Of a DNA stretch of 64,000 bases, positions 1-64,000 are shown piece after piece (positions within the stretch are counted from its first letter, which is position 1; each line of letters begins with the position of its first letter). The stretch comes from Umbilicaria muhlenbergii (taxonomy: Eukaryota > Ascomycota > Lecanoromycetes > Umbilicariales > Umbilicariaceae). The notes beneath the pieces were generated by a model, which ran no database searches, was not told where the DNA came from, and was given only the letters and a program-made list of their open reading frames with translations. The position numbers were made by a program, and so were the translations under genes. The stretch covers positions 2,287,435 through 2,351,434 of the forward strand of contig KK106981.1 in assembly GCA_000611775.1 (NCBI GenBank), given 5' to 3'.

Positions 1-913
1 CTCAATCTGTTGAATAAAGATAATAAAGATTTCATTGCCTTTCTTCATATTTAATGTGAACAGTGCTGCATTAATCATTTTGATATTAACTGCATGTGAG
101 GGGTTATTACTCTTTAATGTGAAAGCTGATTCAGGATCTGCTTTTGTGATGAATTTCTTCAAGATCTGATGAAGTTTCAGTGATTCAAGTTCAGTTGTTT
201 AATTTGTTTGTTCATTTGATGTTCAGTTCTTCAGTGTTGTTCATTTATTTGGTTGTTCATTCAGTTGTTCAGTTTGTTCATTTAATGGGAAAACCACTAC
301 CTGGTTCACAGGGTTGATTAAAATTCAGGTGTGATTCATTCAAGAGAGTTTCAATATAATGTTAAGATATTTTATGTCTACAATCATCATGAGAGTGAGT
401 CACTGAGAATAACTGCAGACCTTCATGATTGAATAAATTATGTGTGTAACTCATCTCACTGTCTTCTTCTGGAAATCATGTAGAGTTCAGGGCTTTGACA
501 GTGACATTGTCTCAATTTCAGATCATTCAATCAGAGTCTTTGCCAGGTTAATATTAATAAATGCATATTCAGTTGACTCAGTATCAAGTAGAGCCTTGAC
601 TTGTAACTTAACCTCATTCAGTGTGAGCTTGCAATTCACTTTGAATGATGTTCAGGTGAACAGCATGTCTTCATTAATCATCAGTGCTGATATTACAAGG
701 GGATTATCATCAATTCTTATCATGACTTTGATAGGGGAACGCCTTTTCCTAAACCTGATTCAGAATCAGAATCAGAATCAGAGTTGAATATGATTCATTG
801 CATGCATTTTAATGTTGAAGTCTCTTTCTTTTTGTCTTTGTTTGAATAATTTAAGGCAAGGTGCCTCTGTTTATTGCATTTAAAACAACATTCTTCCTTT
901 ATCTGTTGTTTAT

Positions 914-2026
914 CAGCAATTTAGCAAGTTAGCTCTGAGTTAGTTTTTAGCACTTTGAGTGCTCTGAGCTTCTGATCTCATGTCTCAGCTAACAGCCGCT
1001 CTTAGCACTCTTTGAGCGCTTTGAGCTCAACCTTAAATCTTGAGCGGAACATCAAAATTTTGTGATAAAAAAATAATTATTAAAACAATTGTTTAAACAA
1101 GTACACACGCAGTGTTATAATAACAGTAAAATTTATAATAAGTAAACTTTTGCTAAAATTCACTTTTCTGCAATAAGAAATCATGATTTGTTGAGTCTGA
1201 AAGCACTGTATAAGTGTTGAGTTCTGACTATTTAAAGAACTTCAAGATTTTCGCCTCTTAAAAATTTACACACTTTAATAACTTTTGCACCTCAACAGAT
1301 ATGAAGAAACTTTTAATGCATAATTTATAAAAAACAGTATTTTTTATTAATGTTAAATTAAAAGTTTCTTTATAACTGCTGTTGTTGTTAAGTTATATTT
1401 AATTCAAGTTTTTGATAGTGAAAAATCTTTCAAAAAAAGTCTCATACTTTGAATAACTATTGCGCTTTTATACTTATGATATAACTTTCAGTTTATAAGT
1501 TGTAGAGAAGAAGCTATTAAACAGTTTTATAACTTAAAGTTTTTTTATAACTGTTGTTGTTAAAAAGTTACATTGATTTTAAACTTTCAGTGGCGAAAAT
1601 CACAACATTAATGAACAGACTTTTAATGACTTTTTGAATAACTCAACAACAAAAACACATAAAAAGAAACTTTGTATAAGAAAACTCTTAAACAGCTTAT
1701 TCTCTACAACTTATAAACTGAAAGTTATATTATAAGTATAAAAGCGAAATAGTTATTAAATATACTAATATATTTATAATTAGTTAAAAGTTTTTTAATT
1801 CATAACTATTGCAAATTAAAACTTATGAAGAAATCTTTAGTTTGTAAGTGTACAGAATAAAGAGATTTAAAACTTTTCAATAAAAAGTTTCTTATTATTC
1901 ATAAAGGTATAATAATTATTTAAAGTGTAAAATTTGTATGAGCTCATTTACTGCTCAGAGAGTGCTCTGAGTGCATAAAGTACTATTAACTAAAATCTTA
2001 TTTTTGAGCGGGCTGCCAAGTTGTGG
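914..2026. mobile_element. MITE S copy 1 (non-autonomous, hAT-like)
   Basis: This is the longest of three copies (others at 25315-26172 and 59567-60451). It begins CAGCAATTTAGCAAG and its other end, read in reverse complement, begins CCACAACTTGGCAG, an imperfect terminal inverted repeat. It has no coding capacity. The interior holds inverted arms, for example the block near 1470-1500 and its reverse complement near 1703-1748; copy 2 lacks the stretch between such arms. It keeps CpG sites (GAGCGGGCTGCC, AGCCGCTC) better than the elements around it, so it is younger than its hosts. No target duplication is visible here: the two flanks come from different places in the A family. Confidence 0.75.
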
Positions 2027-2035
2027 ATGTCAGTT

Positions 2036-2640
2036 CACAGGGTTGATTAAAATTCAGGTGTGATTCATTCAAGAGAGTTTTAATATAATGCTGAGATCTT
2101 TCATGTCTACAATCATCATGAGGGTGAGTCATTAAGAATGATCACAAACCTTCATGATTGAATAAATCACATGTGTAACTCATCTCACTGTTTTCTTCTG
2201 AAAATCATGTAGAGTTCAGAGCTTTGACAATAATACTGTCTTAATTTCAGATCATTCAATCAGAGTCTTTGTCAAGTTAGCATTAATGAATGCATATTCA
2301 GTTGACTCAGTATCAAGTAAGACCTTGACTCATAGCTTGACCTCATTCAGAGTGAGCTTGCAATTCACTTTGAATAATGTTCAGATGAACAGAATGTCTT
2401 CATTAATCATTAATATTAATATCACAAGAGGATTATCATTGATCTTTATTATGACTTTAATAGAGGAACGCCTTTTCCTGAATCAAGTTCAAAATTAAAA
2501 TCAGAATTAAATATAATTCATTATACACATCTTGATGCTGAAGTCTTCTTCTTTTTATTCTTATTTAAATAACTTAAGGCAAGGTGCTTCTGTTCATTGT
2601 ATTTAAAATAACATTTTTTCTTCATCTGTTGTTCTTTGGC
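2036..2640. repeat. Direct repeat of 296-905, flanking MITE S1
   Basis: The block after MITE S1 restarts at a point already read at about 296-905. Both blocks match the single stretch 43175-43790 of element C. The two copies differ from each other by scattered transitions in both directions, so they were separate before or during mutation. This is the footprint of recombination or unequal exchange, not of a simple MITE insertion. Confidence 0.75.
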
Positions 2641-3905
2641 GGCGTCTGAGTGAGGTGTTCAGTTCAGTGTTCAGAGAGCTGACTTAGTGATCATTCAAGT
2701 AGTTGATTTTAAGATCTCAATAGAACATTCAGTCCTTGTATGAGTTTAACTTGTAAAAGAGGACATCTGATTCATTTTGATAATCTTCTTTGCATCAAGC
2801 AGTCATAAAGTCTGATTGATTCACTGACAGCACTTGATGAGTTCATAAAGATCTTCAGGTCTGTCATCATCAGTGTTTAATTATCATTGAATGATGTTAT
2901 TCACCTTGTTTAGAAGTTCTCCTATTCAGTATAAATCAAGAAACTCATTCAGTTCAGTAACATATTATTAAAAATCAGCTCAGAAGAATGAGAAGTCTTT
3001 AAATCCTTAATAAAGTTTACAGAATTTATCAGTGACAGTATGTTTTCAATCTGAGTCTTCATAGATTCAAGTCAAATATTTAAGCAGTTTAATGATATTT
3101 AAATAAGCTGTTCAGGATGCTGAATTCATTCAAGACTTTATGTGCTTAATAAAGTCACCCTCAACTCTTGTCTTCATGTATATTATTTTCATCTGTTCAG
3201 TGAGGTATTATTCATTCATTATTAATAAGTAGTTTTTGATCTTCACTACTCATTCATTGTACTTTAAATGATTGCTGAAGAACATCAGCAGATCAGAGAG
3301 CTTTAATAATTTAAAGTTGAATGATTCTTCAACTGTGAGTTGAGGAAAATCAGGTCAGGGGGTGCTTGTGAAGGTGATTATAATTCATTGTTTAAAATAT
3401 GTTATCACATTAATTTATTCAACAACTTTTTTCTTCAGTTTCTTGTTCTTATCCTTCATTCTTTCATAGTCTGCTTGTAGTTCTTCATGTACCTTTATAA
3501 TGATGTTGATTTCATTCAAAGACTGCTCATGATCAGTGATTAATTGTTGAAGAGCAGTCATTGCTTCAGAGGAATGTTCTTGTAAAAGATTAATCAAGAT
3601 CTCTGCAGTTGAGGTGATCAAAATCTGATCAATCAAGTTTTCATTCAAGGTGAATTGTTCATCATTCACAGAAGTCAACAAAGACTCTTTAATTCATGAG
3701 TAAACTTCATTATCAGCTTCTTTAATCATCATGATTGATTTCTGATTCTGATTCTGATTCTGATTCTGATTCAATTTCAATCTAATTCAGAATTCATTCA
3801 GGATGCCTTGCAGCAGGAGATAAAAAAAGAGATTAAAATAATATTAAAATTATACAAATTATGAATTAATGCATGTGTTTTAACAGCTGACATTTAGCTA
3901 CAGAG

Positions 3906-4195
3906 TGTAAGAGGCAGGGTGTATGACAGAGTGTCATAATGATGTTTAAACAAAGTGTCATAAGCAATATAGTCATGATGAGGTCAATGCAATGATTATA
4001 CATCTTTTATTTGATGACAAAACTGATCACTGAAGAAGCAGGTTTCTGCACCTTCTTGTGAAGAGTTTTCACTTGATGTCAAGGCACTAGGCGCTGAGTC
4101 ATCATATTTAAGTTATAATGTTGTATCATAGTGTCATACTATAGTGTCATATCATAGTGTCATACTGTCATATTATATATATGATGACTCTGACA
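3906..4195 (-). repeat. Left (3') LTR of element B
   Basis: 290 bp, same length as 12164-12453. It contains a short tandem array near 4119-4170 built on CATAGTGTCATAC, repeated about four times, just before the end of the LTR. Confidence 0.85.
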
Positions 4196-4683
4196 CAGCA
4201 TTCTCCTTCTCATGATGTTATCCTTGATGTCAATTGACTTTAAATCTGTCATTATAGACATCATCATGATGGCCTGATAAGTGATTGATCATGTAGGGTG
4301 AGAATGTGAAACTGTGCTAAAATAAGGCTGATCACATGCCTTGCTTAATTGTGATGATATCACACCTGGCAGTAAGTTCCTTTTAACATAAACATTGAAA
4401 TTAAAATGTTTACTGTAAGTTCAAAACACTCTTCCCTTGTGTTTCTTCTTCATCATTTCTCTTATGACATGTTATCATACTTCTCATGACTTTTTCACAA
4501 CTTGTTGAGTGACCTGATGATTTCATGATGTCATCCTCATTGCAGAGGTGTTCACCTCATGAAGGGAACATCATGAAGCTTGCAGCTCATGATTTAACAT
4601 TCTTGTGATGTCATACTTCCTGTCATACATCATATGAATACTAACATGATATATAAACAATCAATAATTGAACTCTTGAACTT

Positions 4684-5712
4684 ATGATCATGAACAACAG
4701 TGAAGACTCATCTTCATCAGGGAAGCCTGTTGATCTTCAGGCTCAATGTGATGAGGAGAGCTCTGAATCAGAGTTAATGAATAAAACTGTGATGAGCAAC
4801 ACCTTCAGAAAGAGACAGGGAAACAAAGTAATAAAATTGATTATTCAGCACCTGAAGAGGGTTAAATGTTTATTTTTAAGTGATGTCTTCAGCAGCAGTT
4901 TCTGCTCTGTGTGATATCATGATGATACCTCACTGCCGGCGCGCGTGCAGTAGGGTCATCATCATGAGTGTGTGATTTAAGAGAACCTCAGTCACATGCT
5001 GTCAAGTACTGCTCACTGTGATTCTTGCAGAAGAGCTGAAGTTGATCAGTGCTTCATGTTGCAGATTAATTCAGCCTGCACTTATTGCACATCACTCTGC
5101 AACCCTCATGATCAATGCATGATGAAGTCTCTGATCATCACTGCCTCAGTCTTTAAAAGCTCTGATGTTGTTGTTCTGCATGCACATGCTTATGATGACA
5201 GGAGAAGTGACAGCACACTGTAAATTTATTTTTTTTAATCCTCTTTCATTTTGTTTCATTTAATATGAATATGATGTACTTGTCATACTTATGACATTTT
5301 GTCATATTATCATACATACAACATTTTGTCATACTGCTGTGCTGTTGCACTGTTGTACTATTAATATATTAATTGTTGTATAACATTTGACAGCTGATCA
5401 ATTCCTCATGCTGCTGCTTCTTATCAGTCATTATTAACATTCTTCATGCTCTCTGCAGTTGTTTCTTAACATGAGTTTCTTGACTTCCTTGAGGTCAAAG
5501 TGTGTTAATTCAGTAATCCTGAGAAGTTAATTCAAGCTCTTGCTGTCTTGTTGAAGAGCACTGCTCACGCTCTTCACATCCTCAACACTCATCAATCTCA
5601 TCATCATCAAGAGTACATCAAACTCTGTGAGCATCAGCATGTTGAGGAGATGAGGTCAGAGACTTCATTAAACAATAATGAAGAAGAGTTTAAGACAGCA
5701 GAAGACAAGTAA
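4684..5712 (+). pseudogene. Antisense accessory reading frames of element B (Cys-rich)
   Basis: Lies between pol and the 3' LTR of B, on the strand opposite to pol. Three open stretches can be seen: 4684-4914 (76 codons, Ser/Glu-rich start, basic patch FRKRQGNK), 4996-5223 (75 codons, with cysteines spaced C-x2-C-x7-C-x8-C-x2-C, like a small zinc-binding cluster) and about 5530-5712 (His/Glu-rich, helical). A TATATAAAC stretch near 4650 stands about 30 bp before the first ATG, where a promoter could be. CpG survives at about 4936-4950. Function unknown. It may be one spliced accessory gene or unrelated open frames. The position matches the antisense frames of E, F and G, but no sequence match to those was seen. 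Treated as a fossil part. Confidence 0.45.
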
Positions 5713-7903
5713 ATAAATGAGAATGACTTAATGCAGCACTGATGAAAAGTTAAGTGCAAGATGTTGATCTTGAGTTCATTTTAATCTTTAAACCTGAAAT
5801 GAAATGCTTCTGTGCTTAAGTGTTCTCTGCAATGTGACATGTTTGTGATAATGTAATTTATGTAATAATTTTATTAAAGATCCTGTTATAACATCATAAC
5901 ATCATAGCCCCTGTCATACTTGTCATAAGGCACAGGCTTTATCATAGAAGATCAGGTTAACAAAGTTGACAAAGTTTTCAATTCTTAAGACTCATGACTT
6001 TTGTGACAGCTTCTCAATCAACCTTGAAGAGTTACATTTTAAGACTCATGACTTTTGCAATAGCTTTTTAATCAACCTTAAAGGGTCACATCTTAAGGCT
6101 CATGACTTTTGCAACAGCTTCTCAATCAATCTTGAAGAGTCACATCTTAAGACTCACTTGAATTTCTGTTTGTCAGGGTTGTCAGCATGAAATTTTCACA
6201 TTTTTGTCTTTACATTGTGAATGAAGTGTGTTGATTCTCATGTGTCATCTCACACTTGATCTGTTGACTTTCATTTGATGAGGTATTGAAGCCTGTCATC
6301 ATGAATGCAGTTATCCACAATTGCCTCAACTTCTCACTCATCATCTCAGTTGAGTAGTAGGTTTTTTCCTGTCAATGCAGAGAACACATGACGTGTGCCT
6401 TGAAATGACTTCAATAAAGTGATGTTGAATACATTATAGATGTTTCAATCCTCTGAGAGATCAAGTTCATATGATGACTGACTTATCACACATCATATCA
6501 TGAATGAGTTGAGTTTTTTTCAATGCAGTTTCTTCATCTGCTTGTTCATTGACACATTCTTTTCATTGATCAGTACTAAATCACCTTCTTTGAATGTTAT
6601 CTCTGTTCAGTGCTGATTATAATAGTTTGCATACATCTCATTAACCTGTCATAGCTGCTTCTGAGTTGTTGCAATTTAATCTTGAAGCTGCTGTGCATCT
6701 GCATAAGATCTTATTTGTTCATGTGAGTGCTGTATAAACAGCTTACTTAGGCTCATCTGAGGGTCTCACTTTAAGTTAAGCTGAAAGGGGCTCTTTCTCA
6801 TAACAGCATGTATGAAGTTGTTGTATGAGAACTTCATGCAGAGTAAAAGCTTCACTCAGTCCTCTTGCTGCTCATTAATGAATATGTGTAAATACATCTT
6901 CAGAGACTGATTCTGCCTCTCTGTTTGATCATCAGTTTGCAGGTGAAAAGCTGTTGACATGTTATGATGACATCACATGTGAAAGCAGAAGCTGATTTAC
7001 TGCTCTGATGTAAACAGCTTGTCTCTGTCTGTGATTAAGACTTTTAACATGTCATGATGCTTGACTATGTCCTGAATAAACACTTCAATGAAGTCAGCAA
7101 CTGACATTATCTTCTGTATTAAAATATAGTGAGTCATTTTGATCAACTTATCAACTATGACAAGGATTGAATCTCATGTCATACTTTCATACATGCTGCT
7201 CAGTGGCAAATCTGTAATGAAGTTCATTGTCATCATATGTCATGACTCAGTTGAGACTGATAATGAGTTTAATAACCTGTATAATTTGTGATGAGCTGAC
7301 TTCACCTTTTGACATTCAACATAATCATGACAGTAACATCATACATCTCTGACAGCATCAGGTCAGTCATAAGATCACTGCATTAATTTTATAATTCTTG
7401 ACTTTCTGAAATGACCTGCAAAGACATCATCATGAAATCAACTGATCACTGCATTGCAGAGGGCAGGGTTCTGTGAAATGTAAATCTTATCATTGTAATA
7501 TATGACATCCTCAATTTCCTCTCAACATTTCATTACATCAGGGAGTATTATCATCATATTTGTCATTTCTGACTCAGTTAAGTTGTTTTTATCCTCAAGA
7601 GGGGTAGTTAATCCCTGTTGTACTCATCATATCAAATCATCTTTCAACTGTTTGATATGAATTGTATGTTCAAGTTGTTTAATAAACATTCTTATATAAG
7701 CTGTTATCTCCTCACCTAGAGGTGAGTGAGTAGACATGAGCTGAAGCACTTCAACAGTGTCAGCAGAAGAAGTGTTATCCTTAATTTAAAGATTAATAAA
7801 AACATGACTTGCATCATCATTTATAATTACAGTGCTTGCTGTGTTATTTTTAATTGAGTGCTGCTCAGGTTCTGCATACTCAAGTTTTCTCATTCAGTCA
7901 CAG

Positions 7904-8257
7904 CTTGCTTCTTGAGCATATAAGTCACAGACTGCTGATGTTTCAGTCATATCATCAACTTCAGTATTCATTGTATTAATATGTTCATCATGACTTGCTT
8001 CTTAAGCATGTAGGTCATGGACTGCTGATGTTTCAGTCATGTCATCAGCTTCAGCATACATCATACTGACATATTCATCATGACTTGCTTTTCAAGTATG
8101 TAGGTCACAGACTGCTGATGTTTCAGTCATATCATCAGCTTCAATATTTGTTGTATTAATATATTCATCACAGCTTGCTTCTTGAGCATGTAAATCATAA
8201 ACTGCTGATGTTTCAGTCATGTCATCAGCTTCAGTATTCATCATACTGATATTATTC
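7904..8257 (-). repeat. Four 90-bp in-frame tandem repeats in pol of element B
   Basis: Units start near 7904, 7994, 8084 and 8174, exactly 90 bp apart, so each adds 30 residues. On the minus strand each unit carries motifs like EADDMTETSAV and the block repeats between RNase H and integrase. The reading frame is kept by all four units. They differ from each other by transitions only. Confidence 0.8.
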
Positions 8258-11200
8258 ATTGTGACAGGTATGACATTCTTTTGTTGTAATCTCTGTCATA
8301 CTGAGCGTCTTGACTGCAATGTCATTGCAGCAAGTGTGTATAATTTCTTCTGCACTGACTTATAATCCTTGCTTCCTAAATGAAAGGACTGTCACATTAT
8401 TTCAGCAGCAGTTGAGGTACTGACAGCCTTCAGCAGTTTATAATCAGGTCATCTTGACAGACTGTCAGCAGAGTTCTTCTTGTTCTCTTGATATGTGACC
8501 TTAAAGTTGTACTCAGTGAGCTTTTCAGCTCACTTGAGCTGCCTTCATGTGAGGTTTGAGGTAGTCATAAATCAAACAAGATTTGCATGATCAGTCAATA
8601 TGATGATCAGGTGCTTAGCGCCTTAACAGTAATGTCATTAATGATGCATGATTTTCATGATGACAAGGAGCTCTTGCTCATCTGTATCATATTAAGTCTT
8701 GATATTTAGCAGCTTCTTGCTGTAATAAGTAATTAATAATCAGTGCAATTAATCATCAACCTTGAAGCATTGTGTCAAGATTTTATCAATTGTGAATTCA
8801 GAGGCGTCTGTTTTAACTCTCATGAGTTTGTTTTCATTGAAATAATGTAGTAATGAAGCACTCATGAAGATCTTCTTCAGAGCATTAAATGCTTTCAATG
8901 TGACTCCTGAGAGTGAAAAAGAAGCAGGTACAATGTTTTCTTATTATAACTTTTCTTCAACTTGCAGATTACATGCTGAATACTTTGTATTAAATCTTCA
9001 CAATGAGGTCAGGCTGTTCTGCTTTCTTTTAATAACAGTCTGTTGAGACTGAAGAGGAGAGAATGATGTATTCTCAGTCTTCTTTTTATTCTTTCCTGTT
9101 TTCAGGAGATTTAACAGTGATGCTGTAATTCATGAATAATCTCTTATAAACCTTCAGAAGAAGTTGATGAAGCTTAAAAAAACCTGCAATTCATGAATGT
9201 TCTCTGAGAGTAGTCATTTTTTAACAGCGTGAATCCTTTCTGAACTCATATGTATGCCTTTGATATTGATCTTAAACCTCAGGAAGTTCACTTTCATTGC
9301 ATTAAAAAAGCATTTGCTGATCTTAAGATGAAGATTGTGACATTATAATGCAATTAATACTTGTCATACATGCTTCTCATGTTCAGATTCATCTTTGCTG
9401 AAGATCAAGATATCATCTAGATAAATCATGTAAATTATATCAAGGAACTCATCAAGAGTCTTATCAATGAATGCTTGAAACATAGCAGGAGCATTCATGA
9501 GACTGAAAAACATGATAAAATATTTGAACAGGCTGAATCATGTTCAAAATGCTGTTTTTCACTCATCTTCACCCTTGATTCATATTCAATTATATGCATT
9601 CTTGCAGTTCAGCTTAGTGAACTTCTTAGTTCCTTGAAGATGATTCAACATGTCTGATATAAGTGATAATGAGTAGTGATTTTTAATGATAATATCATTC
9701 AAGCACTTATAGTTAATGACTAGTCATAGACTGTCATCTGATTTCAGTACAAACATAACAGGTGAAGCTGCAGGTAATATTAATTTACAAATTATGCCTG
9801 TCTTCATAACATCATTTAAATATACCTTCAGTACATCAAGCTCAGTTGAAGACATCAAGTATAACTTTCTGAATGAAGGTTGCTGCTCTGATTTCAAGTC
9901 AATGACATGATTATGTGAACCTCTCTCAGATAAAGACTGCTTCTCAGCTGCCTGAAATATGTCTGTGAAGTCATGATATTCAGGAGGTAGACTGTCATAA
10001 ACATTATCATACTTTTTGTCATATCACAATGAGTTCATCTGTAGGGTATATTTTTTCATATCAGCGCTGCTTAAAATATGTCTGTGAAGTCATGATATTC
10101 AGGAGGTAAACTGTCATAGATATTGTTGTATTCTTTGTCATATCACAATGAGTTCATCTGTAGGGTATATTTTTACATATCAGACACTAGGTCCGCAGAC
10201 ACTATAAAGCAGTCAGTAATGATGAGGTTGTTCATATGTAGAACATTCTTCAATATCTTCTTTTCATCAGTGATGAATATACAGCATGCAGTAATATGTT
10301 TTGACTTTCTTCATAAAAATTTACTCATATCATAGTAGTGATTTGAGTTTACATGAACTAGAAATGATAACTTGAGGATAAAAGAAGCTGATGTGTTGTC
10401 TTGTGTGATAAAAAAACAATTGTTATAGTGATAAGATTAATCATCAGTGTCATATGCTGTAATCATCAGTACAACAGACTCTGATAACTTAATCACATTA
10501 CCTCATGCATTACCTTGAGCCTCATAGGATTCAGTCAGTAGAGACAGCTTATTGACAACATCTCATGTGATTATATTGCCCTGACTGCTGTTGTCAATAA
10601 TATATGAATATTGTGAAGATTTGCTCATCATATCACTCATTGTTGTTATGTGCAGTTTCACCTCTAGTTGCCCTGATATCAGACGTGAGATATCATCAAT
10701 AATTAATAATGAAGCAAACTGAAGGTGATCTGTGAGTCATTTATTCACATTAACTGTGATGAAGACGGCTGTAAATCATTCAGTCATACAATCATTTATT
10801 CAGTGATTGATGACTTCACATTTAATGCAGAGACCTGCTGACCTTCATGCATTCATTTCATTTCTTGAGATGAAGTCTTCTTGTCAGCATGAGGAGGTTG
10901 TGAATGTTCATGTCATCATTATAGTTGCTCTCTCAGTGATTAATATATGATTGAGATTCTGACTCTGATTGCAGTCACTTTCATGATAGAAACCTCATGA
11001 GTTGTTTTCTCTTTCACAGCTGAATTGAGTGAATTGAGTGCAGATTGTTTATTATTCAGTGAGGGATTCTTTTCTGTCATAATATGACGTTTGTGTCATA
11101 CTTTTGTTGTTGTTGTCAGTTTTGCTTTAATGATCCTTTTTGATGTCTGAGCGGCTTCAGAACAGTTCATGATTAATGATGATGTTAAGATGTGCTGAAA

Positions 11201-12163
11201 TTTCCTGCACTGACTGTCTTGCAACCTGCGTCAGATCTCAACGTCATAGTTCAGTCAAGACATGATGAGAAAGCCTTGATCATCAGTGATCTCAAATGAG
11301 CATTTCACTGATTTTCTTGTGTGAAGTTGAGAGGAAACAGTAGAGTTCTGATAATCTGTCATATCAGAAGATGATTGTATCATGATTGCAAAGTTCAGCT
11401 ACATTAAAGATGATGATATTTCATTCATTTGTGTCTTCATCAGGGGATAGGTTCTTCTCTAGAATCTTTAAAAAGTTGTTGTAAATAATTCAAATGTGAT
11501 CATGCTGCTCTTTTTGCTTTCATCAGTCACTCATGACTGTTTTCTCAAGGTAAGTGCTTACTCAGATGATGAAATCTCATTTGATAAGAAATTGCTCTGA
11601 CATCAGCTCTCAGTTTTGATTGATTTCATTCAGGTATTCTTGAAGTTTTCATCTCATGATTTTAACACCTCCTGCATAGAGATGAGGCTCTCATGACTTT
11701 ATAAGGTGTTGAAAAGGAGGAGGTGTGATGTCTGTCATAACTTAACATCATAATTCATGTGATGAACCTGTGTTGTTCTCTGAATTTATTGTAATTGAAG
11801 AATTTTTTTACAAATGTTGATTAAGCTTCTGAAGCTCTCTTTTATTATCCTTAAACTCAATTTCTTGTCATACATGTCATAATTATAATCACTGATGCTT
11901 GATGACTTCTTGATTGTGAGCAGTGACTGCTTCAAGGTCATCAATGAAGTCATCAGAGTTATCAGCATTGATATGTTCATCATTATCATTGACAATATCA
12001 GAAGCAGAGATGTTGACAGTTGATAATATAAATCTGTTAATTGAAGGTCTTGATTTAACTTAATTGACTGCTTCACTGACCTGATGAGATTGAAGTGTTG
12101 ATGTCATCATGTCTTATTTGCTTCTGACATGACCGTTCACCTGAAGGTACTGAGTGATCAGTA

Positions 12164-12453
12164 TGTAAAAAGCAGAGTGTATGACAGAGTGTTGTAGTGA
12201 TGTTTGAACAGAATGTCATAAACAATATAGTCATGATGAGATCAATGCAATGATTATACATCTTTTATTCAGTGATAAAACTGATCACTCAGAAAGCAGG
12301 TTTCTGCATCTTCTTGTGAAGAGTTTTCACTTGATGTCAAGGCGCTAGACGCTGAGTCATCATATTTAAGTTATAATGTCATACCATAGTGTCATACTAT
12401 AGTGTCATATCATAGTGTCATACTGTCATACTATATATATGATGACCCTGACA
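12164..12453 (-). repeat. Right (5') LTR of element B
   Basis: 290 bp, same length as the left LTR, with the same terminal bases and the same CATAGTGTCATAC array (about 12385-12430). It is followed by CAGAG, the second copy of the target duplication. Confidence 0.85.
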
Positions 12454-12653
12454 CAGAGAAGAATTCTAGTCTAAGGAGCAAAAGAAAGAAAGAGCATGAA
12501 GATTAAAATCTTTATATGTGTATTAAGCTCACTAATCTAAATTGCTGTTAACTCATTTAATTATTCAACATTAACTCATTCAGTCCTTCAGTTCAGTACA
12601 TTATTCAGTTCATTCAATTTAATGTTTAAATCATTCAGTTCAACGTTCAGATC

Positions 12654-13075
12654 TGTTATAAATATATAGTATGTTTAGTTGATTCTGTTAACTTAAGCAG
12701 GGTCACACGCTCTTTTAACTTAATTATAATGATAAACATGTCACTTTTAACAAATGATAGCAACATCAGTTCAAATCTGAGTGTGATTGATTAACTTAAC
12801 TAGGTCACTTATCACTGCATTTAAGTTTAATGAAGGCTCATAACCTCTGTGCCTTCTTTAACTGCACATCAGGCTATTAAGTGACTTACAGACTGTGTAC
12901 ACTCTGAGGGGCTCCTATATAGAGATATGCATTTAATCAGTGCATGAGGGCATGCATCATTTTTCAAAGTGACAATTGTTATGAATATATAGTATGTTTA
13001 GTTAATTTCATTAATTTAAGCGGGGTCACACGCTCTTTTAACTCAGTTGTGATAATAAACATGTTACTTTTAACA
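12654..13075. mobile_element. TRIM-like miniature LTR element D, whole (422 bp)
   Basis: Two 99-bp direct repeats (12654-12752 and 12977-13075), each starting TGTTAT and ending TTTTAACA, bracket 224 bp of non-coding DNA. The element is flanked by a perfect 5-bp duplication AGATC (12649-12653 and 13076-13080). Terminal direct repeats, 5-bp duplication and tiny size fit a terminal-repeat retrotransposon in miniature. It sits inside the LTR of element A. The two repeats differ by transitions, so it arrived before mutation ended. Confidence 0.8.
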
Positions 13076-13117
13076 AGATCATTTAGTTCAGTTTGATGTT
13101 CAAGTATAAACCTGATA

Positions 13118-13969
13118 ATAATAAGCTACTGCTGATATGTATTAAATAATGAGTTTTGATTTATTGAATGAAAAGGAAAAAAGCCTTAAAGTGATCAGTC
13201 TGAAGAAAAAAAGGCTGATGATAAAAAGACTGATAAAAGAACTGATATAAAAACTAATACTGAGCTTAATTAAAAAATTAATTAAAGAAATTCATCAGAG
13301 GAAAGTTGTTATACTGATTATTTTAACCTTCAAACTGAGGGTTTCAATGATCATGCTCTCAGTCATGCTGATCACTCATATGTTGTTTATTATTATCATA
13401 TTAATGCATGTTTTATCAAGTGTCCTTCTTTAGTTTTAAAGCTTGAATAAACTGATTAATCATGATAATACCTGTAGAGGAGTTAATGAATGCTTAAAGA
13501 TTAATTATAATGTTCTGATAAGTAAAGGTCAGCTGATTCTCAACACTTTTAATATTAATTAATTTAATATAACATAGAATTATCTGCACATATGCAGCAG
13601 GCTCTCAGTGAGACTATGTGTTACTCATGATGTACTTAATAAAGGTAAGGCTAATGAAGGTGACAGATGCTGACTTTTTAAATTAATTTTTTAAAACTTA
13701 ACATTATTCTTTAATACTGTTCTCATCATTCTGAAGGTTTACTCTCTCTAGGTTAAAGAGCTTAAATGTATATTAAATTAAAGCAGAACCTTAAAGGTAA
13801 GTGTTAAAGTTAATTCATATTAATTAAACTCCCTTGATAATAATCATGTCTCAAACACATTTAATAAACAACATTACACTTTGATAGTAGACATTCTTTT
13901 TAATAATGATAATTTCTCTGTCCCTGTGAGACTTATCAAGGTGAGGGTCAAACAGGTTAATTTCATCAA
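13118..13969 (-). pseudogene. Gag-like remnant J, distal piece
   Basis: On the minus strand about 13340-13969 reads as fragments typical of a widespread fungal gag-like protein: the FFDPH and VYYRSV block near 13870-13969, then helical segments. The remnant is cut at 13969 by element E and continues at 20351. Which retroelement class this gag belongs to cannot be told from the window. The part nearest 13118 shows nothing recognisable. Strongly mutated and broken. Confidence 0.5.
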
Positions 13970-14315
13970 TGTAATAAATAATGTTATAATGATTGAAGTA
14001 ATATTGTCATTCACTGAACTGTTCAAGTCATGAATCAAATAGAACTTAAAAGATAAAATTAATAAATTATCTTTAATACATGAGTTGAGCATGAGCTTCT
14101 AACTATGAATCTACCTGTGATTATATAAACTCTAGAAGACTCATGTGATTGAGGTGATTATAATGATTGAACTCTTAATCACTCTGAACAGCTCAATCAC
14201 CTTGATTGAAGTGATCAAGATGTTTAAGCTCTCACTTATTTTAATCACTTTGATCAGTATCAGCTGTTCACTGCAAGTATGTACTTTTAAGTATTGTTTT
14301 AATTAAGTCATAATA
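13970..14315 (-). repeat. Left (3') LTR of element E
   Basis: 346 bp. It aligns with 20005-20350, and in reverse complement with the LTRs of F, which are 50 bp longer. Confidence 0.85.
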
Positions 14316-14399
14316 TTAGCTCTCCTCACAAGGTTTTCATTCTTGAAAATCAAAAGCCCCTTATGCTTTACTTCAGTGACAGAAAGATTATTTAATTCT

Positions 14400-14800
14400 T
14401 AATTCATCACTTTTACCTGACTGATCATATCATTAATTATGAAAGTTTTATCATGTGACTCTGTTATCACTGTGTCTTCAGTAACTGTGAGTGTTTTATA
14501 TCTTCAGAATTTGATTGTTGCAGTTCTTATGTTCAGTTGAGTATTGCTTGTGACCTTGTGATTTCTTCAGTTGAATTGAATCACATCAGAGAGGAACTTC
14601 TTCATTTATGAAAGAAAAAGACAGACATGTCTGCTAGAAAATGAAAGTTGAAGATGAAGAAAGAGAGACTTCATAAACAAATCACTTTTCTTAAGAAGTG
14701 ACAGATGAATTTAATTCATACTGAGCTTTAAAACATTGAAGAACTGAAACAGAAGGAGTTAACTTAAAGTTAAATTAATAATTCTCTTTTTAACTTCTTT
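14400..14800 (+). pseudogene. Antisense accessory reading frame of element E
   Basis: On the plus strand, opposite to pol, this stretch carries a cysteine cluster with motifs like HHCVFSNCECF and ACDLVISS, then a charged helical stretch (KMKKERLHKQ) and an ending with IEELKQKE. The same order of motifs is seen in element F (54660 down to 54320), and the helical half is seen in G. The motif FxSLxSDCCSxxVxSGVxCDLVxS with a coiled coil is known to me from many small fungal proteins of unknown function, which supports real coding ancestry. Its role in the element is unknown. Fossil, broken. Confidence 0.6.
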
Positions 14801-17800
14801 GAGCCTTTTGTCATTTTTAATAACTGATTGACAGCAGGTTCCTCTGATGAAATTAATGTAACTTCACTGAATAATGAGTAAAATTTTTTACTGATTCTCA
14901 TGTGTTTCCTGTCATGTTATAACCTTTTCATTTGATCAGATAGTGAGGCTCATCATTTATTTCCTGCTGATTTAAAATTTTCTCTACCTTGAACTCAGCA
15001 TCTTGACTCTCAGGGTTAATCTCAGGTGAATTATTTTATAATGATGTTTTCAGATCTGCTGATTCAAGTAGAGACACATGAAATACTGAATGTATTCACA
15101 TGAAAGGTGAAAGTTTAAGTTCATAATTAACACTTCTCTTCTTCTTAGCAATTTGAAAAGGTTTTAACTTGACATGATTTAATTTATTACTTGATCACTT
15201 TGTCTTGATGTTGTGATATAAAAGGTATACTTTACTCTTCTCTTCAAGAGTAAGTTCTTTATCTCTCTTTTTATTATGATATACTGCTGATTTTTTTAAG
15301 ATAAATTTTATGTTTTATTAAAGCTCCTGATGAAGGTCCTTTAGTTGATTCACTTATACTTTCACTTTTTATGTTATAATTATTAACCCTCTTGCTTCAT
15401 TTGTAGGTGAGTTAAATCTGTAGTTAATGTAAAATGATGATACTCTCATAAATTCTGTCATTGTCATGTTGTATGTCAGCTGAGTTATTGATAAAAGTTT
15501 TACTCAATTAATCTGTTGATAGTTGACATAGCATCATAAGTACTGTTTTAATATTTAATTTAAACATTCAGTCTGTTCATTTATCTGAGGATGATATGCA
15601 GTAAACAGTTTATGATAAATCCTCAATTGATTCACTAGTGATTTTTAAAACTTAAAAGTGAAAAGTTTATCTCTGTCTGAGATTATTTCTTCTAATAGCT
15701 CATGATTGATTATTATAATTTTTAAAAATGTGTATGTGAGTTCTTCTGCTGATGATGACTCTTTATAAGGTAAGAAGTATCTGTATTTCATGAGTTAATT
15801 CATTATGACAAGTATTGTGTCATACAATACTTTTATCAGGGGTTCTTTTGACTTTGATAATTTTATCATGAAGTTCAATGTGATGCTTGATCATAATTGT
15901 ATTAGTGTTGAAGGTGATTTTAATAACTCATATAATTTATGATGTTCTGCTTTGTTCTTTCAGCAAGTATCACATTTTTAAATGATTTCTTCAACTTTTT
16001 TTCTTATTCATGAGAAGTAGTACATCTGCATGAGTCATTTCATTGTCTTTTCAACTCCTTGATATTCATTCATTTTGTTAAAATAACATTCTTCTATCAG
16101 TGCTTCTTGTAAGCTGACTGAAACATAAATTAAGCTCTGAAAAAGTAAGAAATCTTCTTGCTTTTTGAAGCTTTCATGATCCTTGATATTTTAAAGGACT
16201 TATTATGTTAATTTATCATTCTTCAGTGCTTTCTGAACTTGATTTTTGAAAATGTTATCCTCAACTTTTATTGTAAAGTTGACTTCTCAGTTGTATATTA
16301 TACTCTCATGCTCATCCTCCTGAAGAATAACTTGATTCATGATTGATTTTTCTTATAAATAATCAGCTCATCTGCTGAAAGTATTTACTTTAACATTCTC
16401 TGATCTCTTCTGATAATGAATCTTGAAATTATACTGTGATAATTCTTCTGATCAACAAACCTGTCTTCAGTTTAGAACTTTCATTGTTATAAAGTATAAC
16501 AGATTCTTATGATTTAAATACATTTAAACCTCATGCTTGAGTCCTTTGAGATATACATGTCATTGTTTAAATGCATTAATAATTGTTAACAGCTTCTTGT
16601 CATGTATCTCATAATTCATCTCAACACTTAAAAGCTTTTATGAGTAATAAGCTACTGATCACAGATGTCTCTTATCATTTAATTAATTAATGCATGCTTT
16701 TATGACTTCATCTGACGTGTTCATCTTGAGCGTAATAAGTTTCTCAGGGTTGAAACTCATGAGAATTAATTATGATGTGAAGTGCTTCTTCAGCTCTTTG
16801 AAGAATTCTTGTGCTTCAGTAGATTAAATAAATTTTCAGTCTTTTTTCATCAACTTCATTAAAGGTGCTGCAATCTTTGAATACTTCTTAATAAACTTTT
16901 TATAAAAGTTTGTAAAGCTTAAGAAGAATTGTACTTTCTTGATGCTTATTAAAACTGATTATTCAATCATGAATTTGATTTTTTTCAAATTCATTCATAA
17001 GCCTTTTGATGTGATGATAAATTCAAGGAACTGAACTTCTTTGATGTGAAAAAAACCTTTCTCAGGCTTAATGTGTAAGTCAGCATCTTTTAATGCTTAT
17101 AAAATCTTTTAAACATGTTTGACATGTTGTTCTTTCATCTTCAAGTATATCAGTATGTCATTGAGGTAGATGACTACAAACTGATTTAAATATTATCACA
17201 AGACATTGTTGATAAAAGTTTAAAAAGTCACTGAGGTATTGATTAATCTGAACAGCATTATCAGGTACTCATATAATTTTGAATGCATTTAAAACACTGT
17301 TTTTCATTTATCACTTTCTTTTATTTATATCTGATTGAATACTTCTGAGATGTTAAACTTTGTAAATCATTATATTTCCTGAAATCTGTCCTGCAGTTCT
17401 GACACAAGTGGCAATGAGTAACTGTTTTTTATCATTATGTTATTTAATGTTTTATAATTAACACATAATCTCAATGATCTGTCTGATTTTGAGACAAAAA
17501 ATATTGAATATTCAGCTGAAGATTGAGATTCATGAATGAATTCTTTTCATAAGTTCTTCTTTAAGTATTCTCACAATGCATTTAACTTCTGAGGTGACAG
17601 TGAGTATATAAATTACTTTGTCAGTTTACAACTTTTCATGATCTTGATCTCATGATTTCATTCTTAATATTTCAGTAAGGCGTCTTGTTTCTTAATTGTT
17701 GTAAACAATTCTTTGAAGTCTTTATATTCTTTAAAGATAAATAACTTGATAATAAAGTTTCAGTCATCATTGACTCACCTAGTTCACAGTATCTTTGCAT

Positions 17801-20004
17801 CAAGATTTTTTAATTCCTCATGTGTCTCTTCTGCTGTTATAATGAAGACTTTCACTCCTTCAGGTGAGTTAAAGACTGAATATAACTTTATAAAAATATT
17901 ATCTTTCATGAAGTATATCTCATTCTCAGCTCAATCAATCATAGGATTGACTGTTTGAAGTTAAAATATACTTAAAACTATGTCACTTCCTGACTGCTCT
18001 GTAATGTTGAAACTGATTTTCTCTCAGTGTTGATTAATTTAAACAGGTATCAGAACTGTTTCTTTATTTACATGATCATTATTGTGTTTCATGAGGGTTT
18101 TATCAAACTCTTGAAGCAAATAAGGATTTCACTTCTTTTAAATTTCTATCTCATTTATTTTAATAAATTATGAATTCAAGAAATTTCTTGTACAGTCACT
18201 GTTAATTAAAAGTTTAACTGAGTGACCTTTTATTTTAACTTAAACACAGAAGTTACTTATGTTTTCTGTGATAATGATTTCTTTAGCAATCACTTCTTTT
18301 AAAAGTTTTAAATTAAGCATTTTCAGAAGCCTCTGACCTGAAGAGCTCTTTAGTTTTTTGAACTAAATGAGAGGAATCTCAGATTCTCTTTTACATATTT
18401 AAAGTTCTTTGAGTCAACTTTTTTGTTTGAATCTCATATTATGTTCAGCTTTAAGTATTCACTTCAGAGTTCTTAAACTTTTATTCATAATTTCCTTAAG
18501 ATGTGTGCTCTGTTGAGGGTGATGTAACCTCCTTTAATGATGAATTTTAAATCCTTTGATGATGTTTTTTTAAATATATCTTGATAATTTGTGTCCTTGA
18601 TTTCACTTTTTTAAGTGAATGCATTTTTAATTATTCATAGAATTTACTCCTGCAATAAGTTTATGTGATTTTCATAATTCTCAGAAGATTTTTTCATCAC
18701 TTTAAATACTTTTTCATAAGTTTTCAATCACTGTTCTTCATGAGTGAATGCTTAAATGTCATCATTCTTTTTAATGAGCTTCTTTGAATCTTCAGAGTTT
18801 ATTATCTTCATGAAGTCTTCCTCCTCACTAGATGAGAGTATTATTTCATCACTGTTAACATAATTGCCTTCTTGATTGAACTGTTTTTATTAAACTTGTT
18901 ACTTTTTCAGACCTGTAATTTGATCTTGATGAGAGGTCATGATGTATTCTCTTGTCTTTTTTAATTGACATGAAAATCATTCAAAGCCATCTTTGTCACT
19001 CTGATGTGTATGATAGTCATCATCATAACATGTTGTTTAAGACATAACTTTGTGATTATCTTTCTTCTTTGTTTTTCATGTAGCAGCATATGTATTCCTT
19101 GATTGAATAATCTTTTCAAAGACTCAACAATCATGAGCAAAATGTTTCAACTTTTCACAGTTATAATAATTGTTTTTACAAGGTTTTCCTTTCTTTCTTG
19201 AGTAATTCTTTTATTGAAAATGATTTACTCAAGCAACTGCATTAATTTTCATAAGTTGAGGCCTGTAGTAAGATTTATTATTATATTAATGTTCATGGTT
19301 CTTCTCAGCCTTTCATAATATAAGAATCTTATGACTCTTCTTTAAGCTTCATTCATAAGCTCAGTTGTTGATAATAATCAATCATTTGATCATTTCTGAA
19401 AGCATGACAGAGTGTTCAACTTTAAAGATTTCATCTTTAATCACATCCTTTAATCTCTTATAATATTGCATCATCAAAGCAATATCATCTCAATTCATAT
19501 GTGAGGTGAGTTTTTAAAAGTTCACAGTGTATGTTGCACCTGCTTCTTTTTATTGAATATTATAAATCTTTTACTCTGTTATTCTTTTTTTATTAACTGT
19601 TTTAAATATTATTCTTATCTGTTTCTTGAACTCCTTCAGATCATGAAATATTTTATTAATTAAATCATCTTGATCCTTCTGCTCATTATCAAGATAATTT
19701 CAGAGGATAAGTTCAAATCAGTTCAAAGCATTTAACCTCAGATGTGAAAAAGTGAACAACACTTTCTCTGCTTCTGATATGAATAGAGAATTATTGAATC
19801 ATAAGTACATGTTAAGTTAAGTAAGAAATAAATTCAGCATTCTTCTCTCATCAAGAAACTTATCTGACAATGAGATTTTAATTTAAATTACTTTGTTAAA
19901 GGAATGTCCTGTGACTGATTGACCTCTCTTAATGAAAGTAGACATCATGAGACTAGTGAGTCAGTTCATTGCATGACTGATACCTCATAAGTTGATGCTC
20001 AAAG

Positions 20005-20350
20005 TGTAACAGGTGATGTCATAGTGATTGAAGTAATATTATTATTCACTGAACTGTTCAAGTCATGGATTGAATAAAACTTAAAAGATAAAATTAATAA
20101 ATTACTTTTAATACATGAGTTGAGCATGAGCTTCTAACTATGAATCTACCTGTGATTATATAGACTCTAAGAGACTTATGTAATTAAGGTGATCATAATG
20201 ATCACACTCTTGATCACTCTGAACAGCTCAATCACCCTGATCAAGATAATCAAGATGTTCAAGCTCTCACTCACCTCAATCACTTTGATCAGTATCAGCT
20301 GTTTACTGTAAATATATACTTCTAAGTACTGTCCTGATTAAGTCATAACA
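20005..20350 (-). repeat. Right (5') LTR of element E
   Basis: 346 bp, same length as the left LTR, starting TGTAACAGGTGATGTCAT and ending GTCATAACA. Confidence 0.85.
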
Positions 20351-20990
20351 ATCAGCTCTTTAATGAGTCAAGGGTGATGAAAGTAATGTAGATGTAGATG
20401 TAAAGTTGATAAAAGCAGTTTTAATTATATTATTCTCATTATTACCTGCTGCTTGCTGTATCATCATGACTGCAGTGACTGCCTGAGCTATGAGGTCAGT
20501 GAGCTCTCATTGTTGAGAGTTAATGAAACCTTGATCTTCTTTTGTTTCTTGATCAGTTCAGCTTGCTTTTTCATTGTCTGCCATTTGATTAAAGTTATTG
20601 ATGATGTTTGTTGAAGAGCTTTGACGTCTGACTAACAAGATATCACTTGAAGATGTAATAAAACCAGTAGATGAGCTTGAAAGAACTTGACTTTCAGTAG
20701 AAAAAGCTTGTTGTATAATTTAAACAGTACAGTTAACGTCTTGCTTGAGCTTGAATAAGTTAGTGGCTCACTCTCTAGGCCAAGTAGTAACTGCTTTGAA
20801 CTTTGAATGAGTGTGATGACCAGATGTATTGCTCTGACCTGGTTGAAAAGTGGTTTAGAGGTACTGAGTGATCATTTACTTGTGAGAGGCTGTGATCTCC
20901 TGGCTCTAGGGGTGTTCAGAGTCAATGAAGTCTTGAACTTAATAAGCAAATGTCATTGTTGAGTCATCTGATGAAGCTGAAGAGGCCTGC
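20351..20990 (-). pseudogene. Gag-like remnant J, proximal piece
   Basis: Right of element E the minus strand reads into a candidate start at 20584 (MADNEKAS), followed by Gln/Ala-rich helical sequence ending at the E junction. Upstream of it, 20590-20990 is Ser/Thr-rich in the same direction. Mutation load falls steadily from left to right across this stretch, and CpG reappears near 20730 and from 20990 on. Identification as retroelement gag is tentative. Confidence 0.45.
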
Positions 20991-21535
20991 CGGCTTAAGG
21001 AAGAGGACGAAGAAGCCAGTTTAACTGTTATAGACAGCAGCCAATCAAGAGGCAGACAGCTAGCTGATGACATGAAGGCAGCTGATCAAAATGACAGAAA
21101 CTCAGAAGTTGAATGACTTCAAGCTGATTAACTGAAAGAGTCTTAGTTTGTTCAGAGGACTGGTCGTTCAAGGCAATCTATGATGCTTGAAGCAGGTGTT
21201 GCTACCAAATTGTTGTACATGTTCTACAAGTGGTAAAAGGATTGATTGCTACTAATGACGTTGAAGCCTGCTATATAGTAGCTAATTCTAACTATGCTTA
21301 AATGAGCGTAGAGTAGCTAAGCCATGCCTTGGTACCACCATAACAATCATGCACATATTATAAGATTAAGTGATGTGTTGGTGACAAGGTATTCAGAACT
21401 GAAAGCGTTCAGCATTATTCTGAGATACAACCTCGCTTCATACAAAATAGTGCAGGAAGATACTCTTGTTTGCTTGCAGGTTAAGAAACAGCTATTAAAT
21501 GTTTCCCGTCTGTGCATATGAGCCTGAATACCAAG
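20991..21535. other. Transition zone and 3' flank of the host gene
   Basis: No gene is supported here. Base composition returns to normal between about 20990 and 21150. The stretch up to 21535 is the downstream flank of the minus-strand gene and probably holds its 3' UTR. Short open frames on the plus strand have no family resemblance. Confidence 0.5.
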
Positions 21536-22820
21536 CTATGTCTCCTTCCATTCCACGTCTTCCTTATCGGCTAGCCTCTCTGCCATCAACTCCTCCCGCT
21601 CAAACCTCCTTTCATCTGCCATATTCAGCGTTTCCGGGGGAGTTGAGTCTCGCTTTCGCTTTCGCATTCCCACTGGCATTACCCTTGAGGCGCCTTCTTT
21701 CGCTCTGACAAGTTGTTCTTCCGCTTCCGCCTCTTCCAGATACTCTGCAAGCTTCTCATATGGTATGAGAATCTCTTGCTCGCAATCGCCAGGCGGGAGG
21801 AGCTCTGGTAAAAAGAAATGCTTGAGTGGAAGCCGAATCGTTTGCTGCGTAACTCGAGTGCCATTTGCCGTACGAAATTCCTAATATCTTTAGCTTCACT
21901 TAAATTTAAACGCATTGATTTTACATACCTGGGACATTACTGTTTCATCAGCTGCAAGATACTCCCCTTGCTCGTCTGAACCATACTTTGGGTGCCAAAT
22001 CGACAGTGTCGCCCTCTTTGTACCCTGATAGTCGAGGGATATCCCAATCACTGTTTGAATGCTACCGCTTGACTCGGTAATGTACTGCTCTGCTAGCTTT
22101 ATAAGACTCTTTCCGCCGCCCTTCCTACTCTGCGTGTACGCTATTTCCACAATGAGACTGGGATACTGGGCGCCCTTACATCGAAACTGCCCATCTGGAT
22201 CCCGGCGTGCGCCATCTTCAAGGAATATCGATGCTGAACCATAATTGTGAATCTTCCGTGCAAGCGTAGCTGCTGAACCATTGCCACTTCCGATTCTATT
22301 CAGCTGTTCACGAATAGTATTTTCGATGGAACGTCCAAGATATTCGTGGATATTCGATGGCATGCGGACAACGAATTCTAATATCCCTGGATCATAGTCG
22401 ATGCTTTCGTCATTAGCTATCTAATTCCTTATATAAGTTTCTTCCATACCTAATTTTATCTCTAACGTATCGTAAAAGCTCTTCGTCCTCATTCCCCAGC
22501 TGCTGCCACAGCTCCTCGTATTCGCCTGGTTGTAGCTTTACTATATTCCAGTTGTCCGTTAGAATGCACGCGCGACGATCTCTGAGCAAATGAATTGCCT
22601 CAGGAATGTGTGACAAGGGCTTGTCGTCAGAGGATATTGGGGATGGTGGGAGGGCGATGCTAGTCTCCGGTGACTTTGAGTATTGCGATGTCAACGAGCC
22701 TTTTCTTTTAGGCATGTATAACGATGGTTGCATGACAAGGGATGGAGTTTGATCAGCAATGTGATGGTGGCGACGGATCAAAGAAGAGTAGACATGTCGA
22801 TGGTGGCAAGTCGTAGGCAA
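21536..22820 (-). CDS. Fungal PD-(D/E)XK nuclease-like protein, three exons, 396 codons
   Basis: The one apparently intact host-type gene. Exons on the minus strand are 22820-22450, 22403-21929 and 21880-21536 (stop TAG 21538-21536); they join in frame through two short GT-AG introns. The protein has a low-complexity head with MPKRKG at residues 36-41, a helical stretch (about 85-125), then a core with a conserved PDG (193-195) and EIA (210-212) plus Lys218. This is the arrangement of PD-(D/E)XK nuclease-like folds in a large fungal family of unknown function. The tail has a Glu-rich helix (about 325-340) and a basic RKRKR patch (355-359) that could be a nuclear localisation signal. Tryptophans are TGG and CpG is abundant, unlike the neighbours. 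The start is uncertain: Met30 (22733) or Met36 (22715) are equally plausible. Such genes are often multicopy near transposons. Actual nuclease activity is inference. Confidence 0.8.
21881..21928 (-). other. Intron 2 of the nuclease-like gene (48 bp)
   Basis: Starts GTATGT and ends ATTAG, phase 0, directly after a CAG codon. Without splicing the frame stops within 11 codons; with splicing it opens for another 114 codons whose sequence fits the family's C-terminal part. Confidence 0.85.
22404..22449 (-). other. Intron 1 of the nuclease-like gene (46 bp)
   Basis: Starts GTATGG, ends AAAG, with a branch-like GCTAATGAC shortly before the end. Removing it joins exon 1 in phase 2 to exon 2 through a Ser codon and bypasses the stop that would otherwise end exon 1. 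Confidence 0.85.
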
Positions 22821-22884
22821 AAGGCATTGATGTGGGATTGAATCACCCGCTAAACTAGATGCGGTTCCGCTAGCCTATGGTTTA
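22821..22884. other. Short gap between the host gene and the pogo-like transposon
   Basis: Only 64 bp separate the first candidate start of the minus-strand gene from the transposon end, so the gene's original upstream region has been displaced. The last two bases (22883-22884, TA) are the target duplication of the transposon. Confidence 0.6.
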
Positions 22885-22955
22885 ATCGTGCCCCGCCCTT
22901 AATAATCGTTCGCTTATTAGTGCTCGACGGCTCAACGTCGCCGACGGCTCAACGT
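22885..22955 (+). repeat. Left TIR of the pogo-like transposon
   Basis: About 71 bp, unmutated. The inner half holds two tandem copies of the 16-bp imperfect palindrome CGACGGCTCAACGTCG, one base apart. Repeated subterminal palindromes of this kind are plausible transposase binding sites. Confidence 0.85.
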
Positions 22956-23030
22956 CGCACTTTTGCTATTATTTTATTCAACAACTCTACAATGCAGCCA
23001 CATAATTATCTACTGCTTCAAACGTGCCTC

Positions 23031-24053
23031 TCACGCCTTGACTACCATACTAAGTTCCTTCTCAATGGCTTTAAAGGCCTTTGTCATCCTTTTTTGAAGT
23101 GCTTCTTGCTCTCTTTTCTCCTTGTTTTCTGCCCTAATCAGGGCATTCTTGTGCTTCTTCACCTCAGTCACTTGCCGTGTGACTGCCTTTTGCCTGACAT
23201 CTTTTACAGAGATTACCCCCCCCTTCAAGGCTTTCCTTTTTGCCTTAGCTAATGCCTCTTTGCGTGTAGATAGAAGGTCTCACTTGATGATTTGTAAAGT
23301 ATGAGCAGAAGTAATAGAACCCTTAATAAATTATTTCACATGAATTTAAAAGTCTTTATTAATGACTGAAATGTTCTTTATGGTATTTTGAAGCTTCTTT
23401 TCATGAATAATAAGCTCCTTTGTGATGTGAGGAGTTTAAACAAAGGCTGAAGCTGTAAAATAAAGAGGTGTGACTGACTTTTTAAAAGCTTGAATAACCT
23501 CAACCTTGAAGAGAACCACCGGTGAATTGTAGAGTATAAGCTCAGTATTTTTTCAGGCAGAAAAAATTATGAATTTTGTAAAAACCTGAGCTTATATAAA
23601 TTAAAAACAAGTCAGAAAATTCAACTTGTTAAAATTCACATTACTTGCTTTAATAACTGAGTCTATGACTTCTGTATGATAATGTTTAAATGACTGAAAC
23701 AACCTCACATTCAGTGACTGAGTCAAGTGTGTAAAATGAGCTGAAAGTTAAAATAAAAAAATCTTCTTTTACTTTGCAAGCTGAAAGAATTTATATGTCA
23801 TATGAAAGTTAAATTCATTCATAATAAGCATTTTATGAGTCTCAATTTAAGTCTTTCTAAAATGCTTATCAAAGTGTTTCAGTCAGTGAACAGTCAAATT
23901 GTTGTTAAAATAATCAGTTGAAGAAGTGATGAATAAAATGTCTTCATTTAAGTTATTAACTTCTCATTTCTCAAGGATATTAACACCTTGAAGAATAATC
24001 ATGAGAGGTATATCACCTCTCACCTTATTAATTGACTTAATGAATGTAAAATA
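23031..24053 (-). pseudogene. pogo-like transposase, C-terminal part
   Basis: The stop is at 23031-23033. Upstream, codons to 23228 are open and unmutated (KGGVISVKDVRQKAVTRQ, then a Lys/Glu-rich helix ending in MVVKA), and the frame continues past 23228 as DLLSTRKEALAKAKRKA. GGV(I/L)(S/T)V near the end of the catalytic region, followed by a charged helix, is typical of fungal DDE_1 (pogo/Fot1) transposases. The first TGA in frame, standing where Trp is expected, is at about 23280; from there to 24053 the frame carries many TGA codons and is dead. DDE residues cannot be placed with confidence. The part is cut at 24053 by element M. Confidence 0.75.
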
Positions 24054-24224
24054 TGTTAAAAGCATGATAAGATTAAGTAATTCATATTAGTTTCTGATTG
24101 AGCCTAGCGCGTTCAGTTAATTCTGCAACACTCACATATGTAGTTTTGCTCATCACTTAATGACTCTTTAGAATTAATCTCTTGATCATCATATTTGCAT
24201 GACTTGCTCTGCATGATCTTGATA
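24054..24224 (+). repeat. Left (5') LTR of element M
   Basis: 171 bp, same length as the right LTR; differences are transitions. Confidence 0.85.
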
Positions 24225-25314
24225 TTAAATTAATTCTCATTCTTTTAATGTTCATGAAACAGTCAAACTGAAATAACCTGTTTAAAAAGGCATTGAGTTG
24301 TGTGTGTTGATGACTCTGAAAGACACTGATAACATAACTTTTTGCAACTACACCTCTCAAGTCATACAGATGTGTATCAGCCTACTTAAGTCATATAAAA
24401 ACCTGAAAACTTATAAAGCAGTCAAGTTGAAAGAACCTGTTATGATAAGTGTGCAGACACTGTCATCACTGAATGCTCATGAAGCAGTTAAATTGAATTT
24501 AAATAACTTGTGTTCACCTTGCTCTTGTGAAAGAGCTGAATCAAAAGAAATCATTAAAATAAACACTAAACAGAGGTCAAGAAAAGCATTAAACACAGAA
24601 CATTATAAAATAAATATTAAATCATCAACACCTCATAAAAGGTGAAGCTGTATCATGTGAAAGAGTTGTAAAATGTTTTTCAGCAGGATACTGTTTTTAA
24701 CACTGTTCAGTAATCCTCAGACGTGATAAGACCTGTTACAAGATGTGTTGATCAGCTTTAAGTGTTGACCTCAACAGCACATCATCATTAAAATGACATA
24801 TGAAAGCACAGCTCTGATGAGTCAGGTTAAGAAAGAAAAGACTGTTAAGACAAGCTCATCTCATCAACATGAGCAGAGGAACAAAGAAGAAGCTCTTCTC
24901 AGTGTGAAGATGATTTACCTCAAACTAAATGCAATTCTCAGAGAACTCAAGAAGAGCAGAAAGGCATGAAAGTACTTAATTTTAACTGCATGACATTATG
25001 AATGAATCAATGAAGATGATGCTAAAACCTCTTATGATATCATCAACATGAAACAACTTCAGTGTTGAGCAGAGATGAAATTGAAGCAGTTCTTAAAAAC
25101 ACTCAACACTCTCTGAGAGCAGAGAGACTTGAGCATGACAGTTAATGAAAGTGTTCATGATCTACTGATCAAAAAGAATGATCTTATGAACATCATCATT
25201 GAACAGCAAGATCATGTGACTTCTCTGAAAATCAACTTCATTACTCTCAACATCAAATATCAGCTTCTGAAAGAATGCTGATGAACAGATTAAGAAAGTG
25301 TTACAGGGTGACAT

Positions 25315-26172
25315 CAGCAATTTAGCAAGTTAACTCTGAGTTAGTTTTTAACACTTTGAGCGCTCTGAGCTTCTGATCTCATGTCTCAGCTAACAGCCGC
25401 TCTTAGCATCCTTTGAGCACTTTGAGCTCAACCTTAAATCTTGAGCGGAACATCAAAATTTTGCGATAAAAAAACAGTTATTAAAACAATTGTTTAAACA
25501 AGTACACACACAGTGTTATAATAACAGTAAAACTTATAATAAGTAAACTTTTGCTAAAATTCACTTTTCTGCAATAAAAAATCATGATTTGTTGAGTCTG
25601 AAAGCACTGTATAAGTGTTGAGTTCTGAATATTTAAAGAACTTCAAGATTTTCACCACTTAAAAATCTACACACTTTAATAACTTTTGCACCTCAACAGA
25701 TATGAAGAAACTTTCAATGCATAAATTATAAAAAACAGTATTATCTATTAATGTTAAATTAAAAGTTTCTTCATAACTGCTATTGTTGTTAAGTTATATT
25801 TAATTCAAGTTAAGTTATATTTAATTCAAGTTTTCAACAGCGAAAAATCTTTCAAAAAAAGTCACATACTTTGAATAACTATTGCGCTTTTATACTTATA
25901 ATATAACTTTCAGTCTATAAGTTGTAGAGAAAAAGTTTTTTAATTCATAACTATTGCAAATTAAAACTTATGAAGTAATCTTTAGTTTGTAAAGTGTACA
26001 GAATAAAGAGATCTAAAACTTTTCAATAAAAAGTTTTTTATTATTCATGAAGGTATAATAGTTATTTAAAGTGTAAGATTTGTATGAGCTTATTTACTGC
26101 TCAGAGAGTGCTCTGAGCGCATAAAGTACTATTAACTAAAACCTTATTTTTGAGCGGGCTGTCAAGTTGCGG
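25315..26172. mobile_element. MITE S copy 2
   Basis: 858 bp, with the same ends as copies 1 and 3 (CAGCAATTTAGC at one end, TTGCGG at the other). It lacks the segment of copy 1 between the internal inverted arms. The left flank is gag of M (plus strand) and the right flank is pol of L (minus strand). No target duplication can be seen, so this copy marks a rearranged junction. Confidence 0.75.
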
Positions 26173-29100
26173 ATGAAAAGTTGCAGAATCTCAGGAAGAA
26201 CTGAATTTTCTTAATTAATTTTAATAACAGTCAGTTCTTGATGACAAAAACTTTGTCTGAGTTCATTGTAATATCTTCAGTGCTGATGATGAAGCTCAGA
26301 AACTTGATAAATTGAATGCTGAACTTGCTCTTCTTTATGTCTGCTTGTAGACTTGCTTTTTTAAAATGTTGAAGCATCTTTTTAACTTGAGCATCATGTT
26401 TCAACAGATCCTCTGAGTAGATTAAAATATCATTCACATAAACTGTGCAGAAATCATTCAGGTAATTGAATAAAATGTTGTTAATATACCTCTGAAAGAA
26501 GGTGAGTCTGTTGCAAAGGCTGAAAAGTAAAATCTTGTATTTGTAGAATTCATACCTCATTTGAAAGGTGATTAAATCTTTGACAAACTTTTTCATTTAT
26601 ATTCAGTAAAACACCTGCTTAACATTCAGCTTGATAAAAACCTTTACTTTAATCAGTCATGCTAAAGTCTCTTCAATTAAAGGCAAGAGGTACTTATCCT
26701 TCTTAATGATTGCATTAAGCTTTCAGTAGTTAATGCAAAAACATCATCCCTCTTCAGGTTTCTTTGCAAAGAGAACTGATGACATGTAAGAAGCATCATT
26801 AAGGATTATGAAATCCTTTTTCAGATGATCTTCAAGGTAAGCCTTGATTAACTTCAACTGCTTCAGTGACATGCTGTACAAGGGACTTGAGGTCAGGTTG
26901 TTTTCATCTTTCAAGATGATATCATGATTCACTTTTTCCTTGTGTAGAGGCAGTTGATCTGATGCTGTCTTGCTGAAAACCTTCACAAACTTTTAATACT
27001 GATGAGGTAATTTTTCCTTTATTCTTTAATTCAGTTCTGTTTTATTTTACAGCAGCAGACAGAGGTTCCTTCAGTTTTTTATTAAGTGATTAACCTCATG
27101 AATGTTAATGATGCTGATAATCACTTCTTCTTTTCTGACATTGTGTAGAAAGTTTTCTGCTTTCAGAAGTGCAATATTCACTTCTTGATAAAGAGAAGGT
27201 TTATGATCCTTTGATTTCTTTATATTTAATGAACTTTGACCTTCATTCATTGAATTATTCATGTGATTCATTGAATCTTTCTTTTCATTCAGTTGTTTTT
27301 TCATCTCATTGATGTTGATCTGCTGCTGAGCTCTTCATGTCTTTGATTGTGCTCATAGCTGCAGGACTGACTTTTTAAGCAGTTTAATAAATTTTTTCTT
27401 TCACTCATTTAACCTTGTTGAATGTTCAGTATCCTCAGGGTCAGCTTTATTAAATGTCATTATGATTTCATTTCTTTCTGCTCTTCTTAAGATCTGAGTC
27501 AGTGTTGCTGCCTCATGCAGATTATCATGTCATTCAACATTTGTCTGATGTTCTGATTTGACTTCTGATAATTGTAATTCTCACCTTGATATCATCAAGT
27601 TCTTGCTTGCCTGATATTGAGCCTCCTCAGGCCAAATCAGCTTTTGATTGAAGTAATCAATTAATATCTTAATCTTCTTGAATCATTTTCTCTCAATCAG
27701 AACATCATGCCTGCTGATGTCACAAAATAAGAAATGAGTAGAGATTCATCTTCTGTCAATCACTAAATTTGCTGTAAATGCTCTGAAGATCATTTCAGCA
27801 TTTTGATTATTATATTTTGTTAAGAGAATTGATCTTTATGCTGTTCTGATGTATAACTGCAGATGTTTTTTCACAAATTTAAAGTGCTTCTTGTGAATGA
27901 AAGTCTTCTCAGCAACACTGATGTTTAACAGAGCTGCTACTCTTATGATTAAGTCATTAACTGCAAGTTGATAATCTCAAGTTAATGATGACTCTTTTAA
28001 AATGTTTAATATTTTCATCTTGTTTATCTTTGCTCCTTCTGTTGACTTTAAAGTGAAGACTTCACTTAGAGTAGCTTGTTTTCTGAATCTGAATGATCAG
28101 AGTTTACAGCCTTTGCCTTAGCTTTCTTTAACTTATCAGAACAATTCCTCATCAGGTGTTCTTTCTTATTATAAATGTAACAAATTATGTTAATTAATAT
28201 TAACTTGATTACTTCTCATGCAACAGTGATGATTGTGATGATTATCTTCTTTTTAAATTTAAAAGCTGATTGCTTCCTCTGCAGTTTTCATTAATTTTTT
28301 TATTTCTTGATCCTTTCATCTGCTTTAACAAGATCTCTCATGAACTGTTGAGCCTTTTTACAGTAAGCGTCAAATGACATGTCCTCATCAGTGACATAAA
28401 TTTTCATTTGAACTTGAAGTGAGTTGTATAACTTATTGTGAATTTTCTCTTTTCACTGATTCATTGACATCTTCACTGAGTTCATCAGTCATAGAAACTC
28501 TGACTGAAACATGTTAAAGTTCTCAAGATAAGACATCTTGAACTTCTTCAGCTGCTTTCATGTCTTCAAGCAGTGATCTGAATTCTTGAAGACATTCTTC
28601 AGATATTAAATAATCTCTTCAACATAAATCTCTCTTCTTGACTGAGCCTTCAGTCATAAATAAAGGTGTTCAGCAGCCTTGCTGTTAACTCATATCTTGA
28701 TGTAGATCACTCTGACATGTTCAGCTTCATCTTGATCTGACTGATTAAATCAATCATCATTGATTAATAACTTACTCTTCATCTGATCATCTCATACCTG
28801 AAACGTGAGCTTAAGATCATCATTCAGAATTAGTGAATCTGAAAACTTCACTGAATGCTTCTTCATTGTGTCACTCACATTCAATTTAAATGTGCCTTCT
28901 CTTGACCGCTCTGCTTCAGGGTTATTAAGTTATCAGATTAACTTCAACACATTCTGATTTAATTCTTGTTTCTCAGTTGTTAACTTTTTTATCTGAGAGT
29001 TTTTCTGATTATTCTGTTCTTCTAGATTTTGTATCTGTGCCTTGTATGAATCTCTCTGATTTAGCGCCTTCAACATTAAATGACAGATGTTCTCTGAATC

Positions 29101-29880
29101 ATGTGCTGCTCATCATTATAAGTTTTCAGAGATCACTTCACCTCAAGAGTTCACCTTCATGATGTTTATTATTTTTGATCTCTCATGATCATCTGACTGT
29201 CCTTCAGTTAAGGATAATCTTTCAGATTAAGAGGAGATCTCTCTCTCTTGATGTGATTTAATCATGATTTCTTCAGTGCTTCAGACACCTACTTTTAGTG
29301 CTGAGATTATTCAGTTCAGAACCTTGCTCTTTCAACTGCCTCTACTGCAGTTGTCTGTGCTTACAAATAAATCTTTGAAAGTGCTTACATGTTGCAGAAC
29401 TTTCTGTTTATTGTGACTGCTTCTCACAGTTATCTGTCACTGTGACAGAGTACTTCTTGATCATTCATTGTCTACTTCTCACAGGACTTGAGAATTGATT
29501 GTTAATAATTAATTAATGAATTTAAGATATTTTAGAAACCTCCTGATCACTCAGTAAACTGTGAGTTGAGATGTTTAATGATGTTGAGGAAGAATTTTCT
29601 CATCAATACACATGTTTATCTCAGCTGATATTCTGTCACCTTCAGAGGTTGAAAAGAGTGTAGGTACTTTTCTAATGTTATGATTAATTATTTCACTTCA
29701 TAAGCAGGCCTAGAACTGTTGCAAGAAGTGAGTTATTTGAAATTAAAAAAGTACAAAGAAGGAAGCAGTCTTGTGAGTGCAGTCATGACATAAATATCAG
29801 AGTGTCAAGATACATTAGTCTCAATTTAATTTAACATCAGGTAGTTCAATATCTGTCAGTGTCAATTAATCATGTCATAA
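26173..29880 (-). mobile_element. Ty3/gypsy element L, truncated
   Basis: On the minus strand, parts are, approximately, gag with N-terminal coiled coil 28250-29170, knuckle 28130-28190, protease region 27100-27800 and reverse transcriptase 26231-26990 with recognisable FQRYIN and DILIYSEDL motifs. RNase H, integrase and the 3' LTR are missing: the element stops at MITE S2. Its 5' LTR should lie somewhere in 29460-29880, but no second LTR is present for comparison, so the right limit is approximate (M gag resumes near 29890). A fossil, incomplete and broken. Confidence 0.7.
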
Positions 29881-32800
29881 CAGAAAGCACTTATTCTTTA
29901 AACATTTTAAACAGTTTAAATAATAATAAATGTTTAAAGAAGTTTTCTGATCCTCTTCTTTTAAATGATGATTTTGAGCTCACGTGAGAGGATTGAGTAA
30001 GCAAGATAAAGATTAAATTAAGTATTAATGAAGATTATTACCTGACTGAGATTACCTGTATGAGGTACATGTTGTCTTGATTGAGTAAAAAAGTCACTCA
30101 ACACATTAAGTTCTGTTTATCATATGAACTCACAGTCACAGACCTTTATCATAACATGAATGAAATCTTGAAGGACTTGAGGAAGATCTATGAAAACTTA
30201 AATAAACAAAAGAATTACTGTCAAGCTTATATTAAATTTATTCAGAGATCAAAGTGATTTTCAGACTTTTATATTAAATTTCATCATCTTTTCACCTTCC
30301 TTGAGTATGATGAGATTTAATGTATGAATGATTTTAAAGATAAAATCTCTCCTCATCTTCAAGTTTTTCTGTTATCTTAAATGATTCAGCTTAATTCATT
30401 ATTAATCATAAAGACCTACCTCATACATCTGAATAATAAACAACATGCTGCTCAAGCAGTGAAGGACTGAAAAGATGTCAACATTAATATTATAACAAAC
30501 TGCTCAAAGAAGTATAAATGAGTCACATTTAAGATGCCTGTCACTCAGCTCATAATGCATTTCATCACATCTTCAAACAGTTCAAACAGTTCAAATAATC
30601 AAAGAACATCAATTAATTCACAACACTTAATTAATGAGAAGAATGAGAACTGTTATATTTATCATCACTCTGAGCATCCTGTCAATGAATGCTCTCAGCA
30701 TATTTAATAATCATCTTCTTCCTTCTGACATGACAGGTCTGTGAGTGAACTTCATGTGAATATTAATCAAGAGAATTTTAATTCTGAGTCAGAAAATGAA
30801 TGACTTTTATTAAAGTCACAGTTAAGGGTGAATTAGTTTCCCTGTGTAGCATGAACCCCTTGTTGAACCTCAATGAACACTATTCAAACAGTCTGAACAT
30901 TCTGAACAGTCTGAATAATGACTCAGAGCTTTTTACATTATGACTGTTCATTACAGTTTGCTTTCTTTACTTTTAAGGCTTTCTTATACTCTTTCACACC
31001 CTTGTAAACATCAGCTGTACAGCATATACTCTCATTCATACTTAACTGATTCTCATGATCTGTGACAGGCTCAGGCTAGAGTCAGTTTCATTATTTAAAC
31101 TGAAAAATGTACATGAGTTTGATGAGAACCTCATCAAAGGAAAAATCACTCATGTCATTTATTCTGATCTACATCTGAAAAAGCATAAGGAGATTACTGT
31201 TTCTATGTTGATAACAGATCTGAGTCAACATGACATAATCTTAAAGAAGCTCTGAATAAACTAAAATTAATTACTTTTGAATATGAAAAATGACTTCATT
31301 ATCTTCTCAGAGAAGCTTAAATAATTAAAATCATTATTATTTTCATCTTCCTGAACAGTTTTCTGAATCATTTAAATAATTTTAAAAATCCTGTCATGAC
31401 CTGCCTCTACTGCTGATGACAACTCTTTTCATGTGTGCAGTGTTGAAGCAGCACTTTATGCTGTGCTGACTTATCAAGAGAAGATACAAATATTTATTAT
31501 GTTAATGAAGAACATAAACAGACAGCTGATCTTAAATCAAGAATGTCATTCAAAGGAAATAAGTCTCAAAGTGAACACCTTTAAACACCTGAAGAAGGTA
31601 CATCAGAAGTTATCTTTAAAATATCATGAGTACCTTGATGTTTTTAACTGCTCTCAGGTCAGCAAGCTCCTGCTTCATTATTTTTATAATCACAAAATTG
31701 AGCTGATGAGTGATGTCACTTCATCTTAAAGCTGAGCTTACTGCATGTCACTCTACAAGCTTCAAAAGATTAAGAAATACCTTAATGAGAACTTCTTCAA
31801 AGATTTCATTACTTTCAGCAAAGCAGCATATTCCTCATCAGTGTTGTTCACTTTAAAAGTGAATGAAGATCTCAGGTTCTGCATGAATTACTAAAAGCTT
31901 AATGCTCTCACAAAGTGAAATCATTATCCCTTATCACTCATTAAAGAGGTGATTAAAAAGATTCTAGAATGCAAACATTTTATTAAGTTTAACATTATTA
32001 TCATCTTTAATAAGTTACATATACACCTGAATAATGAGGATCTTATAATCTTTATCACTGCTCTGAGCTTCTACAAATACTGTGTTTTATCATTTAAATT
32101 AACCAATGAATTAAGCACCTTTCAGCAGTATATTAATGATATTTTATGAGACTTTCTTAATGACTTCTGTCAAACTTATCTGAATAACATCCTTATCTAC
32201 AGCAAGACCTGAAAGGAGCATAATCATCATGTTAAATAAATGCTTCAACATCTTCATGAGGTTGATTTACAAGTTGACATCAAGAAGTGTGAATTTAATG
32301 TCTCTGAGACTGTCTTCTTAAAAGTCATCATATCAGGAGAAGGTCTGCATATGAATTCTTAAAAAATTAAAACAGTCATAGACTGAGTTAAATCAATCAA
32401 CCTCAAAGAGATTCAAGACTTCATAAACTTCATCAACTTTTACTGTTGATTCATATGAGACTTCTTCAAAATCATTAAACCTCTCATTGAACTTACTAGG
32501 AAAGAGGTTTCATTCACATGAACTGAAGACTGCTTTAAGGTGTTTCAGAACCTTAAACAAATCATGATGAAGATTTTAATATTAAAGTATTTTGACCTCA
32601 ATCATCAGGTCATACTAGAGACAGATGTTTTTAACTTTATGATAAATGAAATTCTCTCTTAATATGATGATAAGAGAGTTCTTCACCTGATGACATTTTA
32701 CAACAAGAGCATGATCTCAGCAGAGTGCAATTATCACATTTATGATAAGAAACTGCTGATCATTATTCACTGTTTCAAACACTGACATCCTGAACTTGAA

Positions 32801-34688
32801 CACATTGATTTGCTCATATAAGTCTTCATTGATCATCAGGCCCTGAAGACCTTTATGAAGAATAAAAAGCTGACATGTTGACAAGTCAGATATTTAAACA
32901 TTTTGTCAGAGTTCAACTTTCAGGTCATCTTCTGAACAAGCAAGATTAATGACAAGGCAGATGCATTAACCTGAATATTTAATAACTCTGAAAATAAGAA
33001 CTTGATTTATCAGATCATTCTTACTTTAAACTATGTGAAAATTCAAGTCAGAGAAGTGAAAGAAGGCCTTTTTGAGTGAGTTCATACAATCAATAAGACT
33101 GATGAATTATGCAAGAAATATCAAGAAGTCATTATTAATAATGCAGTTAAACTTCATGACAGATGTCTTCATGAATGCTGAGTCATTAATGATATGTTGT
33201 TCAAAAACAACTTGCTGTGAATCTTAAAATCTCTACAGACTGACCTTTTTTAAAAAACACACAATCAATCATCTTCTGAACATTCAGGCATAAACTGAAC
33301 AGTGAAATTTATTCATCAGCACTATTACTGATCAGGACATGTGATCATCATGAAGTAATATATTTAAAACTGCTGTCATTATCAGTGAAGCAAGTTATTT
33401 TGTGATGTCATTAATGAACTCCTGATGTCACTTCCTATCTTACAACAACACTGACAGGACATTGTCATGAACTTTATAATTAAACTGTTAATATCAAAGA
33501 GTTATAATGTCATCTGCACCCTCATTGATAAATTATTTAAAGAAAAGCATTATGTTTCTTGCTATTCAGAAGATGAAGGAACCTCAACTGAGAAGTTAAT
33601 ATAATTTATGTTATGAAACATTTATCATCTACATGACCTGCTCAGCTTTATTACTTCAGACTGAGGCCCTCAGTTTATTTCAAACTTATGATGAAGTATG
33701 TGTAAACATCTAAAAATCAAGGCTAACTTATCAACCACTTATCACTCAGAGACAGATGATCAAACTGAACAAGTTAATTAAGATGTTGAATAAGACCTCT
33801 GAACATATTACAATTACATGCAAGATGACTGAGTGAAGTGACTGCTTATAATTAAGTTTAATGATAATAACAACTGTTTCTCAGTGACCTCACTCTCACC
33901 TTTCTACCTTAACAAAGGTTTTCACTCATGCATGAGTTTCAGTCTTAACACTACTATCTATGAATTCACCTGTGAACGACTTCAGTCAGTGAAGGCGGAG
34001 GACATAACAACTCACATGCAGAAAATTCTTAATTTTGATAAGCAGCAGTTGAAGAAGAGCAGGGAATTTATAAAAGCACAAGTGAATAAACATCAAAAGG
34101 ATGTCAGCTATGAAGTTAAAAACTGAGTATGATTATTGAGTTGAAATATCAAGACAACAAGGTTTAATTAAGACTTAAAGGACAAGCAGCTGAGGTCATT
34201 TTAAGTTATTTAACATGTTGAGATCTTTTATCAACTGAAGCTTCTTACTACAATGTGAATTTATAATGTCTTCAGTTCAAAGCTGCTCTGTTCAGCTGTC
34301 AATGACTCACTGTCAGGTCAGCAGACACCTTCACTGACTTTCATTATAACAGAAGATGAGAAGAAGCATTGAGAGATGAATAATATTCTCAACTTAAAAT
34401 GATATCATGACAGGCTTCAATACAAGGTCAAATGACATGAAATTAATCATGACAATGAGTGATATTATGCAGACAAAGGTGAGTTTAACAGCTCAACAGA
34501 AGTGCTGAAGGAATTTCACTGTAAATACTTTAACAAATCATGCTAAATTTGAACTGTTCAGAAACTGTTCAGAGTGACTGTTCAAAATGACTGTTTAAAC
34601 TGTTCAGAGCCACTGAGCAAGGATATCACATTTTGATGTTATTTTTGCAACAGCATCATGAATGATGCTTTTTCAAAGAAGAGGATAA

Positions 34689-34859
34689 TGTTAAAAACAT
34701 GATAAAATTAAGCAACTCACATTAGTTTCTGATTGAGCTTAGCGCGTTCAGTTAATTCTGCAACACTCACATATGTAGTTTTGCTCATCACTTAATAACT
34801 CTTTAAAATTAATCTCTTGATCATCATATTTATATGACTTGCTCTGCATGATTTTGATA
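34689..34859 (+). repeat. Right (3') LTR of element M
   Basis: 171 bp, pairs with 24054-24224, followed by AAATA. Confidence 0.85.
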
Positions 34860-34864
34860 AAATA

Positions 34865-35470
34865 ATCATGATTATCTGAATCTGTCAAGAGAAGAAGCTT
34901 ATTGAAATCATTAATTATAACTTAATGAGCCTTTTCAACTTTTATTTTAAAGTTAATTTTATTTATATTTCATATTTCTTCATCTGTTACTTTAAGTGCT
35001 GCTTTAATGTTTTTATAAGCTGCAAAGTAAGCTGATAACTTTGCTGAATTATGACTGACTTTTTATATAATGAATAAGGGCTTTTGCTTTTATTTTAAAT
35101 ATCATGAGTTACATTGAAGAAATTATATGACTCAATGATCACTGACAAAGTGTGGAGAAGAACTGATAATATAAGCTTTAATAAGTAAATAATTTACAGC
35201 ACCTTTGAGTAATTTTATGATTAAAAACATATTAACTCTGTTTAAGTATTTAATATAATTCTGTATGACCTGCTCTTGCTTATCAATCAAGGCTTTATTG
35301 AAGACATTTCATGTAAATTTTAAAACCTGCTCTTTTAAATGTTTTTAAAGGTGATGAAGTTCTATCTCATGAGCTTTAACAGCAGCAGCAGTGAAGGTAA
35401 ATTCATTATTATAAAAAACTTAAATAACTTCTTCTACACATGATTCAGAAGCCTCATAAGCCTCAGACAT
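34865..35470 (-). pseudogene. pogo-like transposase, N-terminal part
   Basis: Starts at ATG 35470-35468 (MSEAYEASES) about 57 bp inside the right TIR. The first 110 codons show the helix-turn-helix DNA-binding region of pogo-type transposases: a FTxTAAAVKAHEI helix, then a KALIDKQEQVIQNYI-like segment. From there the frame runs towards the junction with M at 34865. TGA codons stand at Trp and Arg positions throughout, so it cannot be expressed. With the C-terminal part the coding length would be about 540 codons, normal for Fot1/pogo transposases. Confidence 0.75.
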
Positions 35471-35526
35471 GATTATAAAAAGTTGTCACATCTTGAATTA
35501 TATAATTTAATAATTTTAAAAAAAAT

Positions 35527-35597
35527 ATATTAAGCTGTCAACAACATTGAGCTGTCAAGCACTAATAAATGAATAATTATTAAAGGCAGAGCACAAT
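35527..35597 (-). repeat. Right TIR of the pogo-like transposon
   Basis: Aligns in reverse complement with 22885-22955, with transitions only (for example CACTAATAAATGAATAATTA against CACTAATAAGCGAACGATTA). It is followed by TA. The pair gives a direct before/after view of the mutation process. Confidence 0.85.
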
Positions 35598-35599
35598 TA

Positions 35600-36290
35600 T
35601 ATAAATATTAAAAAAAACTTCACAGATTTTAATCTTATACAAATTTCAAGAAATGTAGATCTTCAATTATCAAAGTTAAATTTTTAAAGTTTATTATTTT
35701 CACTAAAGGTATATCAATAACTTTATAATAAATAAAAGTTATTTAAAATTAATCAGTTTTAAAATTTTTTTAAAAAGTTTAAGTTTTCCTTGACTTGACA
35801 AATCTTTATAAACAATTTATTTAATATTATTTTCAAGTTATAACCCCTTTGACTAATCTTATAAAAAATAGTAAAGATAATGAAAAGATAAAATTATTTA
35901 AATTTTTAATTAATATACATAATGTGAGCAACTGATTAAATAAAACAAACATGTTAAAAATATTATAATAAAAGCATAAAAGTAATGAGTAATTATAAAC
36001 TTAATTAAAAGTAAGTTAAATACTCAATTAAGTATTTAATAAATACTTATTAAATATTTAATAAAATTTTAATATGCTAAAATAAAAGAAACTCAGAGTA
36101 TATATAAATTTATAAATATTAAAACAAATAACCACTAAGAAACTACAAGCTTTATAAATAAATAAAAATTATATATTTATTTATTAATTATCAGGCGCTA
36201 GTCAGCAGCCTTTATTAAGCAGTTATTATTAAATGAATAACATTAATAAAGAAGTATATAATTAATTTCTTCATCTGTATGATTTTTTCT
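35600..36290. other. Very AT-rich stretch without genes
   Basis: Dominated by A and T runs with few C or G, clearly poorer in CpA/TpG than the mutated elements around it. It contains short self-similar runs near 36010-36070 (AAATACTTATTAAATATTTA). No coding or element signature was seen, except a short GC-richer spot near 36193-36210. Confidence 0.5.
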
Positions 36291-36529
36291 TCCTTAGCAG
36301 TTAATCTTTATGTGGCAGTTTTAAAGTTGTTAAGTTTTTATGACTGCCCTCTGCTCTCATGACCCTGTTGCAGCACTTAAAGAGTAAGTTTTCTTTTAAT
36401 TAATTATTTATAATTCTGACTGTTAGCATCTGTTGAGGATGACAGTCACTGTGAGGGCTGAAAACTTGTTTTTGAAGAGTTTTCATCACAATTTTCAACT
36501 GATTTTAAAGTTGAAATGAAGCTATAAAT

Positions 36530-36820
36530 CACACAATTTATTAAAGTCATTGAGTCATACATATAAAGCTGTTGAGCCACGCTGACAAGTTAAACTATCA
36601 AAGCTATTATTGAGCCAAATTATTAAAGTCATTATCAGAGTCATTATCAAGTCAAATTATTAAAGTTATTAAGTCATACAAATAAAGCTGTTGAGTCATA
36701 TAATTGAAGTTATCAAGTTAAGCTGTCAAGTCATACATCAAGCCATTTTATCATAACTGTCAAGCAATATTATTGAGTTAACTGAGTCATTTTAATCAAA
36801 GCTGTACCATGAATTGAGTC
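36530..36820. repeat. Degenerate short-period repeat upstream of the LINE
   Basis: About 290 bp in which variants of AAGCTGTTGAGTCATA and AAATTATTAAAGTCATTA recur many times. The periods are irregular and the units diverge by transitions. It may be the decayed 5' region of the LINE or an independent minisatellite. Confidence 0.5.
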
Positions 36821-36829
36821 AAATAACAA

Positions 36830-39180
36830 TACTATTTCACATTCAGCATTTACTAGCATTATCTCAACGTCAAAACTCAGATCATGAGTTTTAATATTTA
36901 TTACAAAAGCAAATAAAGGAATAAAATGCACATCTAGATCAGATATATTAAAAGATGCAGATTTACAAGCTCTGTTTATTTCTGCATCAGGTCTAGAAGA
37001 AATTCTACTGCTGAATATATATAATGAAAGGTCTCTTCAGCCTGAATTAAATATATAAACAATGAAAAGAGCATTAAGTCAAATAAGTGCAACAACTAGA
37101 ACATTAATTTGTAAAGACTTTAATGCACATCATACATGATGAAATTCTACAATCACAGAGGTAAAAAATGCAGAAAGTTTACTATAATGACTGTAAATAA
37201 ATCACTGTGATTTAGTTAATATATCAGACATCATGACATTTATCAGACATATTGTAAACAGATAATATTCATCAGTTCTAGATTTAACATTTGCAACAAA
37301 TCAATTAATACCAGAAATAATTGATTGACAAGTTAATGAAGAAGTGTATATTGATTCAGATCATGAGGTTATTCAGTTCTTCATAATTACTGAAAACCTT
37401 ACACTAGTGGAAAGTTCATTCAACGCGCCGTTTAATATACAAAAAGCAGATTGAGAGAACTTTACAAAGAAATTACAGCAAAATGCAAAAACAATAAGTT
37501 TAAATCAATTATTAGAACAAATGACTGAAAATTTAAGAGATTTAATTATATAAACTGCTGAAAACAATATTTCTAGACGTAAATCATGCAACAAATTTAA
37601 AGTGTGATGAACAGAAAACCTCATCAGGCTGAGAAAAAAAATGTCAACAGCAAGAAGACATTACAACAAAAGAGATTAATCTGAAAGACAGTGAATTAAA
37701 TTCACAAAAAGCAGATTTAAGTACTTTTAAGTTATTTAAAATGCAAAACAAAAATCCTGAACAACATTTCTTACAGAAGCAAGTGGAAAAGATATATTTT
37801 AAGTATATAAATACACAAAGCCATGACTTATGAAGAAAATACCACCAATACAAGATCAAAATGATAAATTATGTCAGAATTTTCAAGACAAATGTCAAGC
37901 ATTTATTACAGCAATGTATTCAAAACCTTTTACAGCTGAAATTGAGGATAATCAAGACACAATACATGTAAATTGATCAAACTTAACAGAAAATGAAGTC
38001 AAACAAGTTATATTTACATCCTCTGCAAAGAAAGCACCTGAATCAGATGATATTTCCTTTGCTATTATTCAAAAAGCATATCAGGCAATATCAGAATTAA
38101 TGTTTACAATATATAAATAATTAATTCAAGCAGGCTTTCACCTGAAATGTTGATGTCAAGGCACGGGTGTTATTCTAAAAAAGCTGAGAAAGCCAGATTA
38201 TTTAAAATCAAAAGCTTACAGAATAATTACATTATTAAACTGTTTAAGCAAAGTGACAGAGAAAATCATGACAACTAGATTATCATATTTAAGTCAAGTC
38301 ACAGACTTATTGAATCAAGATTAAACAGAAGGAAGAAAACAAAAATCAGCAATTAATGCAATATTAACCTTAACACATAATATAAAATCAGCTCAAAACA
38401 AAGGCAATATTCTATCATGCTTATTACTAAATGTCAAGGGAGCTTTTGATCATGTATCACTACTGCAATTACTTTCAATTATGAAGAAATTGAAATTATC
38501 AGTACAAATACAATCATAGACAAAATCCTTTATAGAAAATAGAAAATCAAGATTAACCTTTAATGAAGAAAGACAACAAATGCAAAGTATTAAAACAGGA
38601 ATATTACAAGGATCATTAATATCCTCAATATTGTTTTTAATATATATAAAGCATTTATTCCTAAAAATCAAGGCTAAATTCTCAGATATGGAAAAACTCA
38701 ACTATATAAATGATGTGACACTATATATTACTGAAAAATCAGCTGCAGAAAATTGTTTAAAATTATAATCAACAGCTGAAACAGCTTTCTTATGAGCAGA
38801 AACAAACACAGTACAGTTTAATGACAGTAAATCTGAATTAATTCACTTTGAAAAGTTAAAAAAACCTGCGGAAAACAGTATTACATTACCAAATGACACG
38901 GTGGTAAAATCAGTCAAAGAAGTCAAGTGGTTAAGAATTTGATTAGACAGAAAACTAAACTTTAAAACACATATTCAAAAAAAAATCTCTGTAACAACTA
39001 AAGTAATGCATTTAATCAATAGATTAACAAACTCAGAATAAGGTCTTTCAGCTAAAAATGTAAAACAACTCTATCAAGCATGCATCATATCAATTAGTGA
39101 CTACAGGTCAGAAGTTTGGTGAAAAAATTAAAAAAACTACTTAAAACAACTAGAAAAGTTGCAAAACTCAGCATTACACA
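36830..39180 (+). pseudogene. Tad1-like LINE, endonuclease and reverse transcriptase part
   Basis: Non-LTR retrotransposon. 36870-37390 reads as the second half of an APE-type endonuclease (KDFNAHHT and SDHEVIQF motifs). 37900-38800 reads as reverse transcriptase, with GRKQKSAINA-like, LNVKGAFDHV and GILQGSLISSILF motifs. The catalytic YxDD box reads YIND at about 38704-38715, so the first Asp is lost. TGA replaces many Trp codons (for example the pair near 37607-37612) and the longest open stretch is only 62 codons (38580-38768). The start of the endonuclease and any ORF1 were not recognised. The coding stretch stops at 39180, where element C is inserted, and resumes at 45288. The clade is inferred from motif similarity and the attached RNase H. 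Confidence 0.75.
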
Positions 39181-39420
39181 TGTCAGGACTATGCAGATTA
39201 TAAGTTAATACATGTGTTTTAACAGCTGACATTAAGCTACAGAGAAGAATTCTAGTCTAAGGAGCAAAAGAAAGAAAAAGCATGAAGATTAAAGTCTTTA
39301 TGTGCATGTTAAGCTCATTAATTTAAATCACTGCTAACTCATTCAGTCATTCAGTTCAGTACATCATTTGAATCATTCAGATTGTTCAGTTCAATTCAAT
39401 ATTTAAATGTAAACTTGACA
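39181..39420 (-). repeat. Left (3') LTR of element C
   Basis: 240 bp, starts TGTCAGGACTATGCAG, ends TAAACTTGACA. The other LTR reads TATCAAAATTATACAA at the same place, transitions only. Confidence 0.85.
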
Positions 39421-40296
39421 TTATCTTCTCCTTTATTTAATGAGCTTCATGAGCTGATCATCTACTTTTCTGCCTTGTCTTTGATGTATTCAGTGGCCCG
39501 GCTGACTTATTTGAGTACCGCTCATGAAATGCCTCTTTCAGTTTAAATGAGTGTTTGAATTCATCAGTGTTATATCAGATCTTGTCAGGTGAGTATTCTT
39601 TTCATGTCACTTTGTATTATAATCTGTTTTTTCATCAATAATTATCATTAATCTGTTTAACTTCTCATTTCAGTTCAGCCTGTTCAGTTATTACTGATGG
39701 CGGTGATGATTTAATTTGTTCAGGCAAAGGATCATTCACAGCAAGTCATAATAAAAAGATGTGAAATACAGAGTGTATTTTCATTAATTCAAGTAGTTCA
39801 AGTTCATAAGTTTAAGCTGATATTTTCTTCTTGATTTGAAAAGGTTCTTCATTCTTGTGATTCAGCTTTTTGAATAAGTGAGTCATTTGAATGTTCTTCA
39901 TTGACAATCATATCAGGTCTTTCACTTGATATGTTGAGGTTAATATTTAAATTCTGTTAATTAATCTGCAAATGATTATCAGGATTGTGTAATTGTCTGT
40001 GATAATTCATGAAATCTTCATACATTTTGAAGCAAGAGTTCAGTAATGTATTTAATTAATGTTCTCTCTTCTTTATCTGTTGAGCAAGAGATATAATGTC
40101 TTTCCTTAGTCAGCCTGTAAATGACTGTCAGGATTGTGTTAAATTCTTCACTTTCAAGTAATCTGATAATCAAGTTGAGTGAAATATCTTGTCATGAATG
40201 ACTTGAAATTAAAAGTGATTTCAGAGCTCCTTGATAGTGCTTGTTCATGTTCTTTGTTCAGCGGCAGATATGACAATTTTGAATGAATTAACTTAT

Positions 40297-41113
40297 TTGA
40301 GAGGTTTAGCAGTTCCGTGTAGTGTAGTGCTACATACATAGTGGCTCAGAATAATAAATTTTCCGGCTTTAAGCCTGATATGATATTATCAAACTCTATA
40401 TTCAATACCCCCCCTTTTTGAAGTCATATGATTTCAATAAGTTCATTCAAATCCTTCTCTCTCAGGTCAACTCACTGACTGAAGAAAAAAAGCCTGATCT
40501 TCAGAGACTGCTTAAAACTCAGTGAAGCCTGAGAGGAAGGCAGTGAAGCCTGAGAGAAAAGCAGTGAAGTGGCTGAAAAAGCAGTGAATGAGTCAGAGGA
40601 GGGTTCAGGAAGTGCTTAAGAATTGAAGCAGGCATTCTGCATTCATTGTAAGTCTCCTGATACTACTGTACCTCTGAGGAGGTCTTGAGTGACCTGAGAG
40701 CTTCTCTTCAGATGCTTCATAGCCTCTGAAGAAAGATGCTGACCTGCAAACAGAGTTCTTGTGATCAGTAACAGTGCAGGAACGCCTCCTGTGAGGTTTT
40801 TCACATTAAGAAGCCTTCAATTCATGATCATATTACTTTAAATTGTTCAATTCATGTGTATTCTAGTCTATATTCATAGCTACTAATTGAGATCTTCAAC
40901 TGATGTTGAATTGAGTTCCTGAATGACTTTGTAGTGAAGTAAATTCTATTCAGAATTACCTGATTGAGCCTACCTAGTACTACATAGCTTGAATGCAGCC
41001 TACATTCAAGCTATGTAGTACTAGCAAGACTGAATTTTCATTATTACACCTCATTGATTGCTATTCTATATATGACTAGCACTACACTACATAGAAGTTG
41101 CTAAACCTCTCAA
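40297..41113. mobile_element. MITE N2 inside element C
   Basis: About 817 bp with terminal inverted repeats of about 35 bp: TTGAGAGGTTTAGCA at the left and its exact reverse complement at the right, followed inwards by the shared GTAGTGTAGTGCTA. The interior keeps CC and GG runs and CCGG that the host element has lost, so it arrived late. No coding capacity. A clean target duplication was not found, so the superfamily is left open. Confidence 0.7.
40974..41024. repeat. Perfect 22-bp hairpin inside MITE N2
   Basis: Arms 40974-40995 and 41003-41024 are exact reverse complements and enclose a 7-base loop CAGCCTA. The arm begins CTAGTACTACATAGC. Not a single mismatch, in a region where other repeats are worn by transitions. 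Confidence 0.85.
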
Positions 41114-44100
41114 TTGTTCAGTTCATTCAGAGTCAGTAGTAGAAGCATGCAAGCAGTTTCAGAGTCTTTTGATGTTTAATATGTTCTGTAACTGGTTGTT
41201 CATGTGCTTTTTGAATCAGTTGAAGTTGTAGCTCATTTTTATCTGAATCATTGTTAACTCTTGAGACTCATACTCATTCCTGATACAGTAATCAACTGTT
41301 TGCATCTTCAGTACAGTCATTGAGAGAGATTTTAATGAAATGTCTTGTTTTAATTTGTAGTAAATTTATGACTTCCTGGCAGAAATCATCTGCTTTCACA
41401 TAACAGATAATCAATTTATTTAAAATTTCATTCAGAACCTGTTCAGTTGATTCATTTAAAGTTGATTCATTCAGAACTGATTCATTCAAGGCTGATTCAT
41501 TCAGGGCTTGTTTTAAAAGTTGAGGAGCTTTTTCCTTTTCTTTAATAATAATATGTGAGTTTAAGCAGTGACTCAGCAGCATGATTTAAGATTAATATTA
41601 TAATCACTCATTATTTTCATTCTTCTTTAGCTGATCATCTGAGTGTTTAATGAGTATGTTCATCTTTTCATTTTCCCTGCCTGTTCAGTATGTAATCACA
41701 AAGTTGAATTATGAGAGAAATTCAGCTCATCTGACTTGTCTGTGAGTCAGTTTCTTGATCATTATAAAGTACTTCAAGACTTTATGATCTATTAAAATTT
41801 AAATCAGATCCTCTGTTCCTGCTAGTTCAGCATGTCATTCTTTTAAACTTTAAATGATAGTCAACAATTCCTTGTTATAGATTTTGTAATTGCATTCAGC
41901 TGGTATGAGTTTCTTAAAGAAAAATGTCATTGAATGCATTAATTTTTAATCATCTTTCTGAGATAATACTCCTGCGGATATCAGATCAGATGAATCACAT
42001 TTAAGATAACATGTTCAAATTCAATTAAAGTGTTGTAATATCAGCATGTTAATCAATCAGTTCTTTAGTTCATTAAAGGTTTGAAGACATTGTTCAATTT
42101 ACATATTAAAGAGTATGTTCTTGCCTGTCAGTCTGATTAAAGGCTTTGTGATTTTGAAATATTCCTCTATGAATTATTAATAAAAGTTACAAAAATTTAA
42201 GAATGCCTGCAACTGTTTTAAATTGATGAGCACTTCTCAAGTCTTTATAATTGTGATCTTTTCAAAGTTTACTCAGATGTCATGACATCTTATGATCAGT
42301 TTTAAATATTGAGTTTCAGTCTTGTGAAATTCACACTTTTTAATTTCAGTCTGTAAATTTGCCTTTCTCAGTTATTCTAGAATGATTCAGACATGTGTTT
42401 AATGTTTAAACAAAGACTCTGAATAGATCAGGATATCATTCAAATATGTTATACAACATGTGTTCAATAGATTAAATAATACATCATTAATAAAGTGCTG
42501 AAAGATGACTGATTTGTTAATGAGTCTGAAAGGCAAAATCTTATATTTGTAAAAATCATGCCTTGTTTGAAAGGTTGTCAGATCTTCAGAATCAGGATTC
42601 ATTCATATGCAGTGAAATGACTGACTTTAATGAAACTTTTTTACAAGTTGTCTTCTATGTAGTTCTTCACTGCTATCAGTTCTTCATGTGACATATTGTA
42701 AAGAAGTGTGTATCTGAGCTTTTACTCACTCTTTAAAACAATTTTGTGATCATAGGGTTGATGCAGAGGGAGTTCATTTGCAGTCTTTTTAGAAAAGACA
42801 TCAATCAAGTCATGATATTCAGAAGAAAGAATTATCTTAATATTTAATTCATTTAACTTCAATTCAGAGTTCAATGCTTCCTCAATCTGTTGAATAAAGA
42901 TAACAAAGATTTTGTTGCCTTTCTTCATATTCAATGTGAACAGTGCTGCATTAATCATCTTGATATTAACTGCATGTGAGGGGTTATTATTTTTTAATGT
43001 GAAGACTGATTCAGAATCTACTTTTATGATGAATTTCTTCAAGATCTGATAGGTTTTCAGTGATTCAGATTCAATCATTCAGTTTGTTTGTTCATTCAGT
43101 TTCATTTATTCATTTATTCAGTTGTTCAGTTATTTGATTCATTTAGTGTTTGATTCTTCATTCAGTGGGAAAATCACTACCCGGTTCACAGGGTTGATTA
43201 AAATCCAGGTGTGATTTATTCAAGAGAGTTTCAATATAATGTTGAGATCTTTCATATCTACAATCATCATGAGGGTGAGTCACTGAGAATGACTGCAGAC
43301 CTTTATAATTGAATAAATCACATGTGTAACTTATCTCACTGTCTTTTTCTGAAAATCATGTAAGGTTCAGGGCTTTGGCAGTGATACTGCCTCAATTTCA
43401 GATTATTCAATCAGAGTCTTTGTCAGGTTAGCATTAATGAATGCATATTTAATTAACTCAGTATCAAGTAAAGCCTTGACTCATAGCTTGACCTCATTCA
43501 GAGTGAGCTTGCAATTCACTTTGAACAGTGTTCAGATAAACAGAATGTCTTCATTAATCATTAATGCTGATATCACAAGAGAATTATCATTATTCCTTAT
43601 CATGACTTTGATAAGGAAACGCCTTTTCCTGAATTTAATTTAAAATCAGAGTCAGAGTTGAATATGATTTATTGCACATGTCTTGATGCTGAAGTCTCTT
43701 TCTTTTTGTCTTTATTTGAACAGTTTAAAGCAAGGTGTTTTTATTCATTGCATTTAAAACATCATTCTTTCTTCATCTGTTGTTCTTTGATGGCGTCTGA
43801 GTGTGATGTTCAGTTCAGTGTTCAGGGGACTGACTCAGTGATTGTTTAAGTAGTTGATTTTAAGGTCTCAATGAAATATTCAGTCCTTGTATGAGTTTGA
43901 CTTGCAGAGGAAGATGTTTAATTCAGTTTAATAATCTTCTTTGCATCAAGCAGTCTTAAAGTCTGATTAATTCACTGACAGCACTTGATGAGTTCATAAA
44001 GATCTTCAAGTTTGTCATCATCAGTGTTTAATTGTCATTAAATGATGTTGTTCACCTTGTTCAGAAGTTCTCCTATTCAGTATGAATCAAGGAACTCATT

Positions 44101-44884
44101 CAGTTCAGTAACATATCACTGAATATCAGCTCAAAAGAATGAAAAGTCTTTAAATTCTTAATAAAGCTTATAAAATTCATCAATGACAGTATATTTTTGA
44201 TTTGAGTCTTCATAAATTCAGGTTAAATGTTTTAGCAGTTCATTAACATTTAAATAAATTGTTCAAGATGCTGAATTTATTTAAGGTCTTATGTGTTTAA
44301 CAGAGTCATCCTCAACTCTTGTCTTCACATATGTTATTTTCATCTGTTCAGTGAGGTATTGTTCATTTATTATTAGTAAGTAGTTTCTGATCTTCATTAC
44401 TCATTCATCATATTTTGAATAATCACTGAAGAACATTGATGAATCAGAGAGTTTTAATAATCAAAAGCTGAATGATCCTTTAATTATAAATTAAGAAGAA
44501 TCAGGTCAGGAGGTGCTTGTGAAGATGATTATAATTTATTATTTAAGATATGTTATCACATCAGTTTATTCAGTAACTTTTTTCTTCAGTTTCTTGTTTT
44601 TATTCTTTATTCTTTCAAAGTCTGCTTGTAGTTCTTCATGTGCTTTTATAATGATGTCAATTTCATTCAAAGACTGCTTATAATTGATGATCAATTGTTG
44701 AAGAGCAGTCATTGCTTCAGAGGAATGTTCTTATAAGAGATCAATTAAGATCTCTGCAGTTGAGGTGATCAGGATCTGATTAATTAAGTTTTCATTCAAG
44801 GTGAATTGTTCATCATTTGTAGAAGTCAATAAAGACTTTTTAATTTGTAAATAAACTCTGTTATCAACTTCTTTAATCATCATG

Positions 44885-45001
44885 ATTAATTTTTAATTCA
44901 GATTTTAATTCTGATTCTGATTCTGATTTTGATTTTGATTTTAATTTTAATTTTAATTCTGATTTTAATTCTGATTCTGATTCTGATTCTGATTCTGATT
45001 C
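44885..45001 (-). repeat. Hexanucleotide repeat (GATTCT) in the gag start of element C
   Basis: About 19 units of GATTCT and mutated forms GATTTT/AATTTT. On the minus strand it encodes a two-residue alternation near the gag N-terminus. The homologous place in A (3739-3775) has about five units, so length varies between copies. A related run stands at 764-783. Confidence 0.75.
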
Positions 45002-45047
45002 ATTCAGGTTGCCTTACAGCAGGAGATAAAGAAAGAGATTAAAATAA

Positions 45048-45287
45048 TATCAAAATTATACAAATTATGAGTTAATGCATGTGTTTTGACAACTGACATT
45101 AAGCTACAGAGAAGAATTCTAGTCTAAGAAGCAAAAAGAAGAAAGAGCATGAAGATTAAAGTCTTTATGTGCATGTTAAGCTCATTAATTTAAATCATCA
45201 CTAACTCATTGAGTCATTCAGTTCAGTACATTGTTCAGATCATTCAGATTATTCAGTTCAGTTCAATGTTTAAATGTAAACTTGACA
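45048..45287 (-). repeat. Right (5') LTR of element C
   Basis: 240 bp, same length as the left LTR, followed by ACATA. Confidence 0.85.
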
Positions 45288-46660
45288 ACATAAGATTTTA
45301 AAAGCTTTTAGAACTTCTCCTGAAGCTGTAATGAAAATTGAAGCAAATATTCAGCTGATACAGATCAGATTAAATAAAAAATGCAGGAAATATGTATTAA
45401 GAATTATAATCTTATCAGAAAATTATTATATCAGGCAAAGAATACTCACTTCATATTTATCAGAGTCACAAATAAGTCAAGACATACTTATAAACTTTAA
45501 ATTTCTAGACTGAAATCAAAATACATCAGGGAAAAAACACTCTACACAATTAATTAAAATACTAAACAGTATATCTACATTAATATTATCAAGACAAGTG
45601 AAAAAGCTTATTACAGCTTAAAAACCATGACTACAAAGTAATACACAGATTGCAGATATTCAAGTTTCAGCAGAAACAAAAAAAATCACAATCAAAAAAC
45701 ACTTTGCTCAAGTAAAGTAATTGATTGCATATAAAAGATCAGTCTTTTACACTGATGAGTCAAAAATCAGCGTAAAGACAACACAAAGTACAAAAGATCA
45801 CATAGGAGCTGAAATTTACTATATAAAAGATAATTATACAAGTACAAAAAGCTACTTTCTAGGTTAATACATGAAAGTACTAGATGCAGAGCTTTATACT
45901 ATAATGCAGGCTACAAAACAAGCAATATAAACACAGTTTTTAAGAAAAAATATCTGAATATTTACAGATAGTCAAACTGCAATACAAAAATTGCAAAAAT
46001 CTGCAAATACAAAAGTTTTACAACAAATTCAGTCAAATCTGCAGAAATTACAGCAAAGTCAAAAGTTAATTCATATACACTGAATTCCTAGTCACAGTCA
46101 AATATCAGGGAATAAATTAACAGATAAAACAGTTAAACAAGAAGCTTTAAACTCAAGAAATGCAATTATTAATGCAGACTTAAAGCATATCTCTTTATCT
46201 TATATCAAAAAAGATATTGAGGAAATTGCTAAAGAGGAATGATTAATAAAATGATAAAATGCAAATCAAGGTTAATAATACAAGACATATGCTACAAGGC
46301 CTGACCTAGTTATAAAGTTAAAAGAATTGTACAAATATGAAAGGTTAACCTTTACAACATTTACATAATTAAAATTAAAACACAGCTATTTTAAATTATA
46401 TCTTTACAAATTATCTACATATGAAAACAATTAATATTTTCAGTGTAAGGTAAAACAGTCATCAGAGCATTTACTGTTAAATTGCAGACAGTATAAATAA
46501 GAGCAGCAGGAGCTGAAACAGAAAATGCAAAAAGTAAAATTTATACAATTAATATTTATCACAGGTTAATGACAATTTAAAACTTGCATAAGGTGTGTGC
46601 TCTACAAGCAGCTTAACAGTGTTAATGAGTCACATGAAAACTCTGTGCTGTTTAATCTCA
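45288..46660 (+). pseudogene. Tad1-like LINE, RNase H and C-terminal part
   Basis: Continues the LINE after element C. 45303-45513 holds the segment after the reverse transcriptase (AFRTSPEAVMKIEA). 45735-46200 reads as an RNase H domain with YTDES, DAELYTIM, FTDSQTAI and IPSHSQISGNKL motifs, that is, the expected Asp, Glu and Asp positions are still visible. Near 46440-46495 a worn CCHC knuckle (CKVKQSSEHLLLNC) closes the protein. TGA codons replace Trp (for example before IPSHS). The 3' end was not located exactly; no clear poly-A tail or target duplication was seen. The open frame 45331-45513 is the best preserved piece. Confidence 0.75.
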
Positions 46661-47910
46661 CTTTCATTCCTTAATTATTAATTTTATATAATTAAGATCA
46701 TATAATCTTTATACATTTATATCTTATGCTGTCACATACCTCAACTATACTTCCCTTTCTAGTAAGAGATGTTATAATTTCATAGTTTTAATAACTTTAC
46801 CTTCAAAAGAGTGATGATCTGAGATAAGATACAGACTTGAAATCAATTATGTTAAACTTTTAAAGCAAAATGAGACATGATGATGAAGAATCAGCAAAAT
46901 GATCATAAAACATCACTCATTTCTTCTGACATCAGTGAAGTAAACCTCATGAGTGAAGGATCCTCAGGTGATACAGTGCACAACATTAATAATGAGATCA
47001 CACAAGTGAGATAACAGTGAAATAAACTTTTAAAGTGACAAGAGCTGCAGCAGCTCTAAACAGAAGTTTTAACACTGCAAATTAATTTACTTAAAGATTC
47101 TGTCACTCATGTTGATACCTCAGCTGAGAGATTTTTCAACTTAATGAATGCTGAGTTCATAATTAGCAAGCGGAGCGCTGATGAAATGCTGTTAATACAA
47201 AATGTATGATCAAGGATTCAAGCAAAGGAGTTATCACTATATTATGACAAGAACATGAAGAAGCACTTAAATTAAATGCAGAATGCAAGAAATACCTTTT
47301 ATTTCAACTTAATTGATTTCCCTCATGAAGAGGATAAGGTGATTTACATCATGTAATACTTAAAAAGTGAATCAAAGGAGGCATGACTGTGAGATGAAGA
47401 GATTAAAGATTATTTCATCATCACTTGAGATGATTTTGTGAAATTTCTGCTCAACATTATCAAGGACCTTGTGAACTGCCAGTTTTACATCACTTAATTG
47501 TATAATGATACTGTTCAACTACCTCATCAATCAGTTTAAGCTTTCAATAGTTATTTAAGCACCTTGAAAGCTCAGTTACCTTCTTATAATAAAGAGCACA
47601 TGAGGACTCACTTCTTCACAAAGTTGAAGCCTGAGGTTTGAGCAGCCTTGATGGATTATCAGAATTTATTTATAACTTAAAAGAAAATCATCACCTTAAC
47701 TGCACATCTGAAGAACAATCAACATTTAAGAGATGCTGTGAAGTTGAAAGCAAATTCTAATATGACAGTTACTTTTAACTGCAAACTTAAGTTATCATTA
47801 AAGCCTGCTGAGAATAAAGATCACAAGCCTGATGAAGGCAAGAAGAAGAGCAAGTGAGATAATAAATATAAAAATGAATTAATGAAAGCTCCTGAAACAA
47901 AGGACATGTC

Positions 47911-48306
47911 TGTTATGACTTAATCAAAACAGTACTTAAAAGTATGTGCTTACAGTGAACAGCTGATACTGATTGAAGTGATTAAGGTGAGTGAGGGCTC
48001 AAACACCTCAATCATCTTAATCAGAGTGATTGAGCTGTTTGAAGTGATTAAGGATTCAATCATCATGATCACCTCAATCACATGAGTCTCCTAGAGTCTA
48101 TATAATCACAGGTAGATTCATAGTTAGAAGTTGATGCTCAACTCATGTATTAAATGCAATCTTTTAAATCTACAACTACTAGTTCTCTCACTTGATCTTA
48201 ACCTTAAGATCATATAGTTCATTGAATCTTGTCTAGTTTATTGAATCATACCTGTAGTTCATTGAACAACAGTATTACTTCAGTCATTATGACATCACCT
48301 GTTACA
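47911..48306 (+). repeat. Left (5') LTR of element F
   Basis: 396 bp. The first half is a cluster of direct and inverted copies of a GTGATTGAGGTGATCA-like motif; a TATATAATC box follows at about 48100-48108, probably the core promoter. Confidence 0.85.
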
Positions 48307-51300
48307 CTTTGAGCACTCACTTACAAGGTATCAGTCACGCAATGAACTGACTCATCAGTCTCAAGATGTTCAAATCCTCTGATAAAGAAGAATCAGTCAC
48401 TGAACATTTCTTCAACAAAGTAATTCAAGTTAAGATCTCATTGTCAGATAAGTTTCTTAATGAGAAAAGATTATTAAATTTGTTCTTCACTCAGCTTGAC
48501 ATGTACCTGTGGTTCAACAAGTCTTTATTCATGTCAGAATCAGAGAAAGTGTTGTTCACTTTCTCATTCTTAAGATCAGATGCTTTGAACTGATTTAAAC
48601 TTATTCTCTGAGATTACCTTGACAACAAGAGTGAAGATCAGGATGACTCAATTAATGAGATTTTTCATGTGTTGAAGAAATTCAAGAAGCAGATAAGAAT
48701 AATATTTAAAATAATTAATGAAGAGAGAACAGTGAAGTGAGAAATCTGCAACATTCAATAAAAAAAAGCAGCTGCTATGTATGCAGTAAACTTTCAAAGA
48801 CTCACCTCACATACAAATTGAGATGATATTGCTTTGACAGCGCAATATTATAAGAGACTGAAGGATGTGATGAAAGATGAAATCTTTAAAATTGAACACT
48901 CTGCCACGCTCTCAGAAATAATTGAATGATCAATCATCATCAACAACTGAGCTTATGAATGAAGCTTAAAAAAGAGTCATAAGATTCTTATACCTTGAAG
49001 AGCTGAGAAGAATCATGAGTGTCAGTACAATAATCAATCTTATTATGAACCTCAACTCATGAAAATTGATGCTGTTACTTGAGTGAATCAATTTCAGTGA
49101 GGGAAAGGACCTGAGAAGAACTCAGAAAAAAAAGAGAAGTCTCATGAAAATAATTATTACAATTATAAAAAATTAAAACACTTCACCTGAGACTGTTGAA
49201 ACTCTGAAAAGATTGTTCAATCAAAAAAGACATATGCTGTCACGCAAAAAGTAAAGGGTAAAGATAATCATAACATTATGTTTTAAACAGCATGTTATGA
49301 TGATGACTGTTGCACACATCAAAGTGATAAAGATGACTCTGAGTGATTTTCATGTCAATTTAAGAGGATAAGAGAATATGTCATCACCTCTCACTTAAAT
49401 CAAGCTACAGACTTGAAGAAATAACAAGTTTAATAAGATCAGTTCAGTCAAGAAGACAATTATGTTGACAGTGATGAAATAATGCCCTCATTTAATGAGA
49501 AGGAAGACTTCATGAAAGTAATAAACTTTAAAGATTCAGAAGAGTTCATGAAAAAAAATAATGATATCTGAGCATTCACCTGTGAAGAACAGTGGTTGAA
49601 AACTTATGAAGAAGTATTTAAAGTGATGAAAAGATCTCCTGAGAATTATGAAAATCATGTAAATCAGTTGCAGGAACAAATCCTGTGAATAATTAAAAAT
49701 GCATTCACTCAGAAAGATGAAATCAAGGATATAAATTATCAAGATATACTTAAAGAAACATCACTGAAAGACTCAAAGTTCATCATGAAAGGAGGGTATG
49801 TTATCCTTGATAAAGCACACATCTCAAGAAAACTACACATAAAAGTTTAAAAACTTTGAAGTGAATACTTAAAGTTAAACCTGATATGATACCTGAACAA
49901 GAAAGTTGACTCAAAAGACTTTAAGTATGTGAAAGAGAATCTGAGATTCCTCTCATTTAATTTAAAAAATTAAAAAGCTCTTCAAGTCAGAGGCTCCTGA
50001 AGACGCCTGAACTAAAGCTTCAAAAGAGGTGATTGCTAAAGAAATCACTGTCACAGAAGACATGAGCAATTTCTGTGTTTAAATCAAAGTAAAAGATCAC
50101 TCAGTCAGACTGTTAATCAACAATGACTGTACAGGGAATTTCTTGAATTCATGATTCACAAAATTGAATGAGATAAAAATTCAGAAAAAGTGAAATCCCT
50201 ATTCACTTCAAGGGTTTAATAAAACCCTTATGAAACACAACAACAGTCATGTGAATAAAGAAACTGTTTCAACACCTATATGAATAAGTCAACACTGAGA
50301 GAAAATCAGTTTTAACATTATGAAGCAGTCAGGAAGTGACATAGTTCTAAGCATATCTTAACTTCAAGCAGTCAATCTCATGATTGATTGAGCTGAAAAT
50401 GAGATATACTTCATTAAAGGCAGTATCTTTATGAAGTTATATTCAGTTCTACATTCACCTGAAGGAGTGAAAGTCTTCACTATGATAATAAAAGAGACAC
50501 ATGAGGAGTTAAAAAATCCTGATGCAAAGATACTGTGAACTAAGAGAGTTGATGATGACTGAGACTTTATTATCAAGTTATCTATCCCTAAAGAATACAA
50601 AGACTTTGAAGAGTTATTTACAGCAGTAAAGAAACAGGATGTCTTACTGAAACATTAAAAATGAGATCATGAAATCAAGATCATGAAAAGGTGCAAGTTA
50701 ATGAAGCAACTCATATACTCATTGTCACCTCAGAAGTTAAATGCATTATGAGAATATTTAAAGGAGAACTTATGAAAAGAATTCATTCAAGAATCTCAGT
50801 CTTTAATAAAATATTTAATATTGTTTGTCCTGAAGTCTAATAAATCATTGAGGTTGTGTGTTGACTACAGAGCACTAAGCAACATAATGATAAAAAACAG
50901 TTACTCACTGCTGCTCATATCAGAACTGCAGGACAGATTTCAGGAAACATAATGATTCATGAAGTTCAACATTTCAGAGGCATTCAACCAGATATGAATA
51001 AAAGAAGGTGATGAATGAAAAACAGTGTTTCAAACATGCTCAGAACTGTATGAGTACTTGATAATGTCATTCAGATTAATCAACACCCCTGCAACTTTTC
51101 AGACTTTTATCAACAACATTTTACAACAATATTTAAATCAGTTCATGATCATTTACCTTGATGACATACTGATGTACTTGAAAATGAAAGAGTAGCATGT
51201 CAAACATGTTCAGAAAGTCCTACAAGTGTTAAAGAACACTGACTTGTAAGTTAAGTCTGAGAAGAGTCCTTTTCATGTCAAGAAAGTTCAATTCCTCAGA

Positions 51301-52250
51301 TTTATCATCACATTAAAAGGTTTATGAATGAACTTGAAAAAAATTAATTTCATGATTAAATGATCAGTTTTGATGAGCATTAAGGAAGTACAATCCTTTC
51401 TAGACTTTGCAAACTTCTATAAAAAGTTCATCAAGAAATATTCTAAAATCACAGCACCTCTAACAGAGTTGATGAAGAAAGACTGAAAATTTGTTTAATT
51501 CACTGAAGCACAGAAATCCTTTGAAGAGCTGAAGAAGCACTTCACATCACAATTAATTCTCATGAGTTTCAACCCTGAGAAACTTATTACACTTGAGATG
51601 AACACATCAGATGAAGCTATAGAAGCGTGCATTAATTAATTAAATGATAAGAGATGTCTGCAATCAGTAGCTTACTACTCACAGAAGCTTTTAAATGCTG
51701 AATAAAATTATAAAATACATGACAAGAAGCTGTTAACTATTGTTGATGCATTCAAGCAATGACATGTATATCTCAAAGGATCAAAGCATGAAGTTTAAGT
51801 GTATTCAGATCATAAGAATCTGTTATACTTCATGACAATGAAGGTCTTGAACTGAAGACAAGTTCATTAATTAAAAGAATTATCACAGTACAATTTCAAG
51901 ATTCATTACTGAAAAGGATCAGAGAACATCAAAGTGAATGCTTTTAACAGATGAGCTGATTACCTGCAGGAAAAGTTAATCATAAATTAAGTCATTCTTC
52001 AAAAGAATGAGCAAGAGAGCATAACATACAATAAAGAAGTCAACTTTATGATAAAAGTTGAGAATAACATTTTTGAAAGTCAAGTTCAAAAAGTGTTGAA
52101 GAATGACAAGTTAGCACAACAAGTTCTTCAAAATATCAATGATCATGAAAGCTTTGAAAAGCAAAAAAGTCTCTTACTTTTTCAAGGCTTAATCTATGTG
52201 CCAGTCAGCCTATGAGGGACGCTGATAGAAGAATGTCATTTCAGCAAAGT

Positions 52251-52996
52251 TACAGTGACTGTTGAGATGAGATGAGATCAGATTTTTAGTCCCTGTCTCA
52301 TCCCAGTCTCATCTCATCTCAGTGATGAATTTTCAGTTCAGTCCTGGTCCCGTTGACTGAACGGGACGGGAATAGTCCCGTTGTCCCAGCACTATTGATA
52401 TGTCATGATGACAATAACCTAAGCTTAACCTAAAGAGGCTTGATACAGTATCACATTAAGTTAGATGTCATCTAAGGAGTCATCAGTTTACATTTCATCA
52501 TAGATCATTACATTGAATCATTAGAATTATTAATTTGAATCTCAACATCATGTAACAATCAGTTCACTGACTCTCAGTCACATTTTGAAAGCCGTTTTTT
52601 GAGGCTGTTCTTTGAGGCCGTTGTTGAAGCCGTTTTGGAAGCTGTTCTTTGAGGCCGTCGTTGAGGCTGTTTTGGAAGCTGTTTTTTGAGGCCGTCGTTG
52701 AAGCCGTTTTGGAAGCTGTTTTTCAAGGCCGTCGTTGAAGCCGTTTTGAAAGCTGTTTTTTGAGGCCGTCATTGAAGCTGTTTTGAAAGCCGTTTTTCCC
52801 TTTTCCGTGTCTCAAAACCACTGACAGTCATATAAGAAGTCATGTGACTGGGATCCTGCTGAGATCACAGGACAGGATGAGACAGGACTCCTGTCTTAGT
52901 CCTGAGGAACAGGACTACTGCTTGATCTCATATCTCATCCCGTCTCATCCCGTCCCTTCGTCCCGGACCGGGACTCCCGTCCCGGCGGTCACCCTA
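52251..52996. mobile_element. Young hAT-like MITE inside element F
   Basis: 746 bp with short inverted ends (TACAGTGACTG at the left; the right end in reverse complement reads TAGGGTGACCG) and a perfect 8-bp duplication AGCAAAGT (52243-52250, 52997-53004). The empty site is seen in element G near 60770. An 8-bp duplication and these ends fit the hAT superfamily. It is rich in CpG, CCGG and GGGAC, unlike the element it sits in, so it was inserted after most of the mutation. GGGAC/GTCCC-rich inverted segments lie near both ends (52296-52395, 52850-52990). No transposase; it needs an autonomous relative elsewhere. Confidence 0.85.
52584..52796. repeat. 37-bp minisatellite inside the hAT-like MITE
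   Basis: Between five and six units of 37 bp, built on GAGGCCGTCGTTGAAGCCG followed by TTTTGGAAGCTG and a T-run. Units differ by a few bases and keep their CpG sites. The open frame on the minus strand (52578-52772) is a by-product of the repeat. Confidence 0.85.
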
Positions 52997-54319
52997 AGCA
53001 AAGTAAATGAACATCAAGGAGTCAAAAAGACAGTGAAATGACTCACATGAATATACTACTTCTTATAGTTGAGGAAGAAAGTTGAAGAAATTATTCAGAA
53101 ATGCAATACCTGCTGAAAGAATAAAGCAGAACATCATAAGTCATATGAATTATTAAAGTCATCATCAACATCATCACAATCATGATTGAGCATCACACTA
53201 AATTTCATGATAAAACTGCCAAAATCAAAAGAACCCCTGATGAAAGTATTGTATGATGCAATACTGATTATAACAGACTGACTCATGAAGTATGAATATT
53301 TCTTGTCATATAAGAAGTCATCATCAGCAGAAAAATTAACATACACATTCTTAAGAGTTATAATCATCAATCATGAGTTATCAGAAGAAATAATTTCAGA
53401 CAGAGATAAACTCTTCATCTTTAAGTTCTGAAAATCATTAGTGAATTAGTTGAGAATTCATCACAAGCTGTTCACTGCATATTATCCTCAAATGAACAGA
53501 CAGACTGAACACTTAAATCAGATGTTGAAACAGTACTTATGCTGTTATGTCAATCATCAACAAATCAATTGAGTAGAACTCTTATCAATAACTCAGTTAA
53601 TTTACAATACTGCATCAACAGAGTTGACAGAAGTGTCATCATTTTATGTTAATTACAGGTTCAACTCATCAATGAATGAAGTGAGAAGACTAATAACAAT
53701 AACACAAAAAGCAAAAATACAAGTGAATCACTTAAAGAACCTTCATCAGGAACTTCAATGAAACATAAAATTTACCTCAGAAAGATCAGCAGTATATCAT
53801 AATAAGAAAAGAAATAAAAGATCTACTCTTGAAGAGAGAGATAAAGTATACCTCCTGCATCACAACATCAAGATGAAGTGATCAAGCAACAAGTTGAATC
53901 ACAAGAAGTTGAGATCATTTCACATTTTAAAGAAGAAAGAAAGTGTCAACTATGAATTTAAACTTTCATCAGTCATGTGAATACACTCAGTATTTCATGT
54001 ATCTCTACTTGAATCAGCAGATCTGAAAACATCATTATAAGATAATTCACCTGAGATCAACCCTGAGAGTCAAGATGCTGAATTTGAAGTAAAGAAGATT
54101 CTAAATCAACAAGAAATAAATAATGAGTCTCATTATCTAATTAAATGAAAAGGTTATGATATGACAGGAAACACATGAGAATCAGAGGAGAACCTTACTC
54201 ATTATTCAGTAAAATTACATCAATTTCATCAGAGGAACCTGCTGCCAGTCAGTCATTAAAAATAATGAAGAATTCAAAGAAGTTAAAAAGAGAATTAATA
54301 ATTTAACTCTGAGTCAGTT

Positions 54320-54660
54320 CCTTCTGCTTCAGTTCTTCAATGTTTTAAAGCTCAGTATGAATCAGATTCATCTGTCACTTCTTAAGAAGAGTAATTTGTT
54401 TGTGAAGCCTCTCTTTCTTCATCTTCAACTCTCACTTTTTAGCAGAAATGTCTGTCTTTTCTTTTCATAAATGAAGGAGTTTCTCTCTGACATGATTCAG
54501 CTCAGCTGAAGAAATTACAAGGTCACAAGCAACACCTGACTGAACATAAAAACTGCAACAGTCAGATTTTAAAGACATGAAACACTCACAATCACTGAAG
54601 ACACAGTGATGACAAGGTTGCATGACAAGATTTCTGAAGTTGATGATATGATCAGTCAAG
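54320..54660 (-). pseudogene. Antisense accessory reading frame of element F
   Basis: On the minus strand, opposite to pol. The open stretch 54659-54465 carries HHCVFSDCECF, SDCCSFYVQSGVACDLV and ISSAELNHVREKL; beyond it a charged helical stretch (KMKKERLHKQITLLKK) follows. It matches 14400-14800 of element E motif by motif and has the helical half in common with G. The order of a Cys-rich head then a coiled coil suggests a small binding protein. Its role is unknown. Fossil, broken. Confidence 0.65.
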
Positions 54661-54759
54661 TGAAAGTGATGAATTAAGGATTAAGCAATCTTTCTGTCAC
54701 TGAAGTAAGACATGAGAGGCTTTGATTTTCAAGGATGAAAACCTTGTGAGAGGAGCTAG

Positions 54760-55155
54760 TGTTATGACTTAATCAGAACAGTACTTAAAAGTATGCACTT
54801 GCAGTGAACAGCTGATACTGATCAAAGTGATTGAGGTGAGTGAGAGCTCAAACATCTTGATCACCTTGATCAGGGTGATTGAGCTGTTCAGAGTGATTAA
54901 GGATTTAATCATCATGATCACCTTGATCATATGAGTCTTTTAGAGTTTATATAATCACAGGTAGATTCATAGTTAGAAGTTAATGCTCAACTCATGTATC
55001 AAATGCAATCTCTTAAGTTTATGATTACTAGTTCCCTCACTTGGTCTTAATCTTAAGATCATATAATTCATTGAATCTTGTTTAGTTCATTGAATCATAC
55101 CTGTAGTTCATTGAATGACAGTATTACTTCAGTCATTATGACATCACCTGTTACA
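54760..55155 (+). repeat. Right (3') LTR of element F
   Basis: 396 bp, same length as the left LTR; preceded by a purine-rich GTGAGAGGAG tract. Confidence 0.85.
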
Positions 55156-55541
55156 TTGTCACACGTGACTTATTAAAATTGTAATCAGAAGAGACATTAT
55201 TCCTTTAATTATTCACAACTTATGAAGAACTTAAATTTAAATAAAACCTCAATTGCAGCTGTTTCAACATCAAAAAATGAAAACACTTCAGTGAAGACTT
55301 CATGCTGCTGAAGTGTTGAACAAAAGTAACCTCAGAGCTCAGTTTAATTGTTGATGAACAAGTTCTTCACAATGATGATGTCATACTCATGCAAGCCTTA
55401 TTGAACACAGGAGCTGAAGTCAATGTGATTTCACAACACTTCATTATTGAACATCAATTGACTCATATGAAGAGCTTATTGCCTTAACTTTAATTCTTGA
55501 ATGATCAGAAGGCTTACTGCTTCAGTGTTTATCATGTATAT

Positions 55542-55955
55542 TGTTATGACTCCCGCACTATAGTATTAACAAAGTATGCAGTGTGAGTGTATACATGATA
55601 CTGCTCACCTTGCTCATCTGTTGAGCATGCTGAGCATGAAGTGTTACATCATGTTGCTCACCTTGCTCATCATGATGAGCATGATGAGCATGCTGAGCAC
55701 ATGAGTCTCTTATAATTTATATAATCACAGGTAGATTCATAGTTAAGAGTTGATGCTTAACTCATGTATTAAATGCAGTCTTTTAAAATTATGACTACTA
55801 GTTCCCTCACTTGATCTTAACCTTAGGATTGTTGTATAATCATGTAGTTCATTGAACTTGATCTAGTTCATTGAACTTGATCTAGTTCATTGAACTGTAC
55901 CTGTAGTTCATTGAATGATAATATTACTTCAGTCATTATGACATCACCTGTTACA
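55542..55955 (+). repeat. Left (5') LTR of element G
   Basis: 414 bp. Its first half is a cluster of GCTCACCTTGCTCA and its inverted form TGAGCATGCTGAGCA; a TATATAATC box follows near 55719-55727. It carries a 19-bp tandem duplication (TAGTTCATTGAACTTGATC) near 55864-55902 that the right LTR lacks. Confidence 0.85.
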
Positions 55956-58900
55956 CTTTGAGCATCAACTTACAGGGTATCAGTCATGCAATGAATTAAC
56001 TCATCAGTCTCATGATGTCTGCTTTCATTGAGAGAGGCTGATCAGTTGCAGGATAACCCTTTAACAAAGTAATCTGAGTTAAGATCCTGTTGCTGAATAA
56101 GTTTCTTGATGAGAGAAGAATGTTAAACCTGTTTTTCACTCAGCTTGACACTTACTTATGATTCAACAACTCTCTGTTCATATCAGAAGTGAAGAAAGTG
56201 TTGTTCATATTCTCATACTTAAAGTCAGATGCTTTGAACTGATTTAAACTTATCCTCAGAGACTATCTCAACAATGAGAAGAAAGATCATGATGATTCAA
56301 CTAATGAGATATTTCATGACTTGAAGGAATTCAAGAAGTAGATAAGAATAATGTTCAGCACAATTAATGAAGAGAGAACAGTGAAGTGAGAGATTTATAA
56401 TATTCAGCAGAAAGAAGCAACTGCTATATATGTTGTAAACTTTCAAAGACTCACCTTGCATACAAATTAAGATGATATTGCTTTGACAGCGCAATATTAT
56501 AAGAGATTGAAGAACATGGTAAAAGATGAGATCTCAAGAGTGAAACACTCTGTCATGCTCTCAGAAATAATCAAATGATTGATCATCATTGACAACTGAG
56601 CTTATGAATGAAGCTTAAAGAAGAGTCATAAGATTCTCATATCTTGAAGGACTGAAAAGAATCATGAATGATAATACAATAACAAACTTTACTACAGACC
56701 TCAACTCATGAAAATTGATATAATATTCTGAAAAAACCATTTTCAACAAAAGAACAGCTCAGGCAAGAAAGAGAAAACTCACAGAAACAACTGTTATAAC
56801 TGTGAAAAACTGAGGCACTTTGCCTGTGACTGTCAAGTCTCAGGAAAGACTGTTCAACTCAGAAAAACATACATCATCATGCAAGAAGTGAAGAGCAGGA
56901 AAGAACATAACATTATATCTTAAACAACATATTATGATGATACTTGTCAGATACATCAAAGTGATAAAAATGACTCTGAATGATTCCTGCATCAACAGAA
57001 AGAAATAAAAGATTATGTCATGACTTCTCAAGCAAGCCTGATTACAGTTTTAAAGAAACAGCAAAGCTGACATGATCAATTCAGTCAAGAGGGAAATTAT
57101 GTTGACAGTGATGACATCATGCTTTCATTCAGTGATGAAGAAGACTTCATGAAAGTAACAGACTTCAAAGATTCAGAAGAGTTCATGAAAAAGAATGATG
57201 ACATCTGAGCATTCATTCATGAAGAACAGTGATTGAAAACTTATGAAGAAGTGTTCAATCTTATGAAGAAGTCTCTTGAGAATGATGAAGAACATGTGAG
57301 CCTGTTGCAAGAATACATCCTGTGAATAATTAAGAACACATTCACTCAGAAGAGACAAGTTAAAGACATAAATTATCAAGATATAATCAAGAAAACTTCA
57401 TCAAAAGGTTTCAAGTTCATCACTGAAGAAGGATATGTTACTCTTAATGAAGCTCACATCTCAAGGAAGTTGAGGATGAAAGTGTGAAAGCTCTGAAGTG
57501 AATACTTGAAACTGAATTCAATATGACATTCAGACAAGAAAGTCAAATCTGAAGACTTTAAGTATGTAAAGGAGAACTTAAAGTTTCTTTCTTTTAATTC
57601 AAAAAATTAAAAGGCCCTTCAGGTCAGAGGTTCTCAGAGATGCTTATTTTAAAGTCTTTAGAAGACATGATTGCTAAAGAAATCACTGTCACAGCAGATG
57701 TGAATAACTTTCATGTTTAAGTTAAAGTGAAAAGTCACTCAGCCTGACTGTTAATAAACAGTGACTGTACAGGAAACTTTATAAACTCATGATTCATCAT
57801 GAAAAAAGAAATTAAAGTTCAGAAGAAGCAAAATCCTTACTTGCTTTAAAAGTTTAATGAAACCCTTATGAAACACAACAATGAACTCATGAATGAAGAA
57901 ATGATCTCAATATCTGTTCAGTTGAGTTGACACTGAGAAAAGATCAGTTTCAACATCATGAAGCAGTCAGGAAGTGATATAGTTTTAAACATATTTTAAC
58001 TCTGAAAAATCAATTCAATGATTGATTAAGCTGAGAATGAGATATACTTCATGAAGAGTAATATTCTCATGAAGTTATATTCAGTCCTGAAATCACCTGA
58101 AGGAGTGAAAGTCTTCATTATGACAACAGAAGAGATGCACAAGGAGTTAAAAATTCTGATGCAAAGATACTGTGAATTAAATGAGTTGATGATGATTGAG
58201 ACCTTATTATTAAGTTATCTATCCCTAAAGAATACAAAGACTTTGAAGAATTATTTACAGCAGTAAAGAAACAGGACATCTTGCTGAAACATTAAAAATG
58301 AGATCATGAAATCAAGATCATGAAAGGTTGTAAATTAATGAAACAACTTATCTACTCATTGTCACCTCAGAAGTTAAATGCATTGTGAGAATATTTAAAA
58401 AAGAACTTATGAAAAGAATTCATTTAAAAATCTCAGTCTTCAGCAGGATATTTAATATTGTTTGTCTTAAAATCTGATGAATCATTGAGGTTGTGTGTTG
58501 ACTATAGAGCACTGAACAACATAATAATAAAAAACAGTTACTCACTGCTGCTTGTGTCAAAACTGCAGGACAGATTTCAGAAAGTATAATGATTCATGAA
58601 GTTCAACATTTCAGAAGCATTCAACCAGATATGAATAAAAGAAGGTGATGAATGAAAGACAGTGTTTTGAATGCACTCAGAGTTATATGAGTCCTTGATA
58701 ATGCTGTTTGAATTAACCAATGCCTCCGTGACTTTTCAGGCTTTCATCAACAACATTTTATGATAATATTTAAATCAGTTTGTGATCATCTACCTTGATG
58801 ACATACTGATGTACTCAAAAATAAAAGAGCAGCACATCAAACATGCTCAGAAGATTTTATAAACATTGAAGAACACTGATCTGTGAGTTAAGTCTGAGAA

Positions 58901-59566
58901 AAGTTTTTTTCATGTCAAAGAAGTTCAGTTCCTTGAATTCATTGTCATACTGAAAGGCTTATGAATGAACTCAAAAAAAATTAATTTTATGATTGAATGA
59001 TCAGTTCTGATAAATGTTAAGGAAGTACAATTCTTCTTAAACTTTGCAAACTTCTATAAGAAGTTTATCAAGAAATATTTTAAAATCACAGCACCTTTAA
59101 CAGAATTGATGAAGAAAGACTGAAAGTTCATTTAATTTACTGAAGCACAGAGATTCTTTGAAGAGCTGAAGAAGCACTTCACATCACAATTAATTCTCAT
59201 GAGTTTCAACCCTGAGAAACTTATTACACTTGAGACAGACACATCAAACAGAGTTATAAAAGCATGCATTAATCAATCAGATGATAAAAGATGTCTGTGA
59301 TCAATAATTTACTACTCATGAAAGCTTTTAGGTGCTGAACAGAGTTATAAGATATATGACAAGAAGCTGTTAACTATTGTTGATGCATTCAAGCAATGAT
59401 GTGTATATCTTGAAGGATCAAAGCATGAGGTTTAAATGTATTCAAATCATAAGAATCTGTTATACTTTATGATGATGAAGGTCTTAAATCAAAGACAGGT
59501 TCATTAATCAGAAGAATTGTCACAATATAACTTTAAAATTCATTATCAAAAGGGATCAGAGAACAT

Positions 59567-60451
59567 CAGCAATTTAGCAAGTTAACTCTGAGTTAGTTTT
59601 TAGCACTTTGAGCGCTCTGAGCTTCTGATCTCATGTCTCAGCTAACAGCCGCTCTTAGCACCCTTTGAGCGCTTTGAGCTCAACCTTAAATCTTGAGCGG
59701 AACATCAAAATTTTGTGATAAAAAAACAGTTATTAAAACAATTGTTTAAACAAGTACACACACAGTGTTATAATAACAGTAAAACTTATAATAAGTAAAC
59801 TTTTGCTAAAATTCACTTTTCTGCAATAAAAAATCATGATTTGTTGAGTCTGAAAGCACTGTATAAGTGTTGAGTTCTGAATATTTAAAGAACTTCAAGA
59901 TTCTCATCACTTAAAAATTTACACACTTTAATAACTTTTGCAACTCAACAGATATGAAGAAACTTTCAATGCATAAATTATAAAAAACAGTATTATCTAT
60001 TAATGTTAAATTAAAAGTTTCTTCATAACTGCTATTGTTGTTAAGTTATATTTAATTCAAGTTAAGTTATATTTAATTCAAGTTTTCAACAGCGAAAAAT
60101 CTTTCAAAAAAAGTCACATACTTTGAATAACTATTGCGCTTTTATACTTATAATATAACTTTCAGTCTATAAGTTGTAGAGAAGAAGCTATTAAACAGTT
60201 CTATAACTTAAAGTTTTTTTATAACTGTTGTTGTTAAAAAGTTACATTGATTTCAAACTTTCAGTGACGAAAATCACAACATTAATAAACAGACTTTTAA
60301 TAACTTTTTGAATAACTCAACAACAACAACACATAAAAAGAAACTTTGTATAAAAAATTTGTATGAGCTCATTTACTGCTCAGAGAGTGCTCTGAGCGCA
60401 TAAAGTACTATTAACTAAAACCTTATTTTTGAGCGGGCTGCCAAGTTGCAG
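59567..60451. mobile_element. MITE S copy 3, inserted in element G
   Basis: 885 bp, same ends as copies 1 and 2, with the right part of the interior shortened. The uninterrupted site is seen in element F near 51913. The flanking 8-mers are GAGAACAT and ATGAACAT, an imperfect 8-bp duplication that would fit a hAT-type element. This is the only copy of the three with a simple insertion context. Confidence 0.8.
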
Positions 60452-62059
60452 ATGAACATTAAAGTGAATGCTTTCAGCAGATGAGCTGATTATCTGTAAA
60501 AGAAATCAATCATGAATCAAGTCATCCTCTGAGAGAATGAGCAAGGTAGGATAATCTATAATCAAGAAGTCAACTTTACAATAAAAGTTGAAGACAACAT
60601 TTTCAAGAAACAAGTCTGAAAAGTGTTGAAGAATGACAAACTAGCACAACAGGTTCTTCAGAATATCAATGATCATGAAGACTTTAAAAAGTGAGAAGGC
60701 CTTTTACTCTTTCAAGGTTTAATCTATATCTCAGTCAGCTTGAGAGAAGCACTGATAGAAGAAAGTCATTTCAGCAGAATGAATGATCATCAGGAAATCA
60801 ATAAAACAGTAAAATGACTCATGAGAATGTACTATTTCTCATGCATGAAGAAAAAGATAAAAGAGATTGTTCAGAAATGTGACACATGCTGAAAAAATAA
60901 AGCTGAGTGACATAAATCATATGAGTTGTTGAAGTCACCACCAACATCATCATGATCATGATCAAGCATTGTATTGAACTTCATAGTGAAGCTATCACAG
61001 TCAAAGGAATCACTGATAAAAGTGTTATACAACATGATACTCATAATAACAGATCAACTTATGAAGTACAGATACTTTATATCTTATAAGAAGTCATCAT
61101 CAGCAGAAGAATTAACATACACATTTTTAAGAATCATAGCAGTCAATCATGAGCTGCTGAAAAAAATAATCTCAGACAAAGATAAACTCTTCACTTTCAA
61201 GTTTTGAAAATCATTAGTGAATCAACTAGGGATTCATCATAAGCTGTTCACAGCATATCATCCTCAGATGAATGAACAGACTGAATGATTAAATTAAACA
61301 TTAAAACAGTACTTGCACTGCTATGTTAATTATCAATAAATCAATTGAGTAGAACTCTTACTAATAGCTTAATTAACTTATAACACAATGACAATGAAAT
61401 TCATAAAGGTGTCATCATTTTACATCAACTACAAATTCAACTCATCTATGAATGAAGTGAGAGGGCTGAAAGTCATAACATAGAAAGTGAAAATATGAGT
61501 GAATCATCTGAAGAACCTTCATAAGGAACTATAACAGAATATAAAATTTATCTCAGAAAAGTCAACAGTATATTATAATAAGAAAAGAGATAAAGAACTT
61601 ACTCTTGAAGAGAGAAGTAAAATATACCTTTTATGATGCAACATCAAGACAACATGATCAAGCAATAAATTAAATCACAAGAAGTTAAGACCTTTTCAGA
61701 TTGTGAAGAAAAAAGAAAGTGTCAACTATGAACTTGAACTTTCATCATTCATGTGAATACACTCAGTTATTCATATATCTCTACTCAAATCAGCAGATCT
61801 GAAAACATCATTATAAATGAATTCATCAGAAATTAACCTGAAGAGTTAAGATGCTGAGTTTAAGATAAAGGAAATCCTAAATCAACAGGAAGTTGATGAT
61901 GAGCTTTATTACTTAATCAAGTGAAAAGAGTATGACACAGCAGGAAACACATGAGAATCAGAAGAAAATCTTACTCATTATGCAGCAAAATTACATCAGT
62001 TCTGATAATGAAACCTGAACCTCAGAGGTCATTCAACACTGAGAAGTTGAAAAGTTCAG

Positions 62060-62400
62060 AAGTAGTGATTGAAGTTGAAGTCTTCACTTGCTTGCTCTTC
62101 TTCACCTTCAACTCTTCAATGTTTATGAACTCATGAGAGATAAAGTCTTTTTAACAACATTGCAACAGTCTTTTCTGTTTATGCAAATGAACTAATTTAG
62201 TTGACACCTCAGCAATTATTTCCTTCACAGCAGAAGTCTTTTTCTTCAGGAAAGTCAATTCAGCTTTCATCTTCTCTCAGTCAACACTATTAAAAGAAAG
62301 GTCACAGGACTTTTCAGTCTGAATATAAATAACACACTTTTTAAAATCATCACTCACATGATAATCTTTTATGTCATCAACACATCATCTACATGATCAC
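62060..62400 (-). pseudogene. Antisense accessory reading frame of element G
   Basis: On the minus strand, opposite to pol, between the chromodomain and the right LTR. Motifs seen are FLKKKTSAVKEIIAEV, STKLVHLHKQKRLLQ and FINIEELKVKK. The KQ(K)xLLxx...(F/L)xNIEEL ending is shared with the antisense frames of E and F, whereas the Cys-rich head is not evident here. Same place in the element, same strand relation. Fossil, broken. Confidence 0.55.
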
Positions 62401-62536
62401 ATGATGAAAGGAGTGAGGTTGAGCCTGTGAAGAAGATTATGACAACATTGAGAAGAGTTCAGTTTCTTTTGCACTCAAGAAGAAGGCATGAAGATGTTTA
62501 AATTTTCAAGAATAAAAGTTTTAAGAAGAAAGCTAA

Positions 62537-62931
62537 TGTTATGACTCCTGCATTATAATACTAACAAAGTATGCAGTGTGAGTGTATACATGATACTGCT
62601 CACCTTGCTCACCTGTTGAGCATGTTGAGCATAAAGTGTTACATCATGTTGCTCACCTTGCTCATCATAATGAGCATGATGAGCATGCTGAGCACATGAG
62701 TCTCCTATAGTTTATATAATCACAGGTAAATTCATAGTTAGAAGCTCATGCTCAACTCATGTATTAAATGCAATCTCTTAAAATTACAACTACTAGTTCC
62801 CTCACTTGGTTTTAACCTTAGGATCATTATATGATCATGTAGTTTATTAAACCTGATCTAGTTCATTGAACTGTACTTATAGTTCATTGAATGATAATAT
62901 TACTTCAGTCATTATGACATCACCTGTTACA
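62537..62931 (+). repeat. Right (3') LTR of element G
   Basis: 395 bp, pairs with 55542-55955 except for the missing 19-bp duplication. Confidence 0.85.
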
Positions 62932-64000
62932 TATATTATCAGCTTACTGACAGTTGAGGATAATTTCATGAATGTGAACATGTGTTTTACACTTTAAATA
63001 AGTCAAGATTACCCCTTATCCTTGAACTTCTCACATTGAAGACTGAGCATGTGTGAATCAACTGTGAAATGAAGACGTGACGCTTCAATATTAAAGAGCA
63101 GTTTATCAAGTTACAGTCATCTGATGAATTCACAAGAAAGATTTAAAATCACTCTGCTGTTTATGCTGTGATATGAGTCAATCTGAGTGATGACGCTGCA
63201 TCAGAGGTACGCATACAAAGCGCTGATATAACATATTAAGCTTTACCTCAGAAATATGTTGATTATGCAGATGTATTTTCAACAGAGAATGCTGACCTTC
63301 TTTCACCTCATAAGATCAGTGATCATGCAATTGATTTAAATGACATAAATTCATCTTATGATCCTTTGTATAATCTCTTCAATACTGAGTTAAAGGTGCT
63401 ATGAGAATACTTGAATGACACTTTAATGAAAAGTTAAATACATCATTTCATGAGCTCTGCAGGAGCACTCATTCTTTTTATTTTAAAAAAAGATGAAGAG
63501 CTGCACTTATATATTAATTATTAAAAGTTGAATAAGATGATCATCAAGAACAGGCACCTGTTATCTTTTATAAATGAAATGTTGAATCAACTTAGTGAAG
63601 TCAAGTTATTTATGAAGCTAAATTTGAAGAACACTTATCATTGTATTTATATAAAGAAGGGTGATGAGTGAAAGATGATGTTTCACATGTGTTACAGTCA
63701 CTTTGAGTATATGATCATGTCTTTTGAATTGATCAACACTTCAGTTATGTTTCAGGCTTATATTAATCAAGCATTAACAAGGCTTGTGAATGTCTTTTAT
63801 GTTGTCTATTTAGATGACATCCTTATATACTCAGAATCACTGATGCAACACTGAGAGCACATTAAGCAGGTGTTAAATCAACTCTGTTAATTTCAACTTT
63901 ATATGAACCTTAAGAAGTGTAAATTCTTCATTATTAAGATGAAATTTCTAGAGTTTATCATCACAACTGACAGCGTAGTAATGAATTCATGATGAGTAAA

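Follow-up and report, generated by a model that had tools for sequence, protein, structure and literature searches.

RIP of the Neurospora type depends on RID, converts CpA to TpA, and hypermutates dispersed repeats from C to T while sparing genes. In N. crassa, 91.9% of RIP clusters are reported to be strand-exclusive (PMC7296669), and a 2025 survey of 1,239 fungi presents CpA preference as common to RIP-like defences (PMC12543289). Other systems lead with CpG. Aspergillus nidulans MATE elements and Tuber melanosporum, ascomycete cases with a RID-family gene, are described as mutated at CpG and then CpA, and the basidiomycete Microbotryum, in which no RID was found, as mutated at TpCpG (PMC2621366, PMC4352252).

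The window analysed here, 64,000 nucleotides from Umbilicaria muhlenbergii, has the hypermutated dispersed repeats and spared genes of the Neurospora system, and the genome carries a RID-like gene. Its favoured targets are different ones.

The mutated repeats and what is spared

The window consists mostly of repeats, Ty3-type LTR elements and a LINE among them (Table 1), and copies of these repeats were sought in the 34.8 Mb assembly of 7 contigs. An rRNA family search (5.8S) gave no match among the 39 of 1116 candidates scored, and the best match of an isocitrate lyase exon was 1dqu. RVT_1, RNaseH and integrase H2C2 domains are recognizable on the minus strand of E1, together with a Tf2-1 SH3 domain, and on the plus strand of E2. 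E6 has no Pfam match in six frames.

Table 1. Features of the window, with positions counted from its first nucleotide
Feature	Coordinates	Strand	Remarks
Mutated repeat territory, left block	1..20750	.	CpG o/e 0.08, CpC o/e 0.47 (1-20990)
Mutated repeat territory, right block	23001..64000	.	CpG o/e 0.10, CpC o/e 0.49 (23300-64000)
Spared island	20751..23000	.	250-bp counts
E1, Ty3-type LTR retrotransposon, mutated	3901..12456	-	LTRs ~3901-4198 and ~12159-12456; repeat D9
E3, E2-related LTR element in inverse orientation to E2	13970..20385	-	Right edge approximate; repeats D11, I1-I12
E6, dispersed repeat, class unassigned	27508..29880	.	+1 order kept in one copy pair; copy search
Dispersed repeat	29900..34900	.	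Copies mostly 77-86% identical; at least 62 matches, 38 of 247 candidates scored
E5, LINE-type, endonuclease and reverse transcriptase	36806..39180	+	E1/E2 mutation rule holds; PF14529, PF00078
E2, Ty3-type LTR retrotransposon, mutated	47911..55155	+	LTRs 47911-48306 and 54760-55155; repeats D10, D18
E4, LTR element related to E2	55539..62931	+	Repeats D7, D8, D13-D18

An initial sequence-only reading was filed under positions 1-64000. Most of the window is indeed mutated, but ~21,500-23,000 is spared and 20,750-21,500 is intermediate: in 250-bp counts CCA appears from ~20,750, and CGA reaches a gene-like density only at ~21,500-23,000. When 21150-23280 was used as a query, its bases 201-1728 (21350-22877) matched only themselves, and other copies exist for the first 200 bases and the last 403. 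Each of the five stretches of mutated DNA that we searched is repeated, at least in part, and within that scope mutation is restricted to repeats, with no such depletion in four gene loci or in the core of the island. The stretch 29,900-33,000 was considered as single-copy yet mutated DNA, and was rejected as such when a dedicated search found it to be repeated.

In the two blocks CpG and CpC fall far below their observed/expected ratios (o/e, both strands) of 0.86 and 0.92 in the control 21150-23280. CpA is enriched (1.47 in 1-20990 and 1.40 in 23300-64000; control 1.06), and TpA stands at 0.66 and 0.64 (control 0.85). The pattern first read from the letters, with CpG nearly gone, CpC rare and CpA enriched, is therefore borne out, as is its rough hand count over 24841-25080, where the two strands together have 42 CA, 39 CT, 4 CC and 0 CG. 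CpC is not equally rare in host genes, a result that would have spoken against the reading: the gene loci L009-L012 (n=4) have CpC o/e of 0.90-0.99 and CpG o/e of 0.71-0.93.

Trinucleotides refine this picture. CpC is low as claimed, but the loss is mostly of CCA (o/e 0.09), while CCT stands at 1.09; CGA is at 0.01, CCG at 0.14, CCC at 0.36 and CAG at 2.29. Only 12 CGA and 92 CCA are left in the two blocks together, against 2390 CAG. The C-to-T damage in the repeats is mainly at C followed by GA or CA, and the apparent depletion of CC illustrates how dinucleotide indices can hide a multi-base rule. Two further claims, that CAG survives and that Trp codons are mostly TGA with few TAG, agree with the CAG ratio and with the triplet counts (TGA 5413, TAG 688, TGG 88). 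Trp codons would become TGA stops because the complement of TGG is CCA. The usual RIP indices were expected to be blind here, and so they are: if TpA/ApT of at least 0.89 combined with (CpA+TpG)/(ApC+GpT) of at most 1.03 counts as positive, 1 of 64 1-kb and 2 of 128 500-bp windows qualify.

A two-base 3' rule in several unrelated repeat families

Mutation was measured in E2 (30 copies), E1 (13), the LINE E5 (9) and E6 (2), and in pooled LTR pairs; 40 of 227 candidates were scored for E2, 40 of 255 for E1 and 40 of 266 for E6. Pairwise transitions and transversions per site are 0.0988 and 0.00231 in E1, 0.1284 and 0.00797 in E2, 0.0715 and 0.00745 in E5, and 0.1116 and 0.00803 in E6. C:G to T:A transitions dominate, their direction being inferred from context.

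The chance that a C mutates varies with the two bases 3' of it, in the order G>C>T>A at +1 and, bar some rare contexts, A>T>C,G at +2. For +1 G, C, T and A, p(C->T) is.573,.252,.150 and.118 in E2 and.602,.201,.095 and.068 in E1. This order was recovered in 300 of 300 bootstraps in each of these families, and recurs in E5 and in the E6 pair. CpA is the lowest of the four contexts in all four families, contrary to the CpA preference of RIP. An invariant A at +2 gives.677,.407 and.197 for CC, CT and CA in E2 (.730,.366 and.170 in E1), and T gives.236,.105 and.100 (.140,.069 and.055). With G at +2 the E2 and E1 values are.076 and.060 for CT, and.021 and.002 for CA. An additive log-hazard model with 7 parameters, which amounts to a single multiplicative motif, reaches R2 of 0.974 over 12 contexts and 0.906 over 13, with CGA left out. 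In a logistic fit the +1 and +2 effects are large and that of +3 is smaller. Odd values, such as.000 for CCA in E6 and.400 for CGG in E5, come from few sites.

These results support the proposal of a RIP-like process with a different 3'-base preference, as far as the +1 order goes, but that proposal had missed the equally weighty +2 base. Likewise C before C is a target in that CpC ranks second at +1, although the target is mainly C before CA. Artefacts of base composition, codon bias or alignment are hardly credible as the source of the rule: the pairwise estimator, several families, the raw trinucleotide counts and the gene controls concur, and the four gene loci are not depleted in CGA or CCA (o/e 1.08 and 1.17).

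CpG sites obey the +2 order of the other contexts. CGA is almost gone (0 C against 1753 T in E2, 1 C against 366 T in E1), and CGT (.59/.66) and CGC (.47/.30) follow. It is improbable, then, that a classical-type RIP at non-CpG sites was combined with a separate deamination of CpG, even though CpG stands far above the other contexts and A. nidulans MATE elements are reported to show CpG followed by CpA (PMC2621366). The non-CpG part itself runs C>T>A rather than CpA first, and one additive model fits the 12 and 13 contexts entered into it. The earlier suggestion of CpG deamination plus another context accordingly fares less well, and a single enzyme-like motif is the better fit. Deamination of 5mC that raises only CpG, and modestly over transversions, fails as well, in that non-CpG cytosines also mutate, in the order of their 3' context.

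Differences between paired LTRs are mostly transitions (25 of 26, 40 of 40, 57 of 72 and 30 of 32 in four pairs). We scored C/T-differing positions over shared C by 3' base, reading CA against TG at one position as a former CpG site. Pair A gives 6/2 before C, 8/28 before T and 2/50 before A; pair B gives 7/6, 9/49 and 8/55; and pair D gives 2/9, 14/42 and 8/65, with CpT above CpC. Pair C, 81% identical, gives 1/3, 15/39 and 19/38, and goes against the claim that CpA comes last. A predominance of CpA-to-TpA changes between LTRs, which had been named as contrary evidence, is thus absent from A, B and D, where CpA is lowest, and only pair C leans towards it. When all four pairs are pooled, the two-base rule holds (both C/differing: CCA 0/4, CTA 28/20, CAA 29/17, CAG 37/0, CTC 37/0), and cross-comparisons among E2-E4 give 0/9, 1/10 and 0/6 for CCA, and 136/7, 110/9 and 64/6 for CAG.

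Editing of retrotransposon cDNA by a single-strand DNA cytidine deaminase of the AID/APOBEC type would suit the predominance of retroelements and of transitions. However, the pooled LTRs obey the rule though they differ only through post-insertion changes, both strands are mutated without strand runs, and the bases that matter most stand 3' of the C, on the opposite side from the 5' bases that AID/APOBEC enzymes recognise. We regard such editing as very improbable.

Cytosine and guanine two bases apart (CNG) are coupled, with r of.53 (57 column pairs) and.66 (13). A symmetric attack on both strands was considered for this coupling, but the +2 rule accounts for most of it, given that mutation is also fast where the A at +2 is invariant. 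Sites whose +2 A derives from G are faster than those with an invariant A (CA:.285 against.197 in E2 and.309 against.170 in E1; CC in E1:.911 against.730), so part of the coupling may lie outside the context rule.

Strand pattern, duplicates and candidate enzymes

Old CpGs are now mostly TG or CA and rarely TA (1494, 1187 and 229; 82 are still CG). At a former CpG the loss of C is usually confined to one strand: once TG or CA has formed, the remaining C precedes A, where mutation is least likely. Adjacent old CpGs show no strand runs in E1, E2 or E5 (same strand in 439 of 875, 1655 of 3260 and 66 of 120, within 1.6 sd of shuffled). Because of this, the mutations are more likely to have built up in many weak rounds, or one site at a time, than in a single strand-wise sweep; a large number of superposed rounds could mask one-strand clusters.

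About 9.7 kb of a C1/C3 duplication is listed as 100% identical, which may reflect either a very recent origin or an error of assembly; taken at face value, the identity would mean that no efficient mutation round has come after it. L012, a DNMT5-like pseudogene copy forming a polarised duplicate, was considered as a hypermutated duplicate and rejected. It has 63 C-to-T against 48 T-to-C changes on both strands, a mild lean in a repeat-like order (CpG 18/99, CpC 18/92, CpT 13/114, CpA 14/135) and no hypermutation.

A comparison with RID and Dim-2 homologues found RID-like, DIM-2-like and DNMT5-like genes in the genome. The PF00145 gene at C4:3522938 has no BAH match and contains PCQ; going by its domain make-up, we take it to be RID-like. 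Its PF00145 match holds one in-frame TAA, perhaps within an intron. The DIM-2-like gene combines PF00145 with a BAH match slightly below the cut-off, and the DNMT5-like gene matches PDB 7r76 (E 8.2e-76) with a SNF2 domain in the same stretch.

From these sequence patterns, we lean towards a single enzyme-directed process of the RIP kind, with changed multi-base 3' specificity, as the agent that hypermutated the repeats. Its target would be the C of 5'-C-[G>>C>T>A]-[A>>T>C,G]-[A/T>C/G]-3', with CGA best, other CG and CCA next, and CAG nearly spared. One of the three C5-methyltransferases (RID-like, DIM-2-like or DNMT5-like) would carry out or guide deamination, in a process that is presumably homology-directed. 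The RID-like enzyme is the likeliest candidate, and its target recognition would have diverged.

The main rival to this RIP-like mutator is slow, methylation-coupled mutation in vegetative growth, which we judge unlikely on balance. De novo methylation by DIM-2 and CpG maintenance by DNMT5 would mark repeats with a context preference of their own, and methylated cytosines would turn gradually to T in mitosis, one copy at a time and on either of the two strands. Genes resembling both enzymes are present, strand runs are absent, Dim2 of Zymoseptoria tritici is reported to raise mitotic C-to-T mutation, though at CA (PMC8016269), and fungal CpG mutation has been attributed to 5mC deamination (PMC4352252). 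Against this, the computed hazard of CCA exceeds per-copy transversions ~1100-fold in E1, ~280-fold in E2 and ~180-fold in E5, which is high for passive decay. In addition, the +2 order extends to CpG, which is unexpected under CpG-specific maintenance methylation, and the mitotic Ts/Tv of H3K9me3 DNA in N. crassa is given as 0.93, in a setting where its authors call methylation rare (PMC10234303).

More tentatively, the RIP-like process may be a genome-defence mutator with a true C-S-A-W 3' motif that hits individual sites on either strand rather than sweeping along one. Such a mutator would differ in mechanism from Neurospora RIP and escape CpA-based indices, and RIP-like defence would be under-called wherever these are used. 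A motif this sharp also makes the question of the responsible enzyme testable.

Comparison with known systems

No C-S-A or +2-base RIP rule was found in the available text of the literature covered, whose scope took in no bioRxiv preprints and few subscription papers (PMC4352252, PMC10234303, PMC8016269, PMC7296669, PMC4858203, PMC6300479, PMC2621366, PMC8091789, PMC12543289). A. nidulans MATE elements and T. melanosporum share CpG as the leading target, but their second target is CpA, here CpC(A), and the available portions of those reports mention no two-base 3' rule (PMC2621366, PMC4352252). Microbotryum mutation is likewise CpG-based with a three-base preference; its extra base is reported 5' of the C, here 3', and non-CpG cytosines are also mutated here (PMC2621366, PMC4352252). 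Z. tritici encodes RID, DIM-2 and DNMT5, of which this genome has RID-like, DIM-2-like and DNMT5-like counterparts, and its Dim2-dependent repeat mutation, linked to a methyltransferase, resembles the candidate process here, although it is described at CA sites, the worst context in our repeats (PMC8016269). The methylated repeats of Verticillium dahliae share three methyltransferases and context-dependent loss of C, but there CHG is reported as depleted and CG not, whereas here CG is depleted and CAG and CTG persist (PMC8091789).

Neurospora-type RIP differs in its targets and its strand pattern. In the repeats analysed here CpA ranks last among the +1 contexts and CpG and CpCpA rank first, a +2 rule applies, strand runs are absent, and the standard RIP indices are negative. 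The 2025 survey also ran a k-mer screen, described as motif-blind, that might have flagged a genome of this kind (PMC12543289). The repeats here are heavily mutated and escape the usual index test, which makes this genome an apparent exception to the generalisation that RIP-like defences prefer CpA.

Composition of the window

Repeats make up much of the window (G000:C1:2287435-2351434, in a genome of 34,788,950 bases on 7 contigs): LTR pairs with related elements, a LINE-type element, and repeats of unknown class. The methyltransferase genes of this genome suggest a filamentous ascomycete. CpG is nearly gone from the two mutated blocks (observed/expected (o/e) 0.08-0.10 vs 0.86 in 21150-23280) and CpA is enriched (1.40-1.47 vs 1.06), as a sequence-only reading had proposed; TpA stands at 0.64-0.66 vs 0.85. 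The same reading called CC rare, which is true of CpC overall (0.47-0.49 vs 0.92) but not of CCT; trinucleotide counts give a sharper form of the claim. Composition, including CpC, is normal at the four host gene loci used for comparison. Trp codons have mostly become TGA rather than TAG (88 TGG, 5413 TGA, 688 TAG), because the complement of TGG is CCA. The usual RIP indices do overlook the region: one of 64 windows of 1 kb is RIP-positive, and that one (1001-2000) overlaps an AT-rich repeat.

Features of the window and candidate methyltransferase loci
Feature	Position	Strand	Remarks
E1	3901-12456	-	Ty3-type LTR element by Pfam
E2	47911-55155	+	Ty3-type LTR element by Pfam
E3	13970-20385	-	related to E2
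E4	55539-62931	+	related to E2
E5	36806-39180	+	LINE-type
E6	27508-29880		dispersed repeat
Mutated blocks	1-20990, 23300-64000		
Spared island	~20,751-23,000		
ORF	21896-22363		in spared island
AT-rich short repeat	910-2030, 25311-26175, 59563-60454		
Minisatellite	52583-52797		within mutated E2
17-bp tandem	22925-22958		CGACGGCTCAACGTCGC
C1/C3 duplication	22937-42500		G000:C3:1932893-1952738
DIM-2-like candidate	C6:814627		PF00145; BAH match just below cut-off (30.3 vs 30.8 bits)
RID-like candidate	C4:3522938		PF00145; no BAH match
DNMT5-like candidate	C5:2349218		PF00145; PDB 7r76 match (8.2e-76); SNF2 domain nearby
Decayed copy	C1:6527376		PF00145
L012	G000:C1:6525876-6529178		decayed second DNMT5-like copy; includes C1:6527376 of the row above

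In the spared island, CGA has gene-like density over ~21,500-23,000, and CCA from ~20,750. The ORF there is the only one of at least 150 aa in the window and has no Pfam match up to E 1; 21350-22877 matches only itself. Copies of the AT-rich short repeat are 92-99% identical, apart from one 67% stretch. The E2 minisatellite retains many CpGs (CpG o/e 0.62 in 52001-53000), which could mean that it arose after the mutations or that slippage renews it.

The C1/C3 duplication is a large inter-chromosomal one, of already mutated DNA. Identity to C3 is reported as 100% over 32787-39964 and 39972-42500, and is 99.0% over 22937-25935, where 7 of the 9 mismatches are transitions and none lies before 25447; the DNA in between differs, partly in opposite orientation. 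The duplication is either very recent or an assembly artefact. Its left edge falls within the 17-bp tandem, close to the spared island's sharp edge near 23,000.

Sequence context of the mutations

Copy searches with five window stretches gave 227-410 candidates each, of which 38-40 per stretch were scored. The E2 sample comprises 30 copies of a 2.2-kb part from all seven contigs (30 loci listed for 40 scored matches), all 30 mutated, with CpG o/e 0.02-0.15. For E1, 13 copies of 1.9 kb (the window copy and 12 fetched) were used; for E5, nine (window and eight fetched); and for E6, one pair. The mutation probability p rests on the number of site pairs differing as C/T divided by the number in which both copies have C, and requires no guess at ancestors.

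By the base 3' of the mutating C (+1), p was.573 for G,.252 for C,.150 for T and.118 for A in E2, and.602,.201,.095 and.068 in E1; for either element, all 300 bootstraps returned this order. The +2 base acts as strongly. CGA sites hold 0 C vs 1753 T in E2, and 1 C vs 366 T in E1. Where the +2 A derives from G, p is similar to or somewhat above that for invariant A (E2: CC.692, CT.445, CA.285; E1: CC.911, CA.309). Modelled additively on the log-hazard scale, the +1 and +2 bases give R2 values of 0.974 (12 contexts) and 0.906 (13 contexts), with CGA left out. Logistic fits add an A/T preference at +3 and a modest -1 effect (C raises p, G lowers it), with -3 C lower in E1; the remainder is small.

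Trinucleotide contexts (LTR pairs: pooled both-C/differing sites)
Context	Blocks, count	Blocks, o/e	Gene loci, o/e	LTR pairs	p, E2/E1 (invariant +2)	p, LINE family
CGA	12	0.01	1.08			.818
CCA	92	0.09	1.17	0/4	.677/.730	.485
CCT	1135	1.09	0.97	17/12	.236/.140	
CCC	173	0.36	0.78			
CTA	687	0.30	0.57	28/20	.407/.366	.264
CTT				41/9	.105/.069	
CTC				37/0		
CTG				37/7	.076/.060	
CAA	2433	1.07	1.33	29/17	.197/.170	.109
CAT				84/11	.100/.055	.100
CAC				35/2		
CAG	2390	2.29	1.18	37/0	.021/.002	.039

Transitions between the four LTR pairs, pooled and scored by flanking base, agree with the two-base rule. Taken singly, pairs A and B give the +1 order C>T>A and pair D T>C>A, all with CpA lowest as the sequence-only reading implied, but in pair C CpA is highest. 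Cross-comparisons of E2, E3 and E4 follow the same rule. The LINE family shows lower p in much the same order, with CGG (.400) out of line. The E6 pair keeps the +1 order (.429,.344,.168,.102); its CCA value of.000 is based on very few sites.

Probable directed mutation, and strand choice

E1 copies differ by 0.00231 transversions per site pairwise, or ~0.0012 per copy. Hazards of ~1.3 for CCA and ~0.002 for CAG thus exceed transversions ~1100-fold and ~2-fold. The corresponding excesses are ~280-fold and ~5-fold in E2, and ~180-fold and ~11-fold in E5, where, as in E2, some transversions may predate insertion. PMC10234303 gives a mitotic Ts/Tv of 0.93 for N. crassa heterochromatin; together with this figure, the CCA excess argues for a directed process rather than passive decay.

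Old CpG sites have become TG or CA, seldom TA: 100 sites in E2 yielded 1494 TG, 1187 CA, 229 TA and 82 CG, and 67 in E1 yielded 379, 421, 46 and 22, with CG survival underestimated since sites were selected for having both TG and CA. Strand choice in E2 tends to track the flanks (TG fraction.84 for AcgA, 16 sites;.45 for TcgA, 21;.24 for TcgC, 2), though some contexts, GcgA among them (.40, 3 sites), do not conform; E1 gives.78 for AcgA (4 sites) and.33 for TcgT (10). Adjacent old CpGs choose strands independently: the same strand was hit in 439/875 cases in E1, 1655/3260 in E2 and 66/120 in E5, at most 1.6 sd from shuffled values. For E2 sites up to 60 bp apart the fraction is.476 vs.492 (sd.008), and correlations run from -.022 to.010 across all distance bins. 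Same-strand correlations among other C's are near zero beyond 30 bp, with small departures at 1-30 bp.

Across the E2 copies, residual CpG falls as the number of other mutations rises (Spearman -0.60, p 0.0005); E1 shows the same trend, non-significantly (-0.41, p 0.17). This fits one shared process, and also two that both grow with age.

Candidate enzymes and known RIP-like systems

A PF00145 profile search of the genome found four places. Judged from domains and matches, the DIM-2-like, RID-like and DNMT5-like loci are candidate enzymes only. One in-frame TAA inside the RID-like PF00145 match may be an intron, so this gene is only putatively intact. The record title of 7r76 is 'DNA repair protein Rad8'; we take it to be Cryptococcus Dnmt5. 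L012 is 80% identical over 939 bp to L011, the DNMT5-like gene, and comparison of the two showed no hypermutation in L012. BAH is confined to the DIM-2/Masc2 class, according to PMC4352252.

In N. crassa, 91.9% of clusters are strand-exclusive (PMC7296669), whereas neighbouring sites here choose strands independently, which counts against textbook RIP. Our literature search, whose coverage excluded most subscription papers, found no report of a +2-base rule. Two RIP-associated features were tested, and the data show neither a CpA preference nor strand-wise clusters; for this reason we describe the process as a RIP-like variant rather than as a proven case of RIP. A survey of 1,239 species concludes that CpA preference is common to RIP-like defences (PMC12543289). 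While CpA preference is the rule, PMC2621366 and PMC4352252 report CpG-first ascomycete cases in A. nidulans MATE and Tuber, and TpCpG in Microbotryum.
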